Shown here: positions 1-64,000 of the stretch, in pieces
How positions within the stretch are numbered: position 1 is the stretch's first letter
How the letters are laid out: each line of letters opens with the position of its first letter
NCBI GenBank assembly: GCA_021736645.1
Contig: JAIPFM010000108.1
Coordinates: 1 to 64,000, forward strand
DNA length: 64,000 nt
Source of the DNA: Phycisphaerae bacterium
Lineage (GTDB): Bacteria; Planctomycetota; Phycisphaerae; Sedimentisphaerales; Anaerobacaceae
Direction: 5' to 3'
The notes under the pieces: model-generated
What the model was told of the DNA's origin: nothing
What the model saw: the letters and a program-made list of their open reading frames with translations, nothing else
Databases searched by the model: none
Position numbers and translations under genes: made by a program

Positions 1-1342
1 ATGTGGTACGATATAAAGCCACCAAGGAATCATTGGCGTCCATCAGCACACTGGTAAACGGCTGATTGGGATCGCTGACTCTGCCGTTATCCACGGCGCT
101 GCCTGCCCAACCTGTAAACACGAACAGATTCGGGTCCAGTGATTGCGTGGAAATGTCGACCAAAGCCCCCTTTTCAAAGGCATGTATCCCAGACTCAGGA
201 GACACCAATGCCCCCACGCTAGGCCCCATGGACAAGACGCTCGCCTGCTCCATCCCCTGCCCGCGCCAACCCTGAACCGGTGTACTCAGATCTCCGGCAT
301 CCAGGCCTGAGTCCGACAAGGCGGTTTGCACCCAATAGGTATAGTGAGTGCCCGGCATGGCCGTGGTATCTGAAAATGACGTGGCTGTTTGCCAGGCACT
401 CACTGCCTGACCGGCGATGTCCAGAGACACTGCCCTATGGACACGGTAATAACTTGCGTAGGAGGGCCCATTGGCCACGGCCTGCCAGATCACGTTCACA
501 CGATCGGGCTGGGTGCCCCTTGTGGCCTGCACGCTGCTGGGCGGCGTGCTGCGAGGGTCATACCTCAGGTCAATATTGTGATTGTTGTCATGGATGGTTT
601 GAAGATCACTGTAGGCCTGACTGCTCAAAGGATTGGATTGCAGAAACAACTGCGTGAGATGCGTCAAATGCCTCAAACCTGAGATGTCGGACAGTATATT
701 GTAGCGCAGATCCAGAGTTTCCAGCTCCGTCATATTGGCCAGGTCAGCCACCTCGGAGACAAAGTTATCGGCCAGAGACAGATGCCTGAGGCTTGTCAAA
801 CCTCGCAGATCACGCAAGCTTGAAATGTGGTTCTCCTGCAAGTCCAGGGACTCCAACCCGGTCAAGGACGACAAGGCAGACAGATTTCCCTGAAAATTAT
901 TGTCTCGAACTGTCAAAGACACCAGCTGTGTCATACCAGACAAAGGCGACAGATCGGTCACACCATTGCCGTGTGCATCCAGACTGCGCAACTGAGTCAA
1001 GGTCGCCACCCCGGACAAGTCATTCAATTCATTTTCTGAAAGATCCAACCCGGTCAATTGAGTCAATGCCTGCAAAGGAGACACATCCTTCACCTGGTTG
1101 CCACGGAGATTGAGATGTTGAAGATTAACGGCCGCCTCAATACCCGTCAGATCTTTTATCCCCTCATAACGCAAATCAAACCGCGTCTCCCACCTCAGAT
1201 CGTCCTCAGTGGGATCCCAAATGTTCAAGGCATTCTCAATTGCAGCCTTCAGATTCTGATCCGCGAAGTATACGACCGCCCCCTTCGCAGAGACCGCTCC
1301 AAACAACCCTAGAATACACACGTAGCGTAACACTGATTTCAT
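1..1342 (-). CDS. Internalin-like secreted LRR protein (C-terminus cut by window edge)
   Basis: An open frame runs from an ATG at 1342 to the window edge (447 codons, no stop reached). Residues 1-22 form a signal peptide (MKSVLRYVCILGLFGAVSAK). Residues about 60-245 hold seven to eight leucine-rich repeats of about 22 residues with the L..L.L..N.(I/V).D(I/L)S.L pattern of bacterial internalin-type repeats. Residues about 265-345 look like a fibronectin-type beta domain, and residues about 375-445 match the divergent InlB B-repeat type (F.GWAGSAVDNG). The family usually acts outside the cell in adhesion or protein binding; its ligand cannot be read from sequence. The gene stands alone, and the 716-bp AT-rich stretch upstream separates it from the anti-sigma gene. 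Confidence 0.85.
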   Translation of the reverse strand, partial: MKSVLRYVCILGLFGAVSAKGAVVYFADQNLKAAIENALNIWDPTEDDLRWETRFDLRYEGIKDLTGIEAAVNLQHLNLRGNQVKDVSPLQALTQLTGLDLSENELNDLSGVATLTQLRSLDAHGNGVTDLSPLSGMTQLVSLTVRDNNFQGNLSALSSLTGLESLDLQENHISSLRDLRGLTSLRHLSLADNFVSEVADLANMTELETLDLRYNILSDISGLRHLTHLTQLFLQSNPLSSQAYSDLQTIHDNNHNIDLRYDPRSTPPSSVQATRGTQPDRVNVIWQAVANGPSYASYYRVHRAVSLDIAGQAVSAWQTATSFSDTTAMPGTHYTYWVQTALSDSGLDAGDLSTPVQGWRGQGMEQASVLSMGPSVGALVSPESGIHAFEKGALVDISTQSLDPNLFVFTGWAGSAVDNGRVSDPNQPFTSVLMDANDSLVALYRTT

Positions 1343-2058
1343 ACCACCACCCTATTGAAGGTCTTCAAAAACATTTTTGCCTATCTTACCACAAAGCCCC
1401 CAGAATCACAATACACTGCTATCTGTGCATGAACCATTGACTGCAGATCTGAAATGGGCCAAAGGCTCTTGAAAGCACAGAATCTTTGCCTCATGACAGC
1501 ATTTCGGCGATATGAGCGTGCATCGTTGGTGAGAGGCACAGAAATTTTTGGCATACAAGCCATTCAATGCACTGGTTTTAAAACATTAGCCCCTATTTTC
1601 AAAAAAAAGACATTGACACCCATGGGCAAAGCACATCAGAACTTAATGTGGATAACCTGTTAACAACACAAATTGCCAACCTTAAATTTGCTCGAATTAG
1701 AGGTCTCCAGGATACCAGTTTAACATGGGGTATTTTGACGCCGCAAACCAGGGCCACGGAAAGGGCAAGAAAACACTGAGGCCAACCTGTTAAGAAGTAT
1801 GGACTTACATCCCGAACACCCATTTGGAAGCCCTCAGATATTCAAAAACACAAATACTCGCACTCTTCTTTTCCTATCTTAACCTATAATTTCCCAGGTC
1901 ATTAGTAGACATAAACCAAGAAAGTGGATAACTAAGAAAAACATCTCGAGAAAAAGAGAGACAATCCCGTCCAAACAGAGGGATTTTAAGTTCCTGATTA
2001 GGAATGAGTTAAAACTCTGTGGGTGATTGAACTGAGAGATGTGTTGTGCCAGGCCTCA
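1343..2058. other. Intergenic region, AT-rich, 716 bp
   Basis: No coding frame here has a convincing start, ribosome binding site or family resemblance. The stretch is AT-rich and must contain the promoter of the LRR gene. One exact DnaA-box-like 9-mer (TTATCCACA on the - strand) lies at 1647-1655, and a one-mismatch version lies at 1922-1930. No hairpin terminator was recognised. Confidence 0.5.
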
Positions 2059-3141
2059 CTACGGTGCCAAAAAGGCATCTGTGGCACAGGCTGGTACTTC
2101 ACAGCCTTTGATGAATCCACCGGGTGTCATATTTTGAAGCATGAAAATATCATCTTGAACACCTCTGCCCACCAGACGATGCTTGTAATACTCAATGGAA
2201 CCATCGTTGAACAGGACATTCTGTCCATGCCCACCATGGTTCAGACTGTTCTGCCTCAGAATCTTTTCATTCAAAGGAATGTGAACGCTCTCGGAGTAAT
2301 CCGAAGGCAAACTCTCCGCCAGAGGATTCTTATCTGCCATAAGCGCGGCCTGGCTGGTGAACTCTTTGGGCATCTTGTCACAACCTACGCGAAAACTATA
2401 ATCAATGTACTCCCTGCCTGGAAAGTCATGGAGACCTTGGCGACGCAGTGCCTCGGGATCGAGTTTTCGAGTCGTTTTTCGAGCAGGACACAGGAAGTTT
2501 ACCGGTTCAACATAGCGCCCCTTGGCCAGCAGAAACAGCCCGCGTGTATTGGAATGATTCTCACTGCCCTGATAGCCGACCTTCCACCACGGATCACCAG
2601 AAACCATCGCCACATAGGGTGTACGATCGCCGTAGTCAGACACATAATGAGCCATGCCCTGGCCCACATGGCCCAGCCTCGCCTGACATTGGGTTTGCCA
2701 CATTTTTTCACGGACCATGCCCAACAAGGGAACTGTCACGCTCAACAGGAACAGCAGAATCGCGGCCACTGCAGCCACTTGAACCGGTGAACGCCAAGTG
2801 CTCAGTTGAATCGGTGCAGAATTCAGGTCCTGCGCAATAACCGACTGAGCTGCAATCCCGGGATTCTCCTTTTGTTCATAAACTTTTGGCTTGGAGTGCG
2901 GTTGAGCATGGGATCTTTCAGTGAGCATCCGAATGGTCCGCTCTGCCAGACTGTCCGGGCAGGGCTGGCACTCCAGCGACTCAAGAGGAGATAGCATTGT
3001 TTTAAGTTGTTCGTAATAGAAACTGGCTGCATCAGGATCAGAGGCGATCAGCAACTCTGCTTCAACGTCTTGCTGCTCTGAAGCCAAGCCCATACAATGA
3101 TCGAACAACAACTGTTTCTGCTCATGACTTAACGAACCCAT
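2059..3141 (-). CDS. Anti-sigma factor with prepilin-like extracytoplasmic domain
   Basis: Probable membrane anti-sigma factor for the sigma factor encoded just upstream. The start is the ATG at 3141, which overlaps the sigma stop codon as TGATG and has GAGGA six bases upstream; a GTG at 3144 is less likely. Residues 1-75 are a cytoplasmic helical segment of the anti-sigma sort without an HxxxCxxC zinc motif. One membrane helix spans about 120-142. The part after the helix reads QTQCQARLGHVGQGMAHYVS and resembles the region behind the N-terminal helix of H-X9-DG prepilin-like proteins. A late HGG...NVLFNDGS segment (H-X10-DG) resembles their signature motif. No type III signal peptide is present, so it should not be processed as a pilin. 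Pairing with the sigma factor is inferred from overlap. Confidence 0.7.
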   Translation of the reverse strand: MGSLSHEQKQLLFDHCMGLASEQQDVEAELLIASDPDAASFYYEQLKTMLSPLESLECQPCPDSLAERTIRMLTERSHAQPHSKPKVYEQKENPGIAAQSVIAQDLNSAPIQLSTWRSPVQVAAVAAILLFLLSVTVPLLGMVREKMWQTQCQARLGHVGQGMAHYVSDYGDRTPYVAMVSGDPWWKVGYQGSENHSNTRGLFLLAKGRYVEPVNFLCPARKTTRKLDPEALRRQGLHDFPGREYIDYSFRVGCDKMPKEFTSQAALMADKNPLAESLPSDYSESVHIPLNEKILRQNSLNHGGHGQNVLFNDGSIEYYKHRLVGRGVQDDIFMLQNMTPGGFIKGCEVPACATDAFLAP

Positions 3142-3749
3142 CACATTTCCTCATTTTCAAGAACAGTTGTCCACTCTTTGGCAAACCTTGCCACTGCGGT
3201 GTGCAACCTGCTTTTAACCGTGCCGATAGGTATACTGAGGATGTCTGCCATTTGTTTGTAGGAAAATTTGTTGAAGTAGGCCATGATAATGATTTCTCTC
3301 AAATTATCCGGCAAATCTGTGATGATTCGGCTGACGCGACCAGAGCGTTCTTCCTGCTCTAATTGATTCTCAGGCTGCTCTTTATCGCTCGTGAGCACAT
3401 TGAGCATCTCCTCGAAGGACATCTCATCCGAGGGATTGATGGCACTGATTGAAATGGCAGACGTTCTCTGGGATTTTCTCAAAGCATCCTTGGCCTTGTT
3501 GGCCGCAATGGTAAACAGCCACGGGCGCAGCGGTCTACTCCTGTCAAAACTCCCCTGACTGGAGTAAAGCTGGAGAAACGTCTCCTGAAACACATCCTCC
3601 ACCAGGTCATGCTGGTTCAGAAATTGACGTAGAAATGCATACAAACCGTTTTTATACCGGTCTACCAGCTCTCTAAACGCCTGCTCATCGCCGTCACAGT
3701 AACGGTCCAGCAAATCAGCGTCTGTACTATCTTTTAAGGAGTCTGCCAT
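3141..3749 (-). CDS. ECF-family RNA polymerase sigma factor
   Basis: A 202-residue sigma-70 family protein with only regions 2 and 4, as in extracytoplasmic-function sigma factors. Region 2 covers about 12-85 (LLDRYCDGDEQAF, then DLVEDVFQETFLQLY, and RPWLFTIAANKAKDALRK for promoter melting and -10 recognition). Region 4 covers about 148-195 (LPDNLREIIIMAYFNKFSYK and IGTVKSRLHTA helix-turn-helix). An acidic linker of about 50 residues joins them. It overlaps the downstream anti-sigma gene, the usual sign of a sigma/anti-sigma pair. The regulon is not visible; no promoter motif was assigned. Confidence 0.92.
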   Translation of the reverse strand: MADSLKDSTDADLLDRYCDGDEQAFRELVDRYKNGLYAFLRQFLNQHDLVEDVFQETFLQLYSSQGSFDRSRPLRPWLFTIAANKAKDALRKSQRTSAISISAINPSDEMSFEEMLNVLTSDKEQPENQLEQEERSGRVSRIITDLPDNLREIIIMAYFNKFSYKQMADILSIPIGTVKSRLHTAVARFAKEWTTVLENEEM

Positions 3750-3807
3750 AATTGGTATTTCGCAAAACCGTTAGTATACGTGAATAAAGCCAGGTTGTAA
3801 ACCTATA

Positions 3808-4881
3808 TCAGGCGAGTACCCGGTCTACTATAAAGGAGGCACACAGACATACATCGCAGCCCAGCATGGCACACACCAGACTGGCTCGCACCCAGAGCAG
3901 ATGTCTGTCACACTTCATGAGCACATAAATCAACCCAAATCCCACAGCACCCAGTAGGTATAGCTTGCCAGTCACGACAAACAGACGGGCATACGGAAAT
4001 CCAAACCAGAGAAAAAAGTCGAAATATCGACTGGATTGGAGAAGCATCATCACACCCAAGGCAGTCAATCCCACGCTTGAACCCAGTACCCACGAACGAT
4101 CAGACCGTCCGCCGCCCAGGAGGAGCACAATGCCCAGCCCCACACAGATACACACCAATATTTGAGGAAACAACCACCAGATCAGAGGGCTCACGCCGAA
4201 TATAACGGGCCACGGTTGCCACACAGCCACGGCCGAGGCCGCAAGGCACCCCAAGATCAAACTCCAGCACCGCGTCCTGACGAGCCTGACCCCACCCAGA
4301 AACACAGCCCCCAAACCAATGTGGCACACCCCCCAGAACAGATTGCCATGCCGAACCATGACCAGAGGGGCCATGAGGCCAAACCATTCTTGTCTGGAGA
4401 TCCCACCCACATTGAGCGGCATGACATACAGGTGGTATTGCCCCAGAATCCGAAACAAAGCCGCCACAAACACGAACGGCAACACAAAGAGTCCACAACC
4501 GATGCCCTGCTTGAGCCATGTTCTTCTGCGGCTCACCAGCAGGTGTGAGTAAGCCCACGGACACAAAAGCCATGGAATCAAGGCCACGATCACCAAATTG
4601 ACCCTGGCTTCATGGAACCGGGCGATGTACAGGGCCAGGGGACCAAAACTGTACATTGCCCCTGAAAAAAACGCCCCCACCAGAGAGCGTATCCATCGCC
4701 GACTCAAAAGAAAGGTGCCGCACGCCCCCACACACCAACTAACCGGCAAAATCCGTTGAGACCATGTCCAGCCAGACCAGTGGGGCCAGCTCAGGTACAT
4801 GGAGAATAGGATGTACACAGATAGGCTCAAGGCCATACCTGCTGTGTGCCTGCCCCCCTGCTGACTGTCAGATTGTCCCAT
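3808..4881 (-). CDS. Polytopic membrane protein, function unknown
   Basis: A 357-residue, strongly hydrophobic protein with roughly nine to ten predicted membrane helices from residue 15 to the C-terminus. Trp-rich and Arg-rich loops (SRRWIRSL, SRRRTWLKQ) suggest the cytoplasmic faces. No catalytic motif or transporter signature was recognised. It sits 58 bp upstream of the sigma gene on the same strand and may share a transcript with the sigma/anti-sigma pair. A membrane glycosyltransferase or polymer-handling protein of the EpsG/Wzy kind is possible but not supported by a motif. Confidence 0.6.
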   Translation of the reverse strand: MGQSDSQQGGRHTAGMALSLSVYILFSMYLSWPHWSGWTWSQRILPVSWCVGACGTFLLSRRWIRSLVGAFFSGAMYSFGPLALYIARFHEARVNLVIVALIPWLLCPWAYSHLLVSRRRTWLKQGIGCGLFVLPFVFVAALFRILGQYHLYVMPLNVGGISRQEWFGLMAPLVMVRHGNLFWGVCHIGLGAVFLGGVRLVRTRCWSLILGCLAASAVAVWQPWPVIFGVSPLIWWLFPQILVCICVGLGIVLLLGGGRSDRSWVLGSSVGLTALGVMMLLQSSRYFDFFLWFGFPYARLFVVTGKLYLLGAVGFGLIYVLMKCDRHLLWVRASLVCAMLGCDVCLCASFIVDRVLA

Positions 4882-5081
4882 GAAATCGCCTTTTTATCGT
4901 CCCTAAAAACCGACTATTTATTTCATCGTCCGAGCAGACGCTCTTCAAACAGTTTTTCTGCGACAACAATTTGTCCGAAAAAGACTTGCAAACCCACCCC
5001 TTCTTTCTTAGAGTATGTGGTTTATTTGAAATGGAATGTACAGAGTAAGTAGATGTGAATGTATTAAGGATCAATGAAAAG

Positions 5082-5348
5082 ATGCTGACTTTGCAGGAAA
5101 AACAAACAATTGTCCATGATTACGAAACCCATGACAAGGACACAGGGTCTCCAGAAGTGCAGATAGCACTTTTGACCAAGAGAATCAATGACCTCACGGA
5201 ACACCTCAAAAGCCACAAGAAGGACCATTCCTCGAGAAGAGGCCTCCTCAAGATGGTAGGCACGCGATCTGCTCTGCTGAAGTATGTGAACAAGAAAGAT
5301 GCGACACGCTATCAGAGCATCATTTCCCGTCTCGGACTGCGTAAATAA
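5082..5348 (+). CDS. rpsO: 30S ribosomal protein S15
   Basis: Small-subunit protein S15, which binds 16S rRNA early in assembly of the 30S platform. The 88-residue product matches the usual length (89 in E. coli) and carries the family core [36 protein letters not shown] and [13 protein letters not shown]. The start chosen is the ATG at 5082, with AAGGA at 5066-5070; an in-frame GTG at 5055 would add nine non-conserved residues. The gene is followed by pnp, the classic rpsO-pnp pairing. Confidence 0.97.
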
Positions 5349-5447
5349 CGGTTTCATCAATTAAGAGCAACATGTCCAACGCTTAATAGCACCCATGCGC
5401 ACTCAGAATTTGTGTGTTTCTGCTGTTTTGGCCAAGTGAGGTAGTTT

Positions 5448-7670
5448 ATGTTTAATGAAGTAAGAGTAGAAAAAGAAATTGCCGGTAGAAAACTGGTTAT
5501 TGAGACAGGCAAAATCGCCAGACAGGCTGATGGTGCCGTGTTGGTCCACTACGGCGAGACAGTGGTTCTAGTCACCGCAGTCACAGCCCCGCCCAGATTT
5601 GATGACATCGACTTTTTTCCCCTGAGTGTGGACTACCGTGAACGCCATTGCGCTGGCGGCAAGTTCCCAGGCGGATTCATTAAACGCGAAGGTCGTCCAA
5701 GCACCAAGGAAGTCTTGACGGCCCGCATGATCGACCGCCCCATCCGGCCCCTGTTTGCGGACGGCTATTTTCAAGAAGTCCAGGTCATGGCCTCTGTGCT
5801 CAGTTTTGACGGTGTAAACGATCCGGACATACTGGCCATTGTGGGTGCCAGTGCAGCGCTGTCCATCAGCAAGATCCCCTTTGAAGGTCCCATTGCCGCA
5901 TGTCGACTCGGACGCATTAATGGCGAGTTGGTGATCAATCCCACCTATTCGCAACTGGTCGACAGTGATATCAACCTGCTGCTTGGCGGTCAAAAAGAGG
6001 CCATCAATATGATCGAGGTGGGGTCCAAGCAGGTCACCGAAGAAGATATGGCTGATGCCATTTTGACAGCCCATAAAACGGTGATTGAAATCTGCGAACT
6101 CATCGATGAGCTCCAGGCCAAGGTGGGTGTTGAAAAGGAAATCATCATCACCGAAATTGATCCTGACCTGCTGAGCCAGATCAAAGACAAATTCACAGCC
6201 CCGTTAAAAGAGGCCAAGACCATTGCAGGCAAACTGGAACGCAATACAGCAGTGAATGCACTGCGTAACGAGGCTCTGAGTCTGCATGGCCCCGTAGAAT
6301 TGGCTGAAAATCCGGAAGAGGCCGCCAAGAGCGGAACCCCTCGTTTCCAGAAGACCATGGTCAAGCGAGCCTTTGAGAAGGTTGAAAAGGCCGTGATTCG
6401 TGAAAATCTGATTAGTGGACATCGTGTTGATGGCAGAGGGTTTGAAGATGTCAGACCGATTGCCTGCGAAGTCGGTGTGCTGCCAAGAACGCATGGCTCG
6501 GCCCTGTTTACACGCGGCGAAACCCAGGCCCTGGTCATGGCCACACTCGGTACCATACGGGATGCCCAGATCATTGACGGGCTTGCTGATGAATATGCAC
6601 AAAGCTTCATGCTGCATTACAACTTCCCGCCCTTCTCAGTGGGCGAAGCCAGACCTGTCAGGGGTCCGGGTCGTCGTGAAATCGGTCACGGTGCCCTGGC
6701 CGAACGGTCTCTGGAAGCCATGAGACCGGACATTGAGAAATTTGGCTATACCATTCGTCTGGTGTCGGACATCACGGAATCCAATGGCTCCAGCTCCATG
6801 GCCTCAGTGTGCGGCGGTTCGCTGGCCCTGATGGACGCAGGCGTACCCCTGGAACACCCAGTCGCAGGCATCTCAGTGGGCCTGATCACAGATGACCAGG
6901 GCAACTACAAACTGCTGACCGATATTCTCGGTGAAGAAGATCACTATGGCGATATGGACTTCAAGGTCGCCGGTACCATCAAGGGTATTACAGGTATCCA
7001 GTTGGACATCAAGATTCGTGGACTCAAGAAAGAGATCCTGATCGAAACCCTGGAACGGGCCAAGCAGGCCAGATACAAGATCCTGGATATCATGGCCACA
7101 GCCCTGGACAAACCGCGTCCCGAGTTGAGTGAATATGCACCCAAAATGATCTCCATCATGATTGATCCTGAATTCATCGGCAAGGTCATTGGCCCCTCCG
7201 GCAAGATGATCAAGAGCATTCAAGAACAGACGAAAGCCACCATTGAGATCCAGGACGACGGCACCATCTTCATCAGTTGTGTGGATGGAGATGGCCATAT
7301 CAAGGCCAAGGAAATCATTGAAGCCATGACGTCGCCGCCCAAGGTCGGCAAGATCTACGAAAAGGCGAAAGTCGTATCCGTCAAGGACTTCGGTGTGTTC
7401 GTGGAAATCGTCCCGGGTGTCGAAGGCCTGTGCCACATCAGTGAACTCAGCGACGGCTATGTCAAGACTGTAGACTCGGTGTGCAAGAATGGCGACATCA
7501 TCCCTGTGAAACTCATTCTGGTGGATGATCAGGGCCGCCTCAAACTGTCCCGCAAGGCAGCCATGGCAGACCTGGGTCTGACCGACAATGTGGAAGGCGC
7601 AAGCAGTGATGCCTCGCGACCCAAGAGACATGATCGTAGAGACCGTGACAATGACAAAAAGCAGTCTTGA
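5448..7670 (+). CDS. pnp: Polyribonucleotide nucleotidyltransferase (PNPase)
   Basis: Phosphorolytic 3'-5' exoribonuclease of RNA decay, 740 residues against about 700 usually. The order is the family one: RNase PH-like domain 1 (from residue 10), an alpha-helical linker (about 235-310), RNase PH-like domain 2 (about 315-545, with FPPFSVGEARPVRGPGRREI and the SNGSSSMASVCGGSLALMDA active-site segment), a KH domain (FIGKVIGPSGKMIKSIQEQT) and an S1 domain (VVSVKDFGVFVEIVPGVEGL). A basic tail (RPKRHDRRDRDNDKKQS) follows S1. GAGG precedes the ATG. It is 99 bp downstream of rpsO and likely co-transcribed. Confidence 0.98.
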   Translation: MFNEVRVEKEIAGRKLVIETGKIARQADGAVLVHYGETVVLVTAVTAPPRFDDIDFFPLSVDYRERHCAGGKFPGGFIKREGRPSTKEVLTARMIDRPIRPLFADGYFQEVQVMASVLSFDGVNDPDILAIVGASAALSISKIPFEGPIAACRLGRINGELVINPTYSQLVDSDINLLLGGQKEAINMIEVGSKQVTEEDMADAILTAHKTVIEICELIDELQAKVGVEKEIIITEIDPDLLSQIKDKFTAPLKEAKTIAGKLERNTAVNALRNEALSLHGPVELAENPEEAAKSGTPRFQKTMVKRAFEKVEKAVIRENLISGHRVDGRGFEDVRPIACEVGVLPRTHGSALFTRGETQALVMATLGTIRDAQIIDGLADEYAQSFMLHYNFPPFSVGEARPVRGPGRREIGHGALAERSLEAMRPDIEKFGYTIRLVSDITESNGSSSMASVCGGSLALMDAGVPLEHPVAGISVGLITDDQGNYKLLTDILGEEDHYGDMDFKVAGTIKGITGIQLDIKIRGLKKEILIETLERAKQARYKILDIMATALDKPRPELSEYAPKMISIMIDPEFIGKVIGPSGKMIKSIQEQTKATIEIQDDGTIFISCVDGDGHIKAKEIIEAMTSPPKVGKIYEKAKVVSVKDFGVFVEIVPGVEGLCHISELSDGYVKTVDSVCKNGDIIPVKLILVDDQGRLKLSRKAAMADLGLTDNVEGASSDASRPKRHDRRDRDNDKKQS

Positions 7671-7700
7671 GGACTGCGTCAGACCATATGAGGGATACAT

Positions 7701-8522
7701 GTGTGGCAGTTCATCACAGGAATCATGATTGGTGTGGTTGCTGTGGGACTGCCTTGGTCTCTCCGGGTGATCCAGAAAAAACGTGCCCCATGCTCGCATG
7801 GACACGAACATGAGGGCCTGATCAAGCTCAGTAAACTGACTGGCGAACTGGCCCATGAGATAAAAAACCCTCTATCCACGATAAAGGTAAATCTCAAACT
7901 CATCCAGGAAGACCTCGATGGCTTGTCCGACACCCTGGCAGGACGGGCCTCCCGCAAGATACGAATTGTCCAGGGAGAAGCGGAACGGCTGCACAGTATT
8001 CTGGACGGCTTTCTCCGCTTCATTGGCCGTCCGGAACTGCATCCTGAGGTGACGGATTTGAATGAGCTGATCTCAGATCTGGTGGATTTTTTTCAGCCAG
8101 AGGCCGCGGCGAACCATATCACGTCAAGGAAGGCCCTGTCTGAAGAGGCGCTGTACTGCTGCGTGGACAGTGCCATGATCAAGCAGGTGATCCTGAATCT
8201 GTTCGTGAATGCTCAGCAGGCCATGGACCATGGCGGTGAATTGATCATACGGACGTTCAGACAAAAAGACTGGGTCGTCCTTCAGATTAATGATACTGGC
8301 TGCGGCATCAGCCCGGACACCCAGGCAAAAATATTCGAACCCTATTACTCAGGGCGACGCAAGGGCACAGGCCTGGGCCTGGCTATTGCAAAAAAGATTA
8401 TAGATAGCCATAATGGCACTATCTCATTAGACAGTGAACCGGGCCGGGGCACGGCATTTACGATTCGCTTTCCACGATGTACCCTTGGCCCAAATTCAGA
8501 GGAACTGAAGACCATTGAATGA
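7701..8522 (+). CDS. Sensor histidine kinase, NtrB/AtoS-like
   Basis: A 273-residue kinase with one N-terminal membrane helix (residues about 3-22) and no obvious input domain. The HisKA dimerisation domain carries the phosphoacceptor in LAHEIKNPLS (His52). The catalytic domain shows the N box (VILNLFVNAQQAM), G1 (NDTGCGIS), F (IFEPYYSGRRKGTGLGLAIA) and G2 boxes. The start is GTG at 7701 with AGGG at 7691-7694 six bases upstream; no ATG fits. Its end overlaps the response regulator by 8 bp, so the two are translationally coupled and form one two-component system. The signal is unknown. Confidence 0.93.
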   Translation: MWQFITGIMIGVVAVGLPWSLRVIQKKRAPCSHGHEHEGLIKLSKLTGELAHEIKNPLSTIKVNLKLIQEDLDGLSDTLAGRASRKIRIVQGEAERLHSILDGFLRFIGRPELHPEVTDLNELISDLVDFFQPEAAANHITSRKALSEEALYCCVDSAMIKQVILNLFVNAQQAMDHGGELIIRTFRQKDWVVLQINDTGCGISPDTQAKIFEPYYSGRRKGTGLGLAIAKKIIDSHNGTISLDSEPGRGTAFTIRFPRCTLGPNSEELKTIE

Positions 8523-9897
8523 CTTGACCTGTACTGTGTTGGTGGTAGACGACGAGCAGCACCATGCCGATGGCATTGTGGAGTCTCTGGAGCGTCTGAA
8601 TGTCAAGGCCATTGCCGTGTACAACGGCGATGACGCCCTGGAGGTTCTGCGCCACCAAAGCATCGACATTGTGGTCACAGATCTGAAGCTTGACACGGAC
8701 ACGAGCGGTCTGGAAGTCCTGGACGAGGCCAAAGCCCAGAATCCGGAGACCGAAGTCATCCTCGTCACGGCCTTTGCCTCCATCGAAACCTGCAAGGACG
8801 CCATGCGTCGAGGGGCGTACGACTACCTCGTCAAGCCCATTGATGTGGATGAATTGCGTCAGATCGTCACCAAGGCCGCGGACAAGATCAACCAGGCCCC
8901 CTCACGGCAGCCTATTGAAGTCCAACCGGAAACACGGTCTTTCCGGTACGAAGGAATTCTGGGCACGAGCCGCGCCATGGGCCATGTCATTGAAGTGGCC
9001 AAACGCGTGGCTCCGACCAATATCTCTGTACTCATCGAGGGCCACTCCGGCACAGGCAAGGAACTCCTGGCCAAGGCCATTCACGACAACTCGCTCCGAC
9101 GATTCAATCCGTTTGTGCCCATCAACTGCGCAGGGCTCACAGAAAGCCTTCTGGAAAGCGAACTATTTGGTCATACGAAGGGCGCCTTTACCGGGGCCGC
9201 TGCGGATCGAAAGGGCCTGTTTGAAGTGGCCAATGAAGGCACCTTATTCCTGGATGAAATAGGCGACATGCCCCTGAACATGCAGGCCAAGCTCCTGCGC
9301 GTGCTGGAAGACGGGATCATTGTCCCAGTGGGCTCGACCCGATCCGTGGTCGTGGACGTGCGTGTCATCAGTGCCACCAACCAGAACTTCCAGACCCTGA
9401 TTCAGGAGAAAAGCTTCCGCGAGGATCTCTACTTCAGAATCAAGGGCGTCAATATTACACTCCCCGGGCTGCGCGACCGCGTGGAAGACATCCCCCTGCT
9501 CATTGACTTTTTCGTGCAGGAAGCGGCCCATGAAATCGGGTCTCAAGTCACCGGGATCACAGACTCGGCCATGACGATTCTGTGTGCGTATGAGTGGCCC
9601 GGCAATATTCGGCAGTTGCGCCACTGCATCCGGACCATGGTGGTCATGTGCGATCATGACAAGCTTGATATTCGGGACATTCCCCCGGAGATTTCCAAGC
9701 GCCGCCAACTCTCGGGGGCCAGTGTCATCGAATCGCTCGCGGCCCCCAGCCTGGCCGGTATGTCCCTCACGGAACTGGAACGCCAGGCCATTGCCGACAC
9801 CCTCTCAGAAACCGAGGGCAACCGCGAAAAGGCAGCCAGGATCCTGGGCATCGGTGAACGCACCCTGTACCGTAAAATCAAGGAATACAATTTGTAA
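8515..9897 (+). CDS. Sigma-54-dependent response regulator, NtrC family
   Basis: A 460-residue enhancer-binding protein. The receiver domain occupies 1-125 with acidic pocket VDDE and phosphoacceptor Asp56 (VVTDLKL). The AAA+ domain covers about 145-370 with Walker [10 protein letters not shown], the sigma-54 contact loop GAFTGA, and [10 protein letters not shown] as Walker B. A Fis-type helix-turn-helix ends the protein ([20 protein letters not shown]). The start is a TTG at 8515 inside the end of the kinase gene; no in-frame ATG exists near it. It partners the preceding kinase and should activate sigma-54 promoters; none was recognised in the window. Confidence 0.95.
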
Positions 9898-9967
9898 ATT
9901 CGGCCGTTTCCGGCCATCCAATTCATTCATGATATAGAATGATCATCCCCCCTTTTAGGAGTTTTTA

Positions 9968-11632
9968 ATGTCACACCCACTCAGTCCTATGTCTGGCTTT
10001 CAGGCCATGCCTTTGATCGCCCCTGTGTTGAGCACGCTCACCGACATAGGCTATGAAATACCCACCCCAATTCAACAAATGACGATTCCGCATCTCTTGG
10101 CCAACAAAGACCTGCTGGGTCAGGCCCAGACCGGCACAGGCAAAACAGCGGCTTTCGCCCTGCCCCTGCTGTCCAGAATTGATCTCAACCAATGTCGGCC
10201 CCAGGTGCTCGTATTGACGCCCACGCGCGAACTGGCCATCCAGGTGGCCAAGGCCTTTGAAAACTACGGCGCAGGCCTCAAACGATTGAAGGTCCTGGCG
10301 ATCTATGGCGGTCAGGAGTACGGCACACAACTCAAGGCCCTCAAGCAAGGCGTTCACGTGGTGGTAGGCACACCCGGACGCATGATGGACCACATGAACC
10401 GCCGAACCCTGTCACTCGAATCTCTGCAGTGTGTGGTTCTGGATGAAGCGGATGAAATGCTGCGCATGGGATTCATTGACGACGTAGAATGGATACTGGA
10501 TAAAACACCGGCCCACAAACAGATGGCCCTGTTTTCAGCCACCCTGCCGCAACCGGTACGCCGGATTGCCAAGAAGTATCTGAAGAACCCCGAAGAGATC
10601 ACCATTGAAAACTCCAAGCCCACGGCGCAGACCATCAGACAGCGTGTGTGCACTGTCAAGGGCTTCAACAAACCGGAGGTCCTGGCGCGTCTGCTCGAAT
10701 CCGAACCCTACGAGGGGGTGATTGTCTTTGTACGCACCAAGACCGCCACACTGGAAATCGCTGAAGACCTCAAGGCCAGAGGCTTCAATGCGGCGGCCTT
10801 GAACGGAGACATTGCCCAAAAGCAGCGTGAACTGACAGTGGCTCAGTTGAAGCAAGGCAAGGTCGATATCCTGGTGGCCACAGATGTGGCAGCACGCGGC
10901 CTCGATGTGGATCGCATCAGCCATGTGATCAATTACGACATCCCGTACGACACGGAGTCCTACATCCACCGCATCGGCCGCACCGGCCGTGCCGGCCGAA
11001 GCGGACAGGCCGTTCTCTTTGTCAGCCCCAAGGAATCGCATCTGCTTCGGGCCATTGAGCGTTTGACGCGTCAGCCCATTGAAAAGATGCAAATGCCTTC
11101 GATCAAGGCCATCAATGAACAGCGCATCGCGCGTTTTAAACAGCGCATCACAGAGACGCTGGCCAATGAAGATCTCTCCCTGTACGTGGACCTGATCGCT
11201 CAGTACCAGCTGGACCATGAGGTGTCACCCCTGACCATTGCTGCGGCCCTGGCGCATCAGCATCAGGGCAATACCCCCCTGCTCTTAAAGGAAGATCCCA
11301 AACCCAAGAAGTCGGCCAGAGAGGACCGCTCTGAACGACCCGAACGATCTCCTCACAAATTTGAAAAACGGGCAAAATCCAGGCGTCCAATTGCCGGCAT
11401 GGAACGGTACCGCATTGAGCTGGGCATGACGCATGGGGCGCAACCCAAACACATTGTGGCTGCCATATCCAATGACGCAGGTCTGCACAGTCGCGACATC
11501 GGGACCATCCAGATCAACGATCGCTTCAGCTTTATTGACCTGCCCGAAGGCATGCCCAGAGAATTGTTCCGCTCTTTAAAGCGAACCACGGTGTATGGCA
11601 GACGCCTGAAGATCAGCCGTCTCAATGGCTAA
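9968..11632 (+). CDS. deaD: DEAD-box ATP-dependent RNA helicase, DeaD/CsdA-like
   Basis: RNA helicase for ribosome assembly and structured-RNA remodelling, 554 residues. Motifs appear in order: Q motif (GYEIPTPIQQMTIPHLL), I (AQTGTGKT), Ia (PTRELAIQV), II (DEAD), III (SAT), IV (VIVFVRTKT), V (ATDVAARGLDVD) and VI (HRIGRTGRAGR). The last 75 residues (from RYRIELGMTHGAQPKHIVAA) form a DbpA-type RNA-binding fold. A charged Arg/Lys-rich linker lies between the core and that domain. It is 70 bp downstream of the response regulator and is followed by a terminator. The symbol rests on domain order; a DbpA orthologue is the alternative. Confidence 0.93.
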   Translation: MSHPLSPMSGFQAMPLIAPVLSTLTDIGYEIPTPIQQMTIPHLLANKDLLGQAQTGTGKTAAFALPLLSRIDLNQCRPQVLVLTPTRELAIQVAKAFENYGAGLKRLKVLAIYGGQEYGTQLKALKQGVHVVVGTPGRMMDHMNRRTLSLESLQCVVLDEADEMLRMGFIDDVEWILDKTPAHKQMALFSATLPQPVRRIAKKYLKNPEEITIENSKPTAQTIRQRVCTVKGFNKPEVLARLLESEPYEGVIVFVRTKTATLEIAEDLKARGFNAAALNGDIAQKQRELTVAQLKQGKVDILVATDVAARGLDVDRISHVINYDIPYDTESYIHRIGRTGRAGRSGQAVLFVSPKESHLLRAIERLTRQPIEKMQMPSIKAINEQRIARFKQRITETLANEDLSLYVDLIAQYQLDHEVSPLTIAAALAHQHQGNTPLLLKEDPKPKKSAREDRSERPERSPHKFEKRAKSRRPIAGMERYRIELGMTHGAQPKHIVAAISNDAGLHSRDIGTIQINDRFSFIDLPEGMPRELFRSLKRTTVYGRRLKISRLNG

Positions 11633-11677
11633 AAAAACACGAGGCTCAATCCGCATTGGATTGAGCCTCGTGTTTTT
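11633..11677. terminator. Bidirectional Rho-independent terminator
   Basis: A perfect inverted repeat with arms of 20 bp (AAAAACACGAGGCTCAATCC and its complement) around a 5-base loop (11653-11657). The outer ends are A and T runs, so it can stop transcription from both directions. It begins right after the helicase stop codon and lies 19 bp from the end of the convergent lysC. Confidence 0.95.
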
Positions 11678-11696
11678 GGTTTTTGGGTTTTAGGGG

Positions 11697-13052
11697 CTAG
11701 CTTTTTCTCAGCAGCGCCTGGGCCAGCGATCGAACGGCATGTTTGCGATCCACGTCTTTCACACCGAACATGATGCTGATCTCTGAGGATCCCTGGTTGA
11801 TCATTTCGAGGTTCACCCCTGCGTCTGCCAGTGCACCGCTCGCCTTGGCAGCCACACCCACGGCATAACGCATGCCCTCACCCACGATCATGATCAAGGC
11901 CAGACCGTGTTCGATGGTCACATCATCCACCCCCAATTCAGTCTTGATACGATTCAGCACATGCTCTTCCTTTTCATGCGTAAACGGAGCGCTCTGAAGA
12001 ATCACGGACATATCGTCAATGCCTGTAGGACAGTGTTCAAAAGACAGGCCTTCTTCTTCCAGAATCTGGAGTAATCGGCGACCAAAACCGAGCTCTCGGT
12101 TCATCATGTACTTACTCAATGAGATGGCGCTGAACCCCGATGCACTGGCAATACCGGTGATCTCGCCATGCGTATATTTTCGTTCAGGCACAATCAGAGT
12201 GCCTGGTGCATCCGGCCGATTCGTGTTCTTTATACAGATAGGGACATTGGCATGCACGGCAGGAATGATGGCTTCATCATGAAACACGCCAAATCCGGCG
12301 TAGGCCAGTTCCCTCATCTCACGATACGTCAGCAGGGAAATGGCAGGGGCATCCGGTTTGATGCGCGGGTCCACGGCATACACGGAATCCACGTCCGTGA
12401 AGTTCTCATACACGTCGGCCTTGACAGCCGCAGCCAGAATCGCCCCTGTGATATCAGATCCGCCCCGTGGGAATGTGGCGACCTCACCCTGCTTGGTGTA
12501 GCCGAAAAAGCCGGGAAATATCGCAATCTCCGTCACCTCTTTAAGTGAGGCCAACCGATCAAGTGACTCCGGCAGCACCTGGGCATTGCCAAAATCATCA
12601 CTCAACAGCATGCCCGCCTCCTTGGGATTCACATACCTGGCCTTCACGCCCTGTTGATTGAACACCTGGGCAATGATCTTGGCATTGTTGTCTTCCCCTG
12701 AGGCCTTCATGGTGTCCATGAACTGGGCTTTTTTCGAAGACCGGCTGGCAATACGGGCCTCAAGGTCTTCTCGGATCTGCTGGACAATGTCACTGCCCAA
12801 TCCCAGGTCTTTCTGGATTTCGGCATAGCGCTGCACCACGGCCTCCAGTTCTCCTGCGTACTCGCGACCCGCCAGCACGGAGTCCGCCAAGCCAATCAGG
12901 AGGTCCGTGACCTTGGTATCCTTGTCATGACGTTTCCCTGGCGCAGACACCACCACAATGCGACGGTCTGCATCATGCTTGACAATGTCAAGGACCTTCA
13001 AAATCTGCTGGGCATTGGCCAGCGAAGAACCACCGAATTTAACTACTTTCAT
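11697..13052 (-). CDS. lysC: Aspartate kinase
   Basis: Phosphorylates aspartate in the first step towards lysine, threonine, methionine and diaminopimelate. The start is the ATG at 13052 (MKVVKFGGSSLANAQQI), which gives the canonical nucleotide-binding KFGGSS at residues 4-9 and has AAGGGA upstream; an in-frame ATG at 13079 adds nine unlikely residues. The 451-residue product has the kinase domain with FPRGGSDITGAILAAAVKAD and a C-terminal ACT pair (PTGIDDMSVILQ; INQGSSEISIMFGV), so feedback control by an aspartate-family amino acid is expected. It is the last gene of hom-(homoserine kinase-like)-lysC. Confidence 0.96.
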   Translation of the reverse strand: MKVVKFGGSSLANAQQILKVLDIVKHDADRRIVVVSAPGKRHDKDTKVTDLLIGLADSVLAGREYAGELEAVVQRYAEIQKDLGLGSDIVQQIREDLEARIASRSSKKAQFMDTMKASGEDNNAKIIAQVFNQQGVKARYVNPKEAGMLLSDDFGNAQVLPESLDRLASLKEVTEIAIFPGFFGYTKQGEVATFPRGGSDITGAILAAAVKADVYENFTDVDSVYAVDPRIKPDAPAISLLTYREMRELAYAGFGVFHDEAIIPAVHANVPICIKNTNRPDAPGTLIVPERKYTHGEITGIASASGFSAISLSKYMMNRELGFGRRLLQILEEEGLSFEHCPTGIDDMSVILQSAPFTHEKEEHVLNRIKTELGVDDVTIEHGLALIMIVGEGMRYAVGVAAKASGALADAGVNLEMINQGSSEISIMFGVKDVDRKHAVRSLAQALLRKS

Positions 13053-13079
13053 GCTATTCCCTTGTGTTTGCAAATTCAT

Positions 13080-14279
13080 TTACCGTGAAGAGCTCTTGAT
13101 AAAATACTCCATGAGCTCGTGACCTTTTTCAATTCTAAAACCGCTCTCCCTGGCACTGGTCTCACTGAATGGCTTTGACATGATCGGTTTGATGCCTGTG
13201 CCTGCCATGGCAAAGGGCACGGGATCGGACGTATGGGCACCCGTCATCACCGGTGTGGGATGATCCGGCAAGACCATCACACGCCACTGATCATACTGCT
13301 TTATCGCCTGCACCACGGGCCCGACAATCTCCTTATCAATGCGTTCTATGGCCTTGACCTTGATGGGTGCATTGCCCTGATGGCCCGCCTCATCCGGGCC
13401 TTCGATATGCACAAACACAAAATCATGGGTCTTGAGCGCCTCAATGGCGGCCTGGGCCTTTCCCGCGTAATTGGTGTCATAAAAACCCGTGGCGCCCTCC
13501 ACTTCAATCAAGTCGAACCCCACCAGTTTGGCCAATCCCCGCACCAGATCCACCGCGGTAATGGCAGCCCCTGTCAATCCAAACTGCTTTTTGAAGCTGT
13601 CCATCATGGTCTTGCGTCCCTGCCCCCACAACCAGATCGAACTGACCGCATTCTCACCCAGATCCTGCCGGATTTTATTAATGGCGTGGTCTTCGAACAG
13701 GCCCATGGACTGCTGAATCAGGTCCTTGAGCAGATCCGCCCCCTTGCCGCGAGGCAGCAGTTTCTCCACGGCCTTGCCAATATGGTCATGAGGCGGATAC
13801 GTATAACAGTCAAAGTCGATGCCGCGACACACCATGAGATGACGATAACTCACACCTGTATAAAACTCCAGGCGATCATCCTTGATGTGCTGCGACAACT
13901 CGTGAATCAGGGTCTGGGCTTCAGGTGTTGAAATATGGCCGGCACTGTGGTCCGCCATCTTACCGTCCGACAGGGTCACGAGGTTGCAGCGAAACACCCA
14001 GTCTGCCAGGCCCAGGGGAATGTCCTGAGCCACGGCTTCAATGGGCGCCCTGCCCGTATAGTAGGTCGCCGGATCATAGCCGAGCAGACTCATTTGAGCC
14101 ACGTCACTGCCTGGTTCGAAGCCGTTCGGGATGGTTTGTACGAGACCCAGACGCCCTTCCATACTGATGGCATCCATATGGGGCGTGTGCGCCGCTTCAA
14201 TCGCGGTCTTACCGTCAAATTGTTCCAGAGGTTCATCTGCCGCACCGTCCGGCAGGATAAGCACATATTTTGCTGTCAT
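13080..14279 (-). CDS. Phosphoglycerate-mutase-like protein, probable homoserine kinase
   Basis: A 399-residue member of the alkaline-phosphatase superfamily close to archaeal cofactor-independent phosphoglycerate mutase (ApgM). N-terminal YVLILPDGAADEPL gives the metal-binding Asp. EPGSDVAQMSLLGYDPATYY holds the catalytic Ser and further ligands. HIEGPDEAGHQGN and VLPDHPTPV.....HTSDPVPF supply the C-terminal Asp/His metal ligands. A subfamily of these proteins (TIGR02535) is annotated as proposed homoserine kinase when encoded beside hom and lysC, as here; no GHMP-type ThrB lies in the operon. Glycolytic mutase activity remains the alternative. It is 27 bp upstream of lysC. Confidence 0.85.
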   Translation of the reverse strand: MTAKYVLILPDGAADEPLEQFDGKTAIEAAHTPHMDAISMEGRLGLVQTIPNGFEPGSDVAQMSLLGYDPATYYTGRAPIEAVAQDIPLGLADWVFRCNLVTLSDGKMADHSAGHISTPEAQTLIHELSQHIKDDRLEFYTGVSYRHLMVCRGIDFDCYTYPPHDHIGKAVEKLLPRGKGADLLKDLIQQSMGLFEDHAINKIRQDLGENAVSSIWLWGQGRKTMMDSFKKQFGLTGAAITAVDLVRGLAKLVGFDLIEVEGATGFYDTNYAGKAQAAIEALKTHDFVFVHIEGPDEAGHQGNAPIKVKAIERIDKEIVGPVVQAIKQYDQWRVMVLPDHPTPVMTGAHTSDPVPFAMAGTGIKPIMSKPFSETSARESGFRIEKGHELMEYFIKSSSR

Positions 14280-14364
14280 AAGTTACCGTTCCGTCTCTAT
14301 CAAGGTCCGCCCACGAGCCTGGCTCAGAGGCGCAGAGCCTGGACCCAGAATGTAATCCAGGGAC

Positions 14365-15690
14365 CTAGGCCTCACGATCCTCAGGAATGTCCACAATGCG
14401 AATGCAGCGGGGTTGACCTGTGATCACCTCTGAATCCGTTAAATCCTTGAGCGCACCCCGCATGTTCTTTTCCTGTGTCTCGTGCGTGGTCATCACCACA
14501 GGCACGCACGCATGGGGCGACTTGGCTTCATGCTGCAATGCCCCTGAAATGCTGATCTCATGATCCGCCAGAATTCGCGTACAGGTCGCCATCACACCGG
14601 GATGGTCCTTGGCCATCACGCGAATATAGAAACGGCACACACAATCATCCATGGGCTCTATCCTGTCACCAGCCTCGGTCTTGGGCAAGATCCGGGTGTG
14701 CTCAAACGTACGACAGGCATTGCCCGTTGCCACGTCAATCACATCGGCCACCACGGCACTGGCCGTGGGCATCATGCCTGCGCCGCGGCCATAAAACATG
14801 ACCTCTCCCACAGCATGGCCAAATACGGACACAGCATTAAACGGGCCGTCCACACGGGCCAATGCACAGTCGTTCAGGATGAAGGCCGGGTGCACGCGCA
14901 GCGAAATCTTGCCCTCGGTCGTCTTCTGACCAATGGCCAGGAGTTTCAGGCAGTACCCCAGTTCCTGACCGTAACGAATATCATCGATGGAAATATTCTC
15001 GATCCCTTCTCGATAAATATCGTTCAGGGTAATTTCGACACCAAAGGCCAGAGACCCCATGATGGCCAACTTGTGCGTGCTGTCGCCCCCATTGATATCC
15101 AGCGTGGGGTCCGCTTCAGCATAGCCCTTTTCCTGAGCCTGCGCCAGGGTCTCTGAAAAGCCGGTCCCCCGGAGACTCATATTGGACAGGATGTAATTAC
15201 ACGTGCCATTGACAATCCCGAAAATACCCTGAATGTCATTGGCCGCAAGTCCCGTGCGAAGGGCTGAGATAATTGGAATACCGCCGGCACAACTCGCCTC
15301 AAAGGCAATACACCGCTTCATCTGACGAGCCACCTGATACAACTCCGCCCCGTGCTCGGCCAACAGGGCCTTATTGGCAGTGACCACGTGCTTCCCGGCT
15401 CTGAGCAGGTCAAGTTGCAGCGTCCTGGCGTACTCCGTACCGCCGATCAATACCACCGCAATCTCAATGCGTTCATCGGCCAGCAGAACCTGAATATCAT
15501 CGGTGAGAATCCCTTCCGGCAATGTCACGGAACGAGGTGTCTCGAGATCCAGGTCCACCACGCAAGCCAGGTTCAGACGAAACCCGGTTTTGCTGCAAAT
15601 GGCATCACCCTGTTCCAGGATCAGCTTTGCCACACCGGTCCCGACCGTGCCAAATCCCACCAATCCCACATGGACCACATTGTCATTCAT
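14365..15690 (-). CDS. hom: Homoserine dehydrogenase with C-terminal ACT domain
   Basis: NAD(P)-dependent reduction of aspartate semialdehyde to homoserine, 441 residues. The Rossmann nucleotide site is GLVGFGTVGTGVAKLI. The catalytic domain contains VTANKALLAEHG, FEASCAGGIPIISALRTGL and GIVNGTCNYILSNM, then the conserved KGYAEADPTLDINGGDSTHK. The final 80 residues (RVMAKDHPGVMATCTRILAD) are an ACT domain, the usual site of threonine feedback. It heads the hom-(homoserine kinase-like)-lysC operon with an 85-bp gap to the next gene. Confidence 0.97.
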   Translation of the reverse strand: MNDNVVHVGLVGFGTVGTGVAKLILEQGDAICSKTGFRLNLACVVDLDLETPRSVTLPEGILTDDIQVLLADERIEIAVVLIGGTEYARTLQLDLLRAGKHVVTANKALLAEHGAELYQVARQMKRCIAFEASCAGGIPIISALRTGLAANDIQGIFGIVNGTCNYILSNMSLRGTGFSETLAQAQEKGYAEADPTLDINGGDSTHKLAIMGSLAFGVEITLNDIYREGIENISIDDIRYGQELGYCLKLLAIGQKTTEGKISLRVHPAFILNDCALARVDGPFNAVSVFGHAVGEVMFYGRGAGMMPTASAVVADVIDVATGNACRTFEHTRILPKTEAGDRIEPMDDCVCRFYIRVMAKDHPGVMATCTRILADHEISISGALQHEAKSPHACVPVVMTTHETQEKNMRGALKDLTDSEVITGQPRCIRIVDIPEDREA

Positions 15691-15961
15691 GATTCAAAAC
15701 CTTCCCGGATATTATTGTAGACCCGCATGACGATTCGGCCTTGTCCTTGTTTTCTTGTGTCCAGGCTCCGACAGGCCGAGACCACCAGGTTAAATAGTGG
15801 ATAATCAACCCGATTACGGGCATTGGGTCAAGGTAAAAATGGGAGGATAAACCAAATAAGAAGCACGATTTATCACATCTGAACACCGGAATCAGGGTAG
15901 GACAAAAAGCCCAAAAGGGTGGATCTCAGCAGGACTCCGTGCGGATTCCATGCATGACAAC
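15691..15961. other. Upstream region of the hom operon
   Basis: The 271-bp gap between hom and the hybrid kinase, both on the - strand, should carry the promoter of the hom operon. No convincing -35/-10 pair, T-box, riboswitch or terminator was recognised. A 67-codon frame crossing it has no ribosome binding site and no family resemblance. Confidence 0.4.
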
Positions 15962-18721
15962 TCAACTGGCCTGGATGATCTCTTCCACGGCCCGATCCTG
16001 GGTATCACTGAGCGATGCAAAGCCTTGCTGATTCTTTATAGGCATATGGATCACAAAGGCCGTGCCCTTGTCAACCTCGCTCTGAACCTCGATACGACCG
16101 TTGTGCGCCTCGACAATCCGATGCACAATGGCCAGGCCAAGACCTGTGCCGGTAATCTGTTTCCCGGGTCGGTTCACGCGATAGAATCGATCAAAAACCT
16201 TGGCGAGATCTTCTTTGGGAATTCCCAGTCCCGTGTCTTTGACCGTGAGAACAAACTCGTTCCCTGTACACTTTGCCCCCACCATGACTTGGCCGTTTTC
16301 AGGGGTAAATTTGATGGCATTACTGGTCAGATTGGTCAGCGCCTGAATCATACGATCAGAATCGAACACAGCCATTGGCGCATCCGGCTGTATTTCAAGG
16401 GTCATATGCACATTGAATTTTTTCGCCAGGGGCATCATCGTATGGTACACTTCTTCCACGGTCTGAATGAGATTCCCTTCTGCCATCTGGAAGACCATCT
16501 TGCCTGCGCCCAGTTTCTGGAAATCCAGAACATCATTGATCAGACGCCACAAACGATCAATGTTTCTCCTGGCCACACCCAGAAAGTGCTTTTGGTCGTT
16601 GTTGATGTTTCCTGCGACCTCATCCAGCACAATCATCACGGCCTCCTTCATGGCGGCCAGGGGTGTCCTTAGTTCGTGTGATACCGTGGAAATAAACTGA
16701 GACTTGATCTCCATGGTGTCTCTCAATTCACGTTCTGCATGCACGCGATCGGTGATGTCATTGATGGCCGCCACCACACAGTGATCGCCGTCAATCGTCA
16801 CGACTTCGGTACTGAGAGATAACCAGGGAGTGACGACCTTGCCATTGACGTTCAATTGCGGATTCAACTCGACGCCATGAATGGATCTATTTTCATCCAA
16901 CGAGGTCCTGATGGTCCCAAAGAACTGGCAATGCATACATGAGGGGCTATCACCGCATCGCATTGATCCGTTTTTGGGCGTCTTGGAAGCATTCACACAG
17001 CCCATCACATAGCCGGGGTGCTGATTGATAATATCCACATATTCCTTGAATGCCATGGCCCGGGCCGCGTCATTGGCGCGACGCACCCGCATGTTCGAGC
17101 CAATCAACAACATGCCAATGGGCGCAGCATCAAAAATCGCTTCCAGGTTCTTTTGCTTTCGATTGAGTATTTCATGAACGCGCTTGCGCTCAGAAATATC
17201 CACATCAACCCCACGGTAGCCCAGCAACTCTCCCCGTTCGTCCAGCAAAGGGACACCGCTCTTTGACAGCCACACCGTATTCCCATTGATATCCTGTATC
17301 TTTGTCTCAAATTGTCGGAATCGATCCTTTCGGGCAAAGACTTCGAACGATTTCTTTTTGAGGCTTTCACGCTGGTCCGGAGCAAAGAGATCATAGAAAT
17401 AGGTTTTGTCCAGCAGGTCCTGGATCTTGTACCCGAGAATTTTTTCGACCACAGGACTGACATAGGTAAACAAACCCTGGGCGTCCACTTCCCAGATCCA
17501 CTCCTGCGCATTCTCCACCACCTGCCGGAATCGTTCTTCAGATTTGAGGAGTGCCAGTTCCGCCTGTTTCCGTTCAGTGACATCACGAAAACTCAACACC
17601 TGTCCAGTGACTTGCTCTGCCACATACTGGGGCTTGGAAAACTGTTCATAGATCCTGCCATCCTTAAAAACAAGAATCCCATGGGTTTCCGCCATAGGTG
17701 GCGTCCGGGACGTACCGGTCGTTTTGAGATCGTGGAGAAAAGCCCCTCCCTCCAGGAGCTGTTCATCCATCATGGTCACCAAATCGCCAAAACATGTCTT
17801 GGCCAGCGTCTCCTCGGACACCCCCCACATGGACGAAAATTTCTGATTGTACACCGTAAAGCGGCCTTCATTATCCACGGCCAGCAATCCATCCGCTGTG
17901 GATTCCAGGGTGGCATGCAGCAGGGCGCAGGATTGGTCGAGTTGTTTTTCCGCTTCCTTGCGTTCTGTAATATCTCGAATGACACCAATGGACCCGGCCA
18001 TACGATCTTCAGCGTCCTTGAGCACTGTCAAGGAGATATCCACGTCAATGAGCTTTCCTGTCTTTTTGAGCATGCGGGTCTCAAGATGGTGCTGCATCCC
18101 CTTGAGACGCACATTCTGGTCACATATTTTCTGCCACTCCTGGTCCGGATAGAAGGCCTTAATGGGACGCAGATAGAGATCTTCTTCAGTCATTTCCAGA
18201 AGATCGGCCGTAAACTGGTTCCAGGAAATGAGTTGTCCCTCTGCATTGGCCAGCATGATGGCCACCGCAGAGTTCTCAAAAATGACGCGATAATTGGCCT
18301 CTGCCTCCTGCAGTTTATTCTCAGCCCTTTTTCGCTCCACGGCATAGCGAATGGCACGCACGAGGATCGGGCCATCGACCTGACCTTTAATCAAATAGTC
18401 CTGGGCGCCCAGCTGAACCGCTTGAATGGCAATCGCCTCATCATCCTGCCCGCTCATGATGATGACAGGCACGTGAGGCGCCACGCTATGAAGCTTCTCA
18501 ACGACATTCGTGCCCACACTGTCGGGCAATCCCAAGTCTGAAAGAACCACATCAAACGTTTCAGACTGAACCATGTCCAGGGCGTCTTTCAGCAAACCGA
18601 CTGACTTCACGACAGACACAGACAAGGTGGACAGCGTCAGCAAGCGCTCCAACAGTTTTTTATCCACCACATCATCTTCGATGATGAGGATTCTTAAACC
18701 CTTGTCATGATTCTCGCTCAC
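15962..18721 (-). CDS. Hybrid sensor histidine kinase REC-PAS x4-HisKA-HATPase
   Basis: A cytoplasmic kinase of about 919 residues. The start is GTG at 18721 with GAGGAG six bases upstream; an ATG at 18775 would add 18 residues without such a site. The order is a receiver domain (acidic pocket IIEDD, phosphoacceptor in VVLSDLGLPDS), four PAS/PAC modules separated by ITERKEAE-type linkers, HisKA with VSHELRTPLA, and the HATPase domain (LTNLTSNAIKF, VKDTGLGIPKE, GTGLGLAIVHRIV). The fourth PAS holds a Cys cluster (MGCVNASKT, then MRCGDSPSCMHCQF). It follows the CheY-like gene and the secretin at the end of the pilus operon, so the pair probably governs that machine or responds to surface signals. 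Confidence 0.93.
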   Translation of the reverse strand: MSENHDKGLRILIIEDDVVDKKLLERLLTLSTLSVSVVKSVGLLKDALDMVQSETFDVVLSDLGLPDSVGTNVVEKLHSVAPHVPVIIMSGQDDEAIAIQAVQLGAQDYLIKGQVDGPILVRAIRYAVERKRAENKLQEAEANYRVIFENSAVAIMLANAEGQLISWNQFTADLLEMTEEDLYLRPIKAFYPDQEWQKICDQNVRLKGMQHHLETRMLKKTGKLIDVDISLTVLKDAEDRMAGSIGVIRDITERKEAEKQLDQSCALLHATLESTADGLLAVDNEGRFTVYNQKFSSMWGVSEETLAKTCFGDLVTMMDEQLLEGGAFLHDLKTTGTSRTPPMAETHGILVFKDGRIYEQFSKPQYVAEQVTGQVLSFRDVTERKQAELALLKSEERFRQVVENAQEWIWEVDAQGLFTYVSPVVEKILGYKIQDLLDKTYFYDLFAPDQRESLKKKSFEVFARKDRFRQFETKIQDINGNTVWLSKSGVPLLDERGELLGYRGVDVDISERKRVHEILNRKQKNLEAIFDAAPIGMLLIGSNMRVRRANDAARAMAFKEYVDIINQHPGYVMGCVNASKTPKNGSMRCGDSPSCMHCQFFGTIRTSLDENRSIHGVELNPQLNVNGKVVTPWLSLSTEVVTIDGDHCVVAAINDITDRVHAERELRDTMEIKSQFISTVSHELRTPLAAMKEAVMIVLDEVAGNINNDQKHFLGVARRNIDRLWRLINDVLDFQKLGAGKMVFQMAEGNLIQTVEEVYHTMMPLAKKFNVHMTLEIQPDAPMAVFDSDRMIQALTNLTSNAIKFTPENGQVMVGAKCTGNEFVLTVKDTGLGIPKEDLAKVFDRFYRVNRPGKQITGTGLGLAIVHRIVEAHNGRIEVQSEVDKGTAFVIHMPIKNQQGFASLSDTQDRAVEEIIQAS

Positions 18722-18784
18722 TGTGTACTCCTCTGTCTCACGCATGTCTGAAGCCAATGACACCCTGCACAACATCGGGCATCT

Positions 18785-19198
18785 TTAATTGTCCTCTCCG
18801 ATATTCAGGGCTGTTTGAACCTTCTCCATCAATTCCGAAAAATTAAATGGTTTTGTGACATAATCAGAAATACCGTATTGAGAGGCCGCCGCAACATCCC
18901 GTGGCTCACTGATGGCAGTGACCATAATGACGGGGATATGTTTCAGGGCCGGATTGGACCGCAGCTGCATCAACATCTGGTGGCCGTCCATTTGCGGCAT
19001 ATTGGTATCCAGAAGGATCAGATCAGGCATTTCAGCCTCGGCTTGCGCCAATCCCTCCACACCATTGCTGGCCGTGATCACATCACAGTCAGAAAATTTC
19101 AACCGATATTCAACTGTGCTGCGCAGATCAGGCTCATCATCCACGACAAGAATTTTCGGCTTCGTGACTTTTTTCCTGGTTTTGAATAGTCCTAACAT
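18785..19198 (-). CDS. Single-domain CheY-like response regulator
   Basis: A 137-residue receiver domain without output domain. The acidic pair is in KILVVDDEPDLR, the phosphoacceptor is Asp64 (LILLDTNMPQMDG), the switch Thr sits in VIMVTAIS, and the conserved Lys is in DYVTKPFN. It lies 63 bp upstream of the hybrid kinase on the same strand and 180 bp downstream of the secretin. It probably works as a phosphorelay partner of that kinase, or diffuses to a pilus or flagellar target; the target cannot be read here. Confidence 0.93.
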   Translation of the reverse strand: MLGLFKTRKKVTKPKILVVDDEPDLRSTVEYRLKFSDCDVITASNGVEGLAQAEAEMPDLILLDTNMPQMDGHQMLMQLRSNPALKHIPVIMVTAISEPRDVAAASQYGISDYVTKPFNFSELMEKVQTALNIGEDN

Positions 19199-19378
19199 AT
19201 TGTCACCTCTGTCACCTTCTTAACCTACATCATTACGGACATTTCTACTGTCATACGCGGGCTCGATCAGGCCATCGTGCGGTTCCCGGGTCCACCGATT
19301 CACCACACACTGCGAGCCACCGACAAAACGGACGAACGCCATACACCGTAAACACGGGATCGCTTTCGGGGGCACACT

Positions 19379-21178
19379 TTACTTCGTTAACGTTTCTGGC
19401 AGACTCAGGGCGCCTGTCACAGGCGCCTTCTCCAGCAACTCATCATAGTGATTGATCACCTTTTGCGGCACTGACTCACCCTTATAAATGTGCGGGGCCA
19501 AGAGCACCACAAGCTCTGAATTTGACACAATATCATGCCGGGTCCGGAACAGATTGCCCAGCACCGGCAGATCGCCCAGCAACGGTATCTTGGTCACCTG
19601 AACGGTTTTCTCCCGGCGGCGCAAGCCCCCCATGATCACGACCTGACCATCCTGCAGCAGCAGTGACGTATCTTCTCGACGGCTGTCGATCACCGGAACA
19701 CCGGCCAGACTTTCACCGGTCCTCACGCTCTGTTCAATGTCGACACTCAAAAATATTTCACCATCGTCCGCCAGCACCGCCGTGACTTGAAGCGTCACCC
19801 CCACCTCCTTGAAGCTTGTGGATGTCATGGAGCCGCCCTGGGATGTGGTATTCAATTCTTCATAGGGAATCTGTTCCGCCGCCAGGATCGTGGCGGTTTT
19901 ACCGCTGAGCACCAGCGCCCGTGGACTGGCAATGACCTGCACGTCCCGACGGGTCTGAATGGCACTCACCAGGGCGTTGACCGATCCATTGACCACACTG
20001 AGTGCCCCACCCAGGTAGGTGGGATCAAATCCTGCACCCACCCCCACACGTTTGTTCGTATCAAATGGGATGGTCGTCTCAGTGCCATCGGCATTGTAAG
20101 CCCCACCGGTTCGAATGCGATAATCCGTGGACACACCATTCCAGTTGATTCCGATTTCCCTGTCATCGCCCAGACGGACATCCAACAGCACCACCTCCAC
20201 CATGATTTGCGGAGGCGTTTTATCCGCCTTTTGGATTTCACTCACAATCTTGGCCACATTCTCCCGGGTATCGCAGAGGATCACCGTATTGGTGATGTCA
20301 TTGGCAGCGACGCTCCCATATTGGCTCAGCATTTTCGACAACACCTGGACCATGTTGTTGGCCTGCAGAAATCTCAGGTTTACCGTGGCAACGACGAGTC
20401 CCGGGGTCTTTGTGTCCAGCGCAGCGGCCTCTTTGGCAATCTCTTTCAGATTTCTTGGCACGTCGCAGACCACAATCGAATTGGATCTTTCCACCACGGA
20501 GATCGTTCCATACGTGGACAACATCGCGGTCAGGGCCGCCTTGGCACTGACCACATCAATATGTTCAAAGGTGATGGGCAGGGCCTGAATACCGGCCGTC
20601 GGCTGATCCAGTTTACCGATCTCCTTGAGCATGGCCTCCACATTGATCTTGGTATCACACAGGATCATGCCATTGGTCTTTTGCACGGTGACAATACGCC
20701 CCTGGGCAGATGACATGCTCGACACAGCCCCTTCCACCGCATTGGCGTCCATGTACGTCAGGGCAACATATTGGAGCGTCAGGGACTCAATGGGACGATC
20801 CGCCTTTTTGATCTCGGCCACAATTTTCGTGATGTTTTCCGGGGTATCAAACACGATCAGCGAGTTGCCGCTTTCCCTGGGCACAATCTTTCCGATCTCG
20901 GAACAGAGACACGAAAAGGCCTGACTGACCGTGACCGCATCCACATATTCCAGCTTGATGGTTTCCACGGACAGTTCGGGCGTGCTGAATTCAGCCGCGT
21001 CCAATCCCTCGCCCCCTCGGGTGGCTGCATACTGTTGTTTTTTCAGCACCGAGGCAAACGGATTATCCTCCGACTGGCCGTTGGCAGGTGATTGAGCCAG
21101 AACCGATCCCACACAGCACGCCCCCAGGGTCATGAAGGTGGCCATCCAAATCCATATTTTTGCATGCGTATTCATCAT
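19379..21178 (-). CDS. gspD: Outer-membrane secretin, GspD/PilQ-like, with four N-modules
   Basis: Forms the outer-membrane channel of a type II secretion or type IV pilus system. The start is the ATG at 21178, which overlaps the PilO-like stop codon as ATGATGA and has AGAGG upstream. A signal peptide (residues 1-28, ending VGSVLAQ) is followed by four repeated secretin-N modules of about 65 residues, each with an N-(S/M/T)-(I/L/V)-(I/V)-(L/V)-(F/C)-D strand (GNSLIVFDT, NGMILCDT, NSIVVCDV, NTVILCDT). The secretin domain begins near MVEVVLLDVRLGDDREIGI and ends with DGQVVIMGGLRR and LGDLPVLGNLFR. Length is about 600 residues, normal for the family. Confidence 0.93.
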   Translation of the reverse strand: MMNTHAKIWIWMATFMTLGACCVGSVLAQSPANGQSEDNPFASVLKKQQYAATRGGEGLDAAEFSTPELSVETIKLEYVDAVTVSQAFSCLCSEIGKIVPRESGNSLIVFDTPENITKIVAEIKKADRPIESLTLQYVALTYMDANAVEGAVSSMSSAQGRIVTVQKTNGMILCDTKINVEAMLKEIGKLDQPTAGIQALPITFEHIDVVSAKAALTAMLSTYGTISVVERSNSIVVCDVPRNLKEIAKEAAALDTKTPGLVVATVNLRFLQANNMVQVLSKMLSQYGSVAANDITNTVILCDTRENVAKIVSEIQKADKTPPQIMVEVVLLDVRLGDDREIGINWNGVSTDYRIRTGGAYNADGTETTIPFDTNKRVGVGAGFDPTYLGGALSVVNGSVNALVSAIQTRRDVQVIASPRALVLSGKTATILAAEQIPYEELNTTSQGGSMTSTSFKEVGVTLQVTAVLADDGEIFLSVDIEQSVRTGESLAGVPVIDSRREDTSLLLQDGQVVIMGGLRRREKTVQVTKIPLLGDLPVLGNLFRTRHDIVSNSELVVLLAPHIYKGESVPQKVINHYDELLEKAPVTGALSLPETLTK

Positions 21179-21810
21179 AAGACAACCTCTTTTTTCTTCT
21201 CCTGCAGGACTAAGAGCTTGATCGTAATATCGCATTTCAACACCCTCTCCTGATTATTCATCATCTCAATATCCACCGATGTCAACCAGACTTGGTGGTC
21301 CTGATGTTGAAGCGCATCCATGAATAATGCCAGTTGATTGTATTCACCCAACACCGACAGGGTCGTTTCAACGGATTGTACATAGGTGGGATCCGATATT
21401 TCTCCAATCACGATCTGGCTTTTGTCCGAAGACGAATCCATCTTGGCAATCGAGCAGGTAAATTCCTCTGCCAATGTCTCAAGACTGGCCAGAAACACCT
21501 TCTTTTGTTCCGCACTGAAGACCGTAAAACCGATGACATCGAACTGTTGCCTCACATCTTCCAAGACCTTTTTTCGACCCACCAGCGTATTGCTGATATC
21601 GACCTGCTTCTCGATCATCTTGTCAATCGCCGGTTCGTAGTTTTGAACGGCCTGTAAATACTGAAGGTGCGGTGACACAATGGCCCCATACAAGGCCACA
21701 ATACAGACGACCAGACAGGCGGCATAGACCGCAAGTCTTGAAGATTTATCCAGTTGTGTCATCCTGTCAATCAGCACGTTCAAATCCCTACCGTGGTCTT
21801 TAGCTGGCAT
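21175..21810 (-). CDS. PilO/GspM-like inner-membrane assembly protein
   Basis: A 211-residue bitopic protein. One helix spans about 26-46 (LAVYAACLVVCIVALYGAIV). It is followed by a coiled-coil-like stretch (about 60-100) and a ferredoxin-like beta-alpha-beta C-terminal domain, the layout of PilO and GspM. PilO-type proteins pair with PilN and link the inner-membrane platform to the secretin. The gene overlaps the PilM-PilN fusion by 31 bp and the secretin by 4 bp, so all three are tightly coupled. Assignment rests on topology and position, since this family is poorly conserved. Confidence 0.75.
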   Translation of the reverse strand: MPAKDHGRDLNVLIDRMTQLDKSSRLAVYAACLVVCIVALYGAIVSPHLQYLQAVQNYEPAIDKMIEKQVDISNTLVGRKKVLEDVRQQFDVIGFTVFSAEQKKVFLASLETLAEEFTCSIAKMDSSSDKSQIVIGEISDPTYVQSVETTLSVLGEYNQLALFMDALQHQDHQVWLTSVDIEMMNNQERVLKCDITIKLLVLQEKKKEVVL

Positions 21811-23303
21811 TTAATTTCATACACATGGTGGCTATTGTACCCGCCTTTATGGTCCGTTTTGGCGAGATTGGCCGAGGCAATATTGACGGTCTGGCTCAGG
21901 CGAGTCACATAAGAAGTGACATCACTATAGGTCAGGGCCTTGCCTTGAATATAGACTTCATACTTATTCCGAGTATCCACGCTCGTCAAACAGACTCCCT
22001 TGGGCCTGCTGTTGTTGATATCGGAGAGTACACCGGGCCAGTTGACACTTTCCTGAGATGCCAGGATGCTTTTCAACTGCGTTGGGATCTTGCCCACCTG
22101 TTCAATCTGCGACTCCACTTCGCTCCGTGCCTTGACCACCTGGCCCACCGCACCCAGAGGTTTCTTGATCAGAATACGACTGTTGACTTTCTTTATGCTC
22201 GTCGCAATGCCAATGGTCGCGAGTGCCGAAAATAACATCATTACCGAGGCCGCAATCGCAGTCAGCAGCATCCCCTGCTTGACTTCTTTCTCTTCTCGAA
22301 TCTGCATGGGCAGCAGATTGACCTTCGGCACCGCCGAATGGCTGGACAGGGCCTGCATGGCATAGCCAATGGCCCCGATGGAGACCTGGCTCCTGGGTAT
22401 CTTTTGGGATATCTCCACCGGACAGTGAAGTTCCAGATTCTCGGACGTGATCACGTCGACGGATGTCTCGCCCATGGCCTCACATAATTGCATGCTGGCC
22501 GACTCCGGGAAAGAGGAGGCATCATCCGTCACCACATTGATTTTCCAGACATCACTGCGGTCCCCCACCTCCAACTCATAGTACTGCATAATCGTCTTGA
22601 TCTTATTGGCCAGGAAGACGCCCCGCTGTTTGGCATCGTCCTTCACGGCCTCGAGACTGTGGGATCTAATAAAATGAAGTGCCCGATCCTGCCACACCGC
22701 CAAGCAGACCTGATCATTTTGAATCATGGCCAACACCACATTACACGCGGATTGATGGGCCAGTGTCCTGTCATACAGGGCCCTGATATAGGCCACCAGA
22801 CTGGGCTCAACGGCCTGCACATCAAACCCCGCAGACTGGCACGCATTCACCGCAGATGCCACAGATTTATGATCGCCCACGGCCACAAACACACGCCTCG
22901 ACTCCTCCGTGGAATCAAGGCTCCGATAGTCGCTGACCGTTTTTGCCCCAGCCAAATTCACATAGTGCTTGATTTCTTTCTGCACATACTGTCCCAGATT
23001 CATGGACACCTCATTGGGCACATCCATGATCTGCACCAGAGACCGAGGGGAATAAAGAGAAAGGGTGGCCGTCCTGGCTGAACCGCATGTACGCTTGAGA
23101 TCATAGAAGATCTTTCTCAGACGTTTCGGGTCGCTGGTCAGGCCGTTCTTGATAAGGCTCTCCGGTATCGGTTGGCGAACTGCGCGTACCAGGTGTATCC
23201 CGTGCTTGTCCTGCCTGAGGCAGGCCAGGGCAACGGAGGAAGACGATAGCTCAAGGCCCACGGCCATTCTTGGTTTGAGCTTGATGTCAATTTTCTTTTT
23301 CAT
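21780..23303 (-). CDS. PilM-PilN fusion (GspL-like) of the pilus/secretion platform
   Basis: A 507-residue protein. Residues about 10-330 have the actin-like PilM fold (MAVGLELSSSSVALACL as phosphate-1 strand; VFVAVGDHKSV; GAIGYAMQAL near the end). Residue about 350 starts a membrane helix (LLTAIAASVMMLFSALATIG) and a periplasmic PilN-like domain (VNWPGVLSDINNSRPKGVCL). PilM and PilN are separate in type IVa pili and fused in GspL of type II secretion, so this is GspL-like in layout. It couples the cytoplasmic ATPase to the periplasmic PilO/secretin parts. It overlaps the PilO-like gene. Confidence 0.82.
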   Translation of the reverse strand: MKKKIDIKLKPRMAVGLELSSSSVALACLRQDKHGIHLVRAVRQPIPESLIKNGLTSDPKRLRKIFYDLKRTCGSARTATLSLYSPRSLVQIMDVPNEVSMNLGQYVQKEIKHYVNLAGAKTVSDYRSLDSTEESRRVFVAVGDHKSVASAVNACQSAGFDVQAVEPSLVAYIRALYDRTLAHQSACNVVLAMIQNDQVCLAVWQDRALHFIRSHSLEAVKDDAKQRGVFLANKIKTIMQYYELEVGDRSDVWKINVVTDDASSFPESASMQLCEAMGETSVDVITSENLELHCPVEISQKIPRSQVSIGAIGYAMQALSSHSAVPKVNLLPMQIREEKEVKQGMLLTAIAASVMMLFSALATIGIATSIKKVNSRILIKKPLGAVGQVVKARSEVESQIEQVGKIPTQLKSILASQESVNWPGVLSDINNSRPKGVCLTSVDTRNKYEVYIQGKALTYSDVTSYVTRLSQTVNIASANLAKTDHKGGYNSHHVYEIKCQLKTTVGI

Positions 23304-23337
23304 TGAATCTCAGTTCCGGTCATTCGCAGTGTGGCAA

Positions 23338-23772
23338 TTAGTCTTCATTGATCCTCAACGCGCCCAGGCGAATCTCGTGGGGCGGCGATAAAAAGAACGC
23401 CGTATATTCAGCCGACACCACACAGGTAAATCCCTGCGATGAGGTCCCTGCGGCCTCAATGTCACCCTGTTTAATGGTGACCGAATAGGTCCCGCCATTA
23501 AATGTCTTGTCTGAAAACCCGTCATCCCATTCCGAATCCAACCGCAATTGTGCCACGGCATCGTTGAGACCGGCCAGGGCCGTCATTCGGGCTTCCGCAG
23601 CATACACCTGATTCTGCATGATCTGGATATCCAGTGTAGACACTTCAAGTATGCCCATCACCACCGCAGACAACAATGCCACGATAAAGATCGCAATGAG
23701 CAGTACCGTGCCTGCCTGCCGGTGTCGCTTTCGCCAGTGATCTGTCAAAACACGCATAAATCCATCTTTCAC
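23338..23772 (-). CDS. Minor pseudopilin, PilX/GspK-like
   Basis: A 144-residue protein with N-terminal RQAGTVLLIAIFIVALLSAV, a prepilin-type helix that carries Ala-Gly before the predicted cleavage point and lacks the Glu5 of major pilins, as in GspK/PilX. The rest (NGGTYSVTIKQGDIEAAG) is beta-rich. GspK-type proteins cap the pseudopilus tip. The start is GTG at 23772 or ATG at 23757; neither has a strong ribosome site. It lies 34 bp upstream of the PilM-PilN fusion. Confidence 0.7.
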   Translation of the reverse strand: MKDGFMRVLTDHWRKRHRQAGTVLLIAIFIVALLSAVVMGILEVSTLDIQIMQNQVYAAEARMTALAGLNDAVAQLRLDSEWDDGFSDKTFNGGTYSVTIKQGDIEAAGTSSQGFTCVVSAEYTAFFLSPPHEIRLGALRINED

Positions 23773-23920
23773 AAACTGACAGCGTCAAACGCCTCTTTCC
23801 AAAACAAACCTTGGGCGCTATATCGACATTCTTTGAGAGGAAATGAATCTGGAAATGAATAAAAACAGTTCACACACGTATGAGAAGGTCCGTTAACAAC
23901 GCAGTCAGGACCGGACACTG

Positions 23921-24019
23921 CCCCCTGATCCCTGACCCCTGATAAAGATCCCTGACCCCTGATCCCTGACCCCTGATAAAGACCCCTGACCCCTGATCCC
24001 TGATAAAGATCCCTGATCA
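23921..24019 (-). repeat. Heptad repeat tract TCAGGGR directly after a stop codon
   Basis: Read on the - strand, TGA of the prepilin gene is followed at once by about eleven TCAGGGA/TCAGGGG heptads. The hexamer TCTTTA is inserted three times, after one, three and four heptads. The tract fills the gap between two pilin genes of one operon. An 83-codon frame through it (RDLYQGSGVRG-type repeats) is an artefact of the tract. No spacer-repeat alternation exists, so it is not CRISPR. Confidence 0.9.
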
Positions 24020-24418
24020 AGATCTCTTGGCCACCAGGGTGGTCAGGGTCACCAGGACCTCATCCGAAGTCAGATTGTTGTCCCCGTCGCGGTCAAATCC
24101 TACAGACACAGACAGGGTCTTCAGGGAGGGATCCTCATCATCGGACACATTGCAGAGATAATCGGTGGCCAGAGATAGCCCGCTTTCATCACGACTTGAA
24201 TTGAAATCATAAACCGTACAGGCCTGAATCTCACTGAGTTTGCCTTGAGCCAGGGCCAGGCTCCTGGTCTTTCTTTCCACGGCCCGACCGGTCACCTGAG
24301 CCGAGGTCATGGCTCTCAATATGGGCACGATTGCCACAAGCAGCAATGACGAGGCCACCACAACCTCCACAATCGTGATGCCGGCTTGTCGTCTGGTCTT
24401 GGCCTGTATCAGGTTCAT
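24017..24418 (-). CDS. Prepilin-like protein, PilV/GspI type
   Basis: A 133-residue minor pseudopilin. The N-terminus RRQAGITIVEVVVASSLLLV carries the cleavage Gly, a Glu at mature position 5 and the hydrophobic helix. The soluble part includes ALAQGKLSEIQA, typical of GspI/PilV. FDRDGDNNLTSDE looks like a Ca-binding DxDxDxN loop. Its ATG is 3 bp downstream of the GspH-like stop, so the two are coupled. The stop codon is followed at once by the TCAGGGR repeat tract. Confidence 0.83.
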   Translation of the reverse strand: MNLIQAKTRRQAGITIVEVVVASSLLLVAIVPILRAMTSAQVTGRAVERKTRSLALAQGKLSEIQACTVYDFNSSRDESGLSLATDYLCNVSDDEDPSLKTLSVSVGFDRDGDNNLTSDEVLVTLTTLVAKRS

Positions 24419-24421
24419 ACA

Positions 24422-24877
24422 TCAATCTTTCGTTAGAATCACGGTGCCTGTGGCAGCCACAAACGAAATCGTATAGGACTTGGTGCCATACGAGACTGTA
24501 ATTTCAGTGCCCTGCCCCTTGGTCAGATTTCCCATAGGCCCAAAACTATACTTCAGGCCGCCAGCAGTCACCGTGGCATGCTCATTAAATGTGTGGGTGT
24601 CCACAATCTCATGTGAGTCCAGATTGTCAATGCGATATCCCGCAGTGACCCCTGTATTCTCCATGACCATTTCATACCCTTTGCTATTGATGGCCGCATC
24701 ACGGAGGGCCATCGACTGGATGCGCCTCAAGTCAGTCACAAGCCTTCGAGCCTCGACTTCAGACTCCTTTTGAAAGATGGCGTCAAATGGCAGCCTTGGA
24801 ACGGTCACGGCAGTGATGACGCCCAGAATCAGGACCACCACCACAATCTCTACAAAGGTAAAGCCCTTTTTTCTCAT
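24422..24877 (-). CDS. Prepilin-like protein, GspH/FimT type
   Basis: A 151-residue pseudopilin starting at ATG 24877 (MRKKGFTFVEIVVVVLILGV), giving a short basic leader, Gly-Phe cleavage site and Glu5. An upstream in-frame start at 24958 would add 27 residues before the leader and is unlikely. The mature protein has EARRLVTDLRRIQSMALRDA, the helix typical of GspH/FimT, then a beta-rich domain. It is encoded between the GspG-like and GspI-like genes, the common minor-pilin order. Confidence 0.85.
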   Translation of the reverse strand: MRKKGFTFVEIVVVVLILGVITAVTVPRLPFDAIFQKESEVEARRLVTDLRRIQSMALRDAAINSKGYEMVMENTGVTAGYRIDNLDSHEIVDTHTFNEHATVTAGGLKYSFGPMGNLTKGQGTEITVSYGTKSYTISFVAATGTVILTKD

Positions 24878-24982
24878 GACACCACTCAATAAGCAAAGCG
24901 AGGATGACTCAACCGGGCCATCCTCGCAGTTTTCTCTTGCTTTAAACATACTGGCCATCCTCCGACCAGAGACCCTATCGTC

Positions 24983-25303
24983 TTAGTGCGAATGTGCAAC
25001 CACACGGTGACTATCTGCATCCCAGGCATAGGCTGTGCCAAGAGGACACGTAGGGGCTCCGTCAGGGAAGTAATCTTCACTGCCTGTCAGGTCAGCCAGG
25101 GCATCGGGCCATGAACCGACTGTGGCATAATACAATTCCAACTGGGAATTGATCAGGTCGATATTGGCGCTGCAGGCATTTGCCTTTGCGGTTTGTGTAC
25201 TTGTACTGATTCTGGGAATGGCCACAAAGGCCAATGCGCCAAGAATCAGAACCACCACCATCAATTCGACCAAAGTAAAACCTAACTGTCTCTTGCACCT
25301 CAT
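24983..25303 (-). CDS. Major pseudopilin-like protein, GspG type
   Basis: A 106-residue prepilin starting at ATG 25303 (MRCKRQLGFTLVELMVVVLI) with AAAGGAG seven bases upstream. It has a Gly-Phe cleavage site and Glu5. The soluble domain is short and ends DYFPDGAPTCPLGTAY...RVVAHSH. This ending is shared with a second pilin at 33630 (DYFPDGPPQCPFGTGY...RIIAHNH). Likely the main subunit of the filament built by the neighbouring ATPase and platform protein. Confidence 0.9.
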   Translation of the reverse strand: MRCKRQLGFTLVELMVVVLILGALAFVAIPRISTSTQTAKANACSANIDLINSQLELYYATVGSWPDALADLTGSEDYFPDGAPTCPLGTAYAWDADSHRVVAHSH

Positions 25304-25409
25304 TGTGTACTCCTTTCGCTCAGTATTTGTTAATATCGCCAAAACGATTTATAATGTTAGTGCCTGTATCGACATGGCACTTAAGACACTTAATCAGTTT
25401 ATTTAAAAC

Positions 25410-26606
25410 CTACTTCAGATGATTCATATAGTCGATCATGGGCAGATACACGGCCAATAATATGGTACCGATCAAAGACCCCATGGTGACTGTCAGGATG
25501 GGTTCCAGTTTGACCAGCAGGCTGCTGATAATGCGGTCTATATCCTTGTCCACGAACTCGGACCCCTTGATCAGCATCTCAGGCAATCGCCCTGCCTGCT
25601 CCCCGGAATCCGCCATGTGAATGATGATCGAAGGAAATATGTCATGCGATCCGAATGCCTTGGCCACGGCCGTACCGGCCTGGATCTCATCCTTTAATGT
25701 CTCTGTGATTTGAGACATGTGCGCATTGGCCGCCACCTGCGTGGCCACATCCAAGGCCTCCACCAGGGGGACGCCCACGGAAACCAGTGTGGCAAAGGTT
25801 CGATTAAAACGGGAAACCACCACCAGCCTATTCAGTTTGCCAAAATAGGGCAGTCGAAGTTTCAGGGTATCGACCCGTAGTCTATTGTTCGGAGCTTTCA
25901 CCCAGTGCCTGATCCCAAAGACAAGGATCAGTATCCCGGCTATGATCAGATACCACCAATTGTGAAACAGGGAGCTCACCATCACCAGAAACTGAGTCGG
26001 CCCGGGCAGCGGCACATTCATACGCGTGTAGATCTTGGAAAACATGGGAACCACAAACATGATCAGGGCCGAAACCACCACCCCGCAGACACAGACCACG
26101 ACCGTGGGATAGGTAAAGGCATGTTTCACCTTTTGATGGATCTGCATCTTGTTTTCAAGATACTGGGCCGTCATGTTCAGTACATTGCTGAGTTCACCGC
26201 TCGATTCTCCGGCCTCGATCATGCCCAGAAAATACGAGGAAAAGATCTGTTCGTACGGCTCAAAGCCCTTCCTGAGCGTGGCACCGGACGTCACTCTTTC
26301 TCGGACATCGGCAATGATATCCTTCAGTTGAAGATTTTCGGCCTGTTCTTGAAGGACCTCAAGGCAGTGCATCACGCCCAGCCCGGCAGAATACATCCCT
26401 GCGAACTTGAATGTGAATTCTACCACCTCGGCCTGAGTCACGCGCTTAGACGTACCCTGACGCTTCTTCTTCTTGTGCGCCTGAACCAGTGAATAGCCCA
26501 TCTTCTGGAGCTCATCCCGCACATCACTCACAGTGAGTGCATTGTCGATGGTCCCACTGAACTTTTGACCCTGATGATCTTTGGCTGTATAGGTATAGGT
26601 TGGCAT
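25410..26606 (-). CDS. gspF: Inner-membrane platform protein, GspF/PilC-like
   Basis: A 398-residue polytopic protein with two homologous GspF domains. The N-terminus MPTYTYTAKDHQGQKFSGTI is typical. FAGMYSAGLGVMHCLEVL and MIEAGESSGELSNVLNMTAQ mark repeat 1, while FATLVSVGVPLVEALDVATQ and MADSGEQAGRLPEML mark repeat 2. Three membrane helices are visible near 170, 220 and 375. It transmits motion from the ATPase to pilin assembly. It lies 22 bp downstream of gspE. Confidence 0.95.
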   Translation of the reverse strand: MPTYTYTAKDHQGQKFSGTIDNALTVSDVRDELQKMGYSLVQAHKKKKRQGTSKRVTQAEVVEFTFKFAGMYSAGLGVMHCLEVLQEQAENLQLKDIIADVRERVTSGATLRKGFEPYEQIFSSYFLGMIEAGESSGELSNVLNMTAQYLENKMQIHQKVKHAFTYPTVVVCVCGVVVSALIMFVVPMFSKIYTRMNVPLPGPTQFLVMVSSLFHNWWYLIIAGILILVFGIRHWVKAPNNRLRVDTLKLRLPYFGKLNRLVVVSRFNRTFATLVSVGVPLVEALDVATQVAANAHMSQITETLKDEIQAGTAVAKAFGSHDIFPSIIIHMADSGEQAGRLPEMLIKGSEFVDKDIDRIISSLLVKLEPILTVTMGSLIGTILLAVYLPMIDYMNHLK

Positions 26607-26628
26607 AATGATTCACGGTTTCAAAATG

Positions 26629-28323
26629 TTAATGATTCATATCGACGATTCGGCTGACTTCTTCCAGGGTCGTGCTTCTGTTCAACACATCGGTAATCGC
26701 ACTTTGCCCCAGGGTCATCATACCGTCTGACATGGCCTGGCGTTTAATCGCATCATCGCTGCCTCCGTCCACAATCAGATCCTTGATCTTCGGGGACACA
26801 GGCAGAATTTCGTAGATGCTCTTACGTCCCTTAAATCCCGTCTGGTAGCAATCGTTGCATCCGACACTCCGGGCCAATTCCGGCAGCGTGTCAGGCGTGC
26901 TCTGCCCCAAGAGGCGGCAGGCCTCTTCCTCACTGGCCGTATAGGATTCACAGCACTTCGGGCACACACATCGCACCAGTCGCTGGGCCACGGTGCCAAT
27001 CAAGGCGGATCCCACGAGAAACGGGGCCACGCCAATATTGACCAACCGGGAAAAGGCCCCTGCGGCATCATTGGTATGCAGCGTACTCAACACCAGATGG
27101 CCGGTTAATGCCGCACTCACCGCAATTTCGGCGGTTTCCAGATCACGGATCTCACCAATCAGAATCACATCCGGGTCCTGCCTGAGAATACTCTTCAAGG
27201 CGGACGCAAAGGTCAAACCGGCCACAGGCCGTGTCTGCACCTGGGTCACACCATTGAGCCGGTATTCCACGGGATCCTCCACAGTGATCACATTTCTCTT
27301 GGGCGTGCTCACGAGTTGAAGCAGGGAATAGAGCGTGGTGGTCTTACCGCTGCCTGTCGGGCCTGTCATCAGCAGCATACCATAGGGGTTGGACACCAGT
27401 TTCCGCAGTTTTTTATTGCTTTCCGTATCCAGTACGACGGAGTCAATGTCCCATTTCTGGGCATCTTTATCGAGGACACGAATCACGATTTTTTCTCCCC
27501 CCACAGAAGGGAGAGTCGACACGCGTAAATCGTACTCATGGCCCATGTGATTCACGGAAATATGACCGTCCTGAGGTACTCGCTTTTCGGCAATGTCCAT
27601 ACCGGCCTTGATCTTGATATGGGAAGTCACCTCATTCTGTACAGAGGCAGGGACGGTCAGGGTCTGCTGCAGCATACCATCCACGCGGTAGCGCACTCGC
27701 GTCCCTGCGGCCTGAGGCTCGATATGGACATCACTGGCCAGCGCATCAATGGCCCCGCGTACAATGGACGTCACCAGTTTGGTGATCGGATTGGACACCT
27801 CTCCGAACATCAGTGTCTGACCATCTGCCTTGGCGCCGGCTTCATTTTCTTTAAGCCGCATGGCCACAATAGCCTGTTTCGTCTCATTGGCCACATCGAA
27901 TTGGCATTGAATCGCCAGACGAATGGCATCGTATGTCGCAGCCACAGGCACAACTTGATAGCCGGTCTTGATCTCAATCAGGTCCCTGGCCATCAGGTCC
28001 ATGGGTGAGGACATGGCCACAAACAACTGGTCGTTTTCGACCTTGATTGGAATCAGGGTATGCCGGTCCGCCAGTTCAAAGGGAACCAGATGCGCCACCA
28101 CCTGTTCAATGGAATCCGGTTCCAGAGTAATGAAATCAATACCATGACTGACAGCCAACACCTTGAGAAACTGATCCTCAGTCAGGTACGATTGACCCTT
28201 GAGGATGGACAGCACGCTATGCCCTGTTTTCAAGTGCTCCTGGACCACCTCCTCCAGGGCCTGCTTGCTGAGCATGTCCTCCTGCTCCAAAAATGCAATA
28301 GTCGAGTCTTGTGTATCTATCAT
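26629..28323 (-). CDS. gspE: Assembly ATPase, GspE/PilB-like
   Basis: A 564-residue secretion/pilus ATPase if the ATG at 28323 is used; an ATG at 28374 would add 17 residues and neither start has a strong ribosome site. The N-terminal GspE_N domain (about 1-150) is followed by the ATPase: TGPTGSGKTTTLYSLL (Walker A), the Asp box VITVEDPVEYRL, ILRQDPDVILIGEIRDLETA (Walker B) and a His box STLHTNDAAGAFSRL. A tetracysteine zinc site (CVCPKC and CNDC) fits GspE/PilB extension ATPases. It opens the operon, 201 bp from the divergent LamG prepilin gene. Confidence 0.95.
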   Translation of the reverse strand: MIDTQDSTIAFLEQEDMLSKQALEEVVQEHLKTGHSVLSILKGQSYLTEDQFLKVLAVSHGIDFITLEPDSIEQVVAHLVPFELADRHTLIPIKVENDQLFVAMSSPMDLMARDLIEIKTGYQVVPVAATYDAIRLAIQCQFDVANETKQAIVAMRLKENEAGAKADGQTLMFGEVSNPITKLVTSIVRGAIDALASDVHIEPQAAGTRVRYRVDGMLQQTLTVPASVQNEVTSHIKIKAGMDIAEKRVPQDGHISVNHMGHEYDLRVSTLPSVGGEKIVIRVLDKDAQKWDIDSVVLDTESNKKLRKLVSNPYGMLLMTGPTGSGKTTTLYSLLQLVSTPKRNVITVEDPVEYRLNGVTQVQTRPVAGLTFASALKSILRQDPDVILIGEIRDLETAEIAVSAALTGHLVLSTLHTNDAAGAFSRLVNIGVAPFLVGSALIGTVAQRLVRCVCPKCCESYTASEEEACRLLGQSTPDTLPELARSVGCNDCYQTGFKGRKSIYEILPVSPKIKDLIVDGGSDDAIKRQAMSDGMMTLGQSAITDVLNRSTTLEEVSRIVDMNH

Positions 28324-28524
28324 GCGTAGGGCATCCTTATCATAAATCAGTAACAACACCCTATCGTCATACAAACATGCGGACTTTATGAAAAGATGGC
28401 TGTCCGGGGTCCACCCTGATACGGAGTTTAAAGCCGTGCCCCTAATGTCGCAGTGTTAAGTGACCGACACATCTGAGAAGAAATGCCAACATCGGGTTTC
28501 GTCCTTGGATCATGAAGAACGTCT

Positions 28525-31023
28525 ATGACCGGATACAGACACCATAAACAGCATCAGAACCGTTGTCATACAGGCACCACACTCGTGGAGTTGGTGATGG
28601 CCATCTCCATGATGGCCATTATCTTGACAACCCTGATCCCGCTGATCAGGAGTGTGAGACTCACTTGGGAAGCTTCCGAGAATAACGCTGAACGACTGCA
28701 GAACGGGCGTATTCTTGTGGACCATTTGTCCCTGTACCTGGCCTCTGCTGCCAGCATCGAAAGCGTCAGCAGTTCTGGTGACGTCCTCGGGTATCTCCAG
28801 TTTAAAGACTATGAGGACACGACATTCCGGTATGCTGTCAATGAATCAGGCTATGTTGAATATGGCGAACCCAATGCGATGAACGAGATAGCCGGTCCGG
28901 TCAGCCAGTTCCAATTGACCTGCTATGACGGCAATGACCTGTCAAGTCCCATAACGGATGTAAATGCCATGCGCTTGATTCACGTTGACGTGGCCTGTAC
29001 CAGCAGCATTGAATCCGATCAAGACATGACATTTACCACCTCAATATTCATAAATACGGACCGCGCCCTGACCACGCCCTTCTTTGAAGGCTGGTGGTGT
29101 ATGGATGACGACGGCGGTAAAATTGCCCTGGATTCCTCGGGCCACGGTCGTGACGGCACACTCATGAACATGCAGGGCAATGAATGGACCACCGGCGTGC
29201 TGGGCGGCGCACTGGAACTCAACGGCAGCGCAGACTATGTGGACCTGCCCATTGGGTCTGTCATTGAAACTGCCACGGATTGCACAGTGGCCGCGTGGGT
29301 CATGTGGTCCGGCCATGGTGACATATGGCAGCGCGTGTTTGATTTTGGCACTGGTACGACCAAGTACATGATGCTGACTGTGAACGATGGAAATGGCGAA
29401 CCGCGATTCAGCATCACAGACTCCGGCAGCACCAATGATGACGATGTGGACGCACCCGATCCCCTGTCTGCGGATTGGCACCATATGGCAGTGACCATTG
29501 ACAGCGCCAGCACCACCATCACACTGTACATTGACGGAGAGGCCGTTGCACAGAACACCTCCGCCCAGTATACTCCCAGTGACCTGGGTGAGACCACCCA
29601 GAATTGGCTGGGCAAATCACAGTATACTTACAATCCCAACTTTAACGGAATATTGGATGACGTGCGCCTCTACAGCCGCGCACTCTCTGCCGAGGAAATC
29701 AGTGATCTGGTGTCCGATGCTCATATGGTGATCTTCAAAGACTTCAAAGAAGCCAAACTCACCAAAAACAAGACATCTCTTAACATTCATACGCCCTGTA
29801 AAATACCGGGTACTGTGGTCCCTGTTTCCATGTTGGGATCGTGGACAACCGGCCTGACGCACACTGCGCCCTCCGGACAGAATCGCGTGCTGATCGTGAC
29901 TGCCCACGCAGAAGCGTATGGCGCGGATGTCAAGCTGGACTCTATGACATATGGCGGGCAGGCCATGACCAAGGTGAGAGACGAGAGTAAATATAGTCCC
30001 ACGGCGTACGCGTATGTGGTGGCCTATATGCTCGATGAAGCAGGCATTGCCGCTGCCACCAGCAACACCCTTGTGCCCACGTGGAACAGCCCGCCGGATT
30101 ACGTGGGCTACAGCAGTGTCTTTCTAGAAAATGTGGATCAAATCACACCCATAGGCGACACTGAAAAGAAAGACACTGATTGGGAGTGGACCCTGTCTAC
30201 CAATGAACTGGTAAACGATTGGGGCGATATGGCCATTCTGGCAGGCACGGCAGGGAATACAGGAACCTATTGGGTCAATAATGGATTCACAGAAGCATTA
30301 GAGTTGTCCATCACATCCAGTGATGGTGTGGTGGGGTATGTCTCGACCAATGGCAATGATGTCATACCAAGCATCTCGCACAGCAATCCATTTCTTCGTC
30401 AGGTACTGGTTGGCTTGGTGGTCAAGGTCCTGGACCCTGCGCCCATTACCTCGATAGAAGGAGATCTCCTGATCGCTGCAGTCGCCGTAGATGGACTGGA
30501 AACGATTTCCGCACCGTCCGGAGGCGGCTGGACACTCCTGTCCCATGGCGATGGCGCCGGCAAGATCACATTCGGCGTGTGGGCCAAGCTGGCCGCCGCC
30601 TCGGAACCAGCCTCTCATACCTTTACCTGGAACACAGATGAGCAGGCCTATGGCTGGATCATGCGGTTTCAAGGGCATGACCCGGCCAATCCGATTGACG
30701 TCATGGATTCCAAGGACCTTTGGGATGATTCCACACCGCCCTGCCCATCCGTGACCACCACAGTCAACCATGCCATGATCCTGCGTCTCGGAGGGTTTGA
30801 CGAAGACGATATATATGTCGACGACACGGGATTATCCGGTCATACGACCATTACCATGGATACGAGCAAGTGGTCCAGTGAAGCAGCCTCAGGCGGCGCA
30901 GCATACATGTATCAACTGGAAGCAGGCAACACTGGCGCTGAAAGTTTTGTATTGAGTCGTAAAGAGGAATACCGCACTGTCACCCTGGCCATAGCACCGG
31001 CTCCACCCGCCAGCAGCGAGTAG
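28525..31023 (+). CDS. Very large prepilin-like protein with LamG domain
   Basis: An 832-residue protein with a GspJ/PilW-like N-terminus (HTGTTLVELVMAISMMAIIL: Gly cleavage site, Glu5, hydrophobic helix), where such pilins are usually about 200-250 residues. After the pilin part (to about 185) comes a concanavalin-like LamG domain (about 190-395, with GWWCMDDDGGKIALDSSGHG, ATDCTVAAWVMWSG, DWHHMAVTID and ILDDVRLYSRALSAEEISD). Two further beta-rich regions (about 415-640 and 645-832) resemble repeated adhesin-like domains. It is transcribed away from the pilus operon from a 201-bp divergent region, so a pilus-displayed, ligand-binding tip protein is inferred. Confidence 0.85.
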   Translation: MTGYRHHKQHQNRCHTGTTLVELVMAISMMAIILTTLIPLIRSVRLTWEASENNAERLQNGRILVDHLSLYLASAASIESVSSSGDVLGYLQFKDYEDTTFRYAVNESGYVEYGEPNAMNEIAGPVSQFQLTCYDGNDLSSPITDVNAMRLIHVDVACTSSIESDQDMTFTTSIFINTDRALTTPFFEGWWCMDDDGGKIALDSSGHGRDGTLMNMQGNEWTTGVLGGALELNGSADYVDLPIGSVIETATDCTVAAWVMWSGHGDIWQRVFDFGTGTTKYMMLTVNDGNGEPRFSITDSGSTNDDDVDAPDPLSADWHHMAVTIDSASTTITLYIDGEAVAQNTSAQYTPSDLGETTQNWLGKSQYTYNPNFNGILDDVRLYSRALSAEEISDLVSDAHMVIFKDFKEAKLTKNKTSLNIHTPCKIPGTVVPVSMLGSWTTGLTHTAPSGQNRVLIVTAHAEAYGADVKLDSMTYGGQAMTKVRDESKYSPTAYAYVVAYMLDEAGIAAATSNTLVPTWNSPPDYVGYSSVFLENVDQITPIGDTEKKDTDWEWTLSTNELVNDWGDMAILAGTAGNTGTYWVNNGFTEALELSITSSDGVVGYVSTNGNDVIPSISHSNPFLRQVLVGLVVKVLDPAPITSIEGDLLIAAVAVDGLETISAPSGGGWTLLSHGDGAGKITFGVWAKLAAASEPASHTFTWNTDEQAYGWIMRFQGHDPANPIDVMDSKDLWDDSTPPCPSVTTTVNHAMILRLGGFDEDDIYVDDTGLSGHTTITMDTSKWSSEAASGGAAYMYQLEAGNTGAESFVLSRKEEYRTVTLAIAPAPPASSE

Positions 31024-31188
31024 GCACAACACACGCTCTGCCGAAAAACTTTCAAAGCTCAAAGGCCCGCGTCCATGCATCCACCGCCCGGCTGTTCTCA
31101 AGGTCCATTTTGAAGCACGGATAAAACTTTGTATACTTTGCGCGTGACACTCTAGCGATACACAACACATGAATCTATGGGGGAGTAG

Positions 31189-32007
31189 ATGATGGTTTAT
31201 AGCAAGATCGATTCCAATCAATCGCAAAGTATGCACCCGAGTCGCAGTCTCCGAAAGCGGTGGACTCCAGGTCCCTGTCGCATGGCCCTTTCCCTCGCAG
31301 TGATTGCCATCAGTCTGGGCCAACCTCTGGTGGCTTCTGCGGCCTTTACGAACTTAACAGCCTGGACCCAGGGCTCAGGCGATAAGGGGGTCTCCTGGAC
31401 ACCGATTGACAGCCAGGGCAATTCAGCCTCCTTCACCATCACGGCACGGTCTTCTGTGGACAACACGCAACCTTTCAATGCAAACGCCTCAGGCGATGTG
31501 GGCACTGCCTATGTCAGAGACTATAAAGGGACCGGCGTCAAGGATCTATGGTCCGAGGGATCAAGCGGCATCTCTGGTGGCGGTGGAGACAAAGATGAAG
31601 AATTGATCTTCACCTACGATGTACCAGTGTCCATGGACGGTCTCTTTGTGCAACTCAATGACGTTGACTTCGGCCATGGACTCAATGACAAGGATGATCC
31701 CGTGCTATTCATATCCCAGGCAGGGTCCGGCCTGTTCAGCACATTAACAGAAACGGACTTCAAGTCAGCCTTCACATTCACCGGCTACAAAAGAGGGCTA
31801 CTGAATTTTGGGGCCCTTGCACCCCTGTTGAACTATACAGCCATCGACGGCTTCAAGATTCGCGAAACCCACGATCATATCTATGTCAGCGGCATTTCAG
31901 AAGCAAGCCCTATGCCGGTTCCAGCGCCCGGCGCCCTGGTGCTCGGCGGTCTTGGTGCAGTGATGGTCACCTGCATCCGAAGACGAAGGACTCAGGTGTG
32001 TGCATAA
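31189..32007 (+). CDS. PEP-CTERM-type exported protein
   Basis: A 272-residue exported protein with a strong ribosome site (GGGGGAG) before the ATG. A long signal region ends near residue 52 (AISLGQPLVASAAF). The mature part is beta-rich with acidic loops (GGDKDEELIFTYDV, DVDFGHGLNDKDD). The C-terminus has the tripartite sorting signal of PEP-CTERM proteins in its PAP variant: MPVPAPGALVLGGLGAVMVT, then RRRR. Such proteins are processed by an exosortase, which is not in this window. The function of the mature part is unknown. Confidence 0.85.
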   Translation: MMVYSKIDSNQSQSMHPSRSLRKRWTPGPCRMALSLAVIAISLGQPLVASAAFTNLTAWTQGSGDKGVSWTPIDSQGNSASFTITARSSVDNTQPFNANASGDVGTAYVRDYKGTGVKDLWSEGSSGISGGGGDKDEELIFTYDVPVSMDGLFVQLNDVDFGHGLNDKDDPVLFISQAGSGLFSTLTETDFKSAFTFTGYKRGLLNFGALAPLLNYTAIDGFKIRETHDHIYVSGISEASPMPVPAPGALVLGGLGAVMVTCIRRRRTQVCA

Positions 32008-32221
32008 AATAATCGGACCTGCCCTCCGGTCATGAACACTCTGCCACATTTCCAGGCCTCGGACAGTTGTCATGGTGGGCGGTCACCCTGCCATAGAACC
32101 ACACACACAGACATGGCCTTGCGATGCATTATAGGTCGCACATTCTGGACACAATCTCACCTCATACAGGCCAATGTCCGGGCAGAACTTTCCACTACAG
32201 TCACTTCCAATTTTCTCCGAC

Positions 32222-32280
32222 ATTACATTGTGAAATTCTTTAAGGCCCCAGGTCCAGGGGCCTTTTCTGTTCAATGTAAT
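32222..32280 (+). terminator. Nested stem-loop, terminator-like, before the HTSCS-repeat gene
   Basis: The inner stem AAGGCCCC/GGGGCCTT (32242-32249 with 32257-32264) is followed by TTCTGTT. An outer perfect 9-bp stem ATTACATTG/CAATGTAAT (32222-32230 with 32272-32280) encloses it. The inner stem resembles a Rho-independent terminator. It lies 215 bp after the PEP-CTERM gene and only 19 bp before the next ATG, so it could be an mRNA leader structure instead. Confidence 0.65.
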
Positions 32281-32299
32281 TTGGCTAAGGAGAAAATAA

Positions 32300-33493
32300 A
32301 TGAACCAGACAAAGAAAAACATGGGTATCAGTGCAGGGCTTATTCTTTTCTGCACACTAATGATGGCATCGAATGCCTTGGCTATTACGCTCACGCAAAC
32401 GATATATGGGTCCGTTTTTTGCTCTCAGGATGGTTCATCCATATTCATAGACGGAGCTCAAGTCTATGCCACGGACTGTCAGGGTCACCTTCTGGACGGC
32501 ATAGCGTCTGAAGAAATCCCCTACCCAGCCACCACGGGCGTCACCTACTATGATAATTTAAACGGCGACCCATTTGTTGATCCCGGCTACTTTAAGCTCG
32601 TTATCCCTGCAGACATCAGGTATGTTCGACTGAGAGTGATCCTGTCGGATGGAACATACCGCACGACGGATTGCCTCGATACGGAGGAATATGCGGGAGA
32701 ACTCCTGGAAATCGACGTGTACAATAAGGATACTGACTCCTGCGGCGGAAACGAGGGGTGCCAGCCGTGTCAGGGTAAAGTGACCCAATTGACTCTGCAG
32801 TACAGGGGCTCGGACGATGCCATCATCACCGTATTTAAGAAAAAGTCGAATGATCCAGTCTTCTCCGATACTGTTGAAGCTGGCGGTACTTTTGTGGTTA
32901 AGGACGAAGAGAACACGCTGGGCACAGAGATCTCTCTGTATGTGCCGGATAAGCCAACATATGATAAACGTGGAAATCTTATCGAACAATTCGTTATCAC
33001 AACAATCCATACCAGTTGCTCACAACCGATAGGTCCGGGCATGGTCTTTGGTGATTTCCTGGTGCTGGGAGGCTATAGCCAGGATGGCGGCTTATTGTGT
33101 CCTCAAGAAGCCTCTGACAGTTGCGGGTGTGACGGCAAGGTCACCAGGCTGGTCCTGGAATACTCGGGCAGCACTGGTGACAACATTTCTGTGGTGCAGA
33201 AAGGTGGTACAGCCCAGGTCGTGAATCCGCAAATAGTAAACGGAAAATTACGGATCACGGTTCTTGGCGGAGACAAAAATTTGACGTTAGGTACAGAAAT
33301 ATCGGTTTTTGTGAACGGTAGTCTGGATACCAAGATCCACACGAGTTGCTCTCAGCCCATCGGTCCGGGCCTCGTTAGGGGCAGCTTTACGGTGATTGAA
33401 GGCCTCAGTTTGAAGGGCGGCCTGCTGTGTCCTGTACCTGCCGAATCAATGGTACTCAAGACTGAATCCACCACAAAAAAGAAACGCAAATAG
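32300..33493 (+). CDS. Exported protein with two HTSCS-type repeat domains
   Basis: A 397-residue protein with AAGGAGA before its ATG and a signal peptide (residues 1-28, ending MASNALA). Residues about 30-150 form a prealbumin-like or SdrB-like domain. Two copies of one domain follow (about 153-270 and 275-380). Each starts with C.GKVT(Q/R)L.L.Y.GS and ends with IHTSCSQPIGPGxVxGxFxV followed by GGLLCP. They resemble a domain of unknown function (I believe the DUF7467 family) seen in envelope proteins of PVC and other bacteria. The C-terminus is basic (TTKKKRK). The role is unknown; extracellular or surface location is expected. Confidence 0.75.
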   Translation: MNQTKKNMGISAGLILFCTLMMASNALAITLTQTIYGSVFCSQDGSSIFIDGAQVYATDCQGHLLDGIASEEIPYPATTGVTYYDNLNGDPFVDPGYFKLVIPADIRYVRLRVILSDGTYRTTDCLDTEEYAGELLEIDVYNKDTDSCGGNEGCQPCQGKVTQLTLQYRGSDDAIITVFKKKSNDPVFSDTVEAGGTFVVKDEENTLGTEISLYVPDKPTYDKRGNLIEQFVITTIHTSCSQPIGPGMVFGDFLVLGGYSQDGGLLCPQEASDSCGCDGKVTRLVLEYSGSTGDNISVVQKGGTAQVVNPQIVNGKLRITVLGGDKNLTLGTEISVFVNGSLDTKIHTSCSQPIGPGLVRGSFTVIEGLSLKGGLLCPVPAESMVLKTESTTKKKRK

Positions 33494-33506
33494 CGAGGCA
33501 GGGCGG

Positions 33507-33543
33507 ACGGCACAAGGCAGGATTCCCATCCTCCTTGTGCCGT
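33507..33543 (+). terminator. Stem-loop downstream of the HTSCS-repeat gene
   Basis: ACGGCACAAGG (33507-33517) pairs perfectly with CCTTGTGCCGT (33533-33543), and an inner AGGAT/ATCCT stem extends it. It starts 13 bp after the stop codon. There is no clear T run, so it may be a transcript-end hairpin rather than a classical terminator. Confidence 0.6.
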
Positions 33544-33629
33544 GCTGCCTGTTTCGAAAACACCAGGTTTAGCGCACGCTGAAATAAAGGCTGTTAAACC
33601 GTTGAAAGTCAACCGGAATTGGAAATCGA

Positions 33630-33977
33630 ATGGCAATGACATTCAGATATTCACGCGCTTGCCCGGCCCGCAGTCGAGCCTTCACCTTGGTTGAGCTGAT
33701 GGTGGTGGTCCTCATTCTCGGTGCCCTGGCCTTTATGGCCATCCCCAGAATTGGCCAGAGTGTTTCCAATGCCAAGATCAATACCTGCAACGCCAACATC
33801 GAGATCATGAACAAACAGTTGGAACTCTTCAAGGCCCAGACAGGCAACTGGCCACAGAACTACAACAAGTTCAGTACCAACCTTGACTATTTTCCCGACG
33901 GTCCTCCCCAGTGTCCCTTTGGCACAGGCTATAAACTGGATACAGGCATTTATCGCATCATCGCCCATAATCACTGA
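33630..33977 (+). CDS. GspG-like prepilin, second copy
   Basis: A 115-residue prepilin with leader RSRAFTLVELMVVVLILGAL (Ala-Phe cleavage site, Glu5). The soluble part is a close relative of the pilin at 24983-25303: both read FPDG.P.CP.GT.Y and end in AH(N/S)H. It stands alone on the + strand, 5 kb from the pilus operon and after the envelope-protein genes. It may be an alternative subunit for the same machine. The GTG/ATG context upstream is weak, so the start is less certain than the frame. Confidence 0.88.
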   Translation: MAMTFRYSRACPARSRAFTLVELMVVVLILGALAFMAIPRIGQSVSNAKINTCNANIEIMNKQLELFKAQTGNWPQNYNKFSTNLDYFPDGPPQCPFGTGYKLDTGIYRIIAHNH

Positions 33978-34077
33978 TCCGCACGTCCTGCGTCCTGCAG
34001 GTTTCTTTGCCCATTGGTTTCAAATGAGGTATACTCTGCGATTTATTGTTTGGGCAGTCGCAGAATAGACGAAATCA

Positions 34078-36174
34078 ATGAGCCAAAAGAAGATCCATTC
34101 ACATACGCTGGAGGTGCTGGAATACCAGACCATTCTGGAGATCTTATCGCATTACGCCTCCAGCGAACTGGGGCGACAGGCCGCTCTGGGGCTCACCCCC
34201 GTCACGGACAAACACTGGATACAGGCGCGCCTTGCAGAAACCTCTGAACTCAGGGCCCTGCTGGACCAGGGCGAACGTATCCCTCTGGCAGGTCTGTGTG
34301 ATCTCAATACCCTGTTTGCCCACTTCGGCAAGAAGCAAACCCTGTTTGAGCCTGAAGAACTCCTGCAGATCTGCGATACTCTGGCTGCGGCCGGACGACT
34401 CAAACAGGTCTTCCAAGACCTCGATCCGGAGTCCTATGCACACCTCCATGCGCTGGGCGGCCGTCTCCAGGAATTCCATGATCTGGTCCGGGAAATCAAC
34501 CGCTGCATTGACGGCAGAGAAGGCGTGCGTGATGAAGCCTCGGTCCAGCTGGGGGCCCTGCGGTCACGCATCTCATCGTTGGATGCGGCACTCCGCAAAC
34601 AATTCAACCGTCTGGTCTCCAATCCACAGATTCGCAAGGCCATTGAGAACGACAACTTCATGATGCGCCACGGACGACCTGTAGTGGCCGTCAAATCGCA
34701 CTACCGCATGCACCTCAGGGGCACGGTTCTGGACCGCTCCCACACAGGGGCCACACTCTACGTGGAGCCGGATGAACTGGTCGAACTCAGCAATGACCTG
34801 GAAGATGCCAGGTTCGCGGAAAAAAAGGAAGTGGATCGACTCCTGTGGCAACTGACGCACCAGGTACTTTCGCAACAGCCCGATATCCTGGCCACTGTCA
34901 GGACACTCGGTCTGATCGATCTGGCCTATGCCAAGGCACGCTTCAGTCAGGCCTATGTAATGAGCGCCCCGGACATCAATACCTACGTACAGCTTCGCGA
35001 GGCGCGTCACCCCCTGCTGCTGCAGTGGGCTGCTCAGCAGAAGGACTGCCCCGTCTCCGAACTGACTCAGGAGGTGGTACCCATTTCTCCCAGGCTGGGA
35101 CAGGACTTTGACCTGCTCCTGATCACGGGCCCCAACACGGGCGGAAAAACCGTGCTCCTCAAGACCATTGGACTGTGCATCCTCATGGCCCAGAGCGGCA
35201 TGCATATCCCGGCAGGTCCGGGCTCTCAGGTGGCCATCTATGATCAGGTCTTTGCAGACATCGGTGACGAGCAGAGCATCCAGCAGAGCCTGAGCACCTT
35301 TTCTGCGCACGTCCGACAGGTCATCCACATCCTGAAGCATGCGCACAAACAGACCCTTGTACTCCTCGATGAACTCGGTGCAGGCACGGACCCCACAGAG
35401 GGCGCGGCCCTGGCCACGGCCATCCTGGAGGCATTGATCAGTCAGGAAGCCCACACCGTGGCCACCACGCACCTGGGCGACCTCAAGTCCTTTGCCTATT
35501 CGCAGGCCCGAGCTGAAAATGCCTCCGTGCAGTTTAATGTGGACTCTCTTGAACCCACGTACAGACTGTTCATCGGGACACCGGGCAGCAGCAATGCCTT
35601 GATCATTGCACAGAAGCTGGGTATGGACCGCACCGTGATTTCACAGGCGCGTGCCCTGCTGGCCAAAAACCAGGATGGCTCTTCAGACCTCATCAATCAG
35701 GTACAAAAGACGCGAGAACTCGCGGAACGCAAGCGACGCAAGGCCCAGACCCTGCTCGACAGGGCCAAGTCCATGCGCTCCACAGCGGCCGAACGGTTGT
35801 CGGAAATCAACGATCAGGGCAAGCTGCTCGAACACCAGGCCAACCACGAAATCGATCAGACCATGCAGCAGATCCGAGACCTCATGGAGCAATTCCAACG
35901 CACCATGGACAATGCCCCGAAACCCTGGAATGAAAAGGCCCAGGCCCTCAAGAAAAAACTTCATGCACTGGCTGCCAGTACCCCCCTGGCCAAACGGCAT
36001 CAGGCCTTTGTGGACAGCCTCAAAAAAGGGGACTCCGTGTACGCCATCCCCTTCAAGCGAATCGGCCTGGTGGATCGAATTCGCAGAAAACGGGAGCTCG
36101 TCATTGTCCTGGTCGAGGGGAAACACATCGAACTTGGATTTCATCAGATTGCCAGGCCTCAGTACCGGCTGTAG
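34078..36174 (+). CDS. mutS2: MutS2-family ATPase lacking the Smr domain
   Basis: A 698-residue MutS2 (RqcU) protein, against about 780 for the family. The N-terminal core starts LEVLEYQTILEILSHYASSE. The MutS ATPase domain has LLITGPNTGGKTVLLKTIGL (Walker A), VLLDELGAGTDPTEGAALAT (Walker B/signature) and ATTHLGDLKSFAY. A charged coiled coil (about 545-625) and a KOW-like segment (KKGDSVYAIPFKRIGLVDRI) follow. The protein stops right there, so the usual C-terminal Smr nuclease domain is missing. MutS2 proteins act on collided ribosomes or suppress recombination. The stop codon TAG is followed at once by a heptad repeat. Confidence 0.93.
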   Translation: MSQKKIHSHTLEVLEYQTILEILSHYASSELGRQAALGLTPVTDKHWIQARLAETSELRALLDQGERIPLAGLCDLNTLFAHFGKKQTLFEPEELLQICDTLAAAGRLKQVFQDLDPESYAHLHALGGRLQEFHDLVREINRCIDGREGVRDEASVQLGALRSRISSLDAALRKQFNRLVSNPQIRKAIENDNFMMRHGRPVVAVKSHYRMHLRGTVLDRSHTGATLYVEPDELVELSNDLEDARFAEKKEVDRLLWQLTHQVLSQQPDILATVRTLGLIDLAYAKARFSQAYVMSAPDINTYVQLREARHPLLLQWAAQQKDCPVSELTQEVVPISPRLGQDFDLLLITGPNTGGKTVLLKTIGLCILMAQSGMHIPAGPGSQVAIYDQVFADIGDEQSIQQSLSTFSAHVRQVIHILKHAHKQTLVLLDELGAGTDPTEGAALATAILEALISQEAHTVATTHLGDLKSFAYSQARAENASVQFNVDSLEPTYRLFIGTPGSSNALIIAQKLGMDRTVISQARALLAKNQDGSSDLINQVQKTRELAERKRRKAQTLLDRAKSMRSTAAERLSEINDQGKLLEHQANHEIDQTMQQIRDLMEQFQRTMDNAPKPWNEKAQALKKKLHALAASTPLAKRHQAFVDSLKKGDSVYAIPFKRIGLVDRIRRKRELVIVLVEGKHIELGFHQIARPQYRL

Positions 36175-36308
36175 GTTCCAGGTTCACGGTTAAAAGGTTA
36201 ACACAGGACTTCTTCAAAAAGCCCTGTAGCGTTCAGTTTTCAGTAAGCAGTATTCAGCAAAACAGGTTTAATGAAGCTGTATACTGTCATGCAAAAACTG
36301 AAAACTGG
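36174..36308 (+). repeat. Composite intergenic repeat, copy A (after mutS2)
   Basis: Starting with the last base of the mutS2 stop codon, four heptads (GGTTCCA, GGTTCAC, GGTTAAA, AGGTTAA) lead into a 25-bp near-palindrome at 36203-36227 (ACAGGACTT...AGCCCTGT). CAGTTTTCAGTAAGCAG-type heptads, an AT-rich spacer and inverted ACTGAAAACTG follow. The hairpin faces the gene end. Copies at 38456, 48843 and 60000 share this order. Confidence 0.88.
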
Positions 36309-36997
36309 CTCAATTCATAACCGGGGTTTATTGGGTAACACGAGATACAAAAGATGAACACCCAATGTTCAACATAAAAACTGTGGAACGCAGCGATTTG
36401 CGCCCTTGGCCATTGATCATTCCTTGTTGGATATTGGATATTCGAGTATGGCAATAATTACCCAGAATTGAACCCTGTCTGAAAACTTAAAGTCTGAAAA
36501 ACTTCAGCGATTCACCGTGAACCCTTTTAACCCCTAACCCCTTTTTAACCATGAACCGAACTTTTGCCCACTTGGCCAAAATATTACACATATTTTTCCC
36601 CTTGTCAGTATTTTTGTTTTGCGTTGCATGTAGTCAATGCGTAACATGAATACATAGGATGTTATGGATGATCTGCCTAGGATGGGCAATCAAGCAAAAG
36701 AATGGAGTCTTTGTTATGCAGTTTAACAGTCCTAGTTTCCTGTCCCCTGCAAAAAGCAACTCCTCTCCAAATTACGACAGGTGCTCACTATGGATAGATG
36801 GCCCTGTCCCTGCTTGCGGTCTAGTGCTTGCGTCACTACCCCCTACCCCCAGTTCCTCCATCTCCCCACAAAGGTAACGTGTGATCGCGGTTTGCGCTCT
36901 GCGCAGGCCAGTGAAAGAAAAGGTTTTCCGGAAAGGAGGTGTGACAACTGAATCTGTCCCAGGGTCTTGATTGAGTTCAAGGAAAGGAGGATCAAGA
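36309..36997. other. Intergenic mosaic of short repeats and a leader region
   Basis: 36309-36560 is a patchwork of short heptad families: TTGGATA twice at 36427-36440, TCTGAAAA units at 36478-36503, and GTGAACC/CCCCTAA-type units at 36516-36559. From about 36600 it becomes the upstream region of the secreted-protein gene. The 10-mer GGAAAGGAGG occurs twice (36930-36939 and 36981-36990); only the second is placed as a ribosome site. No convincing small gene was seen. Confidence 0.6.
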
Positions 36998-37801
36998 ATG
37001 AAAAGGACGTCATTTCTTGTTCTTATCGCTTGTGTGATGACTCAGCAGATCGCCAGTGCCAGTCACCGTGTTCCTGCAAGGTACAGGGTGGGATATTCCA
37101 TGCACGCTTTTAGCCATGACTATCCCTCAGGACTTGTGTCAGGCCGTATGCAGTATTCCCCGTATGCGTTTGGGGTCAACAATCCGGGACTTGTGGATGA
37201 GTACGTGCGTTATAGCCCGTATGCCTTCAGTCCCACACACAATGGTCTGATTTCCGATTACGGTCCGTGCACTAATTCGACGTGGCTTCAACCACGGGAT
37301 CGAACTCTGAATCAGCAAAAACTGACCCAGGCCATTGAACAACTGGCACATTCAATTGACACCATGAAATCGTCCCGTCGGACCACTCACTCAGTCACGT
37401 ATGGTGCGTACCCAGCAGTATTCGCCGGCAGTCAGACCGTGAACGTGCAAGACCTGAGATCCGACAATCCAAGACTTCTGATCAGGGCGCACCTCAATAC
37501 CGTGATCCCTGGCCAGTATAAGGTGTCAAAACTATTGAGAGTGGATCAGGAAGTCGTGAGTTTTAATGTGATCGTTGAAAACAGGAATCTCATTATCAAG
37601 TACTGGAATCCTGCCAAGATTCAATCGATCAAAGAAGCTTCCGACCAGAAGACAGAACGATTGTCAGACTATATGAAAGAGTGGGCAGCCACAGAAAACT
37701 TCTATGAAAAACAAGGAGAAAGGGTGGTACACATTGTAGCCACTGATCAGGACAAAATCATAGGAGAGTTGGCCAGCTGCCTTCAAACAAAAACCATGTA
37801 A
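36998..37801 (+). CDS. Secreted protein with YSPYAF repeats, function unknown
   Basis: The ATG at 36998 has a perfect GGAAAGGAGG seven bases upstream, among the strongest ribosome sites in the window. The 267-residue product has a signal peptide (MKRTSFLVLIACVMTQQIAS). A short repeat region follows (about 30-85) with YSMHAFS, YSPYAFGVNNPGLV and YSPYAFSPTHNGLI. The C-terminal half (about 145-265) is a mixed alpha/beta domain. No family was recognised. The gene is monocistronic, with its own terminator 44 bp downstream. Strong translation signals suggest an abundant envelope protein, by inference only. Confidence 0.75.
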   Translation: MKRTSFLVLIACVMTQQIASASHRVPARYRVGYSMHAFSHDYPSGLVSGRMQYSPYAFGVNNPGLVDEYVRYSPYAFSPTHNGLISDYGPCTNSTWLQPRDRTLNQQKLTQAIEQLAHSIDTMKSSRRTTHSVTYGAYPAVFAGSQTVNVQDLRSDNPRLLIRAHLNTVIPGQYKVSKLLRVDQEVVSFNVIVENRNLIIKYWNPAKIQSIKEASDQKTERLSDYMKEWAATENFYEKQGERVVHIVATDQDKIIGELASCLQTKTM

Positions 37802-37845
37802 ACCCAATACAGCTTCAGCAACATCTTCTTTTCTTTTCTTAACTT

Positions 37846-37880
37846 GCAATGAAGCCCCCCTACCCAGGGGGTTTCATTGC
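37846..37880 (+). terminator. Rho-independent terminator
   Basis: A 14-bp stem GCAATGAAGCCCCC/GGGGGTTTCATTGC with one G-T wobble is followed by TATTTTAATTT. It lies 44 bp after the stop codon of the YSPYAF-repeat gene. Confidence 0.93.
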
Positions 37881-37900
37881 TATTTTAATTTCAGGACATA

Positions 37901-37990
37901 GAGTTCAAAGTGCAAAGTTCTGAGTTGGTTGAACAAATCCCTAGTCTTTGAACTTTGAACTCTGCACTTTGCACTTAGCACTTTGAACTT
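37901..37990 (-). repeat. Heptad repeat tract AGTTCAA/AGTGCAA after rhaM stop codon
   Basis: On the - strand the rhaM stop TAA runs directly into heptads AGTTCAA, AGTGCTA, AGTGCAA, AGTGCAG, AGTTCAA, AGTTCAA (37990 down to about 37945), the first A being the last base of the stop codon. An inverted partial copy (GAGTTCAAAGTGCAAAGTTC) lies at 37901-37920, so the tract can fold back on itself. Confidence 0.88.
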
Positions 37991-38303
37991 ATCCCATGTA
38001 AAACACTTGCTCCAGGGGGACTGTCACCGGGGAATTGTCTGGGTTGGTTTCCATGATATCCGCCATATGGGCCCACCACCTTTTCACGATCTCGGTATCG
38101 CCCAGATCCTGGGATGACGCCTCCCCAGCCTGTTTTTGAACGCCGAATAAAATGTTTGTCTCTTCATCCAGGAATATAAAGTAGTCGGAAACCCCCGCAT
38201 CTTTGAGCAGGTCGCTCAACTCCGGCCAGATGGCATGGTGCCTCTTCTTATACTCGTCCTTGAATCCGGCCTTCAGCTTCATCTTAAAAGCAACTGTCTG
38301 CAT
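37989..38303 (-). CDS. rhaM: L-rhamnose mutarotase
   Basis: Interconverts alpha and beta anomers of L-rhamnose. The start is the second of two adjacent ATGs (38303), six bases after AGGAG, giving 104 residues, exactly the usual length of the family. The conserved core is visible: FKMKLKAGFKDEYKKRHHAI with the catalytic His, then WPELSDLLKDAGVSDYFIFL and VVKRWW-type Trp-Trp (VKRWWAHMADIME). A longer frame to 38456 has no support. No other rhamnose genes are nearby. The upstream end of the gene abuts repeat copy B and the downstream end abuts a heptad tract. Confidence 0.9.
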   Translation of the reverse strand: MQTVAFKMKLKAGFKDEYKKRHHAIWPELSDLLKDAGVSDYFIFLDEETNILFGVQKQAGEASSQDLGDTEIVKRWWAHMADIMETNPDNSPVTVPLEQVFYMG

Positions 38304-38455
38304 CATACACTCCTGTCTGGATGTCCGTTGAATGAGTCTTCGTGCCTGTCCCTGAAAAAAAGCCATCAATGAAGTTCTGCAGACTTCAAGTCCCCTAGGA
38401 ATCCCTGGCGGGATGCTCAGTGGGCAGCATGGGGGACAGCGCGTCAACAACATCA

Positions 38456-38515
38456 TTTTTCTGAAAACTGCTTACTGAAAACTGTACACCACAGGGCTTT
38501 CTGCAAGAGCCCTGT
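38456..38515 (-). repeat. Composite intergenic repeat, copy B (after HNH gene)
   Basis: On the - strand the hairpin ACAGGGCTC...GAAAGCCCTGT (38515 down to 38491) begins with the A of the HNH gene's TGA stop codon. It is followed by heptads CAGTTTT, CAGTAAG, CAGTTTT, CAG. The distal inverted half seen in copies A, C and D is absent; sequence diverges after 38456. Confidence 0.88.
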
Positions 38516-39150
38516 CACTTCAATTCCACGGACCAATAGGCGTGATCCAGAAACTGCTTCCAACTCCTGTAGCGATGATTTCCAAGGTGCACATGGACCA
38601 TGGGATTGCGTTTGGGCTGGCGAGGCGGTCTAATGAGCTGCATATGCGCCTGCTTGGGTGTTCGACAGCCCTTTTTGGCGTTGCAAGTCAGGCAGGCGCA
38701 CACCAGATTCTCCCAGGTGGACAACCCGCCCTGGCTGCGGGGAATAATATGATCCAGGGACAGTTCCCGGGTGGAAAACCGTTTGCCGCAAAACTGGCAT
38801 TGGTTGTTGTCACGTGCAAAGAGATTGCGACGATTGAGTTTGACCTCTTTGCCGGGCAACCGATCAGAGAACAACAGTCGAATGATACGAGGCACAGCCA
38901 CATTGAAATTGACCGTGGAGATCCAGTCGTGTCCATCCGGTTCAAACGTCTGCTTCAGTTCAGACAATTCACACCAGCTCTGGAAGTTGTAATTGTAATA
39001 GGCGCCCTGCTCCACTGAAACCACTTCAGCGATGTTGCGGCAAAGAAGGGAAAACGCTCTGCGCACCCCCACAATACGGACTGCCATGTAGTGCCGATTC
39101 AACACCAGCACATTGCAGTCCAACCCCAGACTGATTCCAACACCTGCCAT
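38515..39150 (-). CDS. HNH endonuclease-domain protein
   Basis: A 211-residue protein of the family that begins NVLVLNRHYMAVRIVGVRRA and ends in an HNH domain. The HNH part (about 115-170) has a zinc ribbon CQFC...CLTC, the catalytic LDHIIPRSQGG, and WENLVCACLTCNAKKGCRTP. Members are widespread in cyanobacteria and Planctomycetes as solitary genes; the substrate is not known. No toxin, restriction or phage genes adjoin it. Its TGA stop codon overlaps repeat copy B. The N-terminal start is uncertain within a few codons. Confidence 0.88.
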   Translation of the reverse strand: MAGVGISLGLDCNVLVLNRHYMAVRIVGVRRAFSLLCRNIAEVVSVEQGAYYNYNFQSWCELSELKQTFEPDGHDWISTVNFNVAVPRIIRLLFSDRLPGKEVKLNRRNLFARDNNQCQFCGKRFSTRELSLDHIIPRSQGGLSTWENLVCACLTCNAKKGCRTPKQAHMQLIRPPRQPKRNPMVHVHLGNHRYRSWKQFLDHAYWSVELK

Positions 39151-39317
39151 GAACGGCCCCAGACATCGTTTGGCGCTGCTTCACTATAAATCCTTGAACC
39201 AGGCCTCAGCCTGAAAGGATAATCAGTCGTTCTTGTATCACGCCAGACATGGGTTGAATCATACCCCAAAGCGCGTGAAAGGCCTGTCATTCACGCATCA
39301 TGTCCTGAACATGCTTC

Positions 39318-39551
39318 CTACGCAGGCGTTGAATCATCAGCCTCAGACCGAGAACACTGAACCACGTTTTCTGCTCTCAGTCCTTTTTCACCATCCACCA
39401 CATCAAAAGTCACAGAATCACCTTCTGCCAACGCCTTGAATCCCTCACTGGCAATGTTCGAATAATGCACAAAAACTTCACGTCCGTCAGAAGAAGCAAT
39501 AAACCCATATCCTTTAGCCGGGTTAAACCACTTCACCGTACCCTCTGACAT
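39318..39551 (-). CDS. cspA: Cold-shock-domain protein
   Basis: A 77-residue single OB-fold protein with RNP1 KGYGFIASSDG and RNP2 EVFVHYSNI, preceded by the family start MSEGTVKWFNPAKGY. It is an RNA/ssDNA-binding chaperone. It lies 27 bp downstream of the HU/IHF gene on the same strand, so the two small nucleic-acid-binding proteins are likely co-transcribed. A Ser/Asp-rich tail of about ten residues is added to the fold. Confidence 0.96.
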   Translation of the reverse strand: MSEGTVKWFNPAKGYGFIASSDGREVFVHYSNIASEGFKALAEGDSVTFDVVDGEKGLRAENVVQCSRSEADDSTPA

Positions 39552-39578
39552 AAAATCTCCTTTGCCACTTCAAAAAGG

Positions 39579-39893
39579 CTAGATGTTCGGTTCAGTCGGA
39601 TTGGGTATGTCTGTGGACAAACGCTCGCGCATCAGACGCCCCATTTTGAACTTGACCGTCCTTTTAGCCGGGACTTCAACACGTTCCAGGGTTTTCGGGT
39701 TTTGTGCAATCCTTGCAGCCCGTGTACGTGTCTCAAAGACACCAAAGTCTCTGAACTCGAGTCGATTGTCCTGGCATAACTCGTCCGTAATCTCATCAAG
39801 AAACGCCTGAATAATACGTTTCACTGAGACTCTTTTGGCTAATGTCCGCTCAGCAATACGATCGATAAGTTCTTTCTTTGTAACTGTAGCCAT
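39579..39893 (-). CDS. HU/IHF-family DNA-binding protein
   Basis: A 104-residue nucleoid protein. The N-terminus MATVTKKELIDRIAERTLAK is the dimer helix region. RLEFRDFGVFETRTRAARIA and AQNPKTLERVEVPAKRTVKF form the beta arms; the NP(K/R)T motif carries the DNA-intercalating Pro. It is closer to IHF than to HU by its RDFGVFE and Val-Pro-Ala-Lys segments, but the subunit type cannot be fixed. A C-terminal extension of about ten residues is Pro/Asn-rich. Confidence 0.93.
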   Translation of the reverse strand: MATVTKKELIDRIAERTLAKRVSVKRIIQAFLDEITDELCQDNRLEFRDFGVFETRTRAARIAQNPKTLERVEVPAKRTVKFKMGRLMRERLSTDIPNPTEPNI

Positions 39894-40209
39894 GTATTAC
39901 CTACCTCAACCTCTGGAAAGATTTATCGCCCAATAACTAATGCATCAAGCTTTCACAATATAATAAAGAAGTTCCCATTTTTCAGAATCTTTGTCACACC
40001 TGAAAATAAAGCTTCCTATACCACAAATACGCACCCATTCCAGCCTACTTAACCGCATCCAAGGGCTCTATCATGGGAGCAACATAACCGGTAATTGATC
40101 ACCTCTACAACTGCAAGCCACTATACGACAATGACTTCGAAGCAGCAAGAGGTTTTCGTGAAAATTTTATTTCTTCACGATCCCAAGGCCTGGCCCAGCA
40201 TTCACAGAC
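39894..40209. other. Intergenic region between HU/IHF gene and ribF
   Basis: A 316-bp stretch, AT-rich near the HU/IHF gene, where its promoter should lie. No tRNA, riboswitch, repeat copy or reading frame with support was found. Confidence 0.5.
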
Positions 40210-41193
40210 CTACTCAGGACGGGTCATCCCCAAGGCCTTCCGGGCCCTCTGACAGTCCGCCGAAATCTGGGTGACCAGGGCCTCCACTGAGGGGAATTTG
40301 TGCTGACTCCTGAGATGTGTCACAAAATCAAGGGCCATATAGGCAGAGGTTATGGGTGCGGCTTGACCACTGAGAAGATGCGCTTCAATCAGCAGGGGAA
40401 ACTGATCCCCAAAAGTCCTGGCCTGGCCGAGGCTGAACACCGCAGGGAGCGGATCACCCAGCCCTTCAGACAGATCCGCGGTGTCGCTCAATCTCACATG
40501 CCCGGCATACACCCCTTCTGCAGGAATGATCTGTTCAGGGGTTTCCATGTTCAGGGTCGGATAGCCCAATTCGCGGCCCTTGCCGCGGCCCGAGATGATC
40601 TTCCCAAACAACCGATAGGGTCTCTGCAATGCCATGGAAGCATCTTCCACATGCCCGCTTTCAAGCATGTACCTGATCATGGTACTCGAAACTCGCAACG
40701 ACTGGCCCGTGCTCAGTGTAATCGTCTTTGGACTCACCACCTCCACTTCAAACCCCCTGGCCTGCCCCAGCGTCTGGAGTGTCTCTATGGTGCCGCGACG
40801 CCCGGCACCAAAATGAAAGTCATCCCCCTCCACAATCACGGAGGGACACAGATCCTGCATGAGAAATTGATCCACAAACGCCTCTGCCGACAACTTCAGC
40901 AGGTCTTTGCTGTCCTCCAGCACAATCAGACAATCATGCACATAGGGCTCGAGCAGGGTCAGCTTCAAGGGCAAAGGTGTCAGCACACCCGGTGCCCTTT
41001 CAGGATACAATACAGCCACAGGATGGGGTTCAAAGGTCATGACTGCTACAGACGCGCTGCGCTGCTTTGCCAGGCGCGCTGCTGTGGACAGGATCTCACA
41101 ATGCCCGGCATGGACACCGTCAAAATTTCCAATGGTCAGCACGCAGCCCTTTTTGATGTGCTTCAATGCCTGAATGGAGCTATAGGTTTTCAT
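40210..41193 (-). CDS. ribF: Bifunctional riboflavin kinase/FAD synthetase
   Basis: Makes FMN and then FAD from riboflavin. The start chosen is ATG 41193 (MKTYSSIQALKHI), giving 327 residues; a frame extends to 41283 but adds 30 non-family residues. The N-terminal adenylyltransferase has LTIGNFDGVHAGHCEIL, EFHPHP-like MTFEPHPVAVL, and VVEGDDFHFGAGRRG-type VIVEGDDFHFGAGRRG. RVSSTMIRYMLESG closes the FAD synthetase part. The C-terminal kinase shows GKIISGRGKGRELGYPTLNM and EGVYAG. It is divergent from rnr. The ribosome site is weak. Confidence 0.95.
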   Translation of the reverse strand: MKTYSSIQALKHIKKGCVLTIGNFDGVHAGHCEILSTAARLAKQRSASVAVMTFEPHPVAVLYPERAPGVLTPLPLKLTLLEPYVHDCLIVLEDSKDLLKLSAEAFVDQFLMQDLCPSVIVEGDDFHFGAGRRGTIETLQTLGQARGFEVEVVSPKTITLSTGQSLRVSSTMIRYMLESGHVEDASMALQRPYRLFGKIISGRGKGRELGYPTLNMETPEQIIPAEGVYAGHVRLSDTADLSEGLGDPLPAVFSLGQARTFGDQFPLLIEAHLLSGQAAPITSAYMALDFVTHLRSQHKFPSVEALVTQISADCQRARKALGMTRPE

Positions 41194-41348
41194 GGGGAAC
41201 AACTCTATTGTTTTGTGAACAGAAATCAACCGTGTTTTTTGTAATACTTTAGCGAAGTGAGGCATTTCCCTAAAATGGTTCACGGTTGATTAAATGCACG
41301 AGTTTTTTTAATTCCTAATCATCACCTTCCCCCATATAATGTGGCACT

Positions 41349-43535
41349 ATGGAAGACGCATTAAAAAAACACATCATAAAACACCTTCAAGATGAAACCT
41401 ACGTACCGGTCAAATTCGAACAGCTCGCCGGCGACCTGGGCATAGGTCAGGAGGACCTCCCGGCGTTCAGAGAGGCCTTTGACCAGTTGTGCGCAGTCGG
41501 CCATGTGGTCATAGGCACCAAAAACCGCATTGACCTGCAGCCCCTGCCCAGCCAGGTCATAGGGGTTTTTCGGGCCAATGCACGGGGATTTGGATTCGTG
41601 TGTCCTTCAGAGCCCAATGCCCATGGGGATCTGTTTATCCCGCCGGACCAGGTCAAAGACGCCATGTCCGGAGACCGCGTGGTGGCCAGGGTTCAGAACA
41701 AACGTCGCGGCGGCGGCGAGACCAGACCCTGCGGCACGATTGTGGACATCCTGGAACGCTGCCACGACCGGTTCGTGGGCACGCTCACACGCCACCACAC
41801 GGACTGGCTGGTCCAGCCCGATGAAGGCGGCTTTTTCGAACCCATTCACGTGTCCGATGTTGAAGCAAAGAATGCCCGGGACAAAGATAAAGTCGTGGTC
41901 GAAATCCTGACCTACCCCACAGCACGCCAGCGTGCCAGCGGCGTGATCATCGAAGTGCTGGGCAAGTCCGGCAAATACGACACTGAGATTCTCGCGACCA
42001 TCCGAAGGTATCACTTTGCAGAAACCTTTGACCAGGACTGCCTGGACCAGGCACACCAAACCGCCAAGGACTTCAAAGGAGACCTGGAATCCCACAGAGA
42101 GGACATCACGGACAAGCTCGTGATCACCATTGACCCGCCCACGGCCAAGGACTTTGATGATGCCATCAGCCTGGAATGGACGGATCAGGGCCATCAGATC
42201 CTGGGCGTGCACATTGCGGATGTCAGCCATTTCATCCCGCCGGAGAGTCCCCTGGACCTGGAGGCACGCACGCGAGGCAACAGTATTTATCTGCCAGGCA
42301 AGACCCTGCCCATGCTGCCCGAGATCCTGAGCAATGGCGTGTGCTCGCTGCAGCCCGATGAAAAACGCTATGCCAAGAGTGCCTATATTACCTATGATCA
42401 GGACGCCAAGATCATCCATCGCAGGTTTGCCAACAGCCTGATCCGGTCCAGCCACAGGCTCACCTATGACCACGCGGACGACCTGATTCAGGGACGCAAG
42501 GCAGATCTGCCTGCACCGGCCATCAAACAACTCAAGGCCATGGACGCACTGAGTCGTGCCATTGAAAAACGGCGGCACAGCCAGGGGATGCTGCATCTCG
42601 ATCTGCAGGAGACAGAACTCATATTCGATGACGCCGGTGAAGTGTCAGACACCCAGCCTGTCAACAACTGCTACACGCATACCATGATCGAGATGTTTAT
42701 GGTAGAGGCCAACGATGCCGTGGCCACGCTCCTGGATCGCAAGGGCATTCCAATCCTGCGCCGTATCCATCCGGACCCGGATCCCGTGCGACTGAGTAAA
42801 CTGTCCACGCTTCTGAAAAATCTGGGCTTCAATGTGCCCAAGCATCCCAACCGCTTTGACATCCAGGCCCTCCTGGGTCAGGTCCAGGGCACGGAACGTT
42901 CTCTGGGCGTGAACCTCGGTGTGCTCAGGAGTCTGGCCAAGGCAGAATACAGCCCTGCGCCTCTGGGTCACTATGCCCTGGCGTCTACCTGCTACAGTCA
43001 TTTTACCAGCCCCATTCGCAGGTATGCAGATCTGCTGCTCCATCGAGCCCTGCAGTTTTTCCTGGACAACCGCGTGGCACAGGCCAAGGAATACAGCAGC
43101 AGCCTGGACCTCACACAGATCGGTCGGCAGATCAGCCTGACAGAGCAGAATGCAGAAAATGCAGAACGGGAACTCCACAGCCTGCTGGTCCTGCACCTGC
43201 TTCAGAAGCATATTGGGGACGAGTTCAAGGGTGTGATTACAGGCCTCACGGGCTTTGGCATATTTGTGCAGCTGAATCGATTTGGTGCAGAAGGCCTGAT
43301 CAAACTCCAGGACCTGGGCTCGGACAAATGGAAATTCGACGCACGCATGCAGTGCATTGTGGGCCAGGGCTCAGGCCAGGTCCTGCATCTCGGTCGTGCG
43401 ATCGACGTGCGCATCGCCTCGGTCAATCTCACGGGCCGACACCTCGATCTCGTGCCGAGCAAATCCGTGGCTGAAACACCCAAAAAAAAATCAAAGCCAC
43501 AAAAGAAACGCCCAGGCAAACGAAAACGTCGTTAG
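41349..43535 (+). CDS. rnr: Ribonuclease R
   Basis: Processive 3'-5' exoribonuclease for structured RNA, 728 residues. Order: a winged-helix-like N-terminus (1-65), cold-shock OB domain (GVFRANARGFGFVCPSE), a second OB domain, RNB catalytic domain with the Mg-binding TIDPPTAKDFDDAISLEW, ADVSHFIPPESPLDLEA and YLPGKTLPMLPE, then SHFTSPIRRYADLLLHRALQ, and a C-terminal S1 domain (FKGVITGLTGFGIFVQLNRF). A Lys-rich tail (KKKSKPQKKRPGKRKRR) is typical. With pnp and the DEAD helicase, the window holds three RNA-decay enzymes. Confidence 0.97.
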   Translation: MEDALKKHIIKHLQDETYVPVKFEQLAGDLGIGQEDLPAFREAFDQLCAVGHVVIGTKNRIDLQPLPSQVIGVFRANARGFGFVCPSEPNAHGDLFIPPDQVKDAMSGDRVVARVQNKRRGGGETRPCGTIVDILERCHDRFVGTLTRHHTDWLVQPDEGGFFEPIHVSDVEAKNARDKDKVVVEILTYPTARQRASGVIIEVLGKSGKYDTEILATIRRYHFAETFDQDCLDQAHQTAKDFKGDLESHREDITDKLVITIDPPTAKDFDDAISLEWTDQGHQILGVHIADVSHFIPPESPLDLEARTRGNSIYLPGKTLPMLPEILSNGVCSLQPDEKRYAKSAYITYDQDAKIIHRRFANSLIRSSHRLTYDHADDLIQGRKADLPAPAIKQLKAMDALSRAIEKRRHSQGMLHLDLQETELIFDDAGEVSDTQPVNNCYTHTMIEMFMVEANDAVATLLDRKGIPILRRIHPDPDPVRLSKLSTLLKNLGFNVPKHPNRFDIQALLGQVQGTERSLGVNLGVLRSLAKAEYSPAPLGHYALASTCYSHFTSPIRRYADLLLHRALQFFLDNRVAQAKEYSSSLDLTQIGRQISLTEQNAENAERELHSLLVLHLLQKHIGDEFKGVITGLTGFGIFVQLNRFGAEGLIKLQDLGSDKWKFDARMQCIVGQGSGQVLHLGRAIDVRIASVNLTGRHLDLVPSKSVAETPKKKSKPQKKRPGKRKRR

Positions 43536-43566
43536 GCAGCGTGTCCAAGGCTCTGTGCGCGGCTCC

Positions 43567-44406
43567 CTAGAATCCCCGCAGGTGCGTGCTTTCCCGCCGG
43601 GTCAGGCCCGGCTTGGGCAGACGTTTGAGGACCACGTATTCAATGCCATGCGCTTCGCAGTACGCCTTTTTCACGGGCTTGTCACCATCTTCGTTGACCG
43701 CGTACTTGTCCGGCTTGATGAGCTGAATCTCCGGTTCCGCGTCGAGCCAGCCGTGTCCGGTGGAGATCAAGGCCTGGGTCACATAGCGAATGGAACCTGC
43801 CATGTAGCGACGTTCCTCCTGTTTGAACATGGGGTGACCCGGCCCCTTGAGTGTCTCAATATTGGCGTCATGGCCGACCACCACATACAGGTCACCCAGC
43901 TCGGACACCTCTTCAAAGAATCGGACATGGCCCGTGTGAAACCAATCGTAGCATCCCGTGACGAGCACCTTGGGGCGGCCGGGACACGCCACAGTCACGG
44001 TGCTGCGGTCCCATGGCGGATAGGCGGCCAGCGTCTCATGGGTCACGACCTGAGTGGTCATGCCGCGAGCCCGGGCAGCGGCCTGCCTGGCCGGTGTATC
44101 CTCGTGCTGCGGCACGACCCATCGTGCACCCTGGAGATCGACTGAAGCAGGCAACTGATCGGCATCATCCAACGACCCTGTCACGGTGACCTCGGTGACA
44201 TAACGCAGGGCCTGTACGAAGTACAACCTTTCTTCCAGCGGAAACTTCGGCGCCTTGCCCGTGAACGCCTCGACCGTGGCATCATTCCACAGGTAAACAT
44301 GCACAGGGCCAAACGCATGAGCCTCGTCCAGAAGACGGATATGAGACGCACGCATATTGTCAAAACTCCCGCTGACAATCACAGTGGGTCGTGTGACATG
44401 GCTCAT
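43567..44406 (-). CDS. Tandem cytidylyltransferase-like protein
   Basis: A 279-residue protein made of two nucleotidyltransferase folds. The C-terminal half (from about 145) is canonical: VLVTGCYDWFHTGHVRFFEE with the HxGH motif, then VVVGHD, KQEERRYMAGSIRYV and an end RRESTHLRG like the RTSGIST signature. The N-terminal half (IVSGSFDNMRASHIRLLDEA) keeps the fold but has RASH in place of HxGH. This layout recalls ethanolamine-phosphate cytidylyltransferase, where one half is degenerate. It overlaps the GHMP-like gene by 4 bp and lies in a cassette with the epimerase, so a sugar-phosphate nucleotidyltransferase is inferred. Confidence 0.75.
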   Translation of the reverse strand: MSHVTRPTVIVSGSFDNMRASHIRLLDEAHAFGPVHVYLWNDATVEAFTGKAPKFPLEERLYFVQALRYVTEVTVTGSLDDADQLPASVDLQGARWVVPQHEDTPARQAAARARGMTTQVVTHETLAAYPPWDRSTVTVACPGRPKVLVTGCYDWFHTGHVRFFEEVSELGDLYVVVGHDANIETLKGPGHPMFKQEERRYMAGSIRYVTQALISTGHGWLDAEPEIQLIKPDKYAVNEDGDKPVKKAYCEAHGIEYVVLKRLPKPGLTRRESTHLRGF

Positions 44407-45209
44407 GACAGCACTGTCCTCACTTTCACCCGGAAACCACCGGGCACCGGAGTATCAGAGGCCACATAAAAGTATCCGCCTCCGCACCCGGAGAACATAG
44501 CTCCAGCATAATGGTCCTGATAAAAACCAAGCAGTTCCATCAGGTCCATGTCAATGGTGGGATGATCCACCACGTCCGGCAGGATGGTCTGCCAGCACAG
44601 CATGCACTCGTTAAACGACGCGCCCAGGCCTGAAAGATCTTTGGACACGATCGCCTGAAAACAATCCTGACCCGTTTTCCCAAGGCGTGCGATCCACTCG
44701 GGGTCAAAATTCTGGCGTCCCAGCGGATTGTACCCGTTCGGCCGCATCATCACAGGGACCAGATACACACTGGCACCAAACCAGACTGCCACTGCCGGAT
44801 CGTTATTGGATTCGACATGCACTGGAAAATAGCCCCCTTCATGGGCAATGTCATAGTCCAGGCGGTTGATGCCCGGGTACACCAGGCCGATCATGTCCTG
44901 AGACCCGGAAGGGTCTGTGAGTCCTTCATTCTCGGTCTGGTAGAGTTCCCGAACGAGTGCCATTTTATCCCGGTCAACTGGGACCTGCCCGTGCCAGATG
45001 TCCATGGCAATGCGGCGCGTGCTCCCGCAGATGCCGGAGCGATCCAGAAACCTGAACTGAGGTTCGACCTGGACAGTGACCATGGATCCGGGCGGCGACG
45101 GATTGTGTCTCGACACATAGGGTTGATCGATCCAACCGCCGGCCAGAGCCAGACGGTACGGAATACGCCCCACAATGTCCGTGATCTTGGAGGATGCTTG
45201 CGCTGCCAT
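44403..45209 (-). CDS. GHMP kinase-like protein, degenerate
   Basis: A 268-residue protein resembling the GHMP sugar-kinase family, near heptose 7-phosphate kinase (HddA) types. The N-terminus GRIPYRLALAGGWIDQPYVS matches family motif 1 (sugar binding, P.R..LAGG.TD). SGSQDMIGLVYPGINRLDYD fits the GKQDQ segment, and MFSGCGGGYFYVASD fits motif 3. The glycine-rich ATP loop (GLGSSSA) is not present; the region reads CGSTRRIAMDIWHG. Length is also below the usual 320-350. It may be inactive as a kinase or act on a different substrate. It is coupled to the downstream nucleotidyltransferase by a 4-bp overlap. Confidence 0.65.
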   Translation of the reverse strand: MAAQASSKITDIVGRIPYRLALAGGWIDQPYVSRHNPSPPGSMVTVQVEPQFRFLDRSGICGSTRRIAMDIWHGQVPVDRDKMALVRELYQTENEGLTDPSGSQDMIGLVYPGINRLDYDIAHEGGYFPVHVESNNDPAVAVWFGASVYLVPVMMRPNGYNPLGRQNFDPEWIARLGKTGQDCFQAIVSKDLSGLGASFNECMLCWQTILPDVVDHPTIDMDLMELLGFYQDHYAGAMFSGCGGGYFYVASDTPVPGGFRVKVRTVLS

Positions 45210-45222
45210 GATGCTCCTGTCA

Positions 45223-45260
45223 CCGTGGCCCTGCCGGTTTCGAGGTCGGCAAGGCCACGG
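45223..45260 (-). other. Intercistronic hairpin in the sugar-nucleotide cassette
   Basis: CCGTGGCC (45223-45230) pairs with GGCCACGG (45253-45260), and TGCCG (45232-45236) pairs with CGGCA (45247-45251), with single-base mismatches between. It lies between the epimerase stop codon and the GHMP-like start. No T run follows, so processing or attenuation is more likely than full termination. Confidence 0.7.
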
Positions 45261-45284
45261 AGGTTTACAGTGGTTTGCAGAGGA

Positions 45285-46328
45285 TTAGCTTACCGTACGT
45301 TTTCCGGCCTTGCGATCGTTGTATTGTTTTTCGATCCACGCATAGGTTCGTTTCATACCCTCTTCGAGCGGCAGACTGGGCGCCCAACCGAGCACTTCCT
45401 GGATGAACGTGTTGTCACTGTTGCGTCCGGCCACCCCTATGGGGGCGGTCAGATCATGGGTCCGCTTCAGGGTGACGCCGCCGATCTTCTCAGCCAGGGA
45501 CACCAGATCGCTGATGGAGATCAGGAAGTCGGACCCCAGGTTGATGGGTGTGGCGATCAGGTCGTCACAGTGCATGATCATGTCAATGCCTGTGAGGCAG
45601 TCGTCAATATACATGAAGCTGCGCGTCTGATGGCCATCCCCCCAGATATCGATTTCCAGTTTGCCGGAATCCTTGGCCTCGATCACCTTGCGGCAGAGTG
45701 CGGCCGGTGCCTTCTCGCGTCCCCCGTCCCATGTACCGTAGGGGCCGTAGACATTGTGGAAACGGGCAATCGCGGTCTTCATGCCGCGTTCAGACCAGTA
45801 TTCCTGACAGAACATTTCTGACACCAGTTTTTCCCATCCGTAGCCGCGTTCGGCCATGGCCGGATACGCATCCGATTCCGCAAGTGCCCTGACATTCGGA
45901 TCCTTCTGAAGGTCGGTGTTGTAGGCACAGGCCGAAGAAGAAAAGAAATAGCGCTGGGCCCCTGCACGATAGGCCTCTTCGATCATATGCGTATTGATGA
46001 GAATACTGCGGAGACACTCAATACGAAAACGCTCGATAAATCCCATGCCTCCCATGTCGGCTGCCAGGTTATACACCTCGACCGCACCTTCACAGGCCTT
46101 GCGGCAATTCATGGGGTCACTCAGGTCCAGACACAGGGACTCCACACCGGGCACCACCTGATACCAGTCGGGCAGCGGCTTCTTGTCGATGGCCCGGATA
46201 CGCGTGAATCCTTGCTCATGAAAATAGCGAGCCAGGGATCCCGCAATAAAGCCGCCAGCGCCCCCAATCACAATTAAATCGTCTTTATTCAACACAGATG
46301 CTGCTTTTGCATTTACCTTACTTGCCAT
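45285..46328 (-). CDS. GDP-mannose 3,5-epimerase-like SDR protein
   Basis: A 347-residue extended short-chain dehydrogenase. The Rossmann motif is VIGGAGGFIAGSLARYF. The match to plant GDP-mannose 3,5-epimerase is close over NLAADMGGMGFIERF, SSSACAYN, the ESDAYPA segment, GYGWEKLVSEMFC (YxxxK), RFHNVYGPYGTWDGGREKAP, IWGDGHQTRSFMYIDDC and GRNSDNTFIQEVLGWAP. The enzyme converts GDP-mannose to GDP-L-galactose or GDP-L-gulose. The gene leads a - strand cassette with the GHMP-like and cytidylyltransferase-like genes. Its upstream region, shared with the AraC gene, contains an inserted miniature element 66 bp from the start. Confidence 0.88.
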   Translation of the reverse strand: MASKVNAKAASVLNKDDLIVIGGAGGFIAGSLARYFHEQGFTRIRAIDKKPLPDWYQVVPGVESLCLDLSDPMNCRKACEGAVEVYNLAADMGGMGFIERFRIECLRSILINTHMIEEAYRAGAQRYFFSSSACAYNTDLQKDPNVRALAESDAYPAMAERGYGWEKLVSEMFCQEYWSERGMKTAIARFHNVYGPYGTWDGGREKAPAALCRKVIEAKDSGKLEIDIWGDGHQTRSFMYIDDCLTGIDMIMHCDDLIATPINLGSDFLISISDLVSLAEKIGGVTLKRTHDLTAPIGVAGRNSDNTFIQEVLGWAPSLPLEEGMKRTYAWIEKQYNDRKAGKRTVS

Positions 46329-46393
46329 TTTGTCATCTCACCATTGTTCAGGAGTGTTTTGGAGTCATGTCGACCACTGTGGCCTCCAGTCTA

Positions 46394-46553
46394 GGCTCTG
46401 TCTGAAAAGTCCGTCGTCGGCCCGAGAGCGAGCGTTTTTTCGTCTGGCAAGGACGGCGAAGCAGGCGATATTGAACGTATCGTCGATGCAGCCGGACGTA
46501 GTCCAGACGGAAAACAAGCCGGTCGAAGCCAGATCGACTTTTCAGACAGAGCC
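46394..46553. mobile_element. MITE-like element 1, TA-flanked, 160 bp
   Basis: Perfect 18-bp terminal inverted repeats GGCTCTGTCTGAAAAGTC (46394-46411) and the complement (46536-46553) bound a 160-bp non-coding element. TA sits directly outside both ends (46392-46393 and 46554-46555), the target duplication expected of IS630/Tc1-type elements. No transposase frame is inside. It lies between the divergent epimerase and AraC genes. Confidence 0.85.
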
Positions 46554-46657
46554 TAATATTGACTTTTATTGCTACGACGATATCATAAATAATCCATATG
46601 GCAAGCTGTTACGTCTATTTTTGCCCACAACACAACTATTTTTGACTTTTTAATACC

Positions 46658-47536
46658 ATGAAAGAGAAGATCCAGGATATCGGCCAGGTACCGGCTTTCT
46701 ACTCCACGCAGGTCCTCAAGGCCGAGCGGTTTTATTTCGACGTGCATGCGCGCGGTCATCAAGGCATCACAGTGGTCTGTGGAGGCTGTGAGCATTGTGA
46801 GCCCGATTTCCGCATTGACCGCAAAGACTTCCCATACTATTCCATCGAATATGTGGCCCGCGGCAAGGGGGAAGTGACATTAAAGGATAAGACCTACCCC
46901 CTGGTGGCAGGGGCGGTATTTGCCTATGGACCTGATGTCCCTCACATCATCACCACGGATCCCAGGGATCGTCTCGTCAAGTACTTTGTGGATTTCAGCG
47001 GCACCCGGGCCCTGTCACTGCTGACCGAATATGCGCCTCATCCGGGACACATGGTCCACACCAGCTCGCCGACCCAGATCCTGCGTCTCTTTGAAGACTT
47101 GATTGCGAATGGACAAAACGTCACGCGCTACAGCGATGCCATCTGCGCCACGCTTCTTGAAGTCTTGATGCTGAAGGTGGCGGAAACCGCGGTCTCTCAT
47201 GATTTTGTCGGCAGTATGGCCTTTGCCACCTACCAGACATGCTGCGAGTACATCCGCGAACACTGTGTGTCCCTGCAAACGCTGACCCAGATCGCAGACG
47301 CCTGCCATATGGATGAAGCGTATCTGTGCCGTTTGTTCAAACGATTTGGTGAGTTGAGTCCCTACAAGTACCTGAATCGTCTCAAGCTCAATATGGCAGC
47401 CATGCGCATGCAGGCACCTGACACCCCCATCAAGCAAATCGCCTATGAATTGGGATTCAGCAGTCCCTTTCATTTTTCCCGGGCCTTCAAAAAGGCCTAT
47501 GGGGTGTCTCCGGATTCATTTCGCCGCCGTCGCTGA
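46658..47536 (+). CDS. AraC-family transcriptional regulator
   Basis: A 292-residue regulator. The N-terminal half (about 20-150) is a cupin ligand-binding domain (DFPYYSIEYVARGKGEVTLK, PLVAGAVFAYGPDVPHII). The C-terminal 100 residues hold two helix-turn-helix motifs (LTQIADACHMDEAYLCRLFK and IKQIAYELGFSSPFHFSRAF), ending with KKAYGVSPDSFRRR. Such proteins usually sense sugars and activate catabolic genes. Both flanks carry different TA-flanked miniature elements. The exported catabolic set at 47724-55770 is the nearest candidate target, by inference. Confidence 0.93.
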   Translation: MKEKIQDIGQVPAFYSTQVLKAERFYFDVHARGHQGITVVCGGCEHCEPDFRIDRKDFPYYSIEYVARGKGEVTLKDKTYPLVAGAVFAYGPDVPHIITTDPRDRLVKYFVDFSGTRALSLLTEYAPHPGHMVHTSSPTQILRLFEDLIANGQNVTRYSDAICATLLEVLMLKVAETAVSHDFVGSMAFATYQTCCEYIREHCVSLQTLTQIADACHMDEAYLCRLFKRFGELSPYKYLNRLKLNMAAMRMQAPDTPIKQIAYELGFSSPFHFSRAFKKAYGVSPDSFRRRR

Positions 47537-47551
47537 ACCGGGCCTGCGCTA

Positions 47552-47724
47552 GCCCGGATTTCTCACAGCCCTTTGGCTGCAACCGCGTATCTCACGCCAT
47601 CTCCTGGACTTGCCTTGATCGCCGACTTCGATCCCCAGGGGACCTTCACCCAGTTCACTGCGCCAAGCCCAGGATCTGTCACGACCTACACGGTTTCGCT
47701 AAAAAGTTTGTGAGAAATCCGGGC
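47552..47724. mobile_element. MITE-like element 2, TA-flanked, 173 bp
   Basis: Perfect 16-bp terminal inverted repeats GCCCGGATTTCTCACA (47552-47567) and the complement (47709-47724) bound a 173-bp non-coding element. TA flanks both ends (47550-47551 and 47725-47726). Its right-end C, read on the - strand as G, completes the TAG stop codon of the DUF362 gene, so the insertion lies at the very end of that gene. TIRs are unrelated to element 1. Confidence 0.87.
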
Positions 47725-48812
47725 TAACCGTAGGCCTCGGCCAACTGTTTGGAGATACGGAATTTGCACTGGCATGCTTCCAGGGTATGGCCGAGGATAG
47801 TCACCCTGTCCAGGTCGCCCTGGCCCATACCGGCCTGCGTCATGGTCTGTAGATACATGATCTGCTCGGGATCAAAACCCATGACCCTGGTTGCAACCTT
47901 GTCCGCGGCCAGCGCATCGGTGCTGGCAATGGTGATGCGCGAGTCATAGGGATCTCCGCCCACAGGCCCTTCCCCCTGCATGCCCTCGAAACCGTCGATC
48001 ACAGCCAGGTCAGGCCAGACCTGCTGGGCCAGATGGAACAGATTGTAGTGCAGCACACTGTCCTTCTGGAATTTGTTCTGCGTGTGCGTGATCCCCTTGT
48101 CGTTCTTCTTGTAGTCATTGAGCGGTGACGCCAGGAGCACGTTCTTGAGGGAAAGCGTGGTCACCACGCGGTCATGCGTCTTGAGCTTGGCCGCTGAAAT
48201 GATGTACAGGTCAGGGTCAAAGAAGGTGTTGATCAATCGCAGGCCCAACGGGCGGTTGCCCTGCCCGAACACATACCCCCAATGATAAGGCTGAGTGTTC
48301 AAGTCGATCAGTGTCACGCCATACTCCTGCTGCAGGGGCAGATACCCATAGTTTTTGTATCCGTCCATGGTGCCTGCACGAGAGGCCGTGGACTCACCAA
48401 TCATGATCTCGCCCTGATACAGGGGCTTGAGAAAGTCGAGAATGGCGCGTATGGCGTCCACGTGCGTGGCACAGAGCGGCCGATTGGTGGACACAAAATT
48501 GGGCTTGATCAGGAGGCGTGTCTTGCCCTGCAGCGAGGCAGCCACCTGATCCTCGATCTTCTTGAGCGCAGAGAATGTAATGTCACGCCGGTCATTGCCC
48601 TTGACCAGGGCCACCTGGCTGGTCTCTGTCAGGGGCGTCCAGAGCAGCCCCTTGTTTTTGCGACGGAAAGGCACGCCCGTGGCCTGCCCCAGGAGCGTAC
48701 TCTGCATGGCAGCATGGCACACACCGGACAGTCCCGTGGCCGTTCCAAGGGCACCCAGTCCGAGTCCCTTTAACAGGGATCGACGAGAGAGAGGCGTCTT
48801 GTTCGTCATCAT
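47724..48812 (-). CDS. Tat-exported DUF362-family protein
   Basis: A 362-residue protein with a twin-arginine signal (LSRRSLLKGLGLGALGTATG). The mature part is a DUF362 domain: KTRLLIKPNFVSTNRPLCAT, IMIGESTAS, LIDLNTQPYHWGY, SAAKLKTHDRVVTTLSLKNV and VIDGFEGMQGEGPVGGDPYD. DUF362 proteins are often tied to iron-sulfur or redox modules, but this one lacks the ferredoxin CxxCxxC motif, so its activity is unknown. The TAG stop is formed partly by the TA duplication and end base of MITE-like element 2, so the C-terminus may be shortened. It is the distal gene of the exported set. Confidence 0.85.
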   Translation of the reverse strand: MMTNKTPLSRRSLLKGLGLGALGTATGLSGVCHAAMQSTLLGQATGVPFRRKNKGLLWTPLTETSQVALVKGNDRRDITFSALKKIEDQVAASLQGKTRLLIKPNFVSTNRPLCATHVDAIRAILDFLKPLYQGEIMIGESTASRAGTMDGYKNYGYLPLQQEYGVTLIDLNTQPYHWGYVFGQGNRPLGLRLINTFFDPDLYIISAAKLKTHDRVVTTLSLKNVLLASPLNDYKKNDKGITHTQNKFQKDSVLHYNLFHLAQQVWPDLAVIDGFEGMQGEGPVGGDPYDSRITIASTDALAADKVATRVMGFDPEQIMYLQTMTQAGMGQGDLDRVTILGHTLEACQCKFRISKQLAEAYG

Positions 48813-48842
48813 CGTCTCCAGAATGATAAAGTTTCCAACTTT

Positions 48843-48946
48843 AAGTTTTCAGTTTTCAGATGACAGTATACAGTATCAAAAATATGTTTTTCTGAAAACT
48901 GCTTACTGAAAACTGGACACCAAAGGATTTTTTGCAGAAGTCCTGT
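48843..48946 (-). repeat. Composite intergenic repeat, copy C (after Gfo/Idh/MocA gene)
   Basis: On the - strand the oxidoreductase stop TAG is followed after one base by hairpin ACAGGACTTCTGC...ATCCT (48946 down to 48923). Heptads CAGTTTT, CAGTAAG, CAGTTTT, CAG come next, then an AT-rich core with ATACTGTATACTGTCAT and the inverted CTGAAAACTGAAAACTT. It fills nearly the whole gap to the DUF362 gene. Confidence 0.88.
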
Positions 48947-48947
48947 C

Positions 48948-50264
48948 CTACATCAATTTGGTGGTGCCGGGAATCGCCACTGGGCGCACCGGCAAATCAC
49001 CAAACTCATACCTGGCAGGGCTCAAATCCAATTGAGAGGCCTTCATGGCCCAGTCCCATGTCAGGGCACTGCCCGTGTAGGCACTCATGCGACCCATGAT
49101 TGCGGTCAGCGTGCTCTCGGCAATGCGTTTTCCGTGATTCAGGGGTTGACCTGCACGGATGCCCGCGATCATGTCAGTATGCTCCTGCACCTGGGGGTTC
49201 TGAACAGGACCCTCATACTGGTAAGATCGTGTCCCCTGGATCTTGGCCACAGAACCATCCAGACTGGCCAGTCCTTCAGACCCCACAACACGGTCAGAGA
49301 TCCGGTCCGTGCAATTGTCAATCTGTCGACAGTAGGCAGACACGCGCAGGTCACCGGGGTACTCATACTCAATGGCAAAGTGATCGTATATATTGCCGTA
49401 ATCGGGCCCTTTCCTGACCTCGCGTCCGCCCACACCGATGCAGCTCACAGGATGGGCGTCCACCGCCCAGTTCATGAAATCCAGGCTGTGCACGAATTGC
49501 TCCACAATATGATCGCCGCTGAGCCAGTTGAACCAGTACCAGCAGCGGCATTGCCATTCCATATCAGACCACTCGGGCCTGCGCTGACGCCTGTGCTTGC
49601 CGAGCCAGGGCGTATTGTGAATCAGAAAGTACGTCTGTCCTCCGACAACCCTGCCGATATCGCCCCGGTGAATTCGCTTGATGGTCTCCAGATACATGTC
49701 ACTGTGTCGACGCTGGGTACCGGCCACAATGGACAGGTTTTTCTCCCTGGCCAGCGCCGAGGTCTCGATCACCGAGCGCACACCCACAGGATCCACAGCC
49801 ACAGGCTTTTCTATAAAACTGTGTTTGCCGGCCTTGACCGCGGCAGCCAGGTGTATGGGCCGAAAACCGGGAGGCGTGGCCATCAACACGATGTCGACAC
49901 CGCTGTCAATCACCTTCTGGTACGCATCGAATCCAGCGAAACACCGGGCCTTCGTGACATTGAATCGATTCCCCATCCGAGCCATAGGGCTGCCAGGCCG
50001 CGTCTGAGACAACTGCCTGAAGGCAGCGTCCAGGGGTTCCTGAAACAGGTCACCCAGGGCATAGAGCTCCACGCCCGGCGCTGCATCCAGGCAATTTACA
50101 GCCGCGCCTGTACCGCGTCCCCCGCAGCCGATCAGTCCGATACGCAGCGCATCGGAACCTGCAGCAAAGGCCCCGGCACTCCACAGTCCCAGGGTCCCCC
50201 ATGACAACGCTGCGGACGTCTTCATAAAGTCACGCCGTGACAACTGTTTCTGTTTTTCTCGCAT
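48948..50264 (-). CDS. Tat-exported Gfo/Idh/MocA oxidoreductase
   Basis: A 438-residue NAD(P)-dependent sugar oxidoreductase with a twin-arginine signal (LSRRDFMKTSAALSWGTLGL). The Rossmann motif is RIGLIGCGGRGTGAAVNCL. The substrate-side EKP motif is present (HSFIEKPVAVD), with AGTQRRHSDMY and HSLDFMNWAVDAHP further on. Exported members are common in Planctomycetes with sulfatases and glycan-degrading genes. It precedes DUF362 on the same strand, separated by repeat copy C. Confidence 0.92.
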   Translation of the reverse strand: MREKQKQLSRRDFMKTSAALSWGTLGLWSAGAFAAGSDALRIGLIGCGGRGTGAAVNCLDAAPGVELYALGDLFQEPLDAAFRQLSQTRPGSPMARMGNRFNVTKARCFAGFDAYQKVIDSGVDIVLMATPPGFRPIHLAAAVKAGKHSFIEKPVAVDPVGVRSVIETSALAREKNLSIVAGTQRRHSDMYLETIKRIHRGDIGRVVGGQTYFLIHNTPWLGKHRRQRRPEWSDMEWQCRCWYWFNWLSGDHIVEQFVHSLDFMNWAVDAHPVSCIGVGGREVRKGPDYGNIYDHFAIEYEYPGDLRVSAYCRQIDNCTDRISDRVVGSEGLASLDGSVAKIQGTRSYQYEGPVQNPQVQEHTDMIAGIRAGQPLNHGKRIAESTLTAIMGRMSAYTGSALTWDWAMKASQLDLSPARYEFGDLPVRPVAIPGTTKLM

Positions 50265-50342
50265 GATAGTCGCCTTTCATAAATGGGGTTTAACCCATCC
50301 GAATTTGCCAAATCAAAACCATCGGCTCAAGACTCGCGTGAC

Positions 50343-51266
50343 TCAGGGAAACAGGCCTTTCAGTTCTTCCTTTGACGGCTGCCTGCCATACTCACACAAC
50401 TCAAAGGCCTCTGAATACTTGACGGTCGCGCCTCTGTCTGATCCATACAACTCGATCAGGGTGTCGCGAAACTGCTCGGTCGTGCTCGAAAACCGGTTGG
50501 AGAAACTCTGCCGAACACGTGCGTTTGCGGCCTGCCAGTCCGCGTCGGTGCGGGGGATCATACTGGCATTGCCCCCACAGCCTCCCTCTATAAACTGTGA
50601 CACAATGGCCTGAAGGGCCTTGATCTTCTGGTCCATCACGGTGTCTATGGGCACGACCATATCCGGGGCAAACGGATTGGGCTTTTGAAAGCGATCCGAG
50701 TAATACATGAAGATGGGATTTCGTTTCAGATGAGGGATATCCGGACAGAAATAGGGCACTGTCACCATGTACCCGGCATCCTGAATCAGGATCCCTGTAT
50801 ATCGATGATCAGGATGGTAATCATTGGGCCGGTGGGTGAGCACAATATCAGCCTTCCATTCTCTGATGAGTTTGACAATGGTCCGACGATTTTCCAGGGT
50901 CGGCATGAGTTCACCGTCGTGAATATCCAGGACCTCTGTTTCAATGCCCAGAATCCTCGCCGCCTCTTGGACTTCTTTGGTGCGCCGCTGGGCCAGAGGG
51001 CCGCCCACGGTACCCCAGTGTCCAATGTCGCCGTTCGTACAGGACACGAATTTGACCTGATGCCCCTGGGCTGCCCACAAGGCAGCCACGCCGCCTGCCT
51101 TGATCTCGTTGTCGTCCGGATGGGCACCGAATGCAATGATCCGGATGACACGATTGCCGGACTGCACTGCCCCGGAGGGACTGCCCTGTGCCAACAGCGG
51201 CTCACCCATGACCATGACTGCCATGGCCGCACCTGCCAAGATAAGAAACAAACCTTTCCTGCACAT
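50343..51266 (-). CDS. Secreted PIG-L/LmbE-family deacetylase
   Basis: A 307-residue zinc-dependent N-acetyl-sugar deacetylase. A signal peptide (residues 1-27, MEPLLAQ-like end GEPLLAQ) follows a strong AAGGAG site. The zinc/catalytic motif AFGAHPDDNEIKAGG is complete, with the distal HRPNDYHPDHRYTG supplying the third ligand. It probably removes acetyl groups from an extracellular amino-sugar glycan. It lies between the sulfatase and the oxidoreductase on one strand, which suggests a shared substrate. Confidence 0.93.
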   Translation of the reverse strand: MCRKGLFLILAGAAMAVMVMGEPLLAQGSPSGAVQSGNRVIRIIAFGAHPDDNEIKAGGVAALWAAQGHQVKFVSCTNGDIGHWGTVGGPLAQRRTKEVQEAARILGIETEVLDIHDGELMPTLENRRTIVKLIREWKADIVLTHRPNDYHPDHRYTGILIQDAGYMVTVPYFCPDIPHLKRNPIFMYYSDRFQKPNPFAPDMVVPIDTVMDQKIKALQAIVSQFIEGGCGGNASMIPRTDADWQAANARVRQSFSNRFSSTTEQFRDTLIELYGSDRGATVKYSEAFELCEYGRQPSKEELKGLFP

Positions 51267-51390
51267 ATCGATCTCCTTAACAAACCGCCCTAATTTCCAA
51301 TGCCTGACGCGTTATGACTTTCCTGAAAATCCCGCTCACATGCCATGACAATTCGACTGACAGGCAGGCCCGCTGCATACGCAGTGACTG

Positions 51391-52884
51391 TTATGTGTCC
51401 CTGCAACACACACTGACCTGTCCAAAATAAGCAGCATCATTGTACGCCACCGTACTGGTTTCATCGACCCTGTACCCGCATCGACGGATCAGTTCAGGCC
51501 CGGGCAGGAACCGGTCTCCGGTCTCGGCCAGCCGTTGCTGAAGCTGTCGATCCAGGCGCGCCTGCACGGCCTGCACACTGGCACGGCCGATGAGATTGTC
51601 CTGCTGATAGGGATCCTCCTGATTGTCATACAGGAGCCATGGGCCGTCCAGGTCACGCACGTAGGTGTAGCGCTTTGTGCGCACGCCCCTGTATTCCTTG
51701 CCCCCGGACCGCCGTACCCACTGGCCAAAGGGACTGGGACACAGGATCAGCGCAGCCCGGTCCTCAGGCGGCGACACCCTGCCCAGGATCTCAGCGGACA
51801 GGTCCTGCCCTTCCGCCGAGCCGGGGATGGGCACACCGCTCAGGCTCAAAAGCGTGGGCATGAAATCCGGCACGCTGATGGGGGCATCTATGGTTTTTTG
51901 CGTGTCACCCCAGGCCTTGGGGCAGCGAAGCATGAAGGGAATGCGGATCGATTCATCCCACGGCCTCTGCTTTTTCAGCATGCCGCGAGAATGGAGCATG
52001 TCTCCATGGTCCGATGTGAACACCACAATCGTGTGCTTGTCCAGACCGCTCGATTTCAGTGTGTCCATCAAGCGGCCCATGCACTGATCCAGGGCCGCAA
52101 TGTGCGCGTAGTAGCCGGCCGTGGTCTTGTGCGCCTGGGCCAGATCCTGAGCGGGAATATTCTTTCGCAGGGTCAATGGCCTGCGGTCGTAGGCGTCCAC
52201 CAGTGCCTTGGGGCCCGTGCGATAGGGCGCATGCGGCGATCCCCAGGAGAGAAACAAGGCAAACGGCTTGCGGTCTTCGGCCCTGACCTGTAAATACTCA
52301 ATGGCATCTTCAGTCTGGGCCGCTGCATCGTACCCGGGCCACACGTGTTTGGTCCTGTCATCCCCTGCGTAGTATTCAGAATGGTTGTAGTCGTGTGTAC
52401 ACTCCAGCACCTTCCAGTAGTCAAAGCCCTGTCGCCGCTCACGCGGGATGTACGCACTGCGACCATTGCCGTCCACATGCCATTTGCCTATGTAGCCAGT
52501 CGTGTAACCGGCCTTGCCATAGGCCTGCGCAAAGGACACGGCCCGCGTGTTGAGCTGCAGGTCGTTGAGAAACACACCATGCGTCAGGGGATATTGACCT
52601 GTGAGCAGACTGGCCCGAAAGGGACTGCACACCGGACAGTTCGAAACCGCATTGGCATACACCACACTCTCGCGTGCCAGCGCATCGAGACAGGGCGTGT
52701 CCACATCCGGATTGCCTGAGTATCCCGTGGCCTGAGCACGCCACTGATCAGCAAACACAAACAGGAGATTGGGCCGCTGGCGGGTTGCCGATTCCGCTGC
52801 CATGCCTGTCCGTGCAGCAGTCAGGCATGCCGCACTCAACATCGACTGCCTCAAAAACTCTCTTCGATTGAATCTGTGTTCCAT
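51391..52884 (-). CDS. Tat-exported sulfatase
   Basis: A 497-residue formylglycine-dependent sulfatase with a twin-arginine leader (FNRREFLRQSMLSAACLTAA). The N-terminal metal site is NLLFVFADQWRAQATGYSGN. The active-site motif is CSPFRASLLTGQYP, where the first Cys would become formylglycine (CxPxR). FTSDHGDMLHSRGMLKKQRP gives further metal ligands. No sulfatase-maturing enzyme is in the window. With PIG-L deacetylase and Gfo/Idh/MocA protein it fits breakdown of a sulfated, acetylated amino-sugar polymer, by inference. Confidence 0.95.
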   Translation of the reverse strand: MEHRFNRREFLRQSMLSAACLTAARTGMAAESATRQRPNLLFVFADQWRAQATGYSGNPDVDTPCLDALARESVVYANAVSNCPVCSPFRASLLTGQYPLTHGVFLNDLQLNTRAVSFAQAYGKAGYTTGYIGKWHVDGNGRSAYIPRERRQGFDYWKVLECTHDYNHSEYYAGDDRTKHVWPGYDAAAQTEDAIEYLQVRAEDRKPFALFLSWGSPHAPYRTGPKALVDAYDRRPLTLRKNIPAQDLAQAHKTTAGYYAHIAALDQCMGRLMDTLKSSGLDKHTIVVFTSDHGDMLHSRGMLKKQRPWDESIRIPFMLRCPKAWGDTQKTIDAPISVPDFMPTLLSLSGVPIPGSAEGQDLSAEILGRVSPPEDRAALILCPSPFGQWVRRSGGKEYRGVRTKRYTYVRDLDGPWLLYDNQEDPYQQDNLIGRASVQAVQARLDRQLQQRLAETGDRFLPGPELIRRCGYRVDETSTVAYNDAAYFGQVSVCCRDT

Positions 52885-52905
52885 AAAGACACACTCCGTG
52901 AATCG

Positions 52906-55770
52906 TCACTGGTTGATATTCAATTCTTTCCTGATCCTGTCTTTCAGGACATCCAGATCTGCGTCCATCAGATAGACCTTGCCGCGCCTGTGAATGCGTT
53001 TGTTGAGGATGGATATGGCCTCCAGGGTCACCCCGGGTGTCGGCCCTGCGAACACACCTCTGGCATGATTCCAGGCCATGGCAAGGACACGCCCTGTACA
53101 GGAAGACTGAACAGCAATGGCGTCTGCCCCCTCGCAGAAACCCTGCACAGTCTTCCATCCCTGCGCAGTCAGCGCCCACGTACGACGGCCGTCAGGATCT
53201 TCGAATTCACTGCCCGCCGTCTCCATGAAAAATGCAGGCTCCGGGTGCAGCGACTCCGACTTGCGGTTCTGCCACCAGTACTCCAGGTCCAAGTCTTCTT
53301 CATTGGGAGAGATCCTCCCGCCCCGCTCCCAGTCCGGTTCACTGGCGTGAAACCACAGAGACTGTCCCTCACTGGCCTGCCAGGTCACGGTCTGCCCGGA
53401 GGTACCCTGGGACTCAGGAAAGCCAAGTGTCACCAGGTCTGTCTCAAAACCGGAACCCAATGAAATTCGCGGCAGGTGTGAAGATTCTGCAGCACCCTGT
53501 GACAGTGTGATCTTGGGATTGAGCGTCACAGGGTTGCCAGCAGTCACGCGGAGTCGCTGCGCGCGCTCATTGCTGTGTACCAGAAAAACAGCGCCAAACG
53601 TGCCGCCCTCTTCAGCAAACACCTGGTATCCGTCGTGCGCGGTGTTGCGTGCATGAGAGAGCAGACGCCATTGATCCCCCTCCTGCTTCCACACACGCGG
53701 GAATCGCCAGGTGGTCAGACCGCCAACGATCACGGGCACGAGATCCTTGCCCCCTGCAACACTGAACTCGGCCTGATCCTGACTGGCCCTGACCATCACG
53801 GGCAAGTCGGAGATCTTCTGTCCCCGGGTCACGGCAGTCACGCGAGGCGACTCCTGCCCGTACAGGCCCAACTCCCGGCGCGGTGTGTTTGCATCCTCCA
53901 CAGGTCCGTAGGGCAGCCAGTACCCGTCTATCTCGAACACATCCCCGGGAGTCAGTGCCAATCGTGTCACATCAGGCACCAGTAACAGGCGTGTATTGGG
54001 CGGCGCGTCATGAGGCAGCCGCCCCTCATATTTGCCCCACTGCACGCTGGCCGCGGGTTGGATGTCACGCGGCCCGGAGAACTTCCGGATGATCACGGCA
54101 TTGGATCCCCGCTGTTTTTCGTGATCCCCATACAGGGCCATATAGGCATTTTCCGAAGGCAGTGACAACCCTTTGACCGGAAACGGGGCCAGTGCCGGGT
54201 CCAGCCTGAGGTCCGGTGTGCCGCTGGCGGCAAAGCGCGTGAATCTCAGACTTTGAATGGCCGAAGTAATCTCCAGAAAACGAAAGTTGGCCTGCGCATC
54301 ATCGATGGTCAGGGGCTTGAGGATCTCGTAGCGAGCCTTGAAAAAACTCCGCAGTTCGTCTGCCTGGGGCGTCTCCCAGATGTCCACTGAAACTCGCACA
54401 CTCCCATCGGCAGACAGATAGTTCAACTGGATGTCAAACCAGTTTGGACCTGTACTGCGATAAACCGTGTTCTCGTATTTGAGGTGCTGCCATGCCCTGC
54501 CGTCAAAGAAGGACAGGAAGCTGTGGCCTGCCAGGTTGTCGTGCTGGGGCTGGCCGCTCCAGAAGGCGGCCTGGCTCATGGCTCGAAAATCGGCAATGGA
54601 CACGCCGCCCATGCCGGCAAATTTGAAGGGCACATAACAGGTGGTCTCTGTCACACCCGTGGAGCTGTGGAAGTAATCCATCCACGCGCCCAGGCTGGAC
54701 CAGTGCTTGGTCATGTGCCTGCCCCAGTTCTGATAGAGGTGCAGGGACGTGAGCGTGCGCCTTTCACCAGGTGCCAGGATCAGGGGAAAGAACGTTTCAC
54801 TAAAGGCCGTGTCCGCAGGATTATAGAATTTCTCTTCCTTCTCCCCGGCAAAGTTCTTGGACACCTGGACCACCAGGGGCAGGACCTCGCCCTGTTCATT
54901 GAGGACCACGCCCCCCTCGGCAATGCCCCCGCCCACCGCGGATTCATGGCAGATGTAGATCTTGCGCAGTACGCCATCATTGGTCACTGTGAACGTGGCA
55001 GTTTCGTATTTGTTGGGGGTTTCGTAGAACTCCTTTTGAAAGCTGCCCGAGGTATGGGTCCCCACCACGTAACACCCCTTTTGGGGGTCATAGCGAAAGG
55101 GAACGTCTCCGACCCGTGTCTTGAAGGCGTCATTCGAGAGGGGAGGTTCCTCACCAAAGAGCGGTATGGCAAAGGCCTGCCTGGTCTTGTCCGTAAAGGG
55201 CTGGCACACCCGGTCTATGGACAGAAGTCCCCGGACGTGCAGGGATGTCGCCTGAAACGCGCCGGTCCCATGCCAGGTCACCTCGGCCAGGATCTTCTCC
55301 GGATAACAGTACAGGGCCAGATCTCCCCTGAGCGGTGCAGCCTTGCCCTGCGCAGTGGCCAGACCCAGGTCCAGCCAGTGCACTTCACAGAAATAGGGTC
55401 CCCTGCGATACAGATTGATCCTGGATGGACCGGGTGCATACCGGGTGGAATACACGTCGCCGGCCTGATCCTGCATGTCGAACCACAGCCATGGCGTACC
55501 CGTACTCCGGTCTGACAGCAGATGAGGTGTGAAGAGCTGTCCTGTCAACTGATACGACTGCGCCGCAATCTGAAAGGCCCTGCGGGACGCGTCCGTATAA
55601 TTCACCTCCAGCACAGGACGCTGAGACACAGGTTGAGATTTGAAGTCCTCCTGCCACGGATCTATACGGTGAGGTGATGCAGGACTCCCTGCCGGCTGAG
55701 TGCCGAAAGACGTCACAGGCACCAGAGTCACGACGAGCAGGACTGTCCACAGGGTGGTGTCACGGGGCAT
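52906..55770 (-). CDS. Large secreted protein of unknown function (954 aa)
   Basis: A 954-residue protein with GGAGA before its ATG and a signal peptide (MPRDTTLWTVLLVVTLVPVT). It is rich in beta strands and aromatic residues throughout. Distinct stretches include WLWFDMQDQAGDVYSTRYAP, SLHLYQNWGRHMTKHW and WWQNRKSESLHPE. No catalytic signature was recognised. It lies 21 bp upstream of the sulfatase and starts the exported set, so a glycan-binding or glycan-cleaving role is plausible but unproven. The length and content resemble large Planctomycete hypothetical proteins encoded beside sulfatases. Confidence 0.75.
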   Translation of the reverse strand: MPRDTTLWTVLLVVTLVPVTSFGTQPAGSPASPHRIDPWQEDFKSQPVSQRPVLEVNYTDASRRAFQIAAQSYQLTGQLFTPHLLSDRSTGTPWLWFDMQDQAGDVYSTRYAPGPSRINLYRRGPYFCEVHWLDLGLATAQGKAAPLRGDLALYCYPEKILAEVTWHGTGAFQATSLHVRGLLSIDRVCQPFTDKTRQAFAIPLFGEEPPLSNDAFKTRVGDVPFRYDPQKGCYVVGTHTSGSFQKEFYETPNKYETATFTVTNDGVLRKIYICHESAVGGGIAEGGVVLNEQGEVLPLVVQVSKNFAGEKEEKFYNPADTAFSETFFPLILAPGERRTLTSLHLYQNWGRHMTKHWSSLGAWMDYFHSSTGVTETTCYVPFKFAGMGGVSIADFRAMSQAAFWSGQPQHDNLAGHSFLSFFDGRAWQHLKYENTVYRSTGPNWFDIQLNYLSADGSVRVSVDIWETPQADELRSFFKARYEILKPLTIDDAQANFRFLEITSAIQSLRFTRFAASGTPDLRLDPALAPFPVKGLSLPSENAYMALYGDHEKQRGSNAVIIRKFSGPRDIQPAASVQWGKYEGRLPHDAPPNTRLLLVPDVTRLALTPGDVFEIDGYWLPYGPVEDANTPRRELGLYGQESPRVTAVTRGQKISDLPVMVRASQDQAEFSVAGGKDLVPVIVGGLTTWRFPRVWKQEGDQWRLLSHARNTAHDGYQVFAEEGGTFGAVFLVHSNERAQRLRVTAGNPVTLNPKITLSQGAAESSHLPRISLGSGFETDLVTLGFPESQGTSGQTVTWQASEGQSLWFHASEPDWERGGRISPNEEDLDLEYWWQNRKSESLHPEPAFFMETAGSEFEDPDGRRTWALTAQGWKTVQGFCEGADAIAVQSSCTGRVLAMAWNHARGVFAGPTPGVTLEAISILNKRIHRRGKVYLMDADLDVLKDRIRKELNINQ

Positions 55771-56008
55771 ATGTTCTCCAGATCAAGACATCGTGGTATT
55801 GGTTGCGGGCCAGGCAATCCATAGACGCCTTCCAGAATTCAAACTGCCGCATCTGGGCAACGTTGTTATGGCCGGCATCGCACACATCCGTATCGCTATT
55901 ATTCATGCTGACTGATCTCCACATCAAAACTGCGACGTCTCTTGCCCCAAGCCCACTCTCACGGTATACTGTCTGCTGTAATATAGAATGAACTTACGGA
56001 GTAACCCC

Positions 56009-56905
56009 ATGATTTTCACAAAAATGCACGGTCTTGGCAATGACTATGTGTATGTTAATTGTTTTGAAGCGCAGATCTCCGACCCTGCGGCATTGGCCCG
56101 GGTCATCAGTGACCGCCATACGGGCGTGGGCTCGGACGGATTGATCCTGATTCTGCCCTCTGACAAGGCGGATGCACGCATGCGCATCTACAATGCAGAT
56201 GGTTCGGAAGCTGAGATGTGCGGCAATGGCCTGCGCTGTGTGGCCAAATTTACCTACGAACAGGGCCTGGCCGGTTCACGCGGTCCATTCACCGTGCCCG
56301 GCATGGCCCAATCTCCATTTAATGCGTCTCTGGCCCTTGAAACCGGCAATGGTGTACTCCTTGTGGGCCTGACCACAGATGCCGAAAATCAGGTCACGAA
56401 AATCTGCGTGGACATGGGCGAGCCCAAGCTCACCCCGGCCCAGATTCCTGTGACACTGCCGGGAGATCGGGTTATGGATGCCCCCATCCACACAGACCTG
56501 GGGGAGTTCCGAATGACCTGCGTGTCCATGGGCAATCCCCATGCCGTGTTGTTTACAGAAGACACCGGCAGCACCGCCCTGGCCCAGGTGGGGCCTGCCA
56601 TTGAAACCCATGCCCTGTTCCCCAATCGAACCAATGCGCATTGGGTCCAGGTCATGGGACCGCATGAGATTCGAATGATCACCTGGGAGCGAGGCAGCGG
56701 CATCACCCAGGCCTGCGGCACCGGCGCCTGCGCCTGCTGCGTGGCTGGCGTGCTCACAGGCAAGACGCAGCGTGACTGTACGGCCCATCTTCCGGGCGGT
56801 GATCTTCACCTGCTGTGGAACGAACAGGACAACCACGTGTACATGACAGGTCCTGCAGTGGAAGTGTTCCAGGGCACCTGGCCGGACCCATCCTCACAGA
56901 AATAA
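56009..56905 (+). CDS. dapF: Diaminopimelate epimerase
   Basis: Converts LL- to meso-diaminopimelate for peptidoglycan and lysine. The start is ATG 56009 (MIFTKMHGLGNDYVYVNCFE) with GGAG upstream; an in-frame start at 55988 adds seven residues. Both active-site cysteines are present (EMCGNGLRCVAKF and QACGTGACACCVAG), as is the SMGNPHAVLF strand. The 298-residue length is slightly above the family norm of about 275. The 3' end overlaps the convergent mtnP by 12 bp. Confidence 0.96.
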   Translation: MIFTKMHGLGNDYVYVNCFEAQISDPAALARVISDRHTGVGSDGLILILPSDKADARMRIYNADGSEAEMCGNGLRCVAKFTYEQGLAGSRGPFTVPGMAQSPFNASLALETGNGVLLVGLTTDAENQVTKICVDMGEPKLTPAQIPVTLPGDRVMDAPIHTDLGEFRMTCVSMGNPHAVLFTEDTGSTALAQVGPAIETHALFPNRTNAHWVQVMGPHEIRMITWERGSGITQACGTGACACCVAGVLTGKTQRDCTAHLPGGDLHLLWNEQDNHVYMTGPAVEVFQGTWPDPSSQK

Positions 56906-57766
56906 TGGCGCGAGTTGTGCCTGCTGCTTTGGATCACGGGCGGATTCCGGTGTCCACACCGCCAGTTCCAGACTCTTTCGACAGGCGCAGCCTTCCCGCA
57001 CCAGAGCCTTGTCAGACTTCAGCACTGCCTCGATCAAATCGATGCAGTGATCCGTGGCCATCTGAAGGTTTCCAAAGATCTCCTGGAGCAAGGCATGTTT
57101 TCCCTTGGATGCATCGTGAGGGCGCCAGCAATCATAGTCGCTGGCCAGGGCAATCAGGCCATAACACATCTGGGCCTCTCTGGCCAGCTTGGCCTCAGGC
57201 ATGGCAGTCATACCGATCAAGTCGCCCCCCCACAGCCTGTGCATCCGGGACTCGGCGCGTGTTGAAAACTGAGGCCCTTCCATGCATACATACGTGCCCT
57301 GCGCGTGGGTTTTGACCTGTATGGATTGAGCGGCCCTGTTCAGGGTTTCAGCCAGACCTGCGCACACGGGGTCCGACAACTCGCAATGCACAGCACCCTG
57401 ATCAAAAAAGCTGGTCCGACGCTTGAATGTCTTGTCAATGAACTGATCCACGATTACCAGATCCCCCGGCGAAATGGCTTCCTGCAAAGATCCCACAGCG
57501 CCTGTGGCCAACAGGGTATGGACACCCAACTGTTTCATGGCAAACACATTGGCAGCATAGGGCACTTTACTTGGGCTGAAGCAATGCCCCTGACCGTGGC
57601 GATTGAGGAATGCCACACGTCGATCTCCCCATTGCCCGACCACAACAGGGCCGCTGGGTGCGCCAAAAGGCGTATCCACAACCTCCATTTGAGTGTCTGT
57701 CAGATGCCCCGCCAGGCAATCGCCCAAACCGGAGCCGCCAATTATACCTACTATTTCACAGGCCAT
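56894..57766 (-). CDS. mtnP: S-methyl-5'-thioadenosine phosphorylase
   Basis: Cleaves methylthioadenosine in methionine salvage, or a related 6-oxopurine nucleoside in close homologues; 290 residues. The family order is present: VGIIGGSGLGDC (phosphate site), FLNRHGQGHCFSPSKVPYAA, TGAVGSLQEAISPGDLVIVD, YVCMEGPQFSTRAESRMHRL (substrate Met/Glu) and DLIGMTAMPEAKLAREAQM with SDYDCW. The SDYD segment favours adenosine-type substrates (MTAP) over inosine. AAGGAG precedes the ATG. Confidence 0.92.
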   Translation of the reverse strand: MACEIVGIIGGSGLGDCLAGHLTDTQMEVVDTPFGAPSGPVVVGQWGDRRVAFLNRHGQGHCFSPSKVPYAANVFAMKQLGVHTLLATGAVGSLQEAISPGDLVIVDQFIDKTFKRRTSFFDQGAVHCELSDPVCAGLAETLNRAAQSIQVKTHAQGTYVCMEGPQFSTRAESRMHRLWGGDLIGMTAMPEAKLAREAQMCYGLIALASDYDCWRPHDASKGKHALLQEIFGNLQMATDHCIDLIEAVLKSDKALVREGCACRKSLELAVWTPESARDPKQQAQLAPLFL

Positions 57767-57909
57767 TCAAATCTCCTTATTGACGTAATTTTTATTGAGA
57801 GGGTCAGTATACATGGAAAAAATGGCCAAATCTATGCGCAATTTGAGGCCATTTCTTTTGAATTGACCTGATAATTATGCTACAAAATATTAGCATTCGC
57901 TCTATATTT

Positions 57910-58722
57910 ATGATCATGACGTAAGTAGGGGATCGAAAAAATGCATTCACACTCATTGAGTTGCTGGTTGTCATTGCCATCATCGCCGTATTAATGGGCA
58001 TTCTGATGCCTGCACTGACCCGTGTCAAGGACCAGGCCAGGGAAGTGTCCTGCAGGGCAAACCTGCGTCAATACGGTGTGGTTCAGGGTATGTACCTGAA
58101 TGACTTTGAAAGCAAATTTCCAAATCCGTGGAGAAGCCTGGTCGCAACAGAAGCCCCGGTGTCCGGTTATCAGCGTTACTGCCGCTGGCATGATCCGCGC
58201 TATCTGCCGGATGGCCCCCTGTGGAAATACATGCCGGAAGTCAAGGTGAATCTGTGCCCGTCCTTTAACGTACTGGCCAATTCCTATGCGGACATGCACC
58301 CGTCACACGTGGCGACCAATCCCATTGATCCGGTCTATTCGTACAGTATGAATGCCTTCCTCGGCAATGGCGACGGAACAGGCGGGGGTTACAAGGCCAA
58401 AAACCTGGCTCAGGTGACACGCCCCCACGCAGAAGTCTTTTTCTTTGGTGAAGAGAATATGTGGTCCAGGCCGGGCAATTCAAATGTGCTCAATGACAAT
58501 GCCCTGTGCGGCGACGGCAGAGACTGGTTTGGTACATTCCATCAGGCCAGAAAGACAAAAGACGGCAATCTGAATCTTGGCTTCACCAATCTCGTGTTTA
58601 TAGACGGCCATACTGACAAAGTCACATCTGCACTCAAAGAAGACACCACGGATAATTCTGAAAAGGAATGGGGTCAATACGAAAAGCATTCATGGCCAAG
58701 CAAACGCAGGCCCAGCTTATAG
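57910..58722 (+). pseudogene. Prepilin-like H-X9-DG-type protein with broken 5' end
   Basis: The frame reads NAFTLIELLVVIAIIAVLMG, a textbook prepilin leader, then SCRANLRQYGVVQGMYLNDF and a late NLVFIDGH related to the H-X9-DG signature (about 265 codons). No usable start exists in frame. ATG 57910 is followed after four codons by TAA (57922-57924), and nothing but GTA, GGG, GAT and similar codons lies between that stop and the leader. A ribosome-like AGGGG precedes an ATG at 57941 that is out of frame by one base. A one-base deletion, a nonsense change, or a sequence error explains this. Starting at TTG 57961 would lose the cleavage site. Confidence 0.65.
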
Positions 58723-58758
58723 GCTCACTGCCCCATTGACGCTCGAGACTCAAAACAA

Positions 58759-58789
58759 AAGGCCCCTGACAATCATGTCCAGGGGCCTT
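58759..58789. terminator. Rho-independent terminator
   Basis: AAGGCCCCTG (58759-58768) pairs with CAGGGGCCTT (58780-58789). CTTTAT follows on the + strand and a run of A precedes it, so it may act in both directions. It separates the prepilin-like gene from the convergent thioredoxin-fold gene. Confidence 0.88.
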
Positions 58790-58850
58790 CTTTATGTATG
58801 GATTTGACTCGTGACTATCACCTGTCACGTCGAAAAAAAACCTCGATCGT

Positions 58851-59756
58851 TTACTCGGGGGCCTTTTCCTTTTTCAAATGCTCTTGCTTGATTGACTTCA
58901 GATGCGTCACATACTGCTCTGGCGTCATGTCCTGATACCCGGTCTGACCGTACGGTGTGCCTGTGGGATCCGCCAGGTAGATCGTGGGGAAACCCCGGAA
59001 TCCATGGTTTTTGGAAAACTCATCTGACAGACGTTTGTTCTGGGCCGCGAGTTCCTTGGATTGAGCCTTCTTCTGGGGAAAGTCCAGTTTCAAAAACACA
59101 AAGTCTGCAGGCGCCTGCTTCTTGAAATACTCTTTTGAAAACACGGCATTGTCCAGGCGAATGCACCAGATGCACCAGTCTGATCCCGTGAAATCGATGA
59201 GTAGATCCTTTTTCTGTGCCTTGGCCTTGGCCTTGGCCACTTCGTAATCTTCAAGCCACTGATCCTTCACATCCACCAGGGGCTTGGCCTTTTTCAGGAA
59301 AGCCAGGTGTTCAAGGTACTTCTCCGAACCGCCTTCCTGATACCCGGTCTTGGCGTAAGGTACGCCCTTGGCATTGGCCAGATACACAGTGGGGTAGCCT
59401 CTAAAGTCGTGCTTTTCCTTGAATTCGACCCTGAGCCTGTCATTTTGCAGCTTGATCGGCTCAGCGAGTTCCTTGTTTTTGGGATAATCCAGTTTAAGCA
59501 AGACGAAATCCTCTGACACCTTGTCCCCGAATCCAGGCTGGCTGAAGACCTCAGATTCCAGTCTCTTACACCAGATGCACCAGTCAGAACCTGTAAAGAG
59601 GATGAACAGGTCCTTATCCTGCTCCGCGGCCTGCTGCGTGGCCTTGTCAAAGGAATCCAGCCACACGGCCTCCTCAGCCCAGGCACTGCCCCATACACAC
59701 AACACAAAAAGCACTGACACTGATAACAATCCTGACCCTGTTCTTCTCTCTTGCAT
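58851..59756 (-). CDS. Exported protein with two thioredoxin-like domains
   Basis: A 301-residue periplasmic protein starting at ATG 59756 (MQERRTGSG) with AGGA upstream; a frame to 59789 adds 11 residues. A signal peptide ends near AWAEEA. Two thioredoxin-fold domains follow, each with FTGSDWCIWCxRLxxxVF (CxxC = CIWC), KLD(Y/F)P and FRG(Y/F)PT(V/I)YLA (cis-Pro). The halves are about 50 percent alike by eye and so arose by duplication. A role in disulfide reduction or isomerisation outside the cytoplasm is expected. The charged tail (HLKKEKAPE) is short. Confidence 0.9.
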   Translation of the reverse strand: MQERRTGSGLLSVSVLFVLCVWGSAWAEEAVWLDSFDKATQQAAEQDKDLFILFTGSDWCIWCKRLESEVFSQPGFGDKVSEDFVLLKLDYPKNKELAEPIKLQNDRLRVEFKEKHDFRGYPTVYLANAKGVPYAKTGYQEGGSEKYLEHLAFLKKAKPLVDVKDQWLEDYEVAKAKAKAQKKDLLIDFTGSDWCIWCIRLDNAVFSKEYFKKQAPADFVFLKLDFPQKKAQSKELAAQNKRLSDEFSKNHGFRGFPTIYLADPTGTPYGQTGYQDMTPEQYVTHLKSIKQEHLKKEKAPE

Positions 59757-59999
59757 AATCCTGTTCCTTTTCAATCTTTGGACATTCAATTCCTAATATT
59801 CATATATACTTTTGGCCAAATGCAGCATGTTCGCAAGAATAAAAAGAAAAATCGCAACACTTTAGCCCTATGAAGCAAAAGTGTGGTTCACGGTTAAAAA
59901 GGGTCACCGTTCCAGTCAGTCCACTCAGGTGAACCCAAGCGAGAATTTTTGGCCTGATACCGCTGACTCCCATGACCGACCGGAAACTTAGTACTTAAA

Positions 60000-60146
60000 A
60001 CAGGACTTTTGCAAAAAGCCCTGTAGTATACAGTTTTCAGTTTTCAGAAGAACGCGTTTTTTATGCTGAAAACTGCCTACTGAAAACTGAACACTTGGAC
60101 TTTGCAAAAGTCCAGTTAGAACCGTGAACCGTGAACCGTGAACCGC
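60000..60146 (-). repeat. Composite intergenic repeat, copy D, with GGTTCAC heptads (after recO)
   Basis: On the - strand, after a 9-bp hairpin that includes the recO stop codon (GGCCAAGTG/CACTTGGCC, 60150-60170), come four heptads of GGTTCAC type (60146-60119). Next is a near-perfect palindrome GGACTTTTGCAAAGTCC (60113-60097) and CAGTTTT-type heptads. An AT-rich core, inverted heptads and a closing 25-bp hairpin (60024-60000) follow. This is the fullest of the four copies, with hairpins at both ends. Confidence 0.9.
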
Positions 60147-60160
60147 TTCGGCCAAGTGCT

Positions 60161-60925
60161 TCACTTGGCCAAAGTCATATCCAGGACCCATTTGGCGGTC
60201 TTGGGTCTCGTGTGAAGCAGATAGGTAAAGTGATCTATGATCAGGGTTTCAACCTGGAGCAGGGTCTGCACGGAGGCCCCTGATATCCGGCTGATCTGAG
60301 CCAGACACCCCATGACCTCTCCGGACACAGCCATACGATCCGGAAAACTCATTTCACAATCATGACAGACCAGACCATTGGCGCTGTGACTGAAAAAAAC
60401 AACCGTCTGACAGGGGGAGATGGCCGCTTTGCAGTTCAGGCACCTGGAGAACATGGGGTAGAGTCCCACCTCTCTCAGCAGGGACAATTGAAACACAATC
60501 AACAGCCCCAGACAATCGCGCCGGGCCGTGTCAGGGGATGTGGGATGACCCAAATCCTGGAGGTATTGGACAAAGGCATCAAACAGGGCTTCATGAGGAT
60601 CATCATCGTGCATCAGCTTGGTGAGAAGTTCTGTGCCCAGTAAGGCACAATGATACGCCTCCAGGTGTCTGGACATGATCAGCACCAAATCGTACATCTG
60701 GTGAAATTCCCGAAGTGTGACCAGACTGCTGTTCTCATTGGGCAGGTACACGATGTGACCCCTGGAGAATCGTTCAATGGTCCCGCCAAAAGAGGATTTG
60801 GGCCGCCTGGCCCCCTTGGCAATGGCCTGTATCCTGCCATGGGACCGAGTCAGCAATGTCACAATCTGCGAGGTCTCGGAATACTCCATAGCACGCAGAC
60901 AAATGGCTTGGTCTTTAATCAGCAC
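60161..60925 (-). CDS. recO: DNA repair protein RecO
   Basis: Loads RecA in the RecFOR pathway and anneals strands; 254 residues, normal length. The N-terminal OB domain starts MLIKDQAICLRAMEYSETSQ and includes GRIQAIAKGARRPKSSFGG. A helical domain follows with a zinc-finger pair CLNCK...CHDC. Start and length fit the family without extension. It is the last gene of pgpH-ybeY-CNNM-recO, 11 bp after the CNNM gene. Confidence 0.95.
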   Translation of the reverse strand: MLIKDQAICLRAMEYSETSQIVTLLTRSHGRIQAIAKGARRPKSSFGGTIERFSRGHIVYLPNENSSLVTLREFHQMYDLVLIMSRHLEAYHCALLGTELLTKLMHDDDPHEALFDAFVQYLQDLGHPTSPDTARRDCLGLLIVFQLSLLREVGLYPMFSRCLNCKAAISPCQTVVFFSHSANGLVCHDCEMSFPDRMAVSGEVMGCLAQISRISGASVQTLLQVETLIIDHFTYLLHTRPKTAKWVLDMTLAK

Positions 60926-60936
60926 AGAACATAGCC

Positions 60937-62295
60937 TCAGTCACATCCAAGAACCTGGCCCGAGGCATCACGTTGAATCTTCAACCGCTTAATGCTTCTG
61001 GCCTCTGCAGACATGATCGTAAAGGTGAGATTCTTGTACTCGAAGGTCTCTCCGCTCTTGGGAATATAACCCAACTGCGTAAACACAAAACCACCGACCG
61101 TATCATAGTCCTCATCTTCTGGCAGACCCAGTTCAAGCTTATCATTCAAGTCATCTACGTACGTACGCGCATCCAATTCTATGGTGTAGTCATCCAGGCG
61201 TACAATGCTCTCCTCAGGGATCTCCTCATATTCATCGGCAATCTCCCCCACCACCTCTTCCAGGATGTCTTCCAGGGTCACGATCCCGGCCGTACCTCCG
61301 TATTCATCCAGCACCACGGCAATATGCAGCTTCTGCGCCTGAAATTCATGCAGCAGCGCCCTGAGCGGCTTGGTCTCGGGCACAAAGTACGCCTCTCTGA
61401 TGTGTTCACTCAGATTGAACGAGGCCGGGTCCTTGCCGATTTGCGAAAGCAGATCCTTGGCATAGACCAAGCCCACGATATTGTCAATGCGCTGCTTGTA
61501 CACAGGCACGCGCGTGTGCCCGGCCGTGGCAATGGTATTGAGCAGGGTCTGTAAATCCGTATTGACTTCTACGGCCGTCATGTCGGTGCGTGGTGTCATG
61601 ATCTCATCCGCCGTGGTATCGCTCAGTTCCAGCACGTTTTCGATCATTTCCTGTTCTTCCTCGTCCACCGCCCCTTCCAGACGGTGCTGTTCCAGTTCGG
61701 ACAGAAAGTCCTCGTGCCTTTCTTCCTGCATTTCCTCGGGTGTGGTCTCAGGCACACCGGCCAGACGACGAATCAGACCGTCGTAGCCCTTTTGAAGAAA
61801 GATGACAGGGATCGCCCCGATGGACAGGACCCTCAACACCCCGTGGGTTCGGCTGATCAGTTTCTCACCCGCATACTTGGCCCAGGCATGGGGAATGGCG
61901 ATACCAAAGACCAGGTAGAGCAGGGATCCGGAGACAAATGTCCACACATACACCTTGAGGGTGGAATTGACGAACACACCATCAAAGATCCAGATCAATC
62001 CCAGGAACATGCAGAATTCGCAGATCACCCGGTACAGGACGGAACACAAGATCAGCCTCTCACTGTCACTGACCAGGCGATTCACCTGTTCATCCACACT
62101 GTTTCTTCGACTCGATGCCTTAAAGGCGTCCTGGAGCCGACCAAAGCCAAACGTACGCAGGGCAATGTTATTCACAGAAAAAAACATGATGCCCAGTGAA
62201 AACAAACTGATACCTGTCAAAGCCCAACCTAGGTGGCCCACGAATTTACCTTTCAAACAAACCTCTTGCTTCAGCAGCCACTGCGGCGCTGACAC
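60937..62295 (-). CDS. CNNM/CorC-HlyC-type membrane protein with CBS pair
   Basis: A 452-residue membrane protein of the hemolysin C/CorC group. The N-terminal DUF21 (CNNM) domain has three to four helices (about 20-200). A tandem CBS pair follows (ELSDTTADEIMTPRTDMTAV and HIAVVLDEYGGTAGIVTLED, with ILEEVVGEI), then the CorC_HlyC domain (YTIELDARTYVDDLNDKLEL). Family members act in Mg2+ or Co2+ homeostasis. It sits between ybeY and recO, with gaps of 9 and 11 bp, a common neighbourhood for this family. Confidence 0.93.
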   Translation of the reverse strand: MSAPQWLLKQEVCLKGKFVGHLGWALTGISLFSLGIMFFSVNNIALRTFGFGRLQDAFKASSRRNSVDEQVNRLVSDSERLILCSVLYRVICEFCMFLGLIWIFDGVFVNSTLKVYVWTFVSGSLLYLVFGIAIPHAWAKYAGEKLISRTHGVLRVLSIGAIPVIFLQKGYDGLIRRLAGVPETTPEEMQEERHEDFLSELEQHRLEGAVDEEEQEMIENVLELSDTTADEIMTPRTDMTAVEVNTDLQTLLNTIATAGHTRVPVYKQRIDNIVGLVYAKDLLSQIGKDPASFNLSEHIREAYFVPETKPLRALLHEFQAQKLHIAVVLDEYGGTAGIVTLEDILEEVVGEIADEYEEIPEESIVRLDDYTIELDARTYVDDLNDKLELGLPEDEDYDTVGGFVFTQLGYIPKSGETFEYKNLTFTIMSAEARSIKRLKIQRDASGQVLGCD

Positions 62296-62304
62296 GTCAC
62301 AATT

Positions 62305-62763
62305 CTACTCATGTTTCACGTCATTCTCATAGATCGCGCCATAGCCCAGATCCCTGAGAATTCGATCTTCTTCAGCATGCATCTTCCTGGCGTCCTCGTC
62401 CACGAGATCGTCGTGACCCAGGTTATGCAGCATGCCATGGGTCAGATACAGGGCCAGTTCTGCCTGGGCACTGTGACCTCGCAAACGTGCCTGCTCCATG
62501 GCTTTTTCACCATTCACAATGACCTCAAAATGATACCGGCTTTCCGCCTCGTCCGTCAGGTCAAAACTAAAACAGTCTGTGGTCCCCTCGTGATCGAGGT
62601 ATTGGGCATTCAATCGACAGGTCTCCTCATCCGTGATCACAGCCACACTCACCATGGCATCTGTCACCTGATAGGTGTGGCAAATCGTTTGAACCAGGGT
62701 CTCAATGGCATGAGGGTCCAAGTCAACCCCCTCAAAGGACTGATGAATCTCCACGTCAATCAT
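62305..62763 (-). CDS. ybeY: Endoribonuclease YbeY
   Basis: A 152-residue zinc metalloprotein for 16S rRNA 3'-end maturation and ribosome quality control. The signature HGMLHNLGHDD supplies the three zinc-binding His residues. The upstream LNAQYLDHEGTTDCFSFDL contains the conserved TDVLSFP-like strand as TDCFSFD. Its ATG overlaps the PgpH-like stop by 4 bp, so the two are coupled. Confidence 0.96.
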   Translation of the reverse strand: MIDVEIHQSFEGVDLDPHAIETLVQTICHTYQVTDAMVSVAVITDEETCRLNAQYLDHEGTTDCFSFDLTDEAESRYHFEVIVNGEKAMEQARLRGHSAQAELALYLTHGMLHNLGHDDLVDEDARKMHAEEDRILRDLGYGAIYENDVKHE

Positions 62764-64000
62764 GAGGTACTCTGTTCCACGTCAAGGGGTTCCACGTCAC
62801 GAGGTTTGGCCTGCTCTCTTTCCTTGTCCTTGGTGCCATGGAGATAATCCAGGGCATCCGGTGACTTGGGATAGGCAATGCGCCCATGATAATGCGCTGC
62901 CAATGCCATGGACATCGCCTTCTCCACCTGGCTCAGTTCACGCAGTGTAATGTCGCACTCGTCAAACTGGCCGTCCTGAAGCCGCTTCATGGAAATGTTA
63001 TGAATCACGGTCTCCACCTTGGCAGGCGAGACTTCCGCCAGAGACCGAACCGCGCCCTCCACAGAATCGGCAAGCATGACAATCGCAGCCTCCTTGCTCC
63101 TGGGTTTGGGGCCGGCATATCGAAATTCGCTCTCACTGGGAGGGGCCTCCTTGGGCCGTTCCCCATTGACGGGCGACTCGTGTTTTTTCAGGGCCTCGTT
63201 GTAGAAGGGCTCCACCAGGGTCGTGCCATGATGGGTCTCAATGAACTGACGCAACACAGCCGGCAACTTGTATTCCTTGGCCATCTCGATCCCGTCTTTG
63301 ACATGGCCTACAATAATGAGCTGGCTCATGGTCGGCGACAGTTCTTCATGCTTGCTCTTGCCGCCGCCCTGATTCTCGATGAAGTAGGAGGATTTGGGAA
63401 TCTTGCCGATGTCGTGATAATACGCGCCCACACGACAGAGCAATCCATTTCGTCCAATGGCCTCGGCCGCAGCCTCTGCAATGGACCCAATCATGAGGCA
63501 ATGGCTGAAGGTCCCGGGTGCCTCCATGGCCAGCTTCTTGAGCAAGGGCTGATTGGCATCACTGTAGTCCAGGAGGGTCATGCTCGTGGCAATACGAAAC
63601 AGCTTTTCAATCAACGGCAGAAAACTCTGAATCAACAGGCCCACCAAAAACGAAAATCCGCCGTGACACCCTGCCACCAGGAAGACCTGACTCCAATCCG
63701 GTGATCCGTCTTTGGCCACCAATCGCTGGAGATATCCGGCACTCAGCGCCGTGATAAACACCGCCGATGCAGTCAGAGAACTGACCTCCAGAAGCTTCAT
63801 GCGCGTACGTATTTCCAGCAAAGAAAACCCGCTGGCCACAATGCCTGACATCATCACCACAAACAGGGTAATGTCGGACAGTTGATACGGCAGGACAGCC
63901 ACGTCCTTGATGATCAGGCAGGTGAACAGGGCAAAGAAAATGCTCATCTCAATGGCAAACCGCTGATCATAGGCGATGGCCAGCATGATGGCCACCATCA
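62760..64000 (-). CDS. pgpH: PgpH-like 7TM-HD phosphodiesterase (N-terminus cut by window edge)
   Basis: The visible 413 codons hold the last four to five membrane helices of a 7TMR-HD protein and the cytoplasmic HD phosphodiesterase domain. The HD motifs are APGTFSHCLMIGSIAE, VGAYYHDIGKIPKSSYFIEN, VGHVKDGI and FIETHHGT, with ADSVEGAVRSL further on. A charged insert (HESPVNGERPKEAPPSE) lies before EFRYAGPKP. PgpH enzymes hydrolyse cyclic di-AMP. The 5' part continues past 64000, so the true start is not visible. It leads the operon pgpH-ybeY-CNNM-recO. Confidence 0.94.
   Translation of the reverse strand, partial: MVAIMLAIAYDQRFAIEMSIFFALFTCLIIKDVAVLPYQLSDITLFVVMMSGIVASGFSLLEIRTRMKLLEVSSLTASAVFITALSAGYLQRLVAKDGSPDWSQVFLVAGCHGGFSFLVGLLIQSFLPLIEKLFRIATSMTLLDYSDANQPLLKKLAMEAPGTFSHCLMIGSIAEAAAEAIGRNGLLCRVGAYYHDIGKIPKSSYFIENQGGGKSKHEELSPTMSQLIIVGHVKDGIEMAKEYKLPAVLRQFIETHHGTTLVEPFYNEALKKHESPVNGERPKEAPPSESEFRYAGPKPRSKEAAIVMLADSVEGAVRSLAEVSPAKVETVIHNISMKRLQDGQFDECDITLRELSQVEKAMSMALAAHYHGRIAYPKSPDALDYLHGTKDKEREQAKPRDVEPLDVEQSTS

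Follow-up and report, generated by a model that had tools for sequence, protein, structure and literature searches.

The overlapping sigma/anti-sigma gene pair and its conservation

The window analysed here is a stretch of 64,000 nucleotides from a Phycisphaerae bacterium (contig JAIPFM010000108.1, positions 1 to 64,000), and the coordinates of the features discussed below are listed in Table 1. The initial annotation had proposed that two genes on its reverse strand form an overlapping sigma/anti-sigma pair, and both of these open reading frames are present at the positions that it gave. Judged from its sequence, the product of the first gene is unambiguously an ECF sigma factor possessing Sigma70 regions 2 and 4 only, for which the matches in a Pfam scan (Sigma70_r2, 6.9e-17, residues 28-96; Sigma70_r4_2, 8.1e-12, residues 138-188) are well above the cut-off. 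If the anti-sigma gene starts at the GTG at 3144, then the overlap between the two genes is 4 nt. However, 87% of the aligned family members have a gap at residue 1 and 96% have Met at residue 2, and due to this the ATG at 3141 is preferred as the start, which would probably result in a protein of 360 aa and a TGATG junction with the sigma gene.

Table 1. Coordinates of the features of the sigma/anti-sigma locus and of a pilus-like gene cluster in the window
Feature	Residues	Position	Strand	Basis or remark
ECF sigma factor	202 aa	3141..3749	-	Pfam Sigma70_r2 and Sigma70_r4_2
Anti-sigma factor (outer domain prepilin-like)	361 aa from GTG at 3144	2059..3144	-	Open frame
Probable -10 box of housekeeping type (TATACT) of the operon		3773..3778	-	TATAAT enrichment across loci
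Class I anti-sigma-type domain	1-83	2896..3144	-	AlphaFold2 and Foldseek
Flexible linker	84-115	2800..2895	-	pLDDT < 50; length differs among relatives
Single long helix (membrane span and extension)	120-170	2635..2787	-	Equivalent to pilin alpha-1
Extracytoplasmic prepilin-like head	171-361	2062..2634	-	Head-only profile match; ectodomain model
Cys153	153	2686..2688	-	Probable disulfide partner Cys219
Cys219	219	2488..2490	-	Partner of Cys153
H-X10-DG motif HGGHGQNVLFNDG	303-315	2200..2238	-	Variant of H-X9-DG
Leader-bearing pseudopilins of the 21780-31023 cluster		24017-24958
Platform protein of the 21780-31023 cluster		25410-26606
Assembly ATPase of the 21780-31023 cluster		26629-28374

The operon is probably transcribed from a housekeeping promoter. 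The sequence TATAAT is found within 75 nt 5' of the sigma gene in 31 of 54 loci, where about 5 are expected by shuffling, and if its near variants are also counted then 44 of the 54 loci carry a -10 box ahead of this gene. No obvious ECF autoregulatory motif was detected ahead of the operon in these 54 loci, and autoregulation of the operon by an ECF factor was rejected, as the promoter search gave a -10 of the housekeeping type only.

The search at the order level covered 61 genomes (60 relatives and the genome containing the window), and orthologues of the anti-sigma protein, mostly single-copy and full-length and showing 27-45% identity in the alignment, were identified in 57 of them. The sigma orthologues of the order are 42-70% identical, and in nearly every locus examined their gene immediately precedes the anti-sigma gene, mostly with an overlap of 4 nt. 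At the level of the class, the anti-sigma family is present in 172 of 198 genomes (137 of 154 among the high-quality ones), and the orthologous sigma gene is upstream in all 13 class-level loci (L098-L110), and also in L191 and L194-L200. Since such a share of the genomes from both the order and the class carries the family, the pair is, on the basis of its sequence conservation, a core system of the class. Within 13 neighbourhoods, neither a third conserved gene beside the pair nor a pilus gene linked to it was found, and the idea of a conserved third partner was rejected, as nothing besides the pair is shared by these neighbourhoods.

The outer part of the anti-sigma protein is related to prepilins

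The AlphaFold2 model of the full anti-sigma protein, built with a 55-member alignment (pLDDT 85), consists of four helices followed by a disordered linker, a single long helix and then a compact head. The initial annotation had likened the outer part to prepilins of the H-X9-DG kind. If this resemblance were due to only a generic hydrophobic helix and chance motifs, then the protein would give no match in single-sequence scans, and those against Pfam and NCBIfam are indeed empty; because of this, a prepilin claim needs evidence from profiles. In a search of its own genome, residues of about 119-186 of the protein match some 25 prepilin-like ORFs, the aligned part being the membrane helix and the stretch after it. 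At the family level, DUF1559 matches 31 of 55 members (E up to 0.5, best 1.3e-6) and pre_pil_HX9DG matches 16 of 66 ectodomains (E up to 0.01, best 1.7e-4). In profile-profile comparisons, the helix and head together gave a probability of 99.4% over 193 columns against 17 true prepilin-like proteins from the same genome, and 99.8% over 237 columns, extending to the C-terminal D-x-F-L tail, against a specific prepilin subfamily (referred to below as the core prepilins). As the hydrophobic helix might by itself drive such similarity, it was removed, and the head alone gave 99.1% (6e-19) against the core prepilin subfamily and 95.9% (6e-9) against general prepilins, with the controls (the sigma family and five column-shuffled profiles) giving 0.1-0.3%. 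These decisive values and clean controls refute the explanation by a generic helix, to which we assign virtually no probability. The profiles thus place the C-terminal region with prepilin families and not in an unrelated fold, and they indicate that the helix and head are homologous to the H-X9-DG/DUF1559 prepilin-like proteins over their whole length. The match of the helix profile to alpha-1 of Geobacter PilA (E 5e-4 in a PDB profile search) agrees with the proposed prepilin-like nature of this domain. The ectodomain model is of high confidence (pLDDT 92), but by Foldseek the head finds no match in PDB, alpha-1 alone being matched to PilA by profile, and the detailed fold of the head is thus without a solved precedent.

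The sequences of the two most relevant segments are CQARLGHVGQGMAHYVSDYGD (residues 153-173) and NHGGHGQNVLFNDG (residues 302-315). In the latter, H303, G307 and Q308 are invariant in the 55 members from the order, and D314 and G315 are present in 53 and 50 of them, respectively. The H-X9-DG motif that had been suggested for this protein is present as a variant; however, its exact spacing is not, and the H-X10-DG spacing seen in its place is conserved in most of the order. At least one leader-bearing prepilin from the same genome (L004, HKSGYNVAYSDG region) shares this longer spacing. Of 66 sequences, 60 have both Cys153 and Cys219, 5 have Ser at both positions, and in one a single one of the two is replaced; this pattern suggests a disulfide between them, which probably exists. 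The strongest conservation is observed not in the helix but in head motifs (viz. PWWKVG, SNTR, NPLFE, GQN and DG), which are also conserved in real prepilins. The invariant C-terminal D-x-F-L-A-P was considered as an anti-sigma-specific degron, but this idea was rejected, as the tail also occurs in true prepilins from other orders.

Residues 120-170 form one uninterrupted helix of about 51 residues in both the full and the ectodomain models. The statement that the leader is missing is borne out: of the 55 order members, 42 have Trp at position -1 and none has Gly there, and hence no prepilin-peptidase site is present and the protein is barred from processing into a pilus. A missing Glu5 had also been noted, and this holds for the window protein, in which the position is occupied by Gln122, but not for its relatives, as 38 of 66 have Glu or Asp here. 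The equivalent of Pro22 is Pro139, and a proline is kept in 43 of 66. The simplest picture from these sequences is that an anti-sigma domain and a linker have taken the place of a prepilin's cytoplasmic leader, with the predicted N-in/C-out orientation retained.

In comparison with known proteins, this outer part shares with the H-X9-DG/DUF1559 proteins of Planctomycetes (TIGR04294, PF07596) the long alpha-1 helix, the C...NL..I...Y..D segment, the paired cysteines, and the H..GQNV-DG, D[DN]I[FYW]T and D-x-F-L-x-P tail motifs. It differs from them in lacking a leader and peptidase site, in having an anti-sigma domain in place of the leader, and in its H-X10-DG spacing.

The cytoplasmic domain resembles class I anti-sigma factors

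The N-terminal domain is modelled with helices at residues 7-18, 23-35, 37-55 and 64-80, with pLDDT values of about 79-97 per 10-residue block. When the full model was compared by Foldseek with PDB (350,542 chains), the sole meaningful matches, heading the list, were to four different anti-sigma factors, RsiW, MucA, RskA and RslA. The E-values for these matches are poor (0.98-2.5), probably reflecting the small size of the anti-sigma domain, and the case rests upon rank and target TM-score; with ranks that are convincing and E-values that are weak, residues 1-80 are thus modelled as a class I anti-sigma (ASDI) fold. The Hx3Cx2C zinc motif is absent from this domain. However, this is not disqualifying for an ASDI, as about 44% of ASDIs also lack the motif and non-zinc variants, viz. 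RskA and RseA, are known (PMC7406223). The cytoplasmic three-plus-one helix domain, the single span, the extracytoplasmic sensor and the overlap of the gene with that of its ECF sigma factor are all features in common with RsiW, RseA, RskA and MucA; in contrast to these systems, the sensor and the membrane helix are here a prepilin-like protein.

In two genomes from other classes of the phylum, homologous anti-sigma proteins of the zinc (Hx3Cx2C) type that have a short prepilin-like ectodomain are found (L112:1441-2334, plus strand, and L114:1198-2313, minus strand), in both cases with an ECF sigma gene upstream. They could stem from an ancient fusion or have arisen separately a second time.

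The protein might instead be no anti-sigma factor but an unusual membrane pseudopilin encoded beside a sigma gene, and in favour of this, other prepilin-headed membrane proteins that cannot be cleaved do exist: L192:842-1765 (plus strand) encodes a prepilin-like head with a different N-terminus, and L078:3628-4815 (minus strand) carries such a head on a zinc-ribbon membrane protein, neither of them having a leader or a linked sigma gene. However, the anti-sigma fold retrieved by Foldseek, the zinc-type anti-sigma domain of the out-of-class relatives, and the almost unvarying position next to an orthologous ECF sigma gene all argue against this interpretation, and we regard it as very improbable. 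In contrast, we are highly confident of the architecture and pairing proposed here, viz. a cognate ECF sigma factor and a membrane-bound class I anti-sigma factor with a prepilin-like outer part.

Relationship to the core prepilins and the pilus machinery

The profile of the anti-sigma family scores the core prepilin subfamily at 69-106 bits and other prepilins at 20-68 bits, with no overlap. In a phylogenetic tree, the ectodomains of the anti-sigma proteins group in a single clade (SH-aLRT 100), which falls on the core-prepilin side and not on that of the other prepilins (88). Full-length matches to the core prepilin are found in most relatives (in the window's own genome at L007 and L009), and its locus is conserved in many relatives of the order. 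These observations, the closeness by both score and tree and the wide occurrence, would be expected if the anti-sigma protein were a dedicated monitor of the core prepilin through a paralogous lateral interaction. However, the genomes of several families of the class (f8, f10) have retained the anti-sigma protein and contain generic prepilins only, the full-length core-type prepilin being absent, and due to this the core prepilin should not be interpreted as an obligate partner, a proposal that is thereby weakened. Further, the D-x-F-L-x-P tail also occurs in true prepilins from other orders (L188, L190), and since it spans orders the similarity between the anti-sigma protein and the core prepilin may be old and not specific to a partner. 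We therefore consider a dedicated monitor of this kind to be unlikely.

Several other features of the core prepilins may be recorded here. Their gene lies beside an aconitase-like gene in L150, L151, L157, L159, L160 and L161, and in several small genomes it is located between a UDP-GlcNAc-pyrophosphorylase-like and an aconitase-like gene (these names being our reading of the sequences). Three core-type prepilins (L076:821-2110, L077:1967-3232 and L079:2482-3804, all on the minus strand) possess a C-terminal Hint (intein/hedgehog-like) domain, which in L077 matches Pfam PT-HINT (1e-6) and Intein_splicing (0.003); they end in VVRDW or VVRDF, and based on these sequence characteristics are possibly self-processing.

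The 5' leaders of the core prepilin genes (e.g. L122:2754-2956, minus strand; L140:2479-2659, minus strand; L143:1218-1485, plus strand) contain a conserved structured mRNA, which is weaker in the copy L126 of the window's own genome. A first helix, GAGATTCGC/GCGAATCTC, is directly 5' of the ribosome-binding site, and a second one of about 16 bp (CCGGCCGTTCTTAGGC / GCTTGAGAACGGTCGG in L140) crosses it, which implies either a pseudoknot or a pair of alternative states. Covariation is seen in both helices, with double changes in 17 of 25 pairs and none of 500 shuffles as high; the leaders were gathered with the pattern of the first helix, so the support for this helix is somewhat biased, and the second helix was found later. 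A search of Rfam with 16 of these leader loci gave nothing credible.

A prepilin peptidase is present in 56 of 61 relatives, and because the window's own genome encodes this peptidase along with S2P proteases and numerous assembly ATPases and platform proteins, the machinery for both pilin traffic and regulated proteolysis is at hand. The window also contains, at 21780-31023, a type IV pilus/type II secretion-like cluster that includes a PilM-like protein, the pseudopilins, platform protein and assembly ATPase listed in Table 1 and, on the plus strand, a LamG-like protein bearing the leader LVELVMAIS. The prepilin frame indicated earlier near 57.9 kb is real, as AFTLIELLVVIAIIAVLMG is present; this prepilin-like ORF (57920-58722, plus strand) has an intact AFTLIELLVVIAII leader, before which no in-frame ATG, GTG or TTG occurs, and this anomaly of its start could be due to a frameshift, a sequencing error or an unusual start.

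Proposed mechanism and its significance

The best overall explanation of these results, towards which we lean, is an ECF/anti-sigma pathway in which a non-cleavable prepilin paralogue serves as the sensor. The cytoplasmic four-helix domain, as modelled, would hold the sigma factor, the pilin-alpha-1-like helix would cross the inner membrane, and the prepilin-like head would be outside, with N in and C out. The helix and head would then contact what real prepilins contact, the candidates for this being other prepilins, the platform or processing machinery, or the extracellular ligand of the prepilins. A change at this contact may expose the anti-sigma protein to regulated proteolysis, a site-1 cut being followed by that of an S2P protease, and the sigma factor would be freed. 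That release takes place by such proteolysis we consider fairly probable; that what is sensed is the prepilin system or a ligand of prepilins is about as probable as not.

The initial annotation had suggested that pilin pools or a surface-layer substrate could be sensed. Two deductions from the sequences, that the protein is a paralogue of a conserved prepilin and that it has lost the cleavage site, fit with the sensing of pilins, and the retention of the anti-sigma protein in families without the core prepilin and the absence of linkage to pilus genes speak against it. The main rival to sensing of the prepilin system is that the head was recruited as a receptor for something other than pilins. 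If this is the case, then the prepilin-derived domain is simply a stable periplasmic receptor for a ligand or an envelope stress that is unrelated to pilins, and the helix reflects only ancestry. The conservation of the protein even where the closest prepilin subfamily is missing, the unlinked nature of the pair, the variability of the Glu5 position (Gln in the window protein), and the stronger conservation of the head motifs than of the helix are all in accordance with this. However, a receptor of this kind needs neither an uninterrupted helix nor the proline at position 22 (43/66) or an acidic residue at position 5 (38/66), yet these are kept, and the head motifs in question are conserved in real prepilins as well. 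We regard the recruitment of the head as a non-pilin receptor as quite possible, though short of probable.

A functional analogue for the sensing of prepilins would be the PilS-PilR system of Pseudomonas, which responds to the levels of PilA in the inner membrane (PMC6058289), as it too is a membrane regulator that tracks inner-membrane pilin. However, PilS is a sensor kinase regulated by pilin and not a homologue of pilin, whereas the regulator described here would itself be pilin-like. The RsgI proteins of Clostridium are likewise a family of membrane anti-sigma factors whose members sense different substrates (PMC12203970); these sensors respond to substrates of another kind, and a relationship to prepilins is not described there. 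No literature joining anti-sigma factors with prepilin or DUF1559 domains was found in the open papers searched, though a mention in a supplementary table is possible.

Planctomycetes contain dozens of H-X9-DG/DUF1559 prepilin-like genes that are without known function; in Planctopirus limnophila there are 68 such paralogues, two of which are reported to be essential (PMC10632474). We tentatively propose, as a possibility that is somewhat short of even, that there is a class-wide pathway in which a non-cleavable prepilin paralogue acts as the anti-sigma factor and signals the state of the prepilins or the pseudopilus, be it their pool, their assembly or contact with a surface, directly to an ECF sigma factor dedicated to it. 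A single-copy regulator that has a prepilin-like domain and is conserved in most of the class offers a direct genetic handle on the function of the H-X9-DG/DUF1559 proteins and on how they are monitored. Its prepilin-like ectodomain adds to ECF/anti-sigma signalling a type of sensor that is absent from the literature searched, and the conserved pair points to a hitherto undescribed means by which the condition of the cell surface is sensed.

Follow-up and report, generated by a model that had tools for sequence, protein, structure and literature searches.

Some heptad repeats beside stop codons in an uncultured planctomycete appear to be arms of small hairpin elements

Some of the heptad repeats that lie beside stop codons in an uncultured planctomycete appear, judging from the DNA alone, to be the arms of small hairpin elements. 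A sequence-only reading of the window (the whole 64,000-nucleotide stretch analyzed here) had described six genes with 7-bp repeats at or near the stop codon as a single pattern; this pattern breaks into a dispersed hairpin element with CAGTTTT repeats, which we call P-Q, a second hairpin family (family 2), and plain heptad arrays. We consider it probable that exact stop anchoring stems from P-Q, acting as a transposable hairpin with a stop-like target, and that the other heptads show only a loose 3' bias. The frequent occurrence of P-Q at stop codons would follow from a preferred insertion site that looks like a stop. Most of the heptad arrays lie outside both families and probably represent a distinct period-7 phenomenon, tolerated at the 3' sides of genes and avoided in promoters; some of them may be relic arms.

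All six placements exist in the sequence. Of the reported offsets (0-1 base, and 14 for recO), those at four genes stand: TCAGGGA immediately follows the stop of the prepilin-like ORF (24017-24019), GTTCCAGGTTCACGG the TAG of mutS2 (36172-36174), and GTTCAAA the TAA of rhaM (37989-37991), and the hairpin end CAGGGC lies at offset 0 from the stop of the HNH gene (38515-38517). At the Gfo/Idh oxidoreductase the TAG (48948-48950) is followed by two bases and then CAGGACTT, an offset of 2, and the GTTCACG array lies 15 bp from the recO stop as called (60161-60163), which itself sits within the terminal hairpin of a family-2 element. Pfam supports the window genes through MutS_V, rhaM, HNH, GFO_IDH_MocA, and RecO, and the prepilin-like ORF has no Pfam match; a mutS2 query gave only partial matches, at 27-49% identity, in two genomes of the same genus. 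Rfam gave 0 matches at gathering score in 23500-60700. The repeat tracts and element parts are as follows.

23923-24016, minus strand: TCAGGGR heptad tract, a 34-bp higher-order unit with TCTTTA spacers, adjoining the stop at 24017-24019
36175-36203, plus strand: GGTTCAC-type arm adjoining the mutS2 stop, family-2-like by eye and outside the model matches
36204-36309, plus strand: P-Q copy nested after the mutS2 arm, with 29 bp between the mutS2 stop and its P end (36204)
36504-36587, plus strand: degenerate right part of a family-2 element, model match at E 6.5e-06
37901-37988, minus strand: GTTCAAA/GTGCAAA foldback whose right arm adjoins the rhaM stop, with inverted partners at 13/14 and 12/14
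38369-38514, minus strand: P-Q copy whose P end abuts the HNH-gene stop (0 bp), ends matching at only 2/6
41244-41289, plus strand: end fragment of family 2 comprising a terminal hairpin and GGTTCACGGTT, a model match
48843-48945, minus strand: P-Q copy with 2 bp between its P end and the Gfo/Idh stop, opposite end degraded
59854-60178, minus strand: family-2 element with terminal hairpins and GGTTCAC heptads, interrupted by P-Q, two matches at E 1e-14 and 2.4e-14
60001-60115, plus strand: full-length P-Q nested in that family-2 element, with 6-bp flanks TTAAAA / TTAGAA (5/6)

The heptad families had been taken to be unrelated to one another, which does not hold for all of them: the repeats at the HNH and Gfo/Idh genes both belong to P-Q, and by sequence likeness those at recO are assigned to family 2 and those at mutS2 probably belong there as well. 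The TCAGGGR tract yielded no partner in the inverted-partner search. Both stop-adjacent P-Q copies in the window lack a target-site duplication, the HNH copy matching at 2/6 and the Gfo/Idh copy having one end only.

The P-Q element, its target, and its placement

P-Q is a non-coding, dispersed, MITE-like element of ~125 bp. An nhmmer model built on 11 seeds recovers 79 copies in the sampled DNA of this genome, which was fetched partly by arm pattern and in no case by distance to a stop; 42 copies have both ends and 31 have one, giving 73 with a defined end. The layout runs from hairpin end P through an inward heptad arm (TCAGTTT), a loop, and an inverted arm to hairpin end Q. The ends are self-complementary, with CAGGAC and CTGGAC inverted, the model matches both strands, and near-identical copies sit at unrelated sites. 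The Q hairpin carries compensatory changes (among 46 copies, pair 4-18 is GC in 23 and AT in 18, and pair 6-16 is CG in 21 and GC in 19), and pair 5-19 of the P hairpin is a conserved A/C mismatch in 45/49. Integron attC sites have RYYYAAC / GTTRRRY boxes at their palindrome ends; an attC identity was rejected by inspection, the P-Q ends reading CAGGAC...GTCCTG.

When duplication lengths of 3-9 were compared, only 6 clearly stood out. Across 42 copies the 6-bp flanks have a mean identity of 0.718 vs 0.484, with a maximum of 0.575 among 2000 re-pairings, and the duplication is exact in 14 and at least 5/6 in 24 (for the first 19 copies, flank identity was 0.86 vs 0.522). Short and non-coding, with many dispersed copies, inverted ends, and a target-site duplication, P-Q has these properties in common with MITEs. 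Its target, which looks like a stop codon, is similar to TNNTRA: with both ends of copies counted, the hexamer begins with T at 86 and finishes with A at 103 of 115 ends, and the three bases adjoining the element are TAA at 38 and TGA at 16.

The placement of copies follows the same lines. In 37/73 copies with a defined end, the stop of the approaching gene lies within the hexamer that touches the element. Of 46 stop-facing P ends, 33 lie within 8 bp of the stop, with peaks at 0 and 3, and only 5.1% of intergenic bases fall within 8 bp after a stop; just one of 21 start-facing P ends is closer than 16 bp. In an empty-site test of the copies with a duplication of at least 5/6 (24, less four whose target lies in a called gene and four without a stop flank), the stop overlaps the target in 8/16, vs 2.56 expected under a uniform null (P 1.3e-4) and 4.2 under a target-weighted null (P 0.003). 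An earlier round, with five and five of 28 left out on the same grounds, had given 10/18 vs 3.5 and 4.84, respectively. About half of the overlaps with stops are accounted for by the target-weighted null, and restricting the test to 25-50 bp from the stop leaves a thin excess (P 0.01-0.04).

We infer that P-Q moves as a MITE, mobilized by some transposase. TAA and TGA stops would match the last three bases of its target, insertion within genes would be selected against, and the 6-bp duplication would restore the stop codon, so that many of the tolerated insertions would come to lie at stops. More tentatively, copies with the P hairpin after the stop may be retained longer, perhaps as 3'-end hairpins. 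Among the processes proposed earlier for the heptads at stops, repeat insertion is supported for P-Q only, by its 6-bp target-site duplications and stop-like target.

Family 2 and the plain heptad arrays

Family 2, also dispersed, comprises hairpin elements with GGTTCAC arms in the layout of P-Q. Its 156-bp model finds 28 copies with an end, 10 of them with both, and the copies have terminal hairpins in common; no clear duplication was seen among the 10 both-ended copies (best 0.58 over many offsets). For these two element families, the reported presence of TTCA or TCA on the gene-sense strand follows from the arms facing inward, because the nearest arm then reads TTCA/TCAG for the approaching gene. 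As a rule for every unit it is rejected: in unselected loci with elements masked (run of at least 9), TCA occurs in only 15/36 units vs 29% expected, and TTCA (13/36) and GTTCA (8/36) are over-represented.

The foldback layout likewise does not extend to all heptads. A first count found inverted partners at >=12/14 for 16/95 tracts vs 0.75 in controls, but these represent 10 regions, many in chosen loci or in family 2. Masking this family as well left 8/77 tracts, in four regions, partnered at the same threshold vs 0.3, and in unselected loci with both families masked the counts were 1/53 vs 0.15 at >=12/14 and 2/53 vs 0.69 at >=11/14. A single foldback architecture was rejected by this recheck, and because masked pairing is near control we limit the foldback claim to the two families and to single loci such as rhaM. 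Most of the other heptad arrays fall outside both families and lack a convincing inverted partner after masking. In sibling genomes, 6/8 tracts (three regions) have inverted partners; a contiguous-arm pattern picked out one locus only, and a looser one 15 loci, with stop-side distances from 0 bp and start-side distances from 26 bp. Among 15 loci picked there by a TCAGTAA pattern, only one has an inverted partner.

Period-7 repeats are abundant in their own right. In 156 kb of intergenic DNA picked without regard to repeats (the unselected loci), there are 95 period-7 tandem tracts of at least two copies vs 11.85 expected, whereas periods 4-6 do not exceed expectation, apart from longer period-5 tracts, which are slightly more numerous (22 vs 14.25 expected), and periods 8-9 are slightly raised. 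Exact anchoring of all heptads to stops is not supported, since plain arrays in these loci lie at 0-2 bp no more often than chance predicts. With P-Q masked, 2/49 stop-flanked clusters of exact tracts lie within 2 bp vs 5.0 expected, and 6/39 of fuzzy tracts vs 4.8; with elements masked, 5/39 fuzzy tracts are at <=0 bp vs 3.7. Larger sets of fuzzy tracts gave an excess at <=0 bp, namely 9/51 vs 4.2 (P 0.0097) with elements masked for all loci minus the window, a set that takes in loci chosen for TCAGGGR, and 12/84 vs 7.0 (P 0.017) in the first count over all loci, which contains such loci and hairpin-element copies as well. The abundance of period 7 and the placement of P-Q at stops exceed chance, whereas plain arrays in unselected loci do not at 0-2 bp, and with no excess there, templated addition of heptads next to stops is not supported. 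What a scan of tandem heptads against stop distance does bear out is a bias between genes: exact tracts in unselected loci are depleted between divergent pairs (7 vs 19.3 expected) and enriched between convergent ones (15 vs 6.8 expected), without exact stop pinning. For GTTCANN, sense-stop distances are shorter than antisense ones (P 0.0017).

These results bear on the view that the heptads are intergenic microsatellites generated by polymerase slippage that gather near the 3' ends of genes through exclusion from coding and promoter DNA, with stop anchoring due to chance where intergenic spaces are short. The absence of an excess at 0-2 bp, the divergent depletion and convergent excess, a comparable bias reported in Xanthomonas and Nostoc (PMC4692102, available text), and inverted pairing near control all agree with it, and given that pairing, arrays of the slippage type may well make up the majority. 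As an account of the whole, we regard slippage as unlikely: by itself it gives no reason for period 7 to exceed every neighboring period or for family 2 to have common terminal hairpins, and it is contradicted for P-Q, leaving the dispersal of its copies, the duplication of 6 bp, and the stop-like target unaccounted for.

RNA 3' ends and candidate transposases

Less probable still is that the hairpins represent conserved RNA structures of 3' ends, acting as bidirectional terminators, and owe their spread to gene conversion or selection rather than to transposition. The P end faces the stop in 33/49 classifiable tandem-region copies (P 0.021), less conserved copies are more often at stops (31/53 vs 6/20, P=0.038, with model score as the proxy for copy age or conservation), and the Q hairpin covaries, all of which would fit such a role. 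However, a sharp 6-bp duplication, exact at a third of the both-ended sites, is the mark of insertion, near-identical copies recur at unrelated sites, and the region 36100-38600 has five terminator-like sites (2.9 expected), all of them outside the two P-Q copies there. One of these sites overlaps the edge of a family-2 fragment. For the two window copies that touch stops, the parts folded as RNA do no better than shuffles (z -0.56 and -1.21), and the folds of the two other window copies are far better (z -5.92 and -3.17).

Transposition of P-Q leaves the identity of the enzyme to be considered. PF01609 has no match in the assembly (88% complete) and Y1_Tnp (PF01797) has three; these searches of the assembly identified no transposase for P-Q. 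No autonomous P-Q was recognized in 20 further stretches, where the 15 P ends listed (in 14 of them), judged from 150 bp inward of each, look like element-sized copies or end remnants, and the exact arm pattern occurs in 0/60 relatives. Y1 transposition is not known to make a target-site duplication, and neither are REP/RAYT elements. That P-Q is a REP-like element moved by a Y1 (RAYT/IS200-type) transposase is thus very improbable given its clear 6-bp duplication and the absence of P ends in the stretches around two of the three Y1_Tnp genes, although the mismatched P pair, the location adjoining stops, and the presence of Y1_Tnp genes would suit it.

Comparison with known systems

The analysis traces some of the heptads at gene ends to a concrete source, the arms of hairpin elements, one of which has an insertion signature, and it suggests how a transposon may live safely in a packed genome, with a stop-like target and a restoring duplication sparing the genes. 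Element masking and inverted-arm tests can be applied to any genome with heptad repeats, including those of Xanthomonas, Nostoc, and Beggiatoa. Heptad-armed foldbacks could form a wider mobile class in Phycisphaerae, with transposition machinery that recognizes stop-like targets, arms renewed through 7-bp copying, and lineage-specific units, in which case part of the long-noted bacterial heptamer excess would be element relics and not polymerase slippage; we think this doubtful because inverted pairing is scarce beyond the two families and present in only 1/15 sibling loci.

The available text on GGGNATC heptads of Xanthomonas and Nostoc (PMC4692102) describes intergenic repeats that lie on the coding strand no more than 50 bp from stops, are closer to the 5' neighbor, and seldom occur between divergent genes. 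The heptads here resemble this class (Rehm 2015) in their 7-bp unit, intergenic location, sense-strand placement near stops, and scarcity between divergent genes. GGGNATC is of a G-quadruplex-forming type for which that text generally reports no link to mobile elements; here, in contrast, there are many units, and part of them lie in hairpin elements. GTTCANN and TCAGTTT contain no GGG and so are not G-quadruplex-capable by unit sequence, and the TCAGGGR unit could be. In marine Beggiatoaceae, TAACTGA repeats are abundant intergenic heptads located, in the available account, mostly just upstream of start codons (PMC4679880); TAACTGA is the complement of TCAGTTA, which is close to the TCAGTTT and TCAGTAA units found here.

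Our literature search, over accessible text, recognized no stop-codon-targeting bacterial MITE and no heptad study of Planctomycetota, and the main text of one MITE review (PMC10969869) contains neither "stop codon" nor "heptamer." Among pneumococcal repeats, the available text of PMC3049150 places SPRITE near gene 3' ends, where it may be co-opted as a terminator, and has BOX encoding the stop codon of 36 genes; as described there, both differ from P-Q in sequence and structure and lack heptad arms and a stop-like target. Bacterial MITEs, as far as PMC6382973 and PMC10969869 describe them in the text available, are like P-Q short, non-coding, and multicopy, with inverted ends and a target-site duplication, which in MITEAba12 of Acinetobacter is 9 bp and AT-rich (PMC6382973). 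P-Q departs from the elements described there in its heptad-built arms, self-complementary terminal hairpins, and 6-bp stop-like target, and is best read as a putative MITE-type element that forms a variant within this known kind.

Heptads at six gene ends and across the genome

The genome containing the window comprises 5.88 Mb in 234 contigs, with the window on contig C108, and its MutS2 has 11 matches above 50% identity (51–59%), all from Phycisphaerae, Phycisphaerales, Sedimentisphaerales or Planctomycetota MAGs, which places the organism as an uncultured member of this group. Genes were called with a custom dicodon model, in which stops are more reliable and starts approximate. The sequence-only reading had placed 7-bp repeats (heptads), or elements bearing them, at the ends of six genes, and all six placements are present in the sequence; the coincidence it saw is real. 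The offsets claimed, 0–1 base from the stop codon and 14 for recO, hold for the prepilin-like ORF (24017), mutS2, rhaM and the HNH gene, all at 0, but the Gfo/Idh oxidoreductase gene has 2 and recO 15, the called recO stop lying within the terminal hairpin of an element. The sites differ in make-up. Those at the HNH and Gfo/Idh genes are copies of the CAGTTTT-type hairpin, the MITE-like P-Q element; recO carries a member of family 2, a second dispersed hairpin family with GGTTCAC arms, with a P-Q copy nested inside (flank duplication 5/6), and mutS2 is probably a family 2 site that also has a nested P-Q copy; rhaM has a single foldback; and the TCAGGGR tract at the prepilin-like ORF is a lone array. 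This tract (23923–24016) has a 34-bp higher-order period with 96% matches, and its G-runs, immediately past the stop, have the potential for G-quadruplex formation on the gene-sense strand.

Genome-wide, we counted tandem tracts (two or more copies) in an unselected sample (loci taken without regard to repeats; 1.45 Mb, 156 kb of it intergenic) against 20 first-order Markov shuffles. Intergenic period-7 tracts numbered 95, versus a mean of 11.85 and a maximum of 20 in shuffles, and masking P-Q copies left 70 versus 13.4 expected. Periods 4, 5 and 6 gave 433, 163 and 41 tracts (522, 160 and 46.5 expected), and periods 8 and 9 gave 9 and 5 (3.2 and 1.45 expected). Unit sequences are very diverse. 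Long perfect arrays of AAGACTG (L024, 729–786, about eight units) and ACTACTG (L058, 7919–7968, about seven units) match neither element model. The end of contig C37 and the start of C181 both lie within GTTCACG arrays of ~18 units or longer; estimates of array length are therefore probably too low, and the assembly may break at arrays of this kind.

The P-Q element and its target

The P-Q arm pattern (at most two mismatches) has 103 matches across the genome. Aligned copies define a ~125-bp element whose inverted TCAGTTT arms lie between self-complementary ends of two kinds, P (CAGGACTTTTGCAAAAAGCCCTG) and Q (CTGGACTTTTGCAAAGTCCAAG and variants). In 42 two-ended copies, the 6-bp flanks have a mean identity of 0.718, versus a null of 0.484 and a maximum of 0.575 in 2000 re-pairings, with an exact duplication in 14 and at least 5/6 in 24. 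The 7-bp comparison is slightly raised (0.452 versus 0.367, highest 0.456), and 6 bp alone clearly stands out. Among copies, pairs 4–18 and 6–16 of the Q hairpin are altered on both sides; in the P hairpin, an A/C mismatch at pair 5–19 (G/T on the other strand) is retained in 45/49 and may be a strand mark for recognition. The HNH and Gfo/Idh copies in the window, both touching the stop, have no demonstrable target duplication. At L315 (contig C38, 1859–1922), one P-Q end lies inside the remnant of another, which is itself 3 bp past a stop: a nested insertion.

The adjoining hexamer ends in TAA (38) or TGA (16) at 54/115 element ends, and the stop codon of the approaching gene overlaps it in 37 of the 73 copies with a defined end. 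Where P faces a stop (n = 46), 33 ends are at most 8 bp away, with maxima at 0 and 3 bp, as expected if TNNTRA holds the stop in its second or its first half; where P faces a start (n = 21), one end lies at 2 bp and the others at 16 bp or more. Empty sites rebuilt for the 24 copies with duplications of at least 5/6 have a stop overlapping the target in eight. With four targets inside called genes and four lacking a stop flank dropped, this is 8 of 16 testable sites. Uniform placement predicts 2.56 (P = 1.3e-4) and target-weighted placement 4.2 (P = 0.003); for placement no more than 25 bp from the stop, the count is 8/9 versus 5.4 (P = 0.03). With a looser set of copies, a previous version of the test gave 10/18 versus 3.5 and 4.84, respectively. 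Target preference and tolerance thus account for roughly half of the anchoring, or more, and leave a modest excess. The CAGTTTT hairpin owes its stop anchoring to being an insertion element whose target resembles a stop codon, and the sequence evidence suggests that it is mobile. Repeat insertion, one reading offered earlier for all six sites, therefore suits this hairpin, with its 6-bp duplication and stop-like target, but fails as their single basis.

Two observations hint that P hairpins downstream of stops are retained: of the copies with a model score of at least 110, 6/20 sit at stops, versus 31/53 of the others (Fisher P = 0.038), and among 49 classifiable copies in tandem regions, 33 have P on the stop side (P = 0.021). 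Against retention, the folded segments of the two window copies that touch stops are no better as RNA than shuffles (z = −0.56 and −1.21), although the other two window copies fold better than theirs (z = −5.92 and −3.17); of the five terminator-like sites in 36100–38600, the two P-Q copies there contain none. A textbook intrinsic terminator (37846–37880; 14-bp stem, T-rich tail) lies 3′ of the gene ending at 37801, suggesting that ordinary terminators also operate in this organism.

Family 2 and the extent of the foldback layout

Family 2, found via GGTTCAC repeats, has a 156-bp consensus of terminal hairpin, heptads, loop, inverted heptads and terminal hairpin. There are 28 copies with a defined end; the 10 with both ends have no clear target duplication. 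Ends facing a stop lie between −18 and +10 bp in 11/18, a raw count with no null model.

With P-Q masked, 22/95 tracts have an inverted partner at ≥11/14 matches (control 2.19) and 16/95 at ≥12/14 (control 0.75). The 22 comprise 16 inward-facing, no outward and six undefined tracts in 14 regions, and on recheck, family 2 and the chosen loci account for a large part of the signal. Unselected loci give 9/63 at ≥11/14 (control 1.14); with family 2 also masked, they give 2/53 (control 0.69) and one at ≥12/14 (control 0.15), and all loci give 8/77 at ≥12/14, in four regions (control 0.3). The foldback layout is established for P-Q, family 2 and some isolated loci (rhaM; a TCAGGGR pair in L012) but, at 2/53 versus 0.69, not for heptads at large.

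The exact P-Q arm pattern (at most one mismatch) was absent from the 60 relatives searched. GTTCANN triplets number 79 in this genome and 3 and 0 in two same-genus genomes, and occur in 15/41 genomes searched; the two same-genus genomes instead have 162 and 179 matches to a TCAGTAA pattern. Turnover of the heptad unit between close species is clear. In L334 and L345, same-genus stretches, TCAGTAG/TTAGTAA heptads extend into the gene, so the stop codon TAG is apparently supplied by the unit itself. A common foldback layout among relatives is not clear: inverted partners at ≥12/14 occur in 6/8 tracts (three regions) of same-genus stretches (control 0.05), but in only 1 of the 15 same-genus loci picked by the TCAGTAA pattern; in 6/9 tracts from 13 Phycisphaerae loci (control 0.3), all six from one locus; and in 0/16 from 26 Chloroflexota loci. 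Herpetosiphon llansteffanensis (L090) has AAGGATG, TCAAAAG and AACCCCT arrays within 22 kb, without inverted partners.

Placement of plain arrays

For plain arrays (tracts outside P-Q copies), distances were counted for stop-flanked clusters with P-Q masked, in unselected loci unless stated. Exact tracts have no excess at ≤2 bp from the stop (2/49 clusters versus 5.0 expected), so the earlier claim of stop anchoring does not extend clearly to heptads at large; within 30 bp there are 23/49 versus 18.2 (P = 0.056). Fuzzy tracts give 6/39 versus 4.8 at ≤2 bp and 11/39 versus 6.4 within 5 bp (P = 0.022), and they exceed expectation across all loci except the window, including those chosen for TCAGGGR, with 9/51 versus 4.2 at ≤0 bp (P = 0.0097). 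Region type matters more than stop distance, with seven clusters in divergent regions versus 19.3 expected and 15 in convergent regions versus 6.8 (P-Q masked). GTTCANN tracts lie closer to the stop when they read TTCA in the direction of the gene (Mann-Whitney P = 0.0017, with 24 stops in sense and 24 in antisense). The heptads here have the same gene-relative geometry as the GGGNATC repeats of Xanthomonas and Nostoc, as described by Rehm et al. (2015; PMC4692102).
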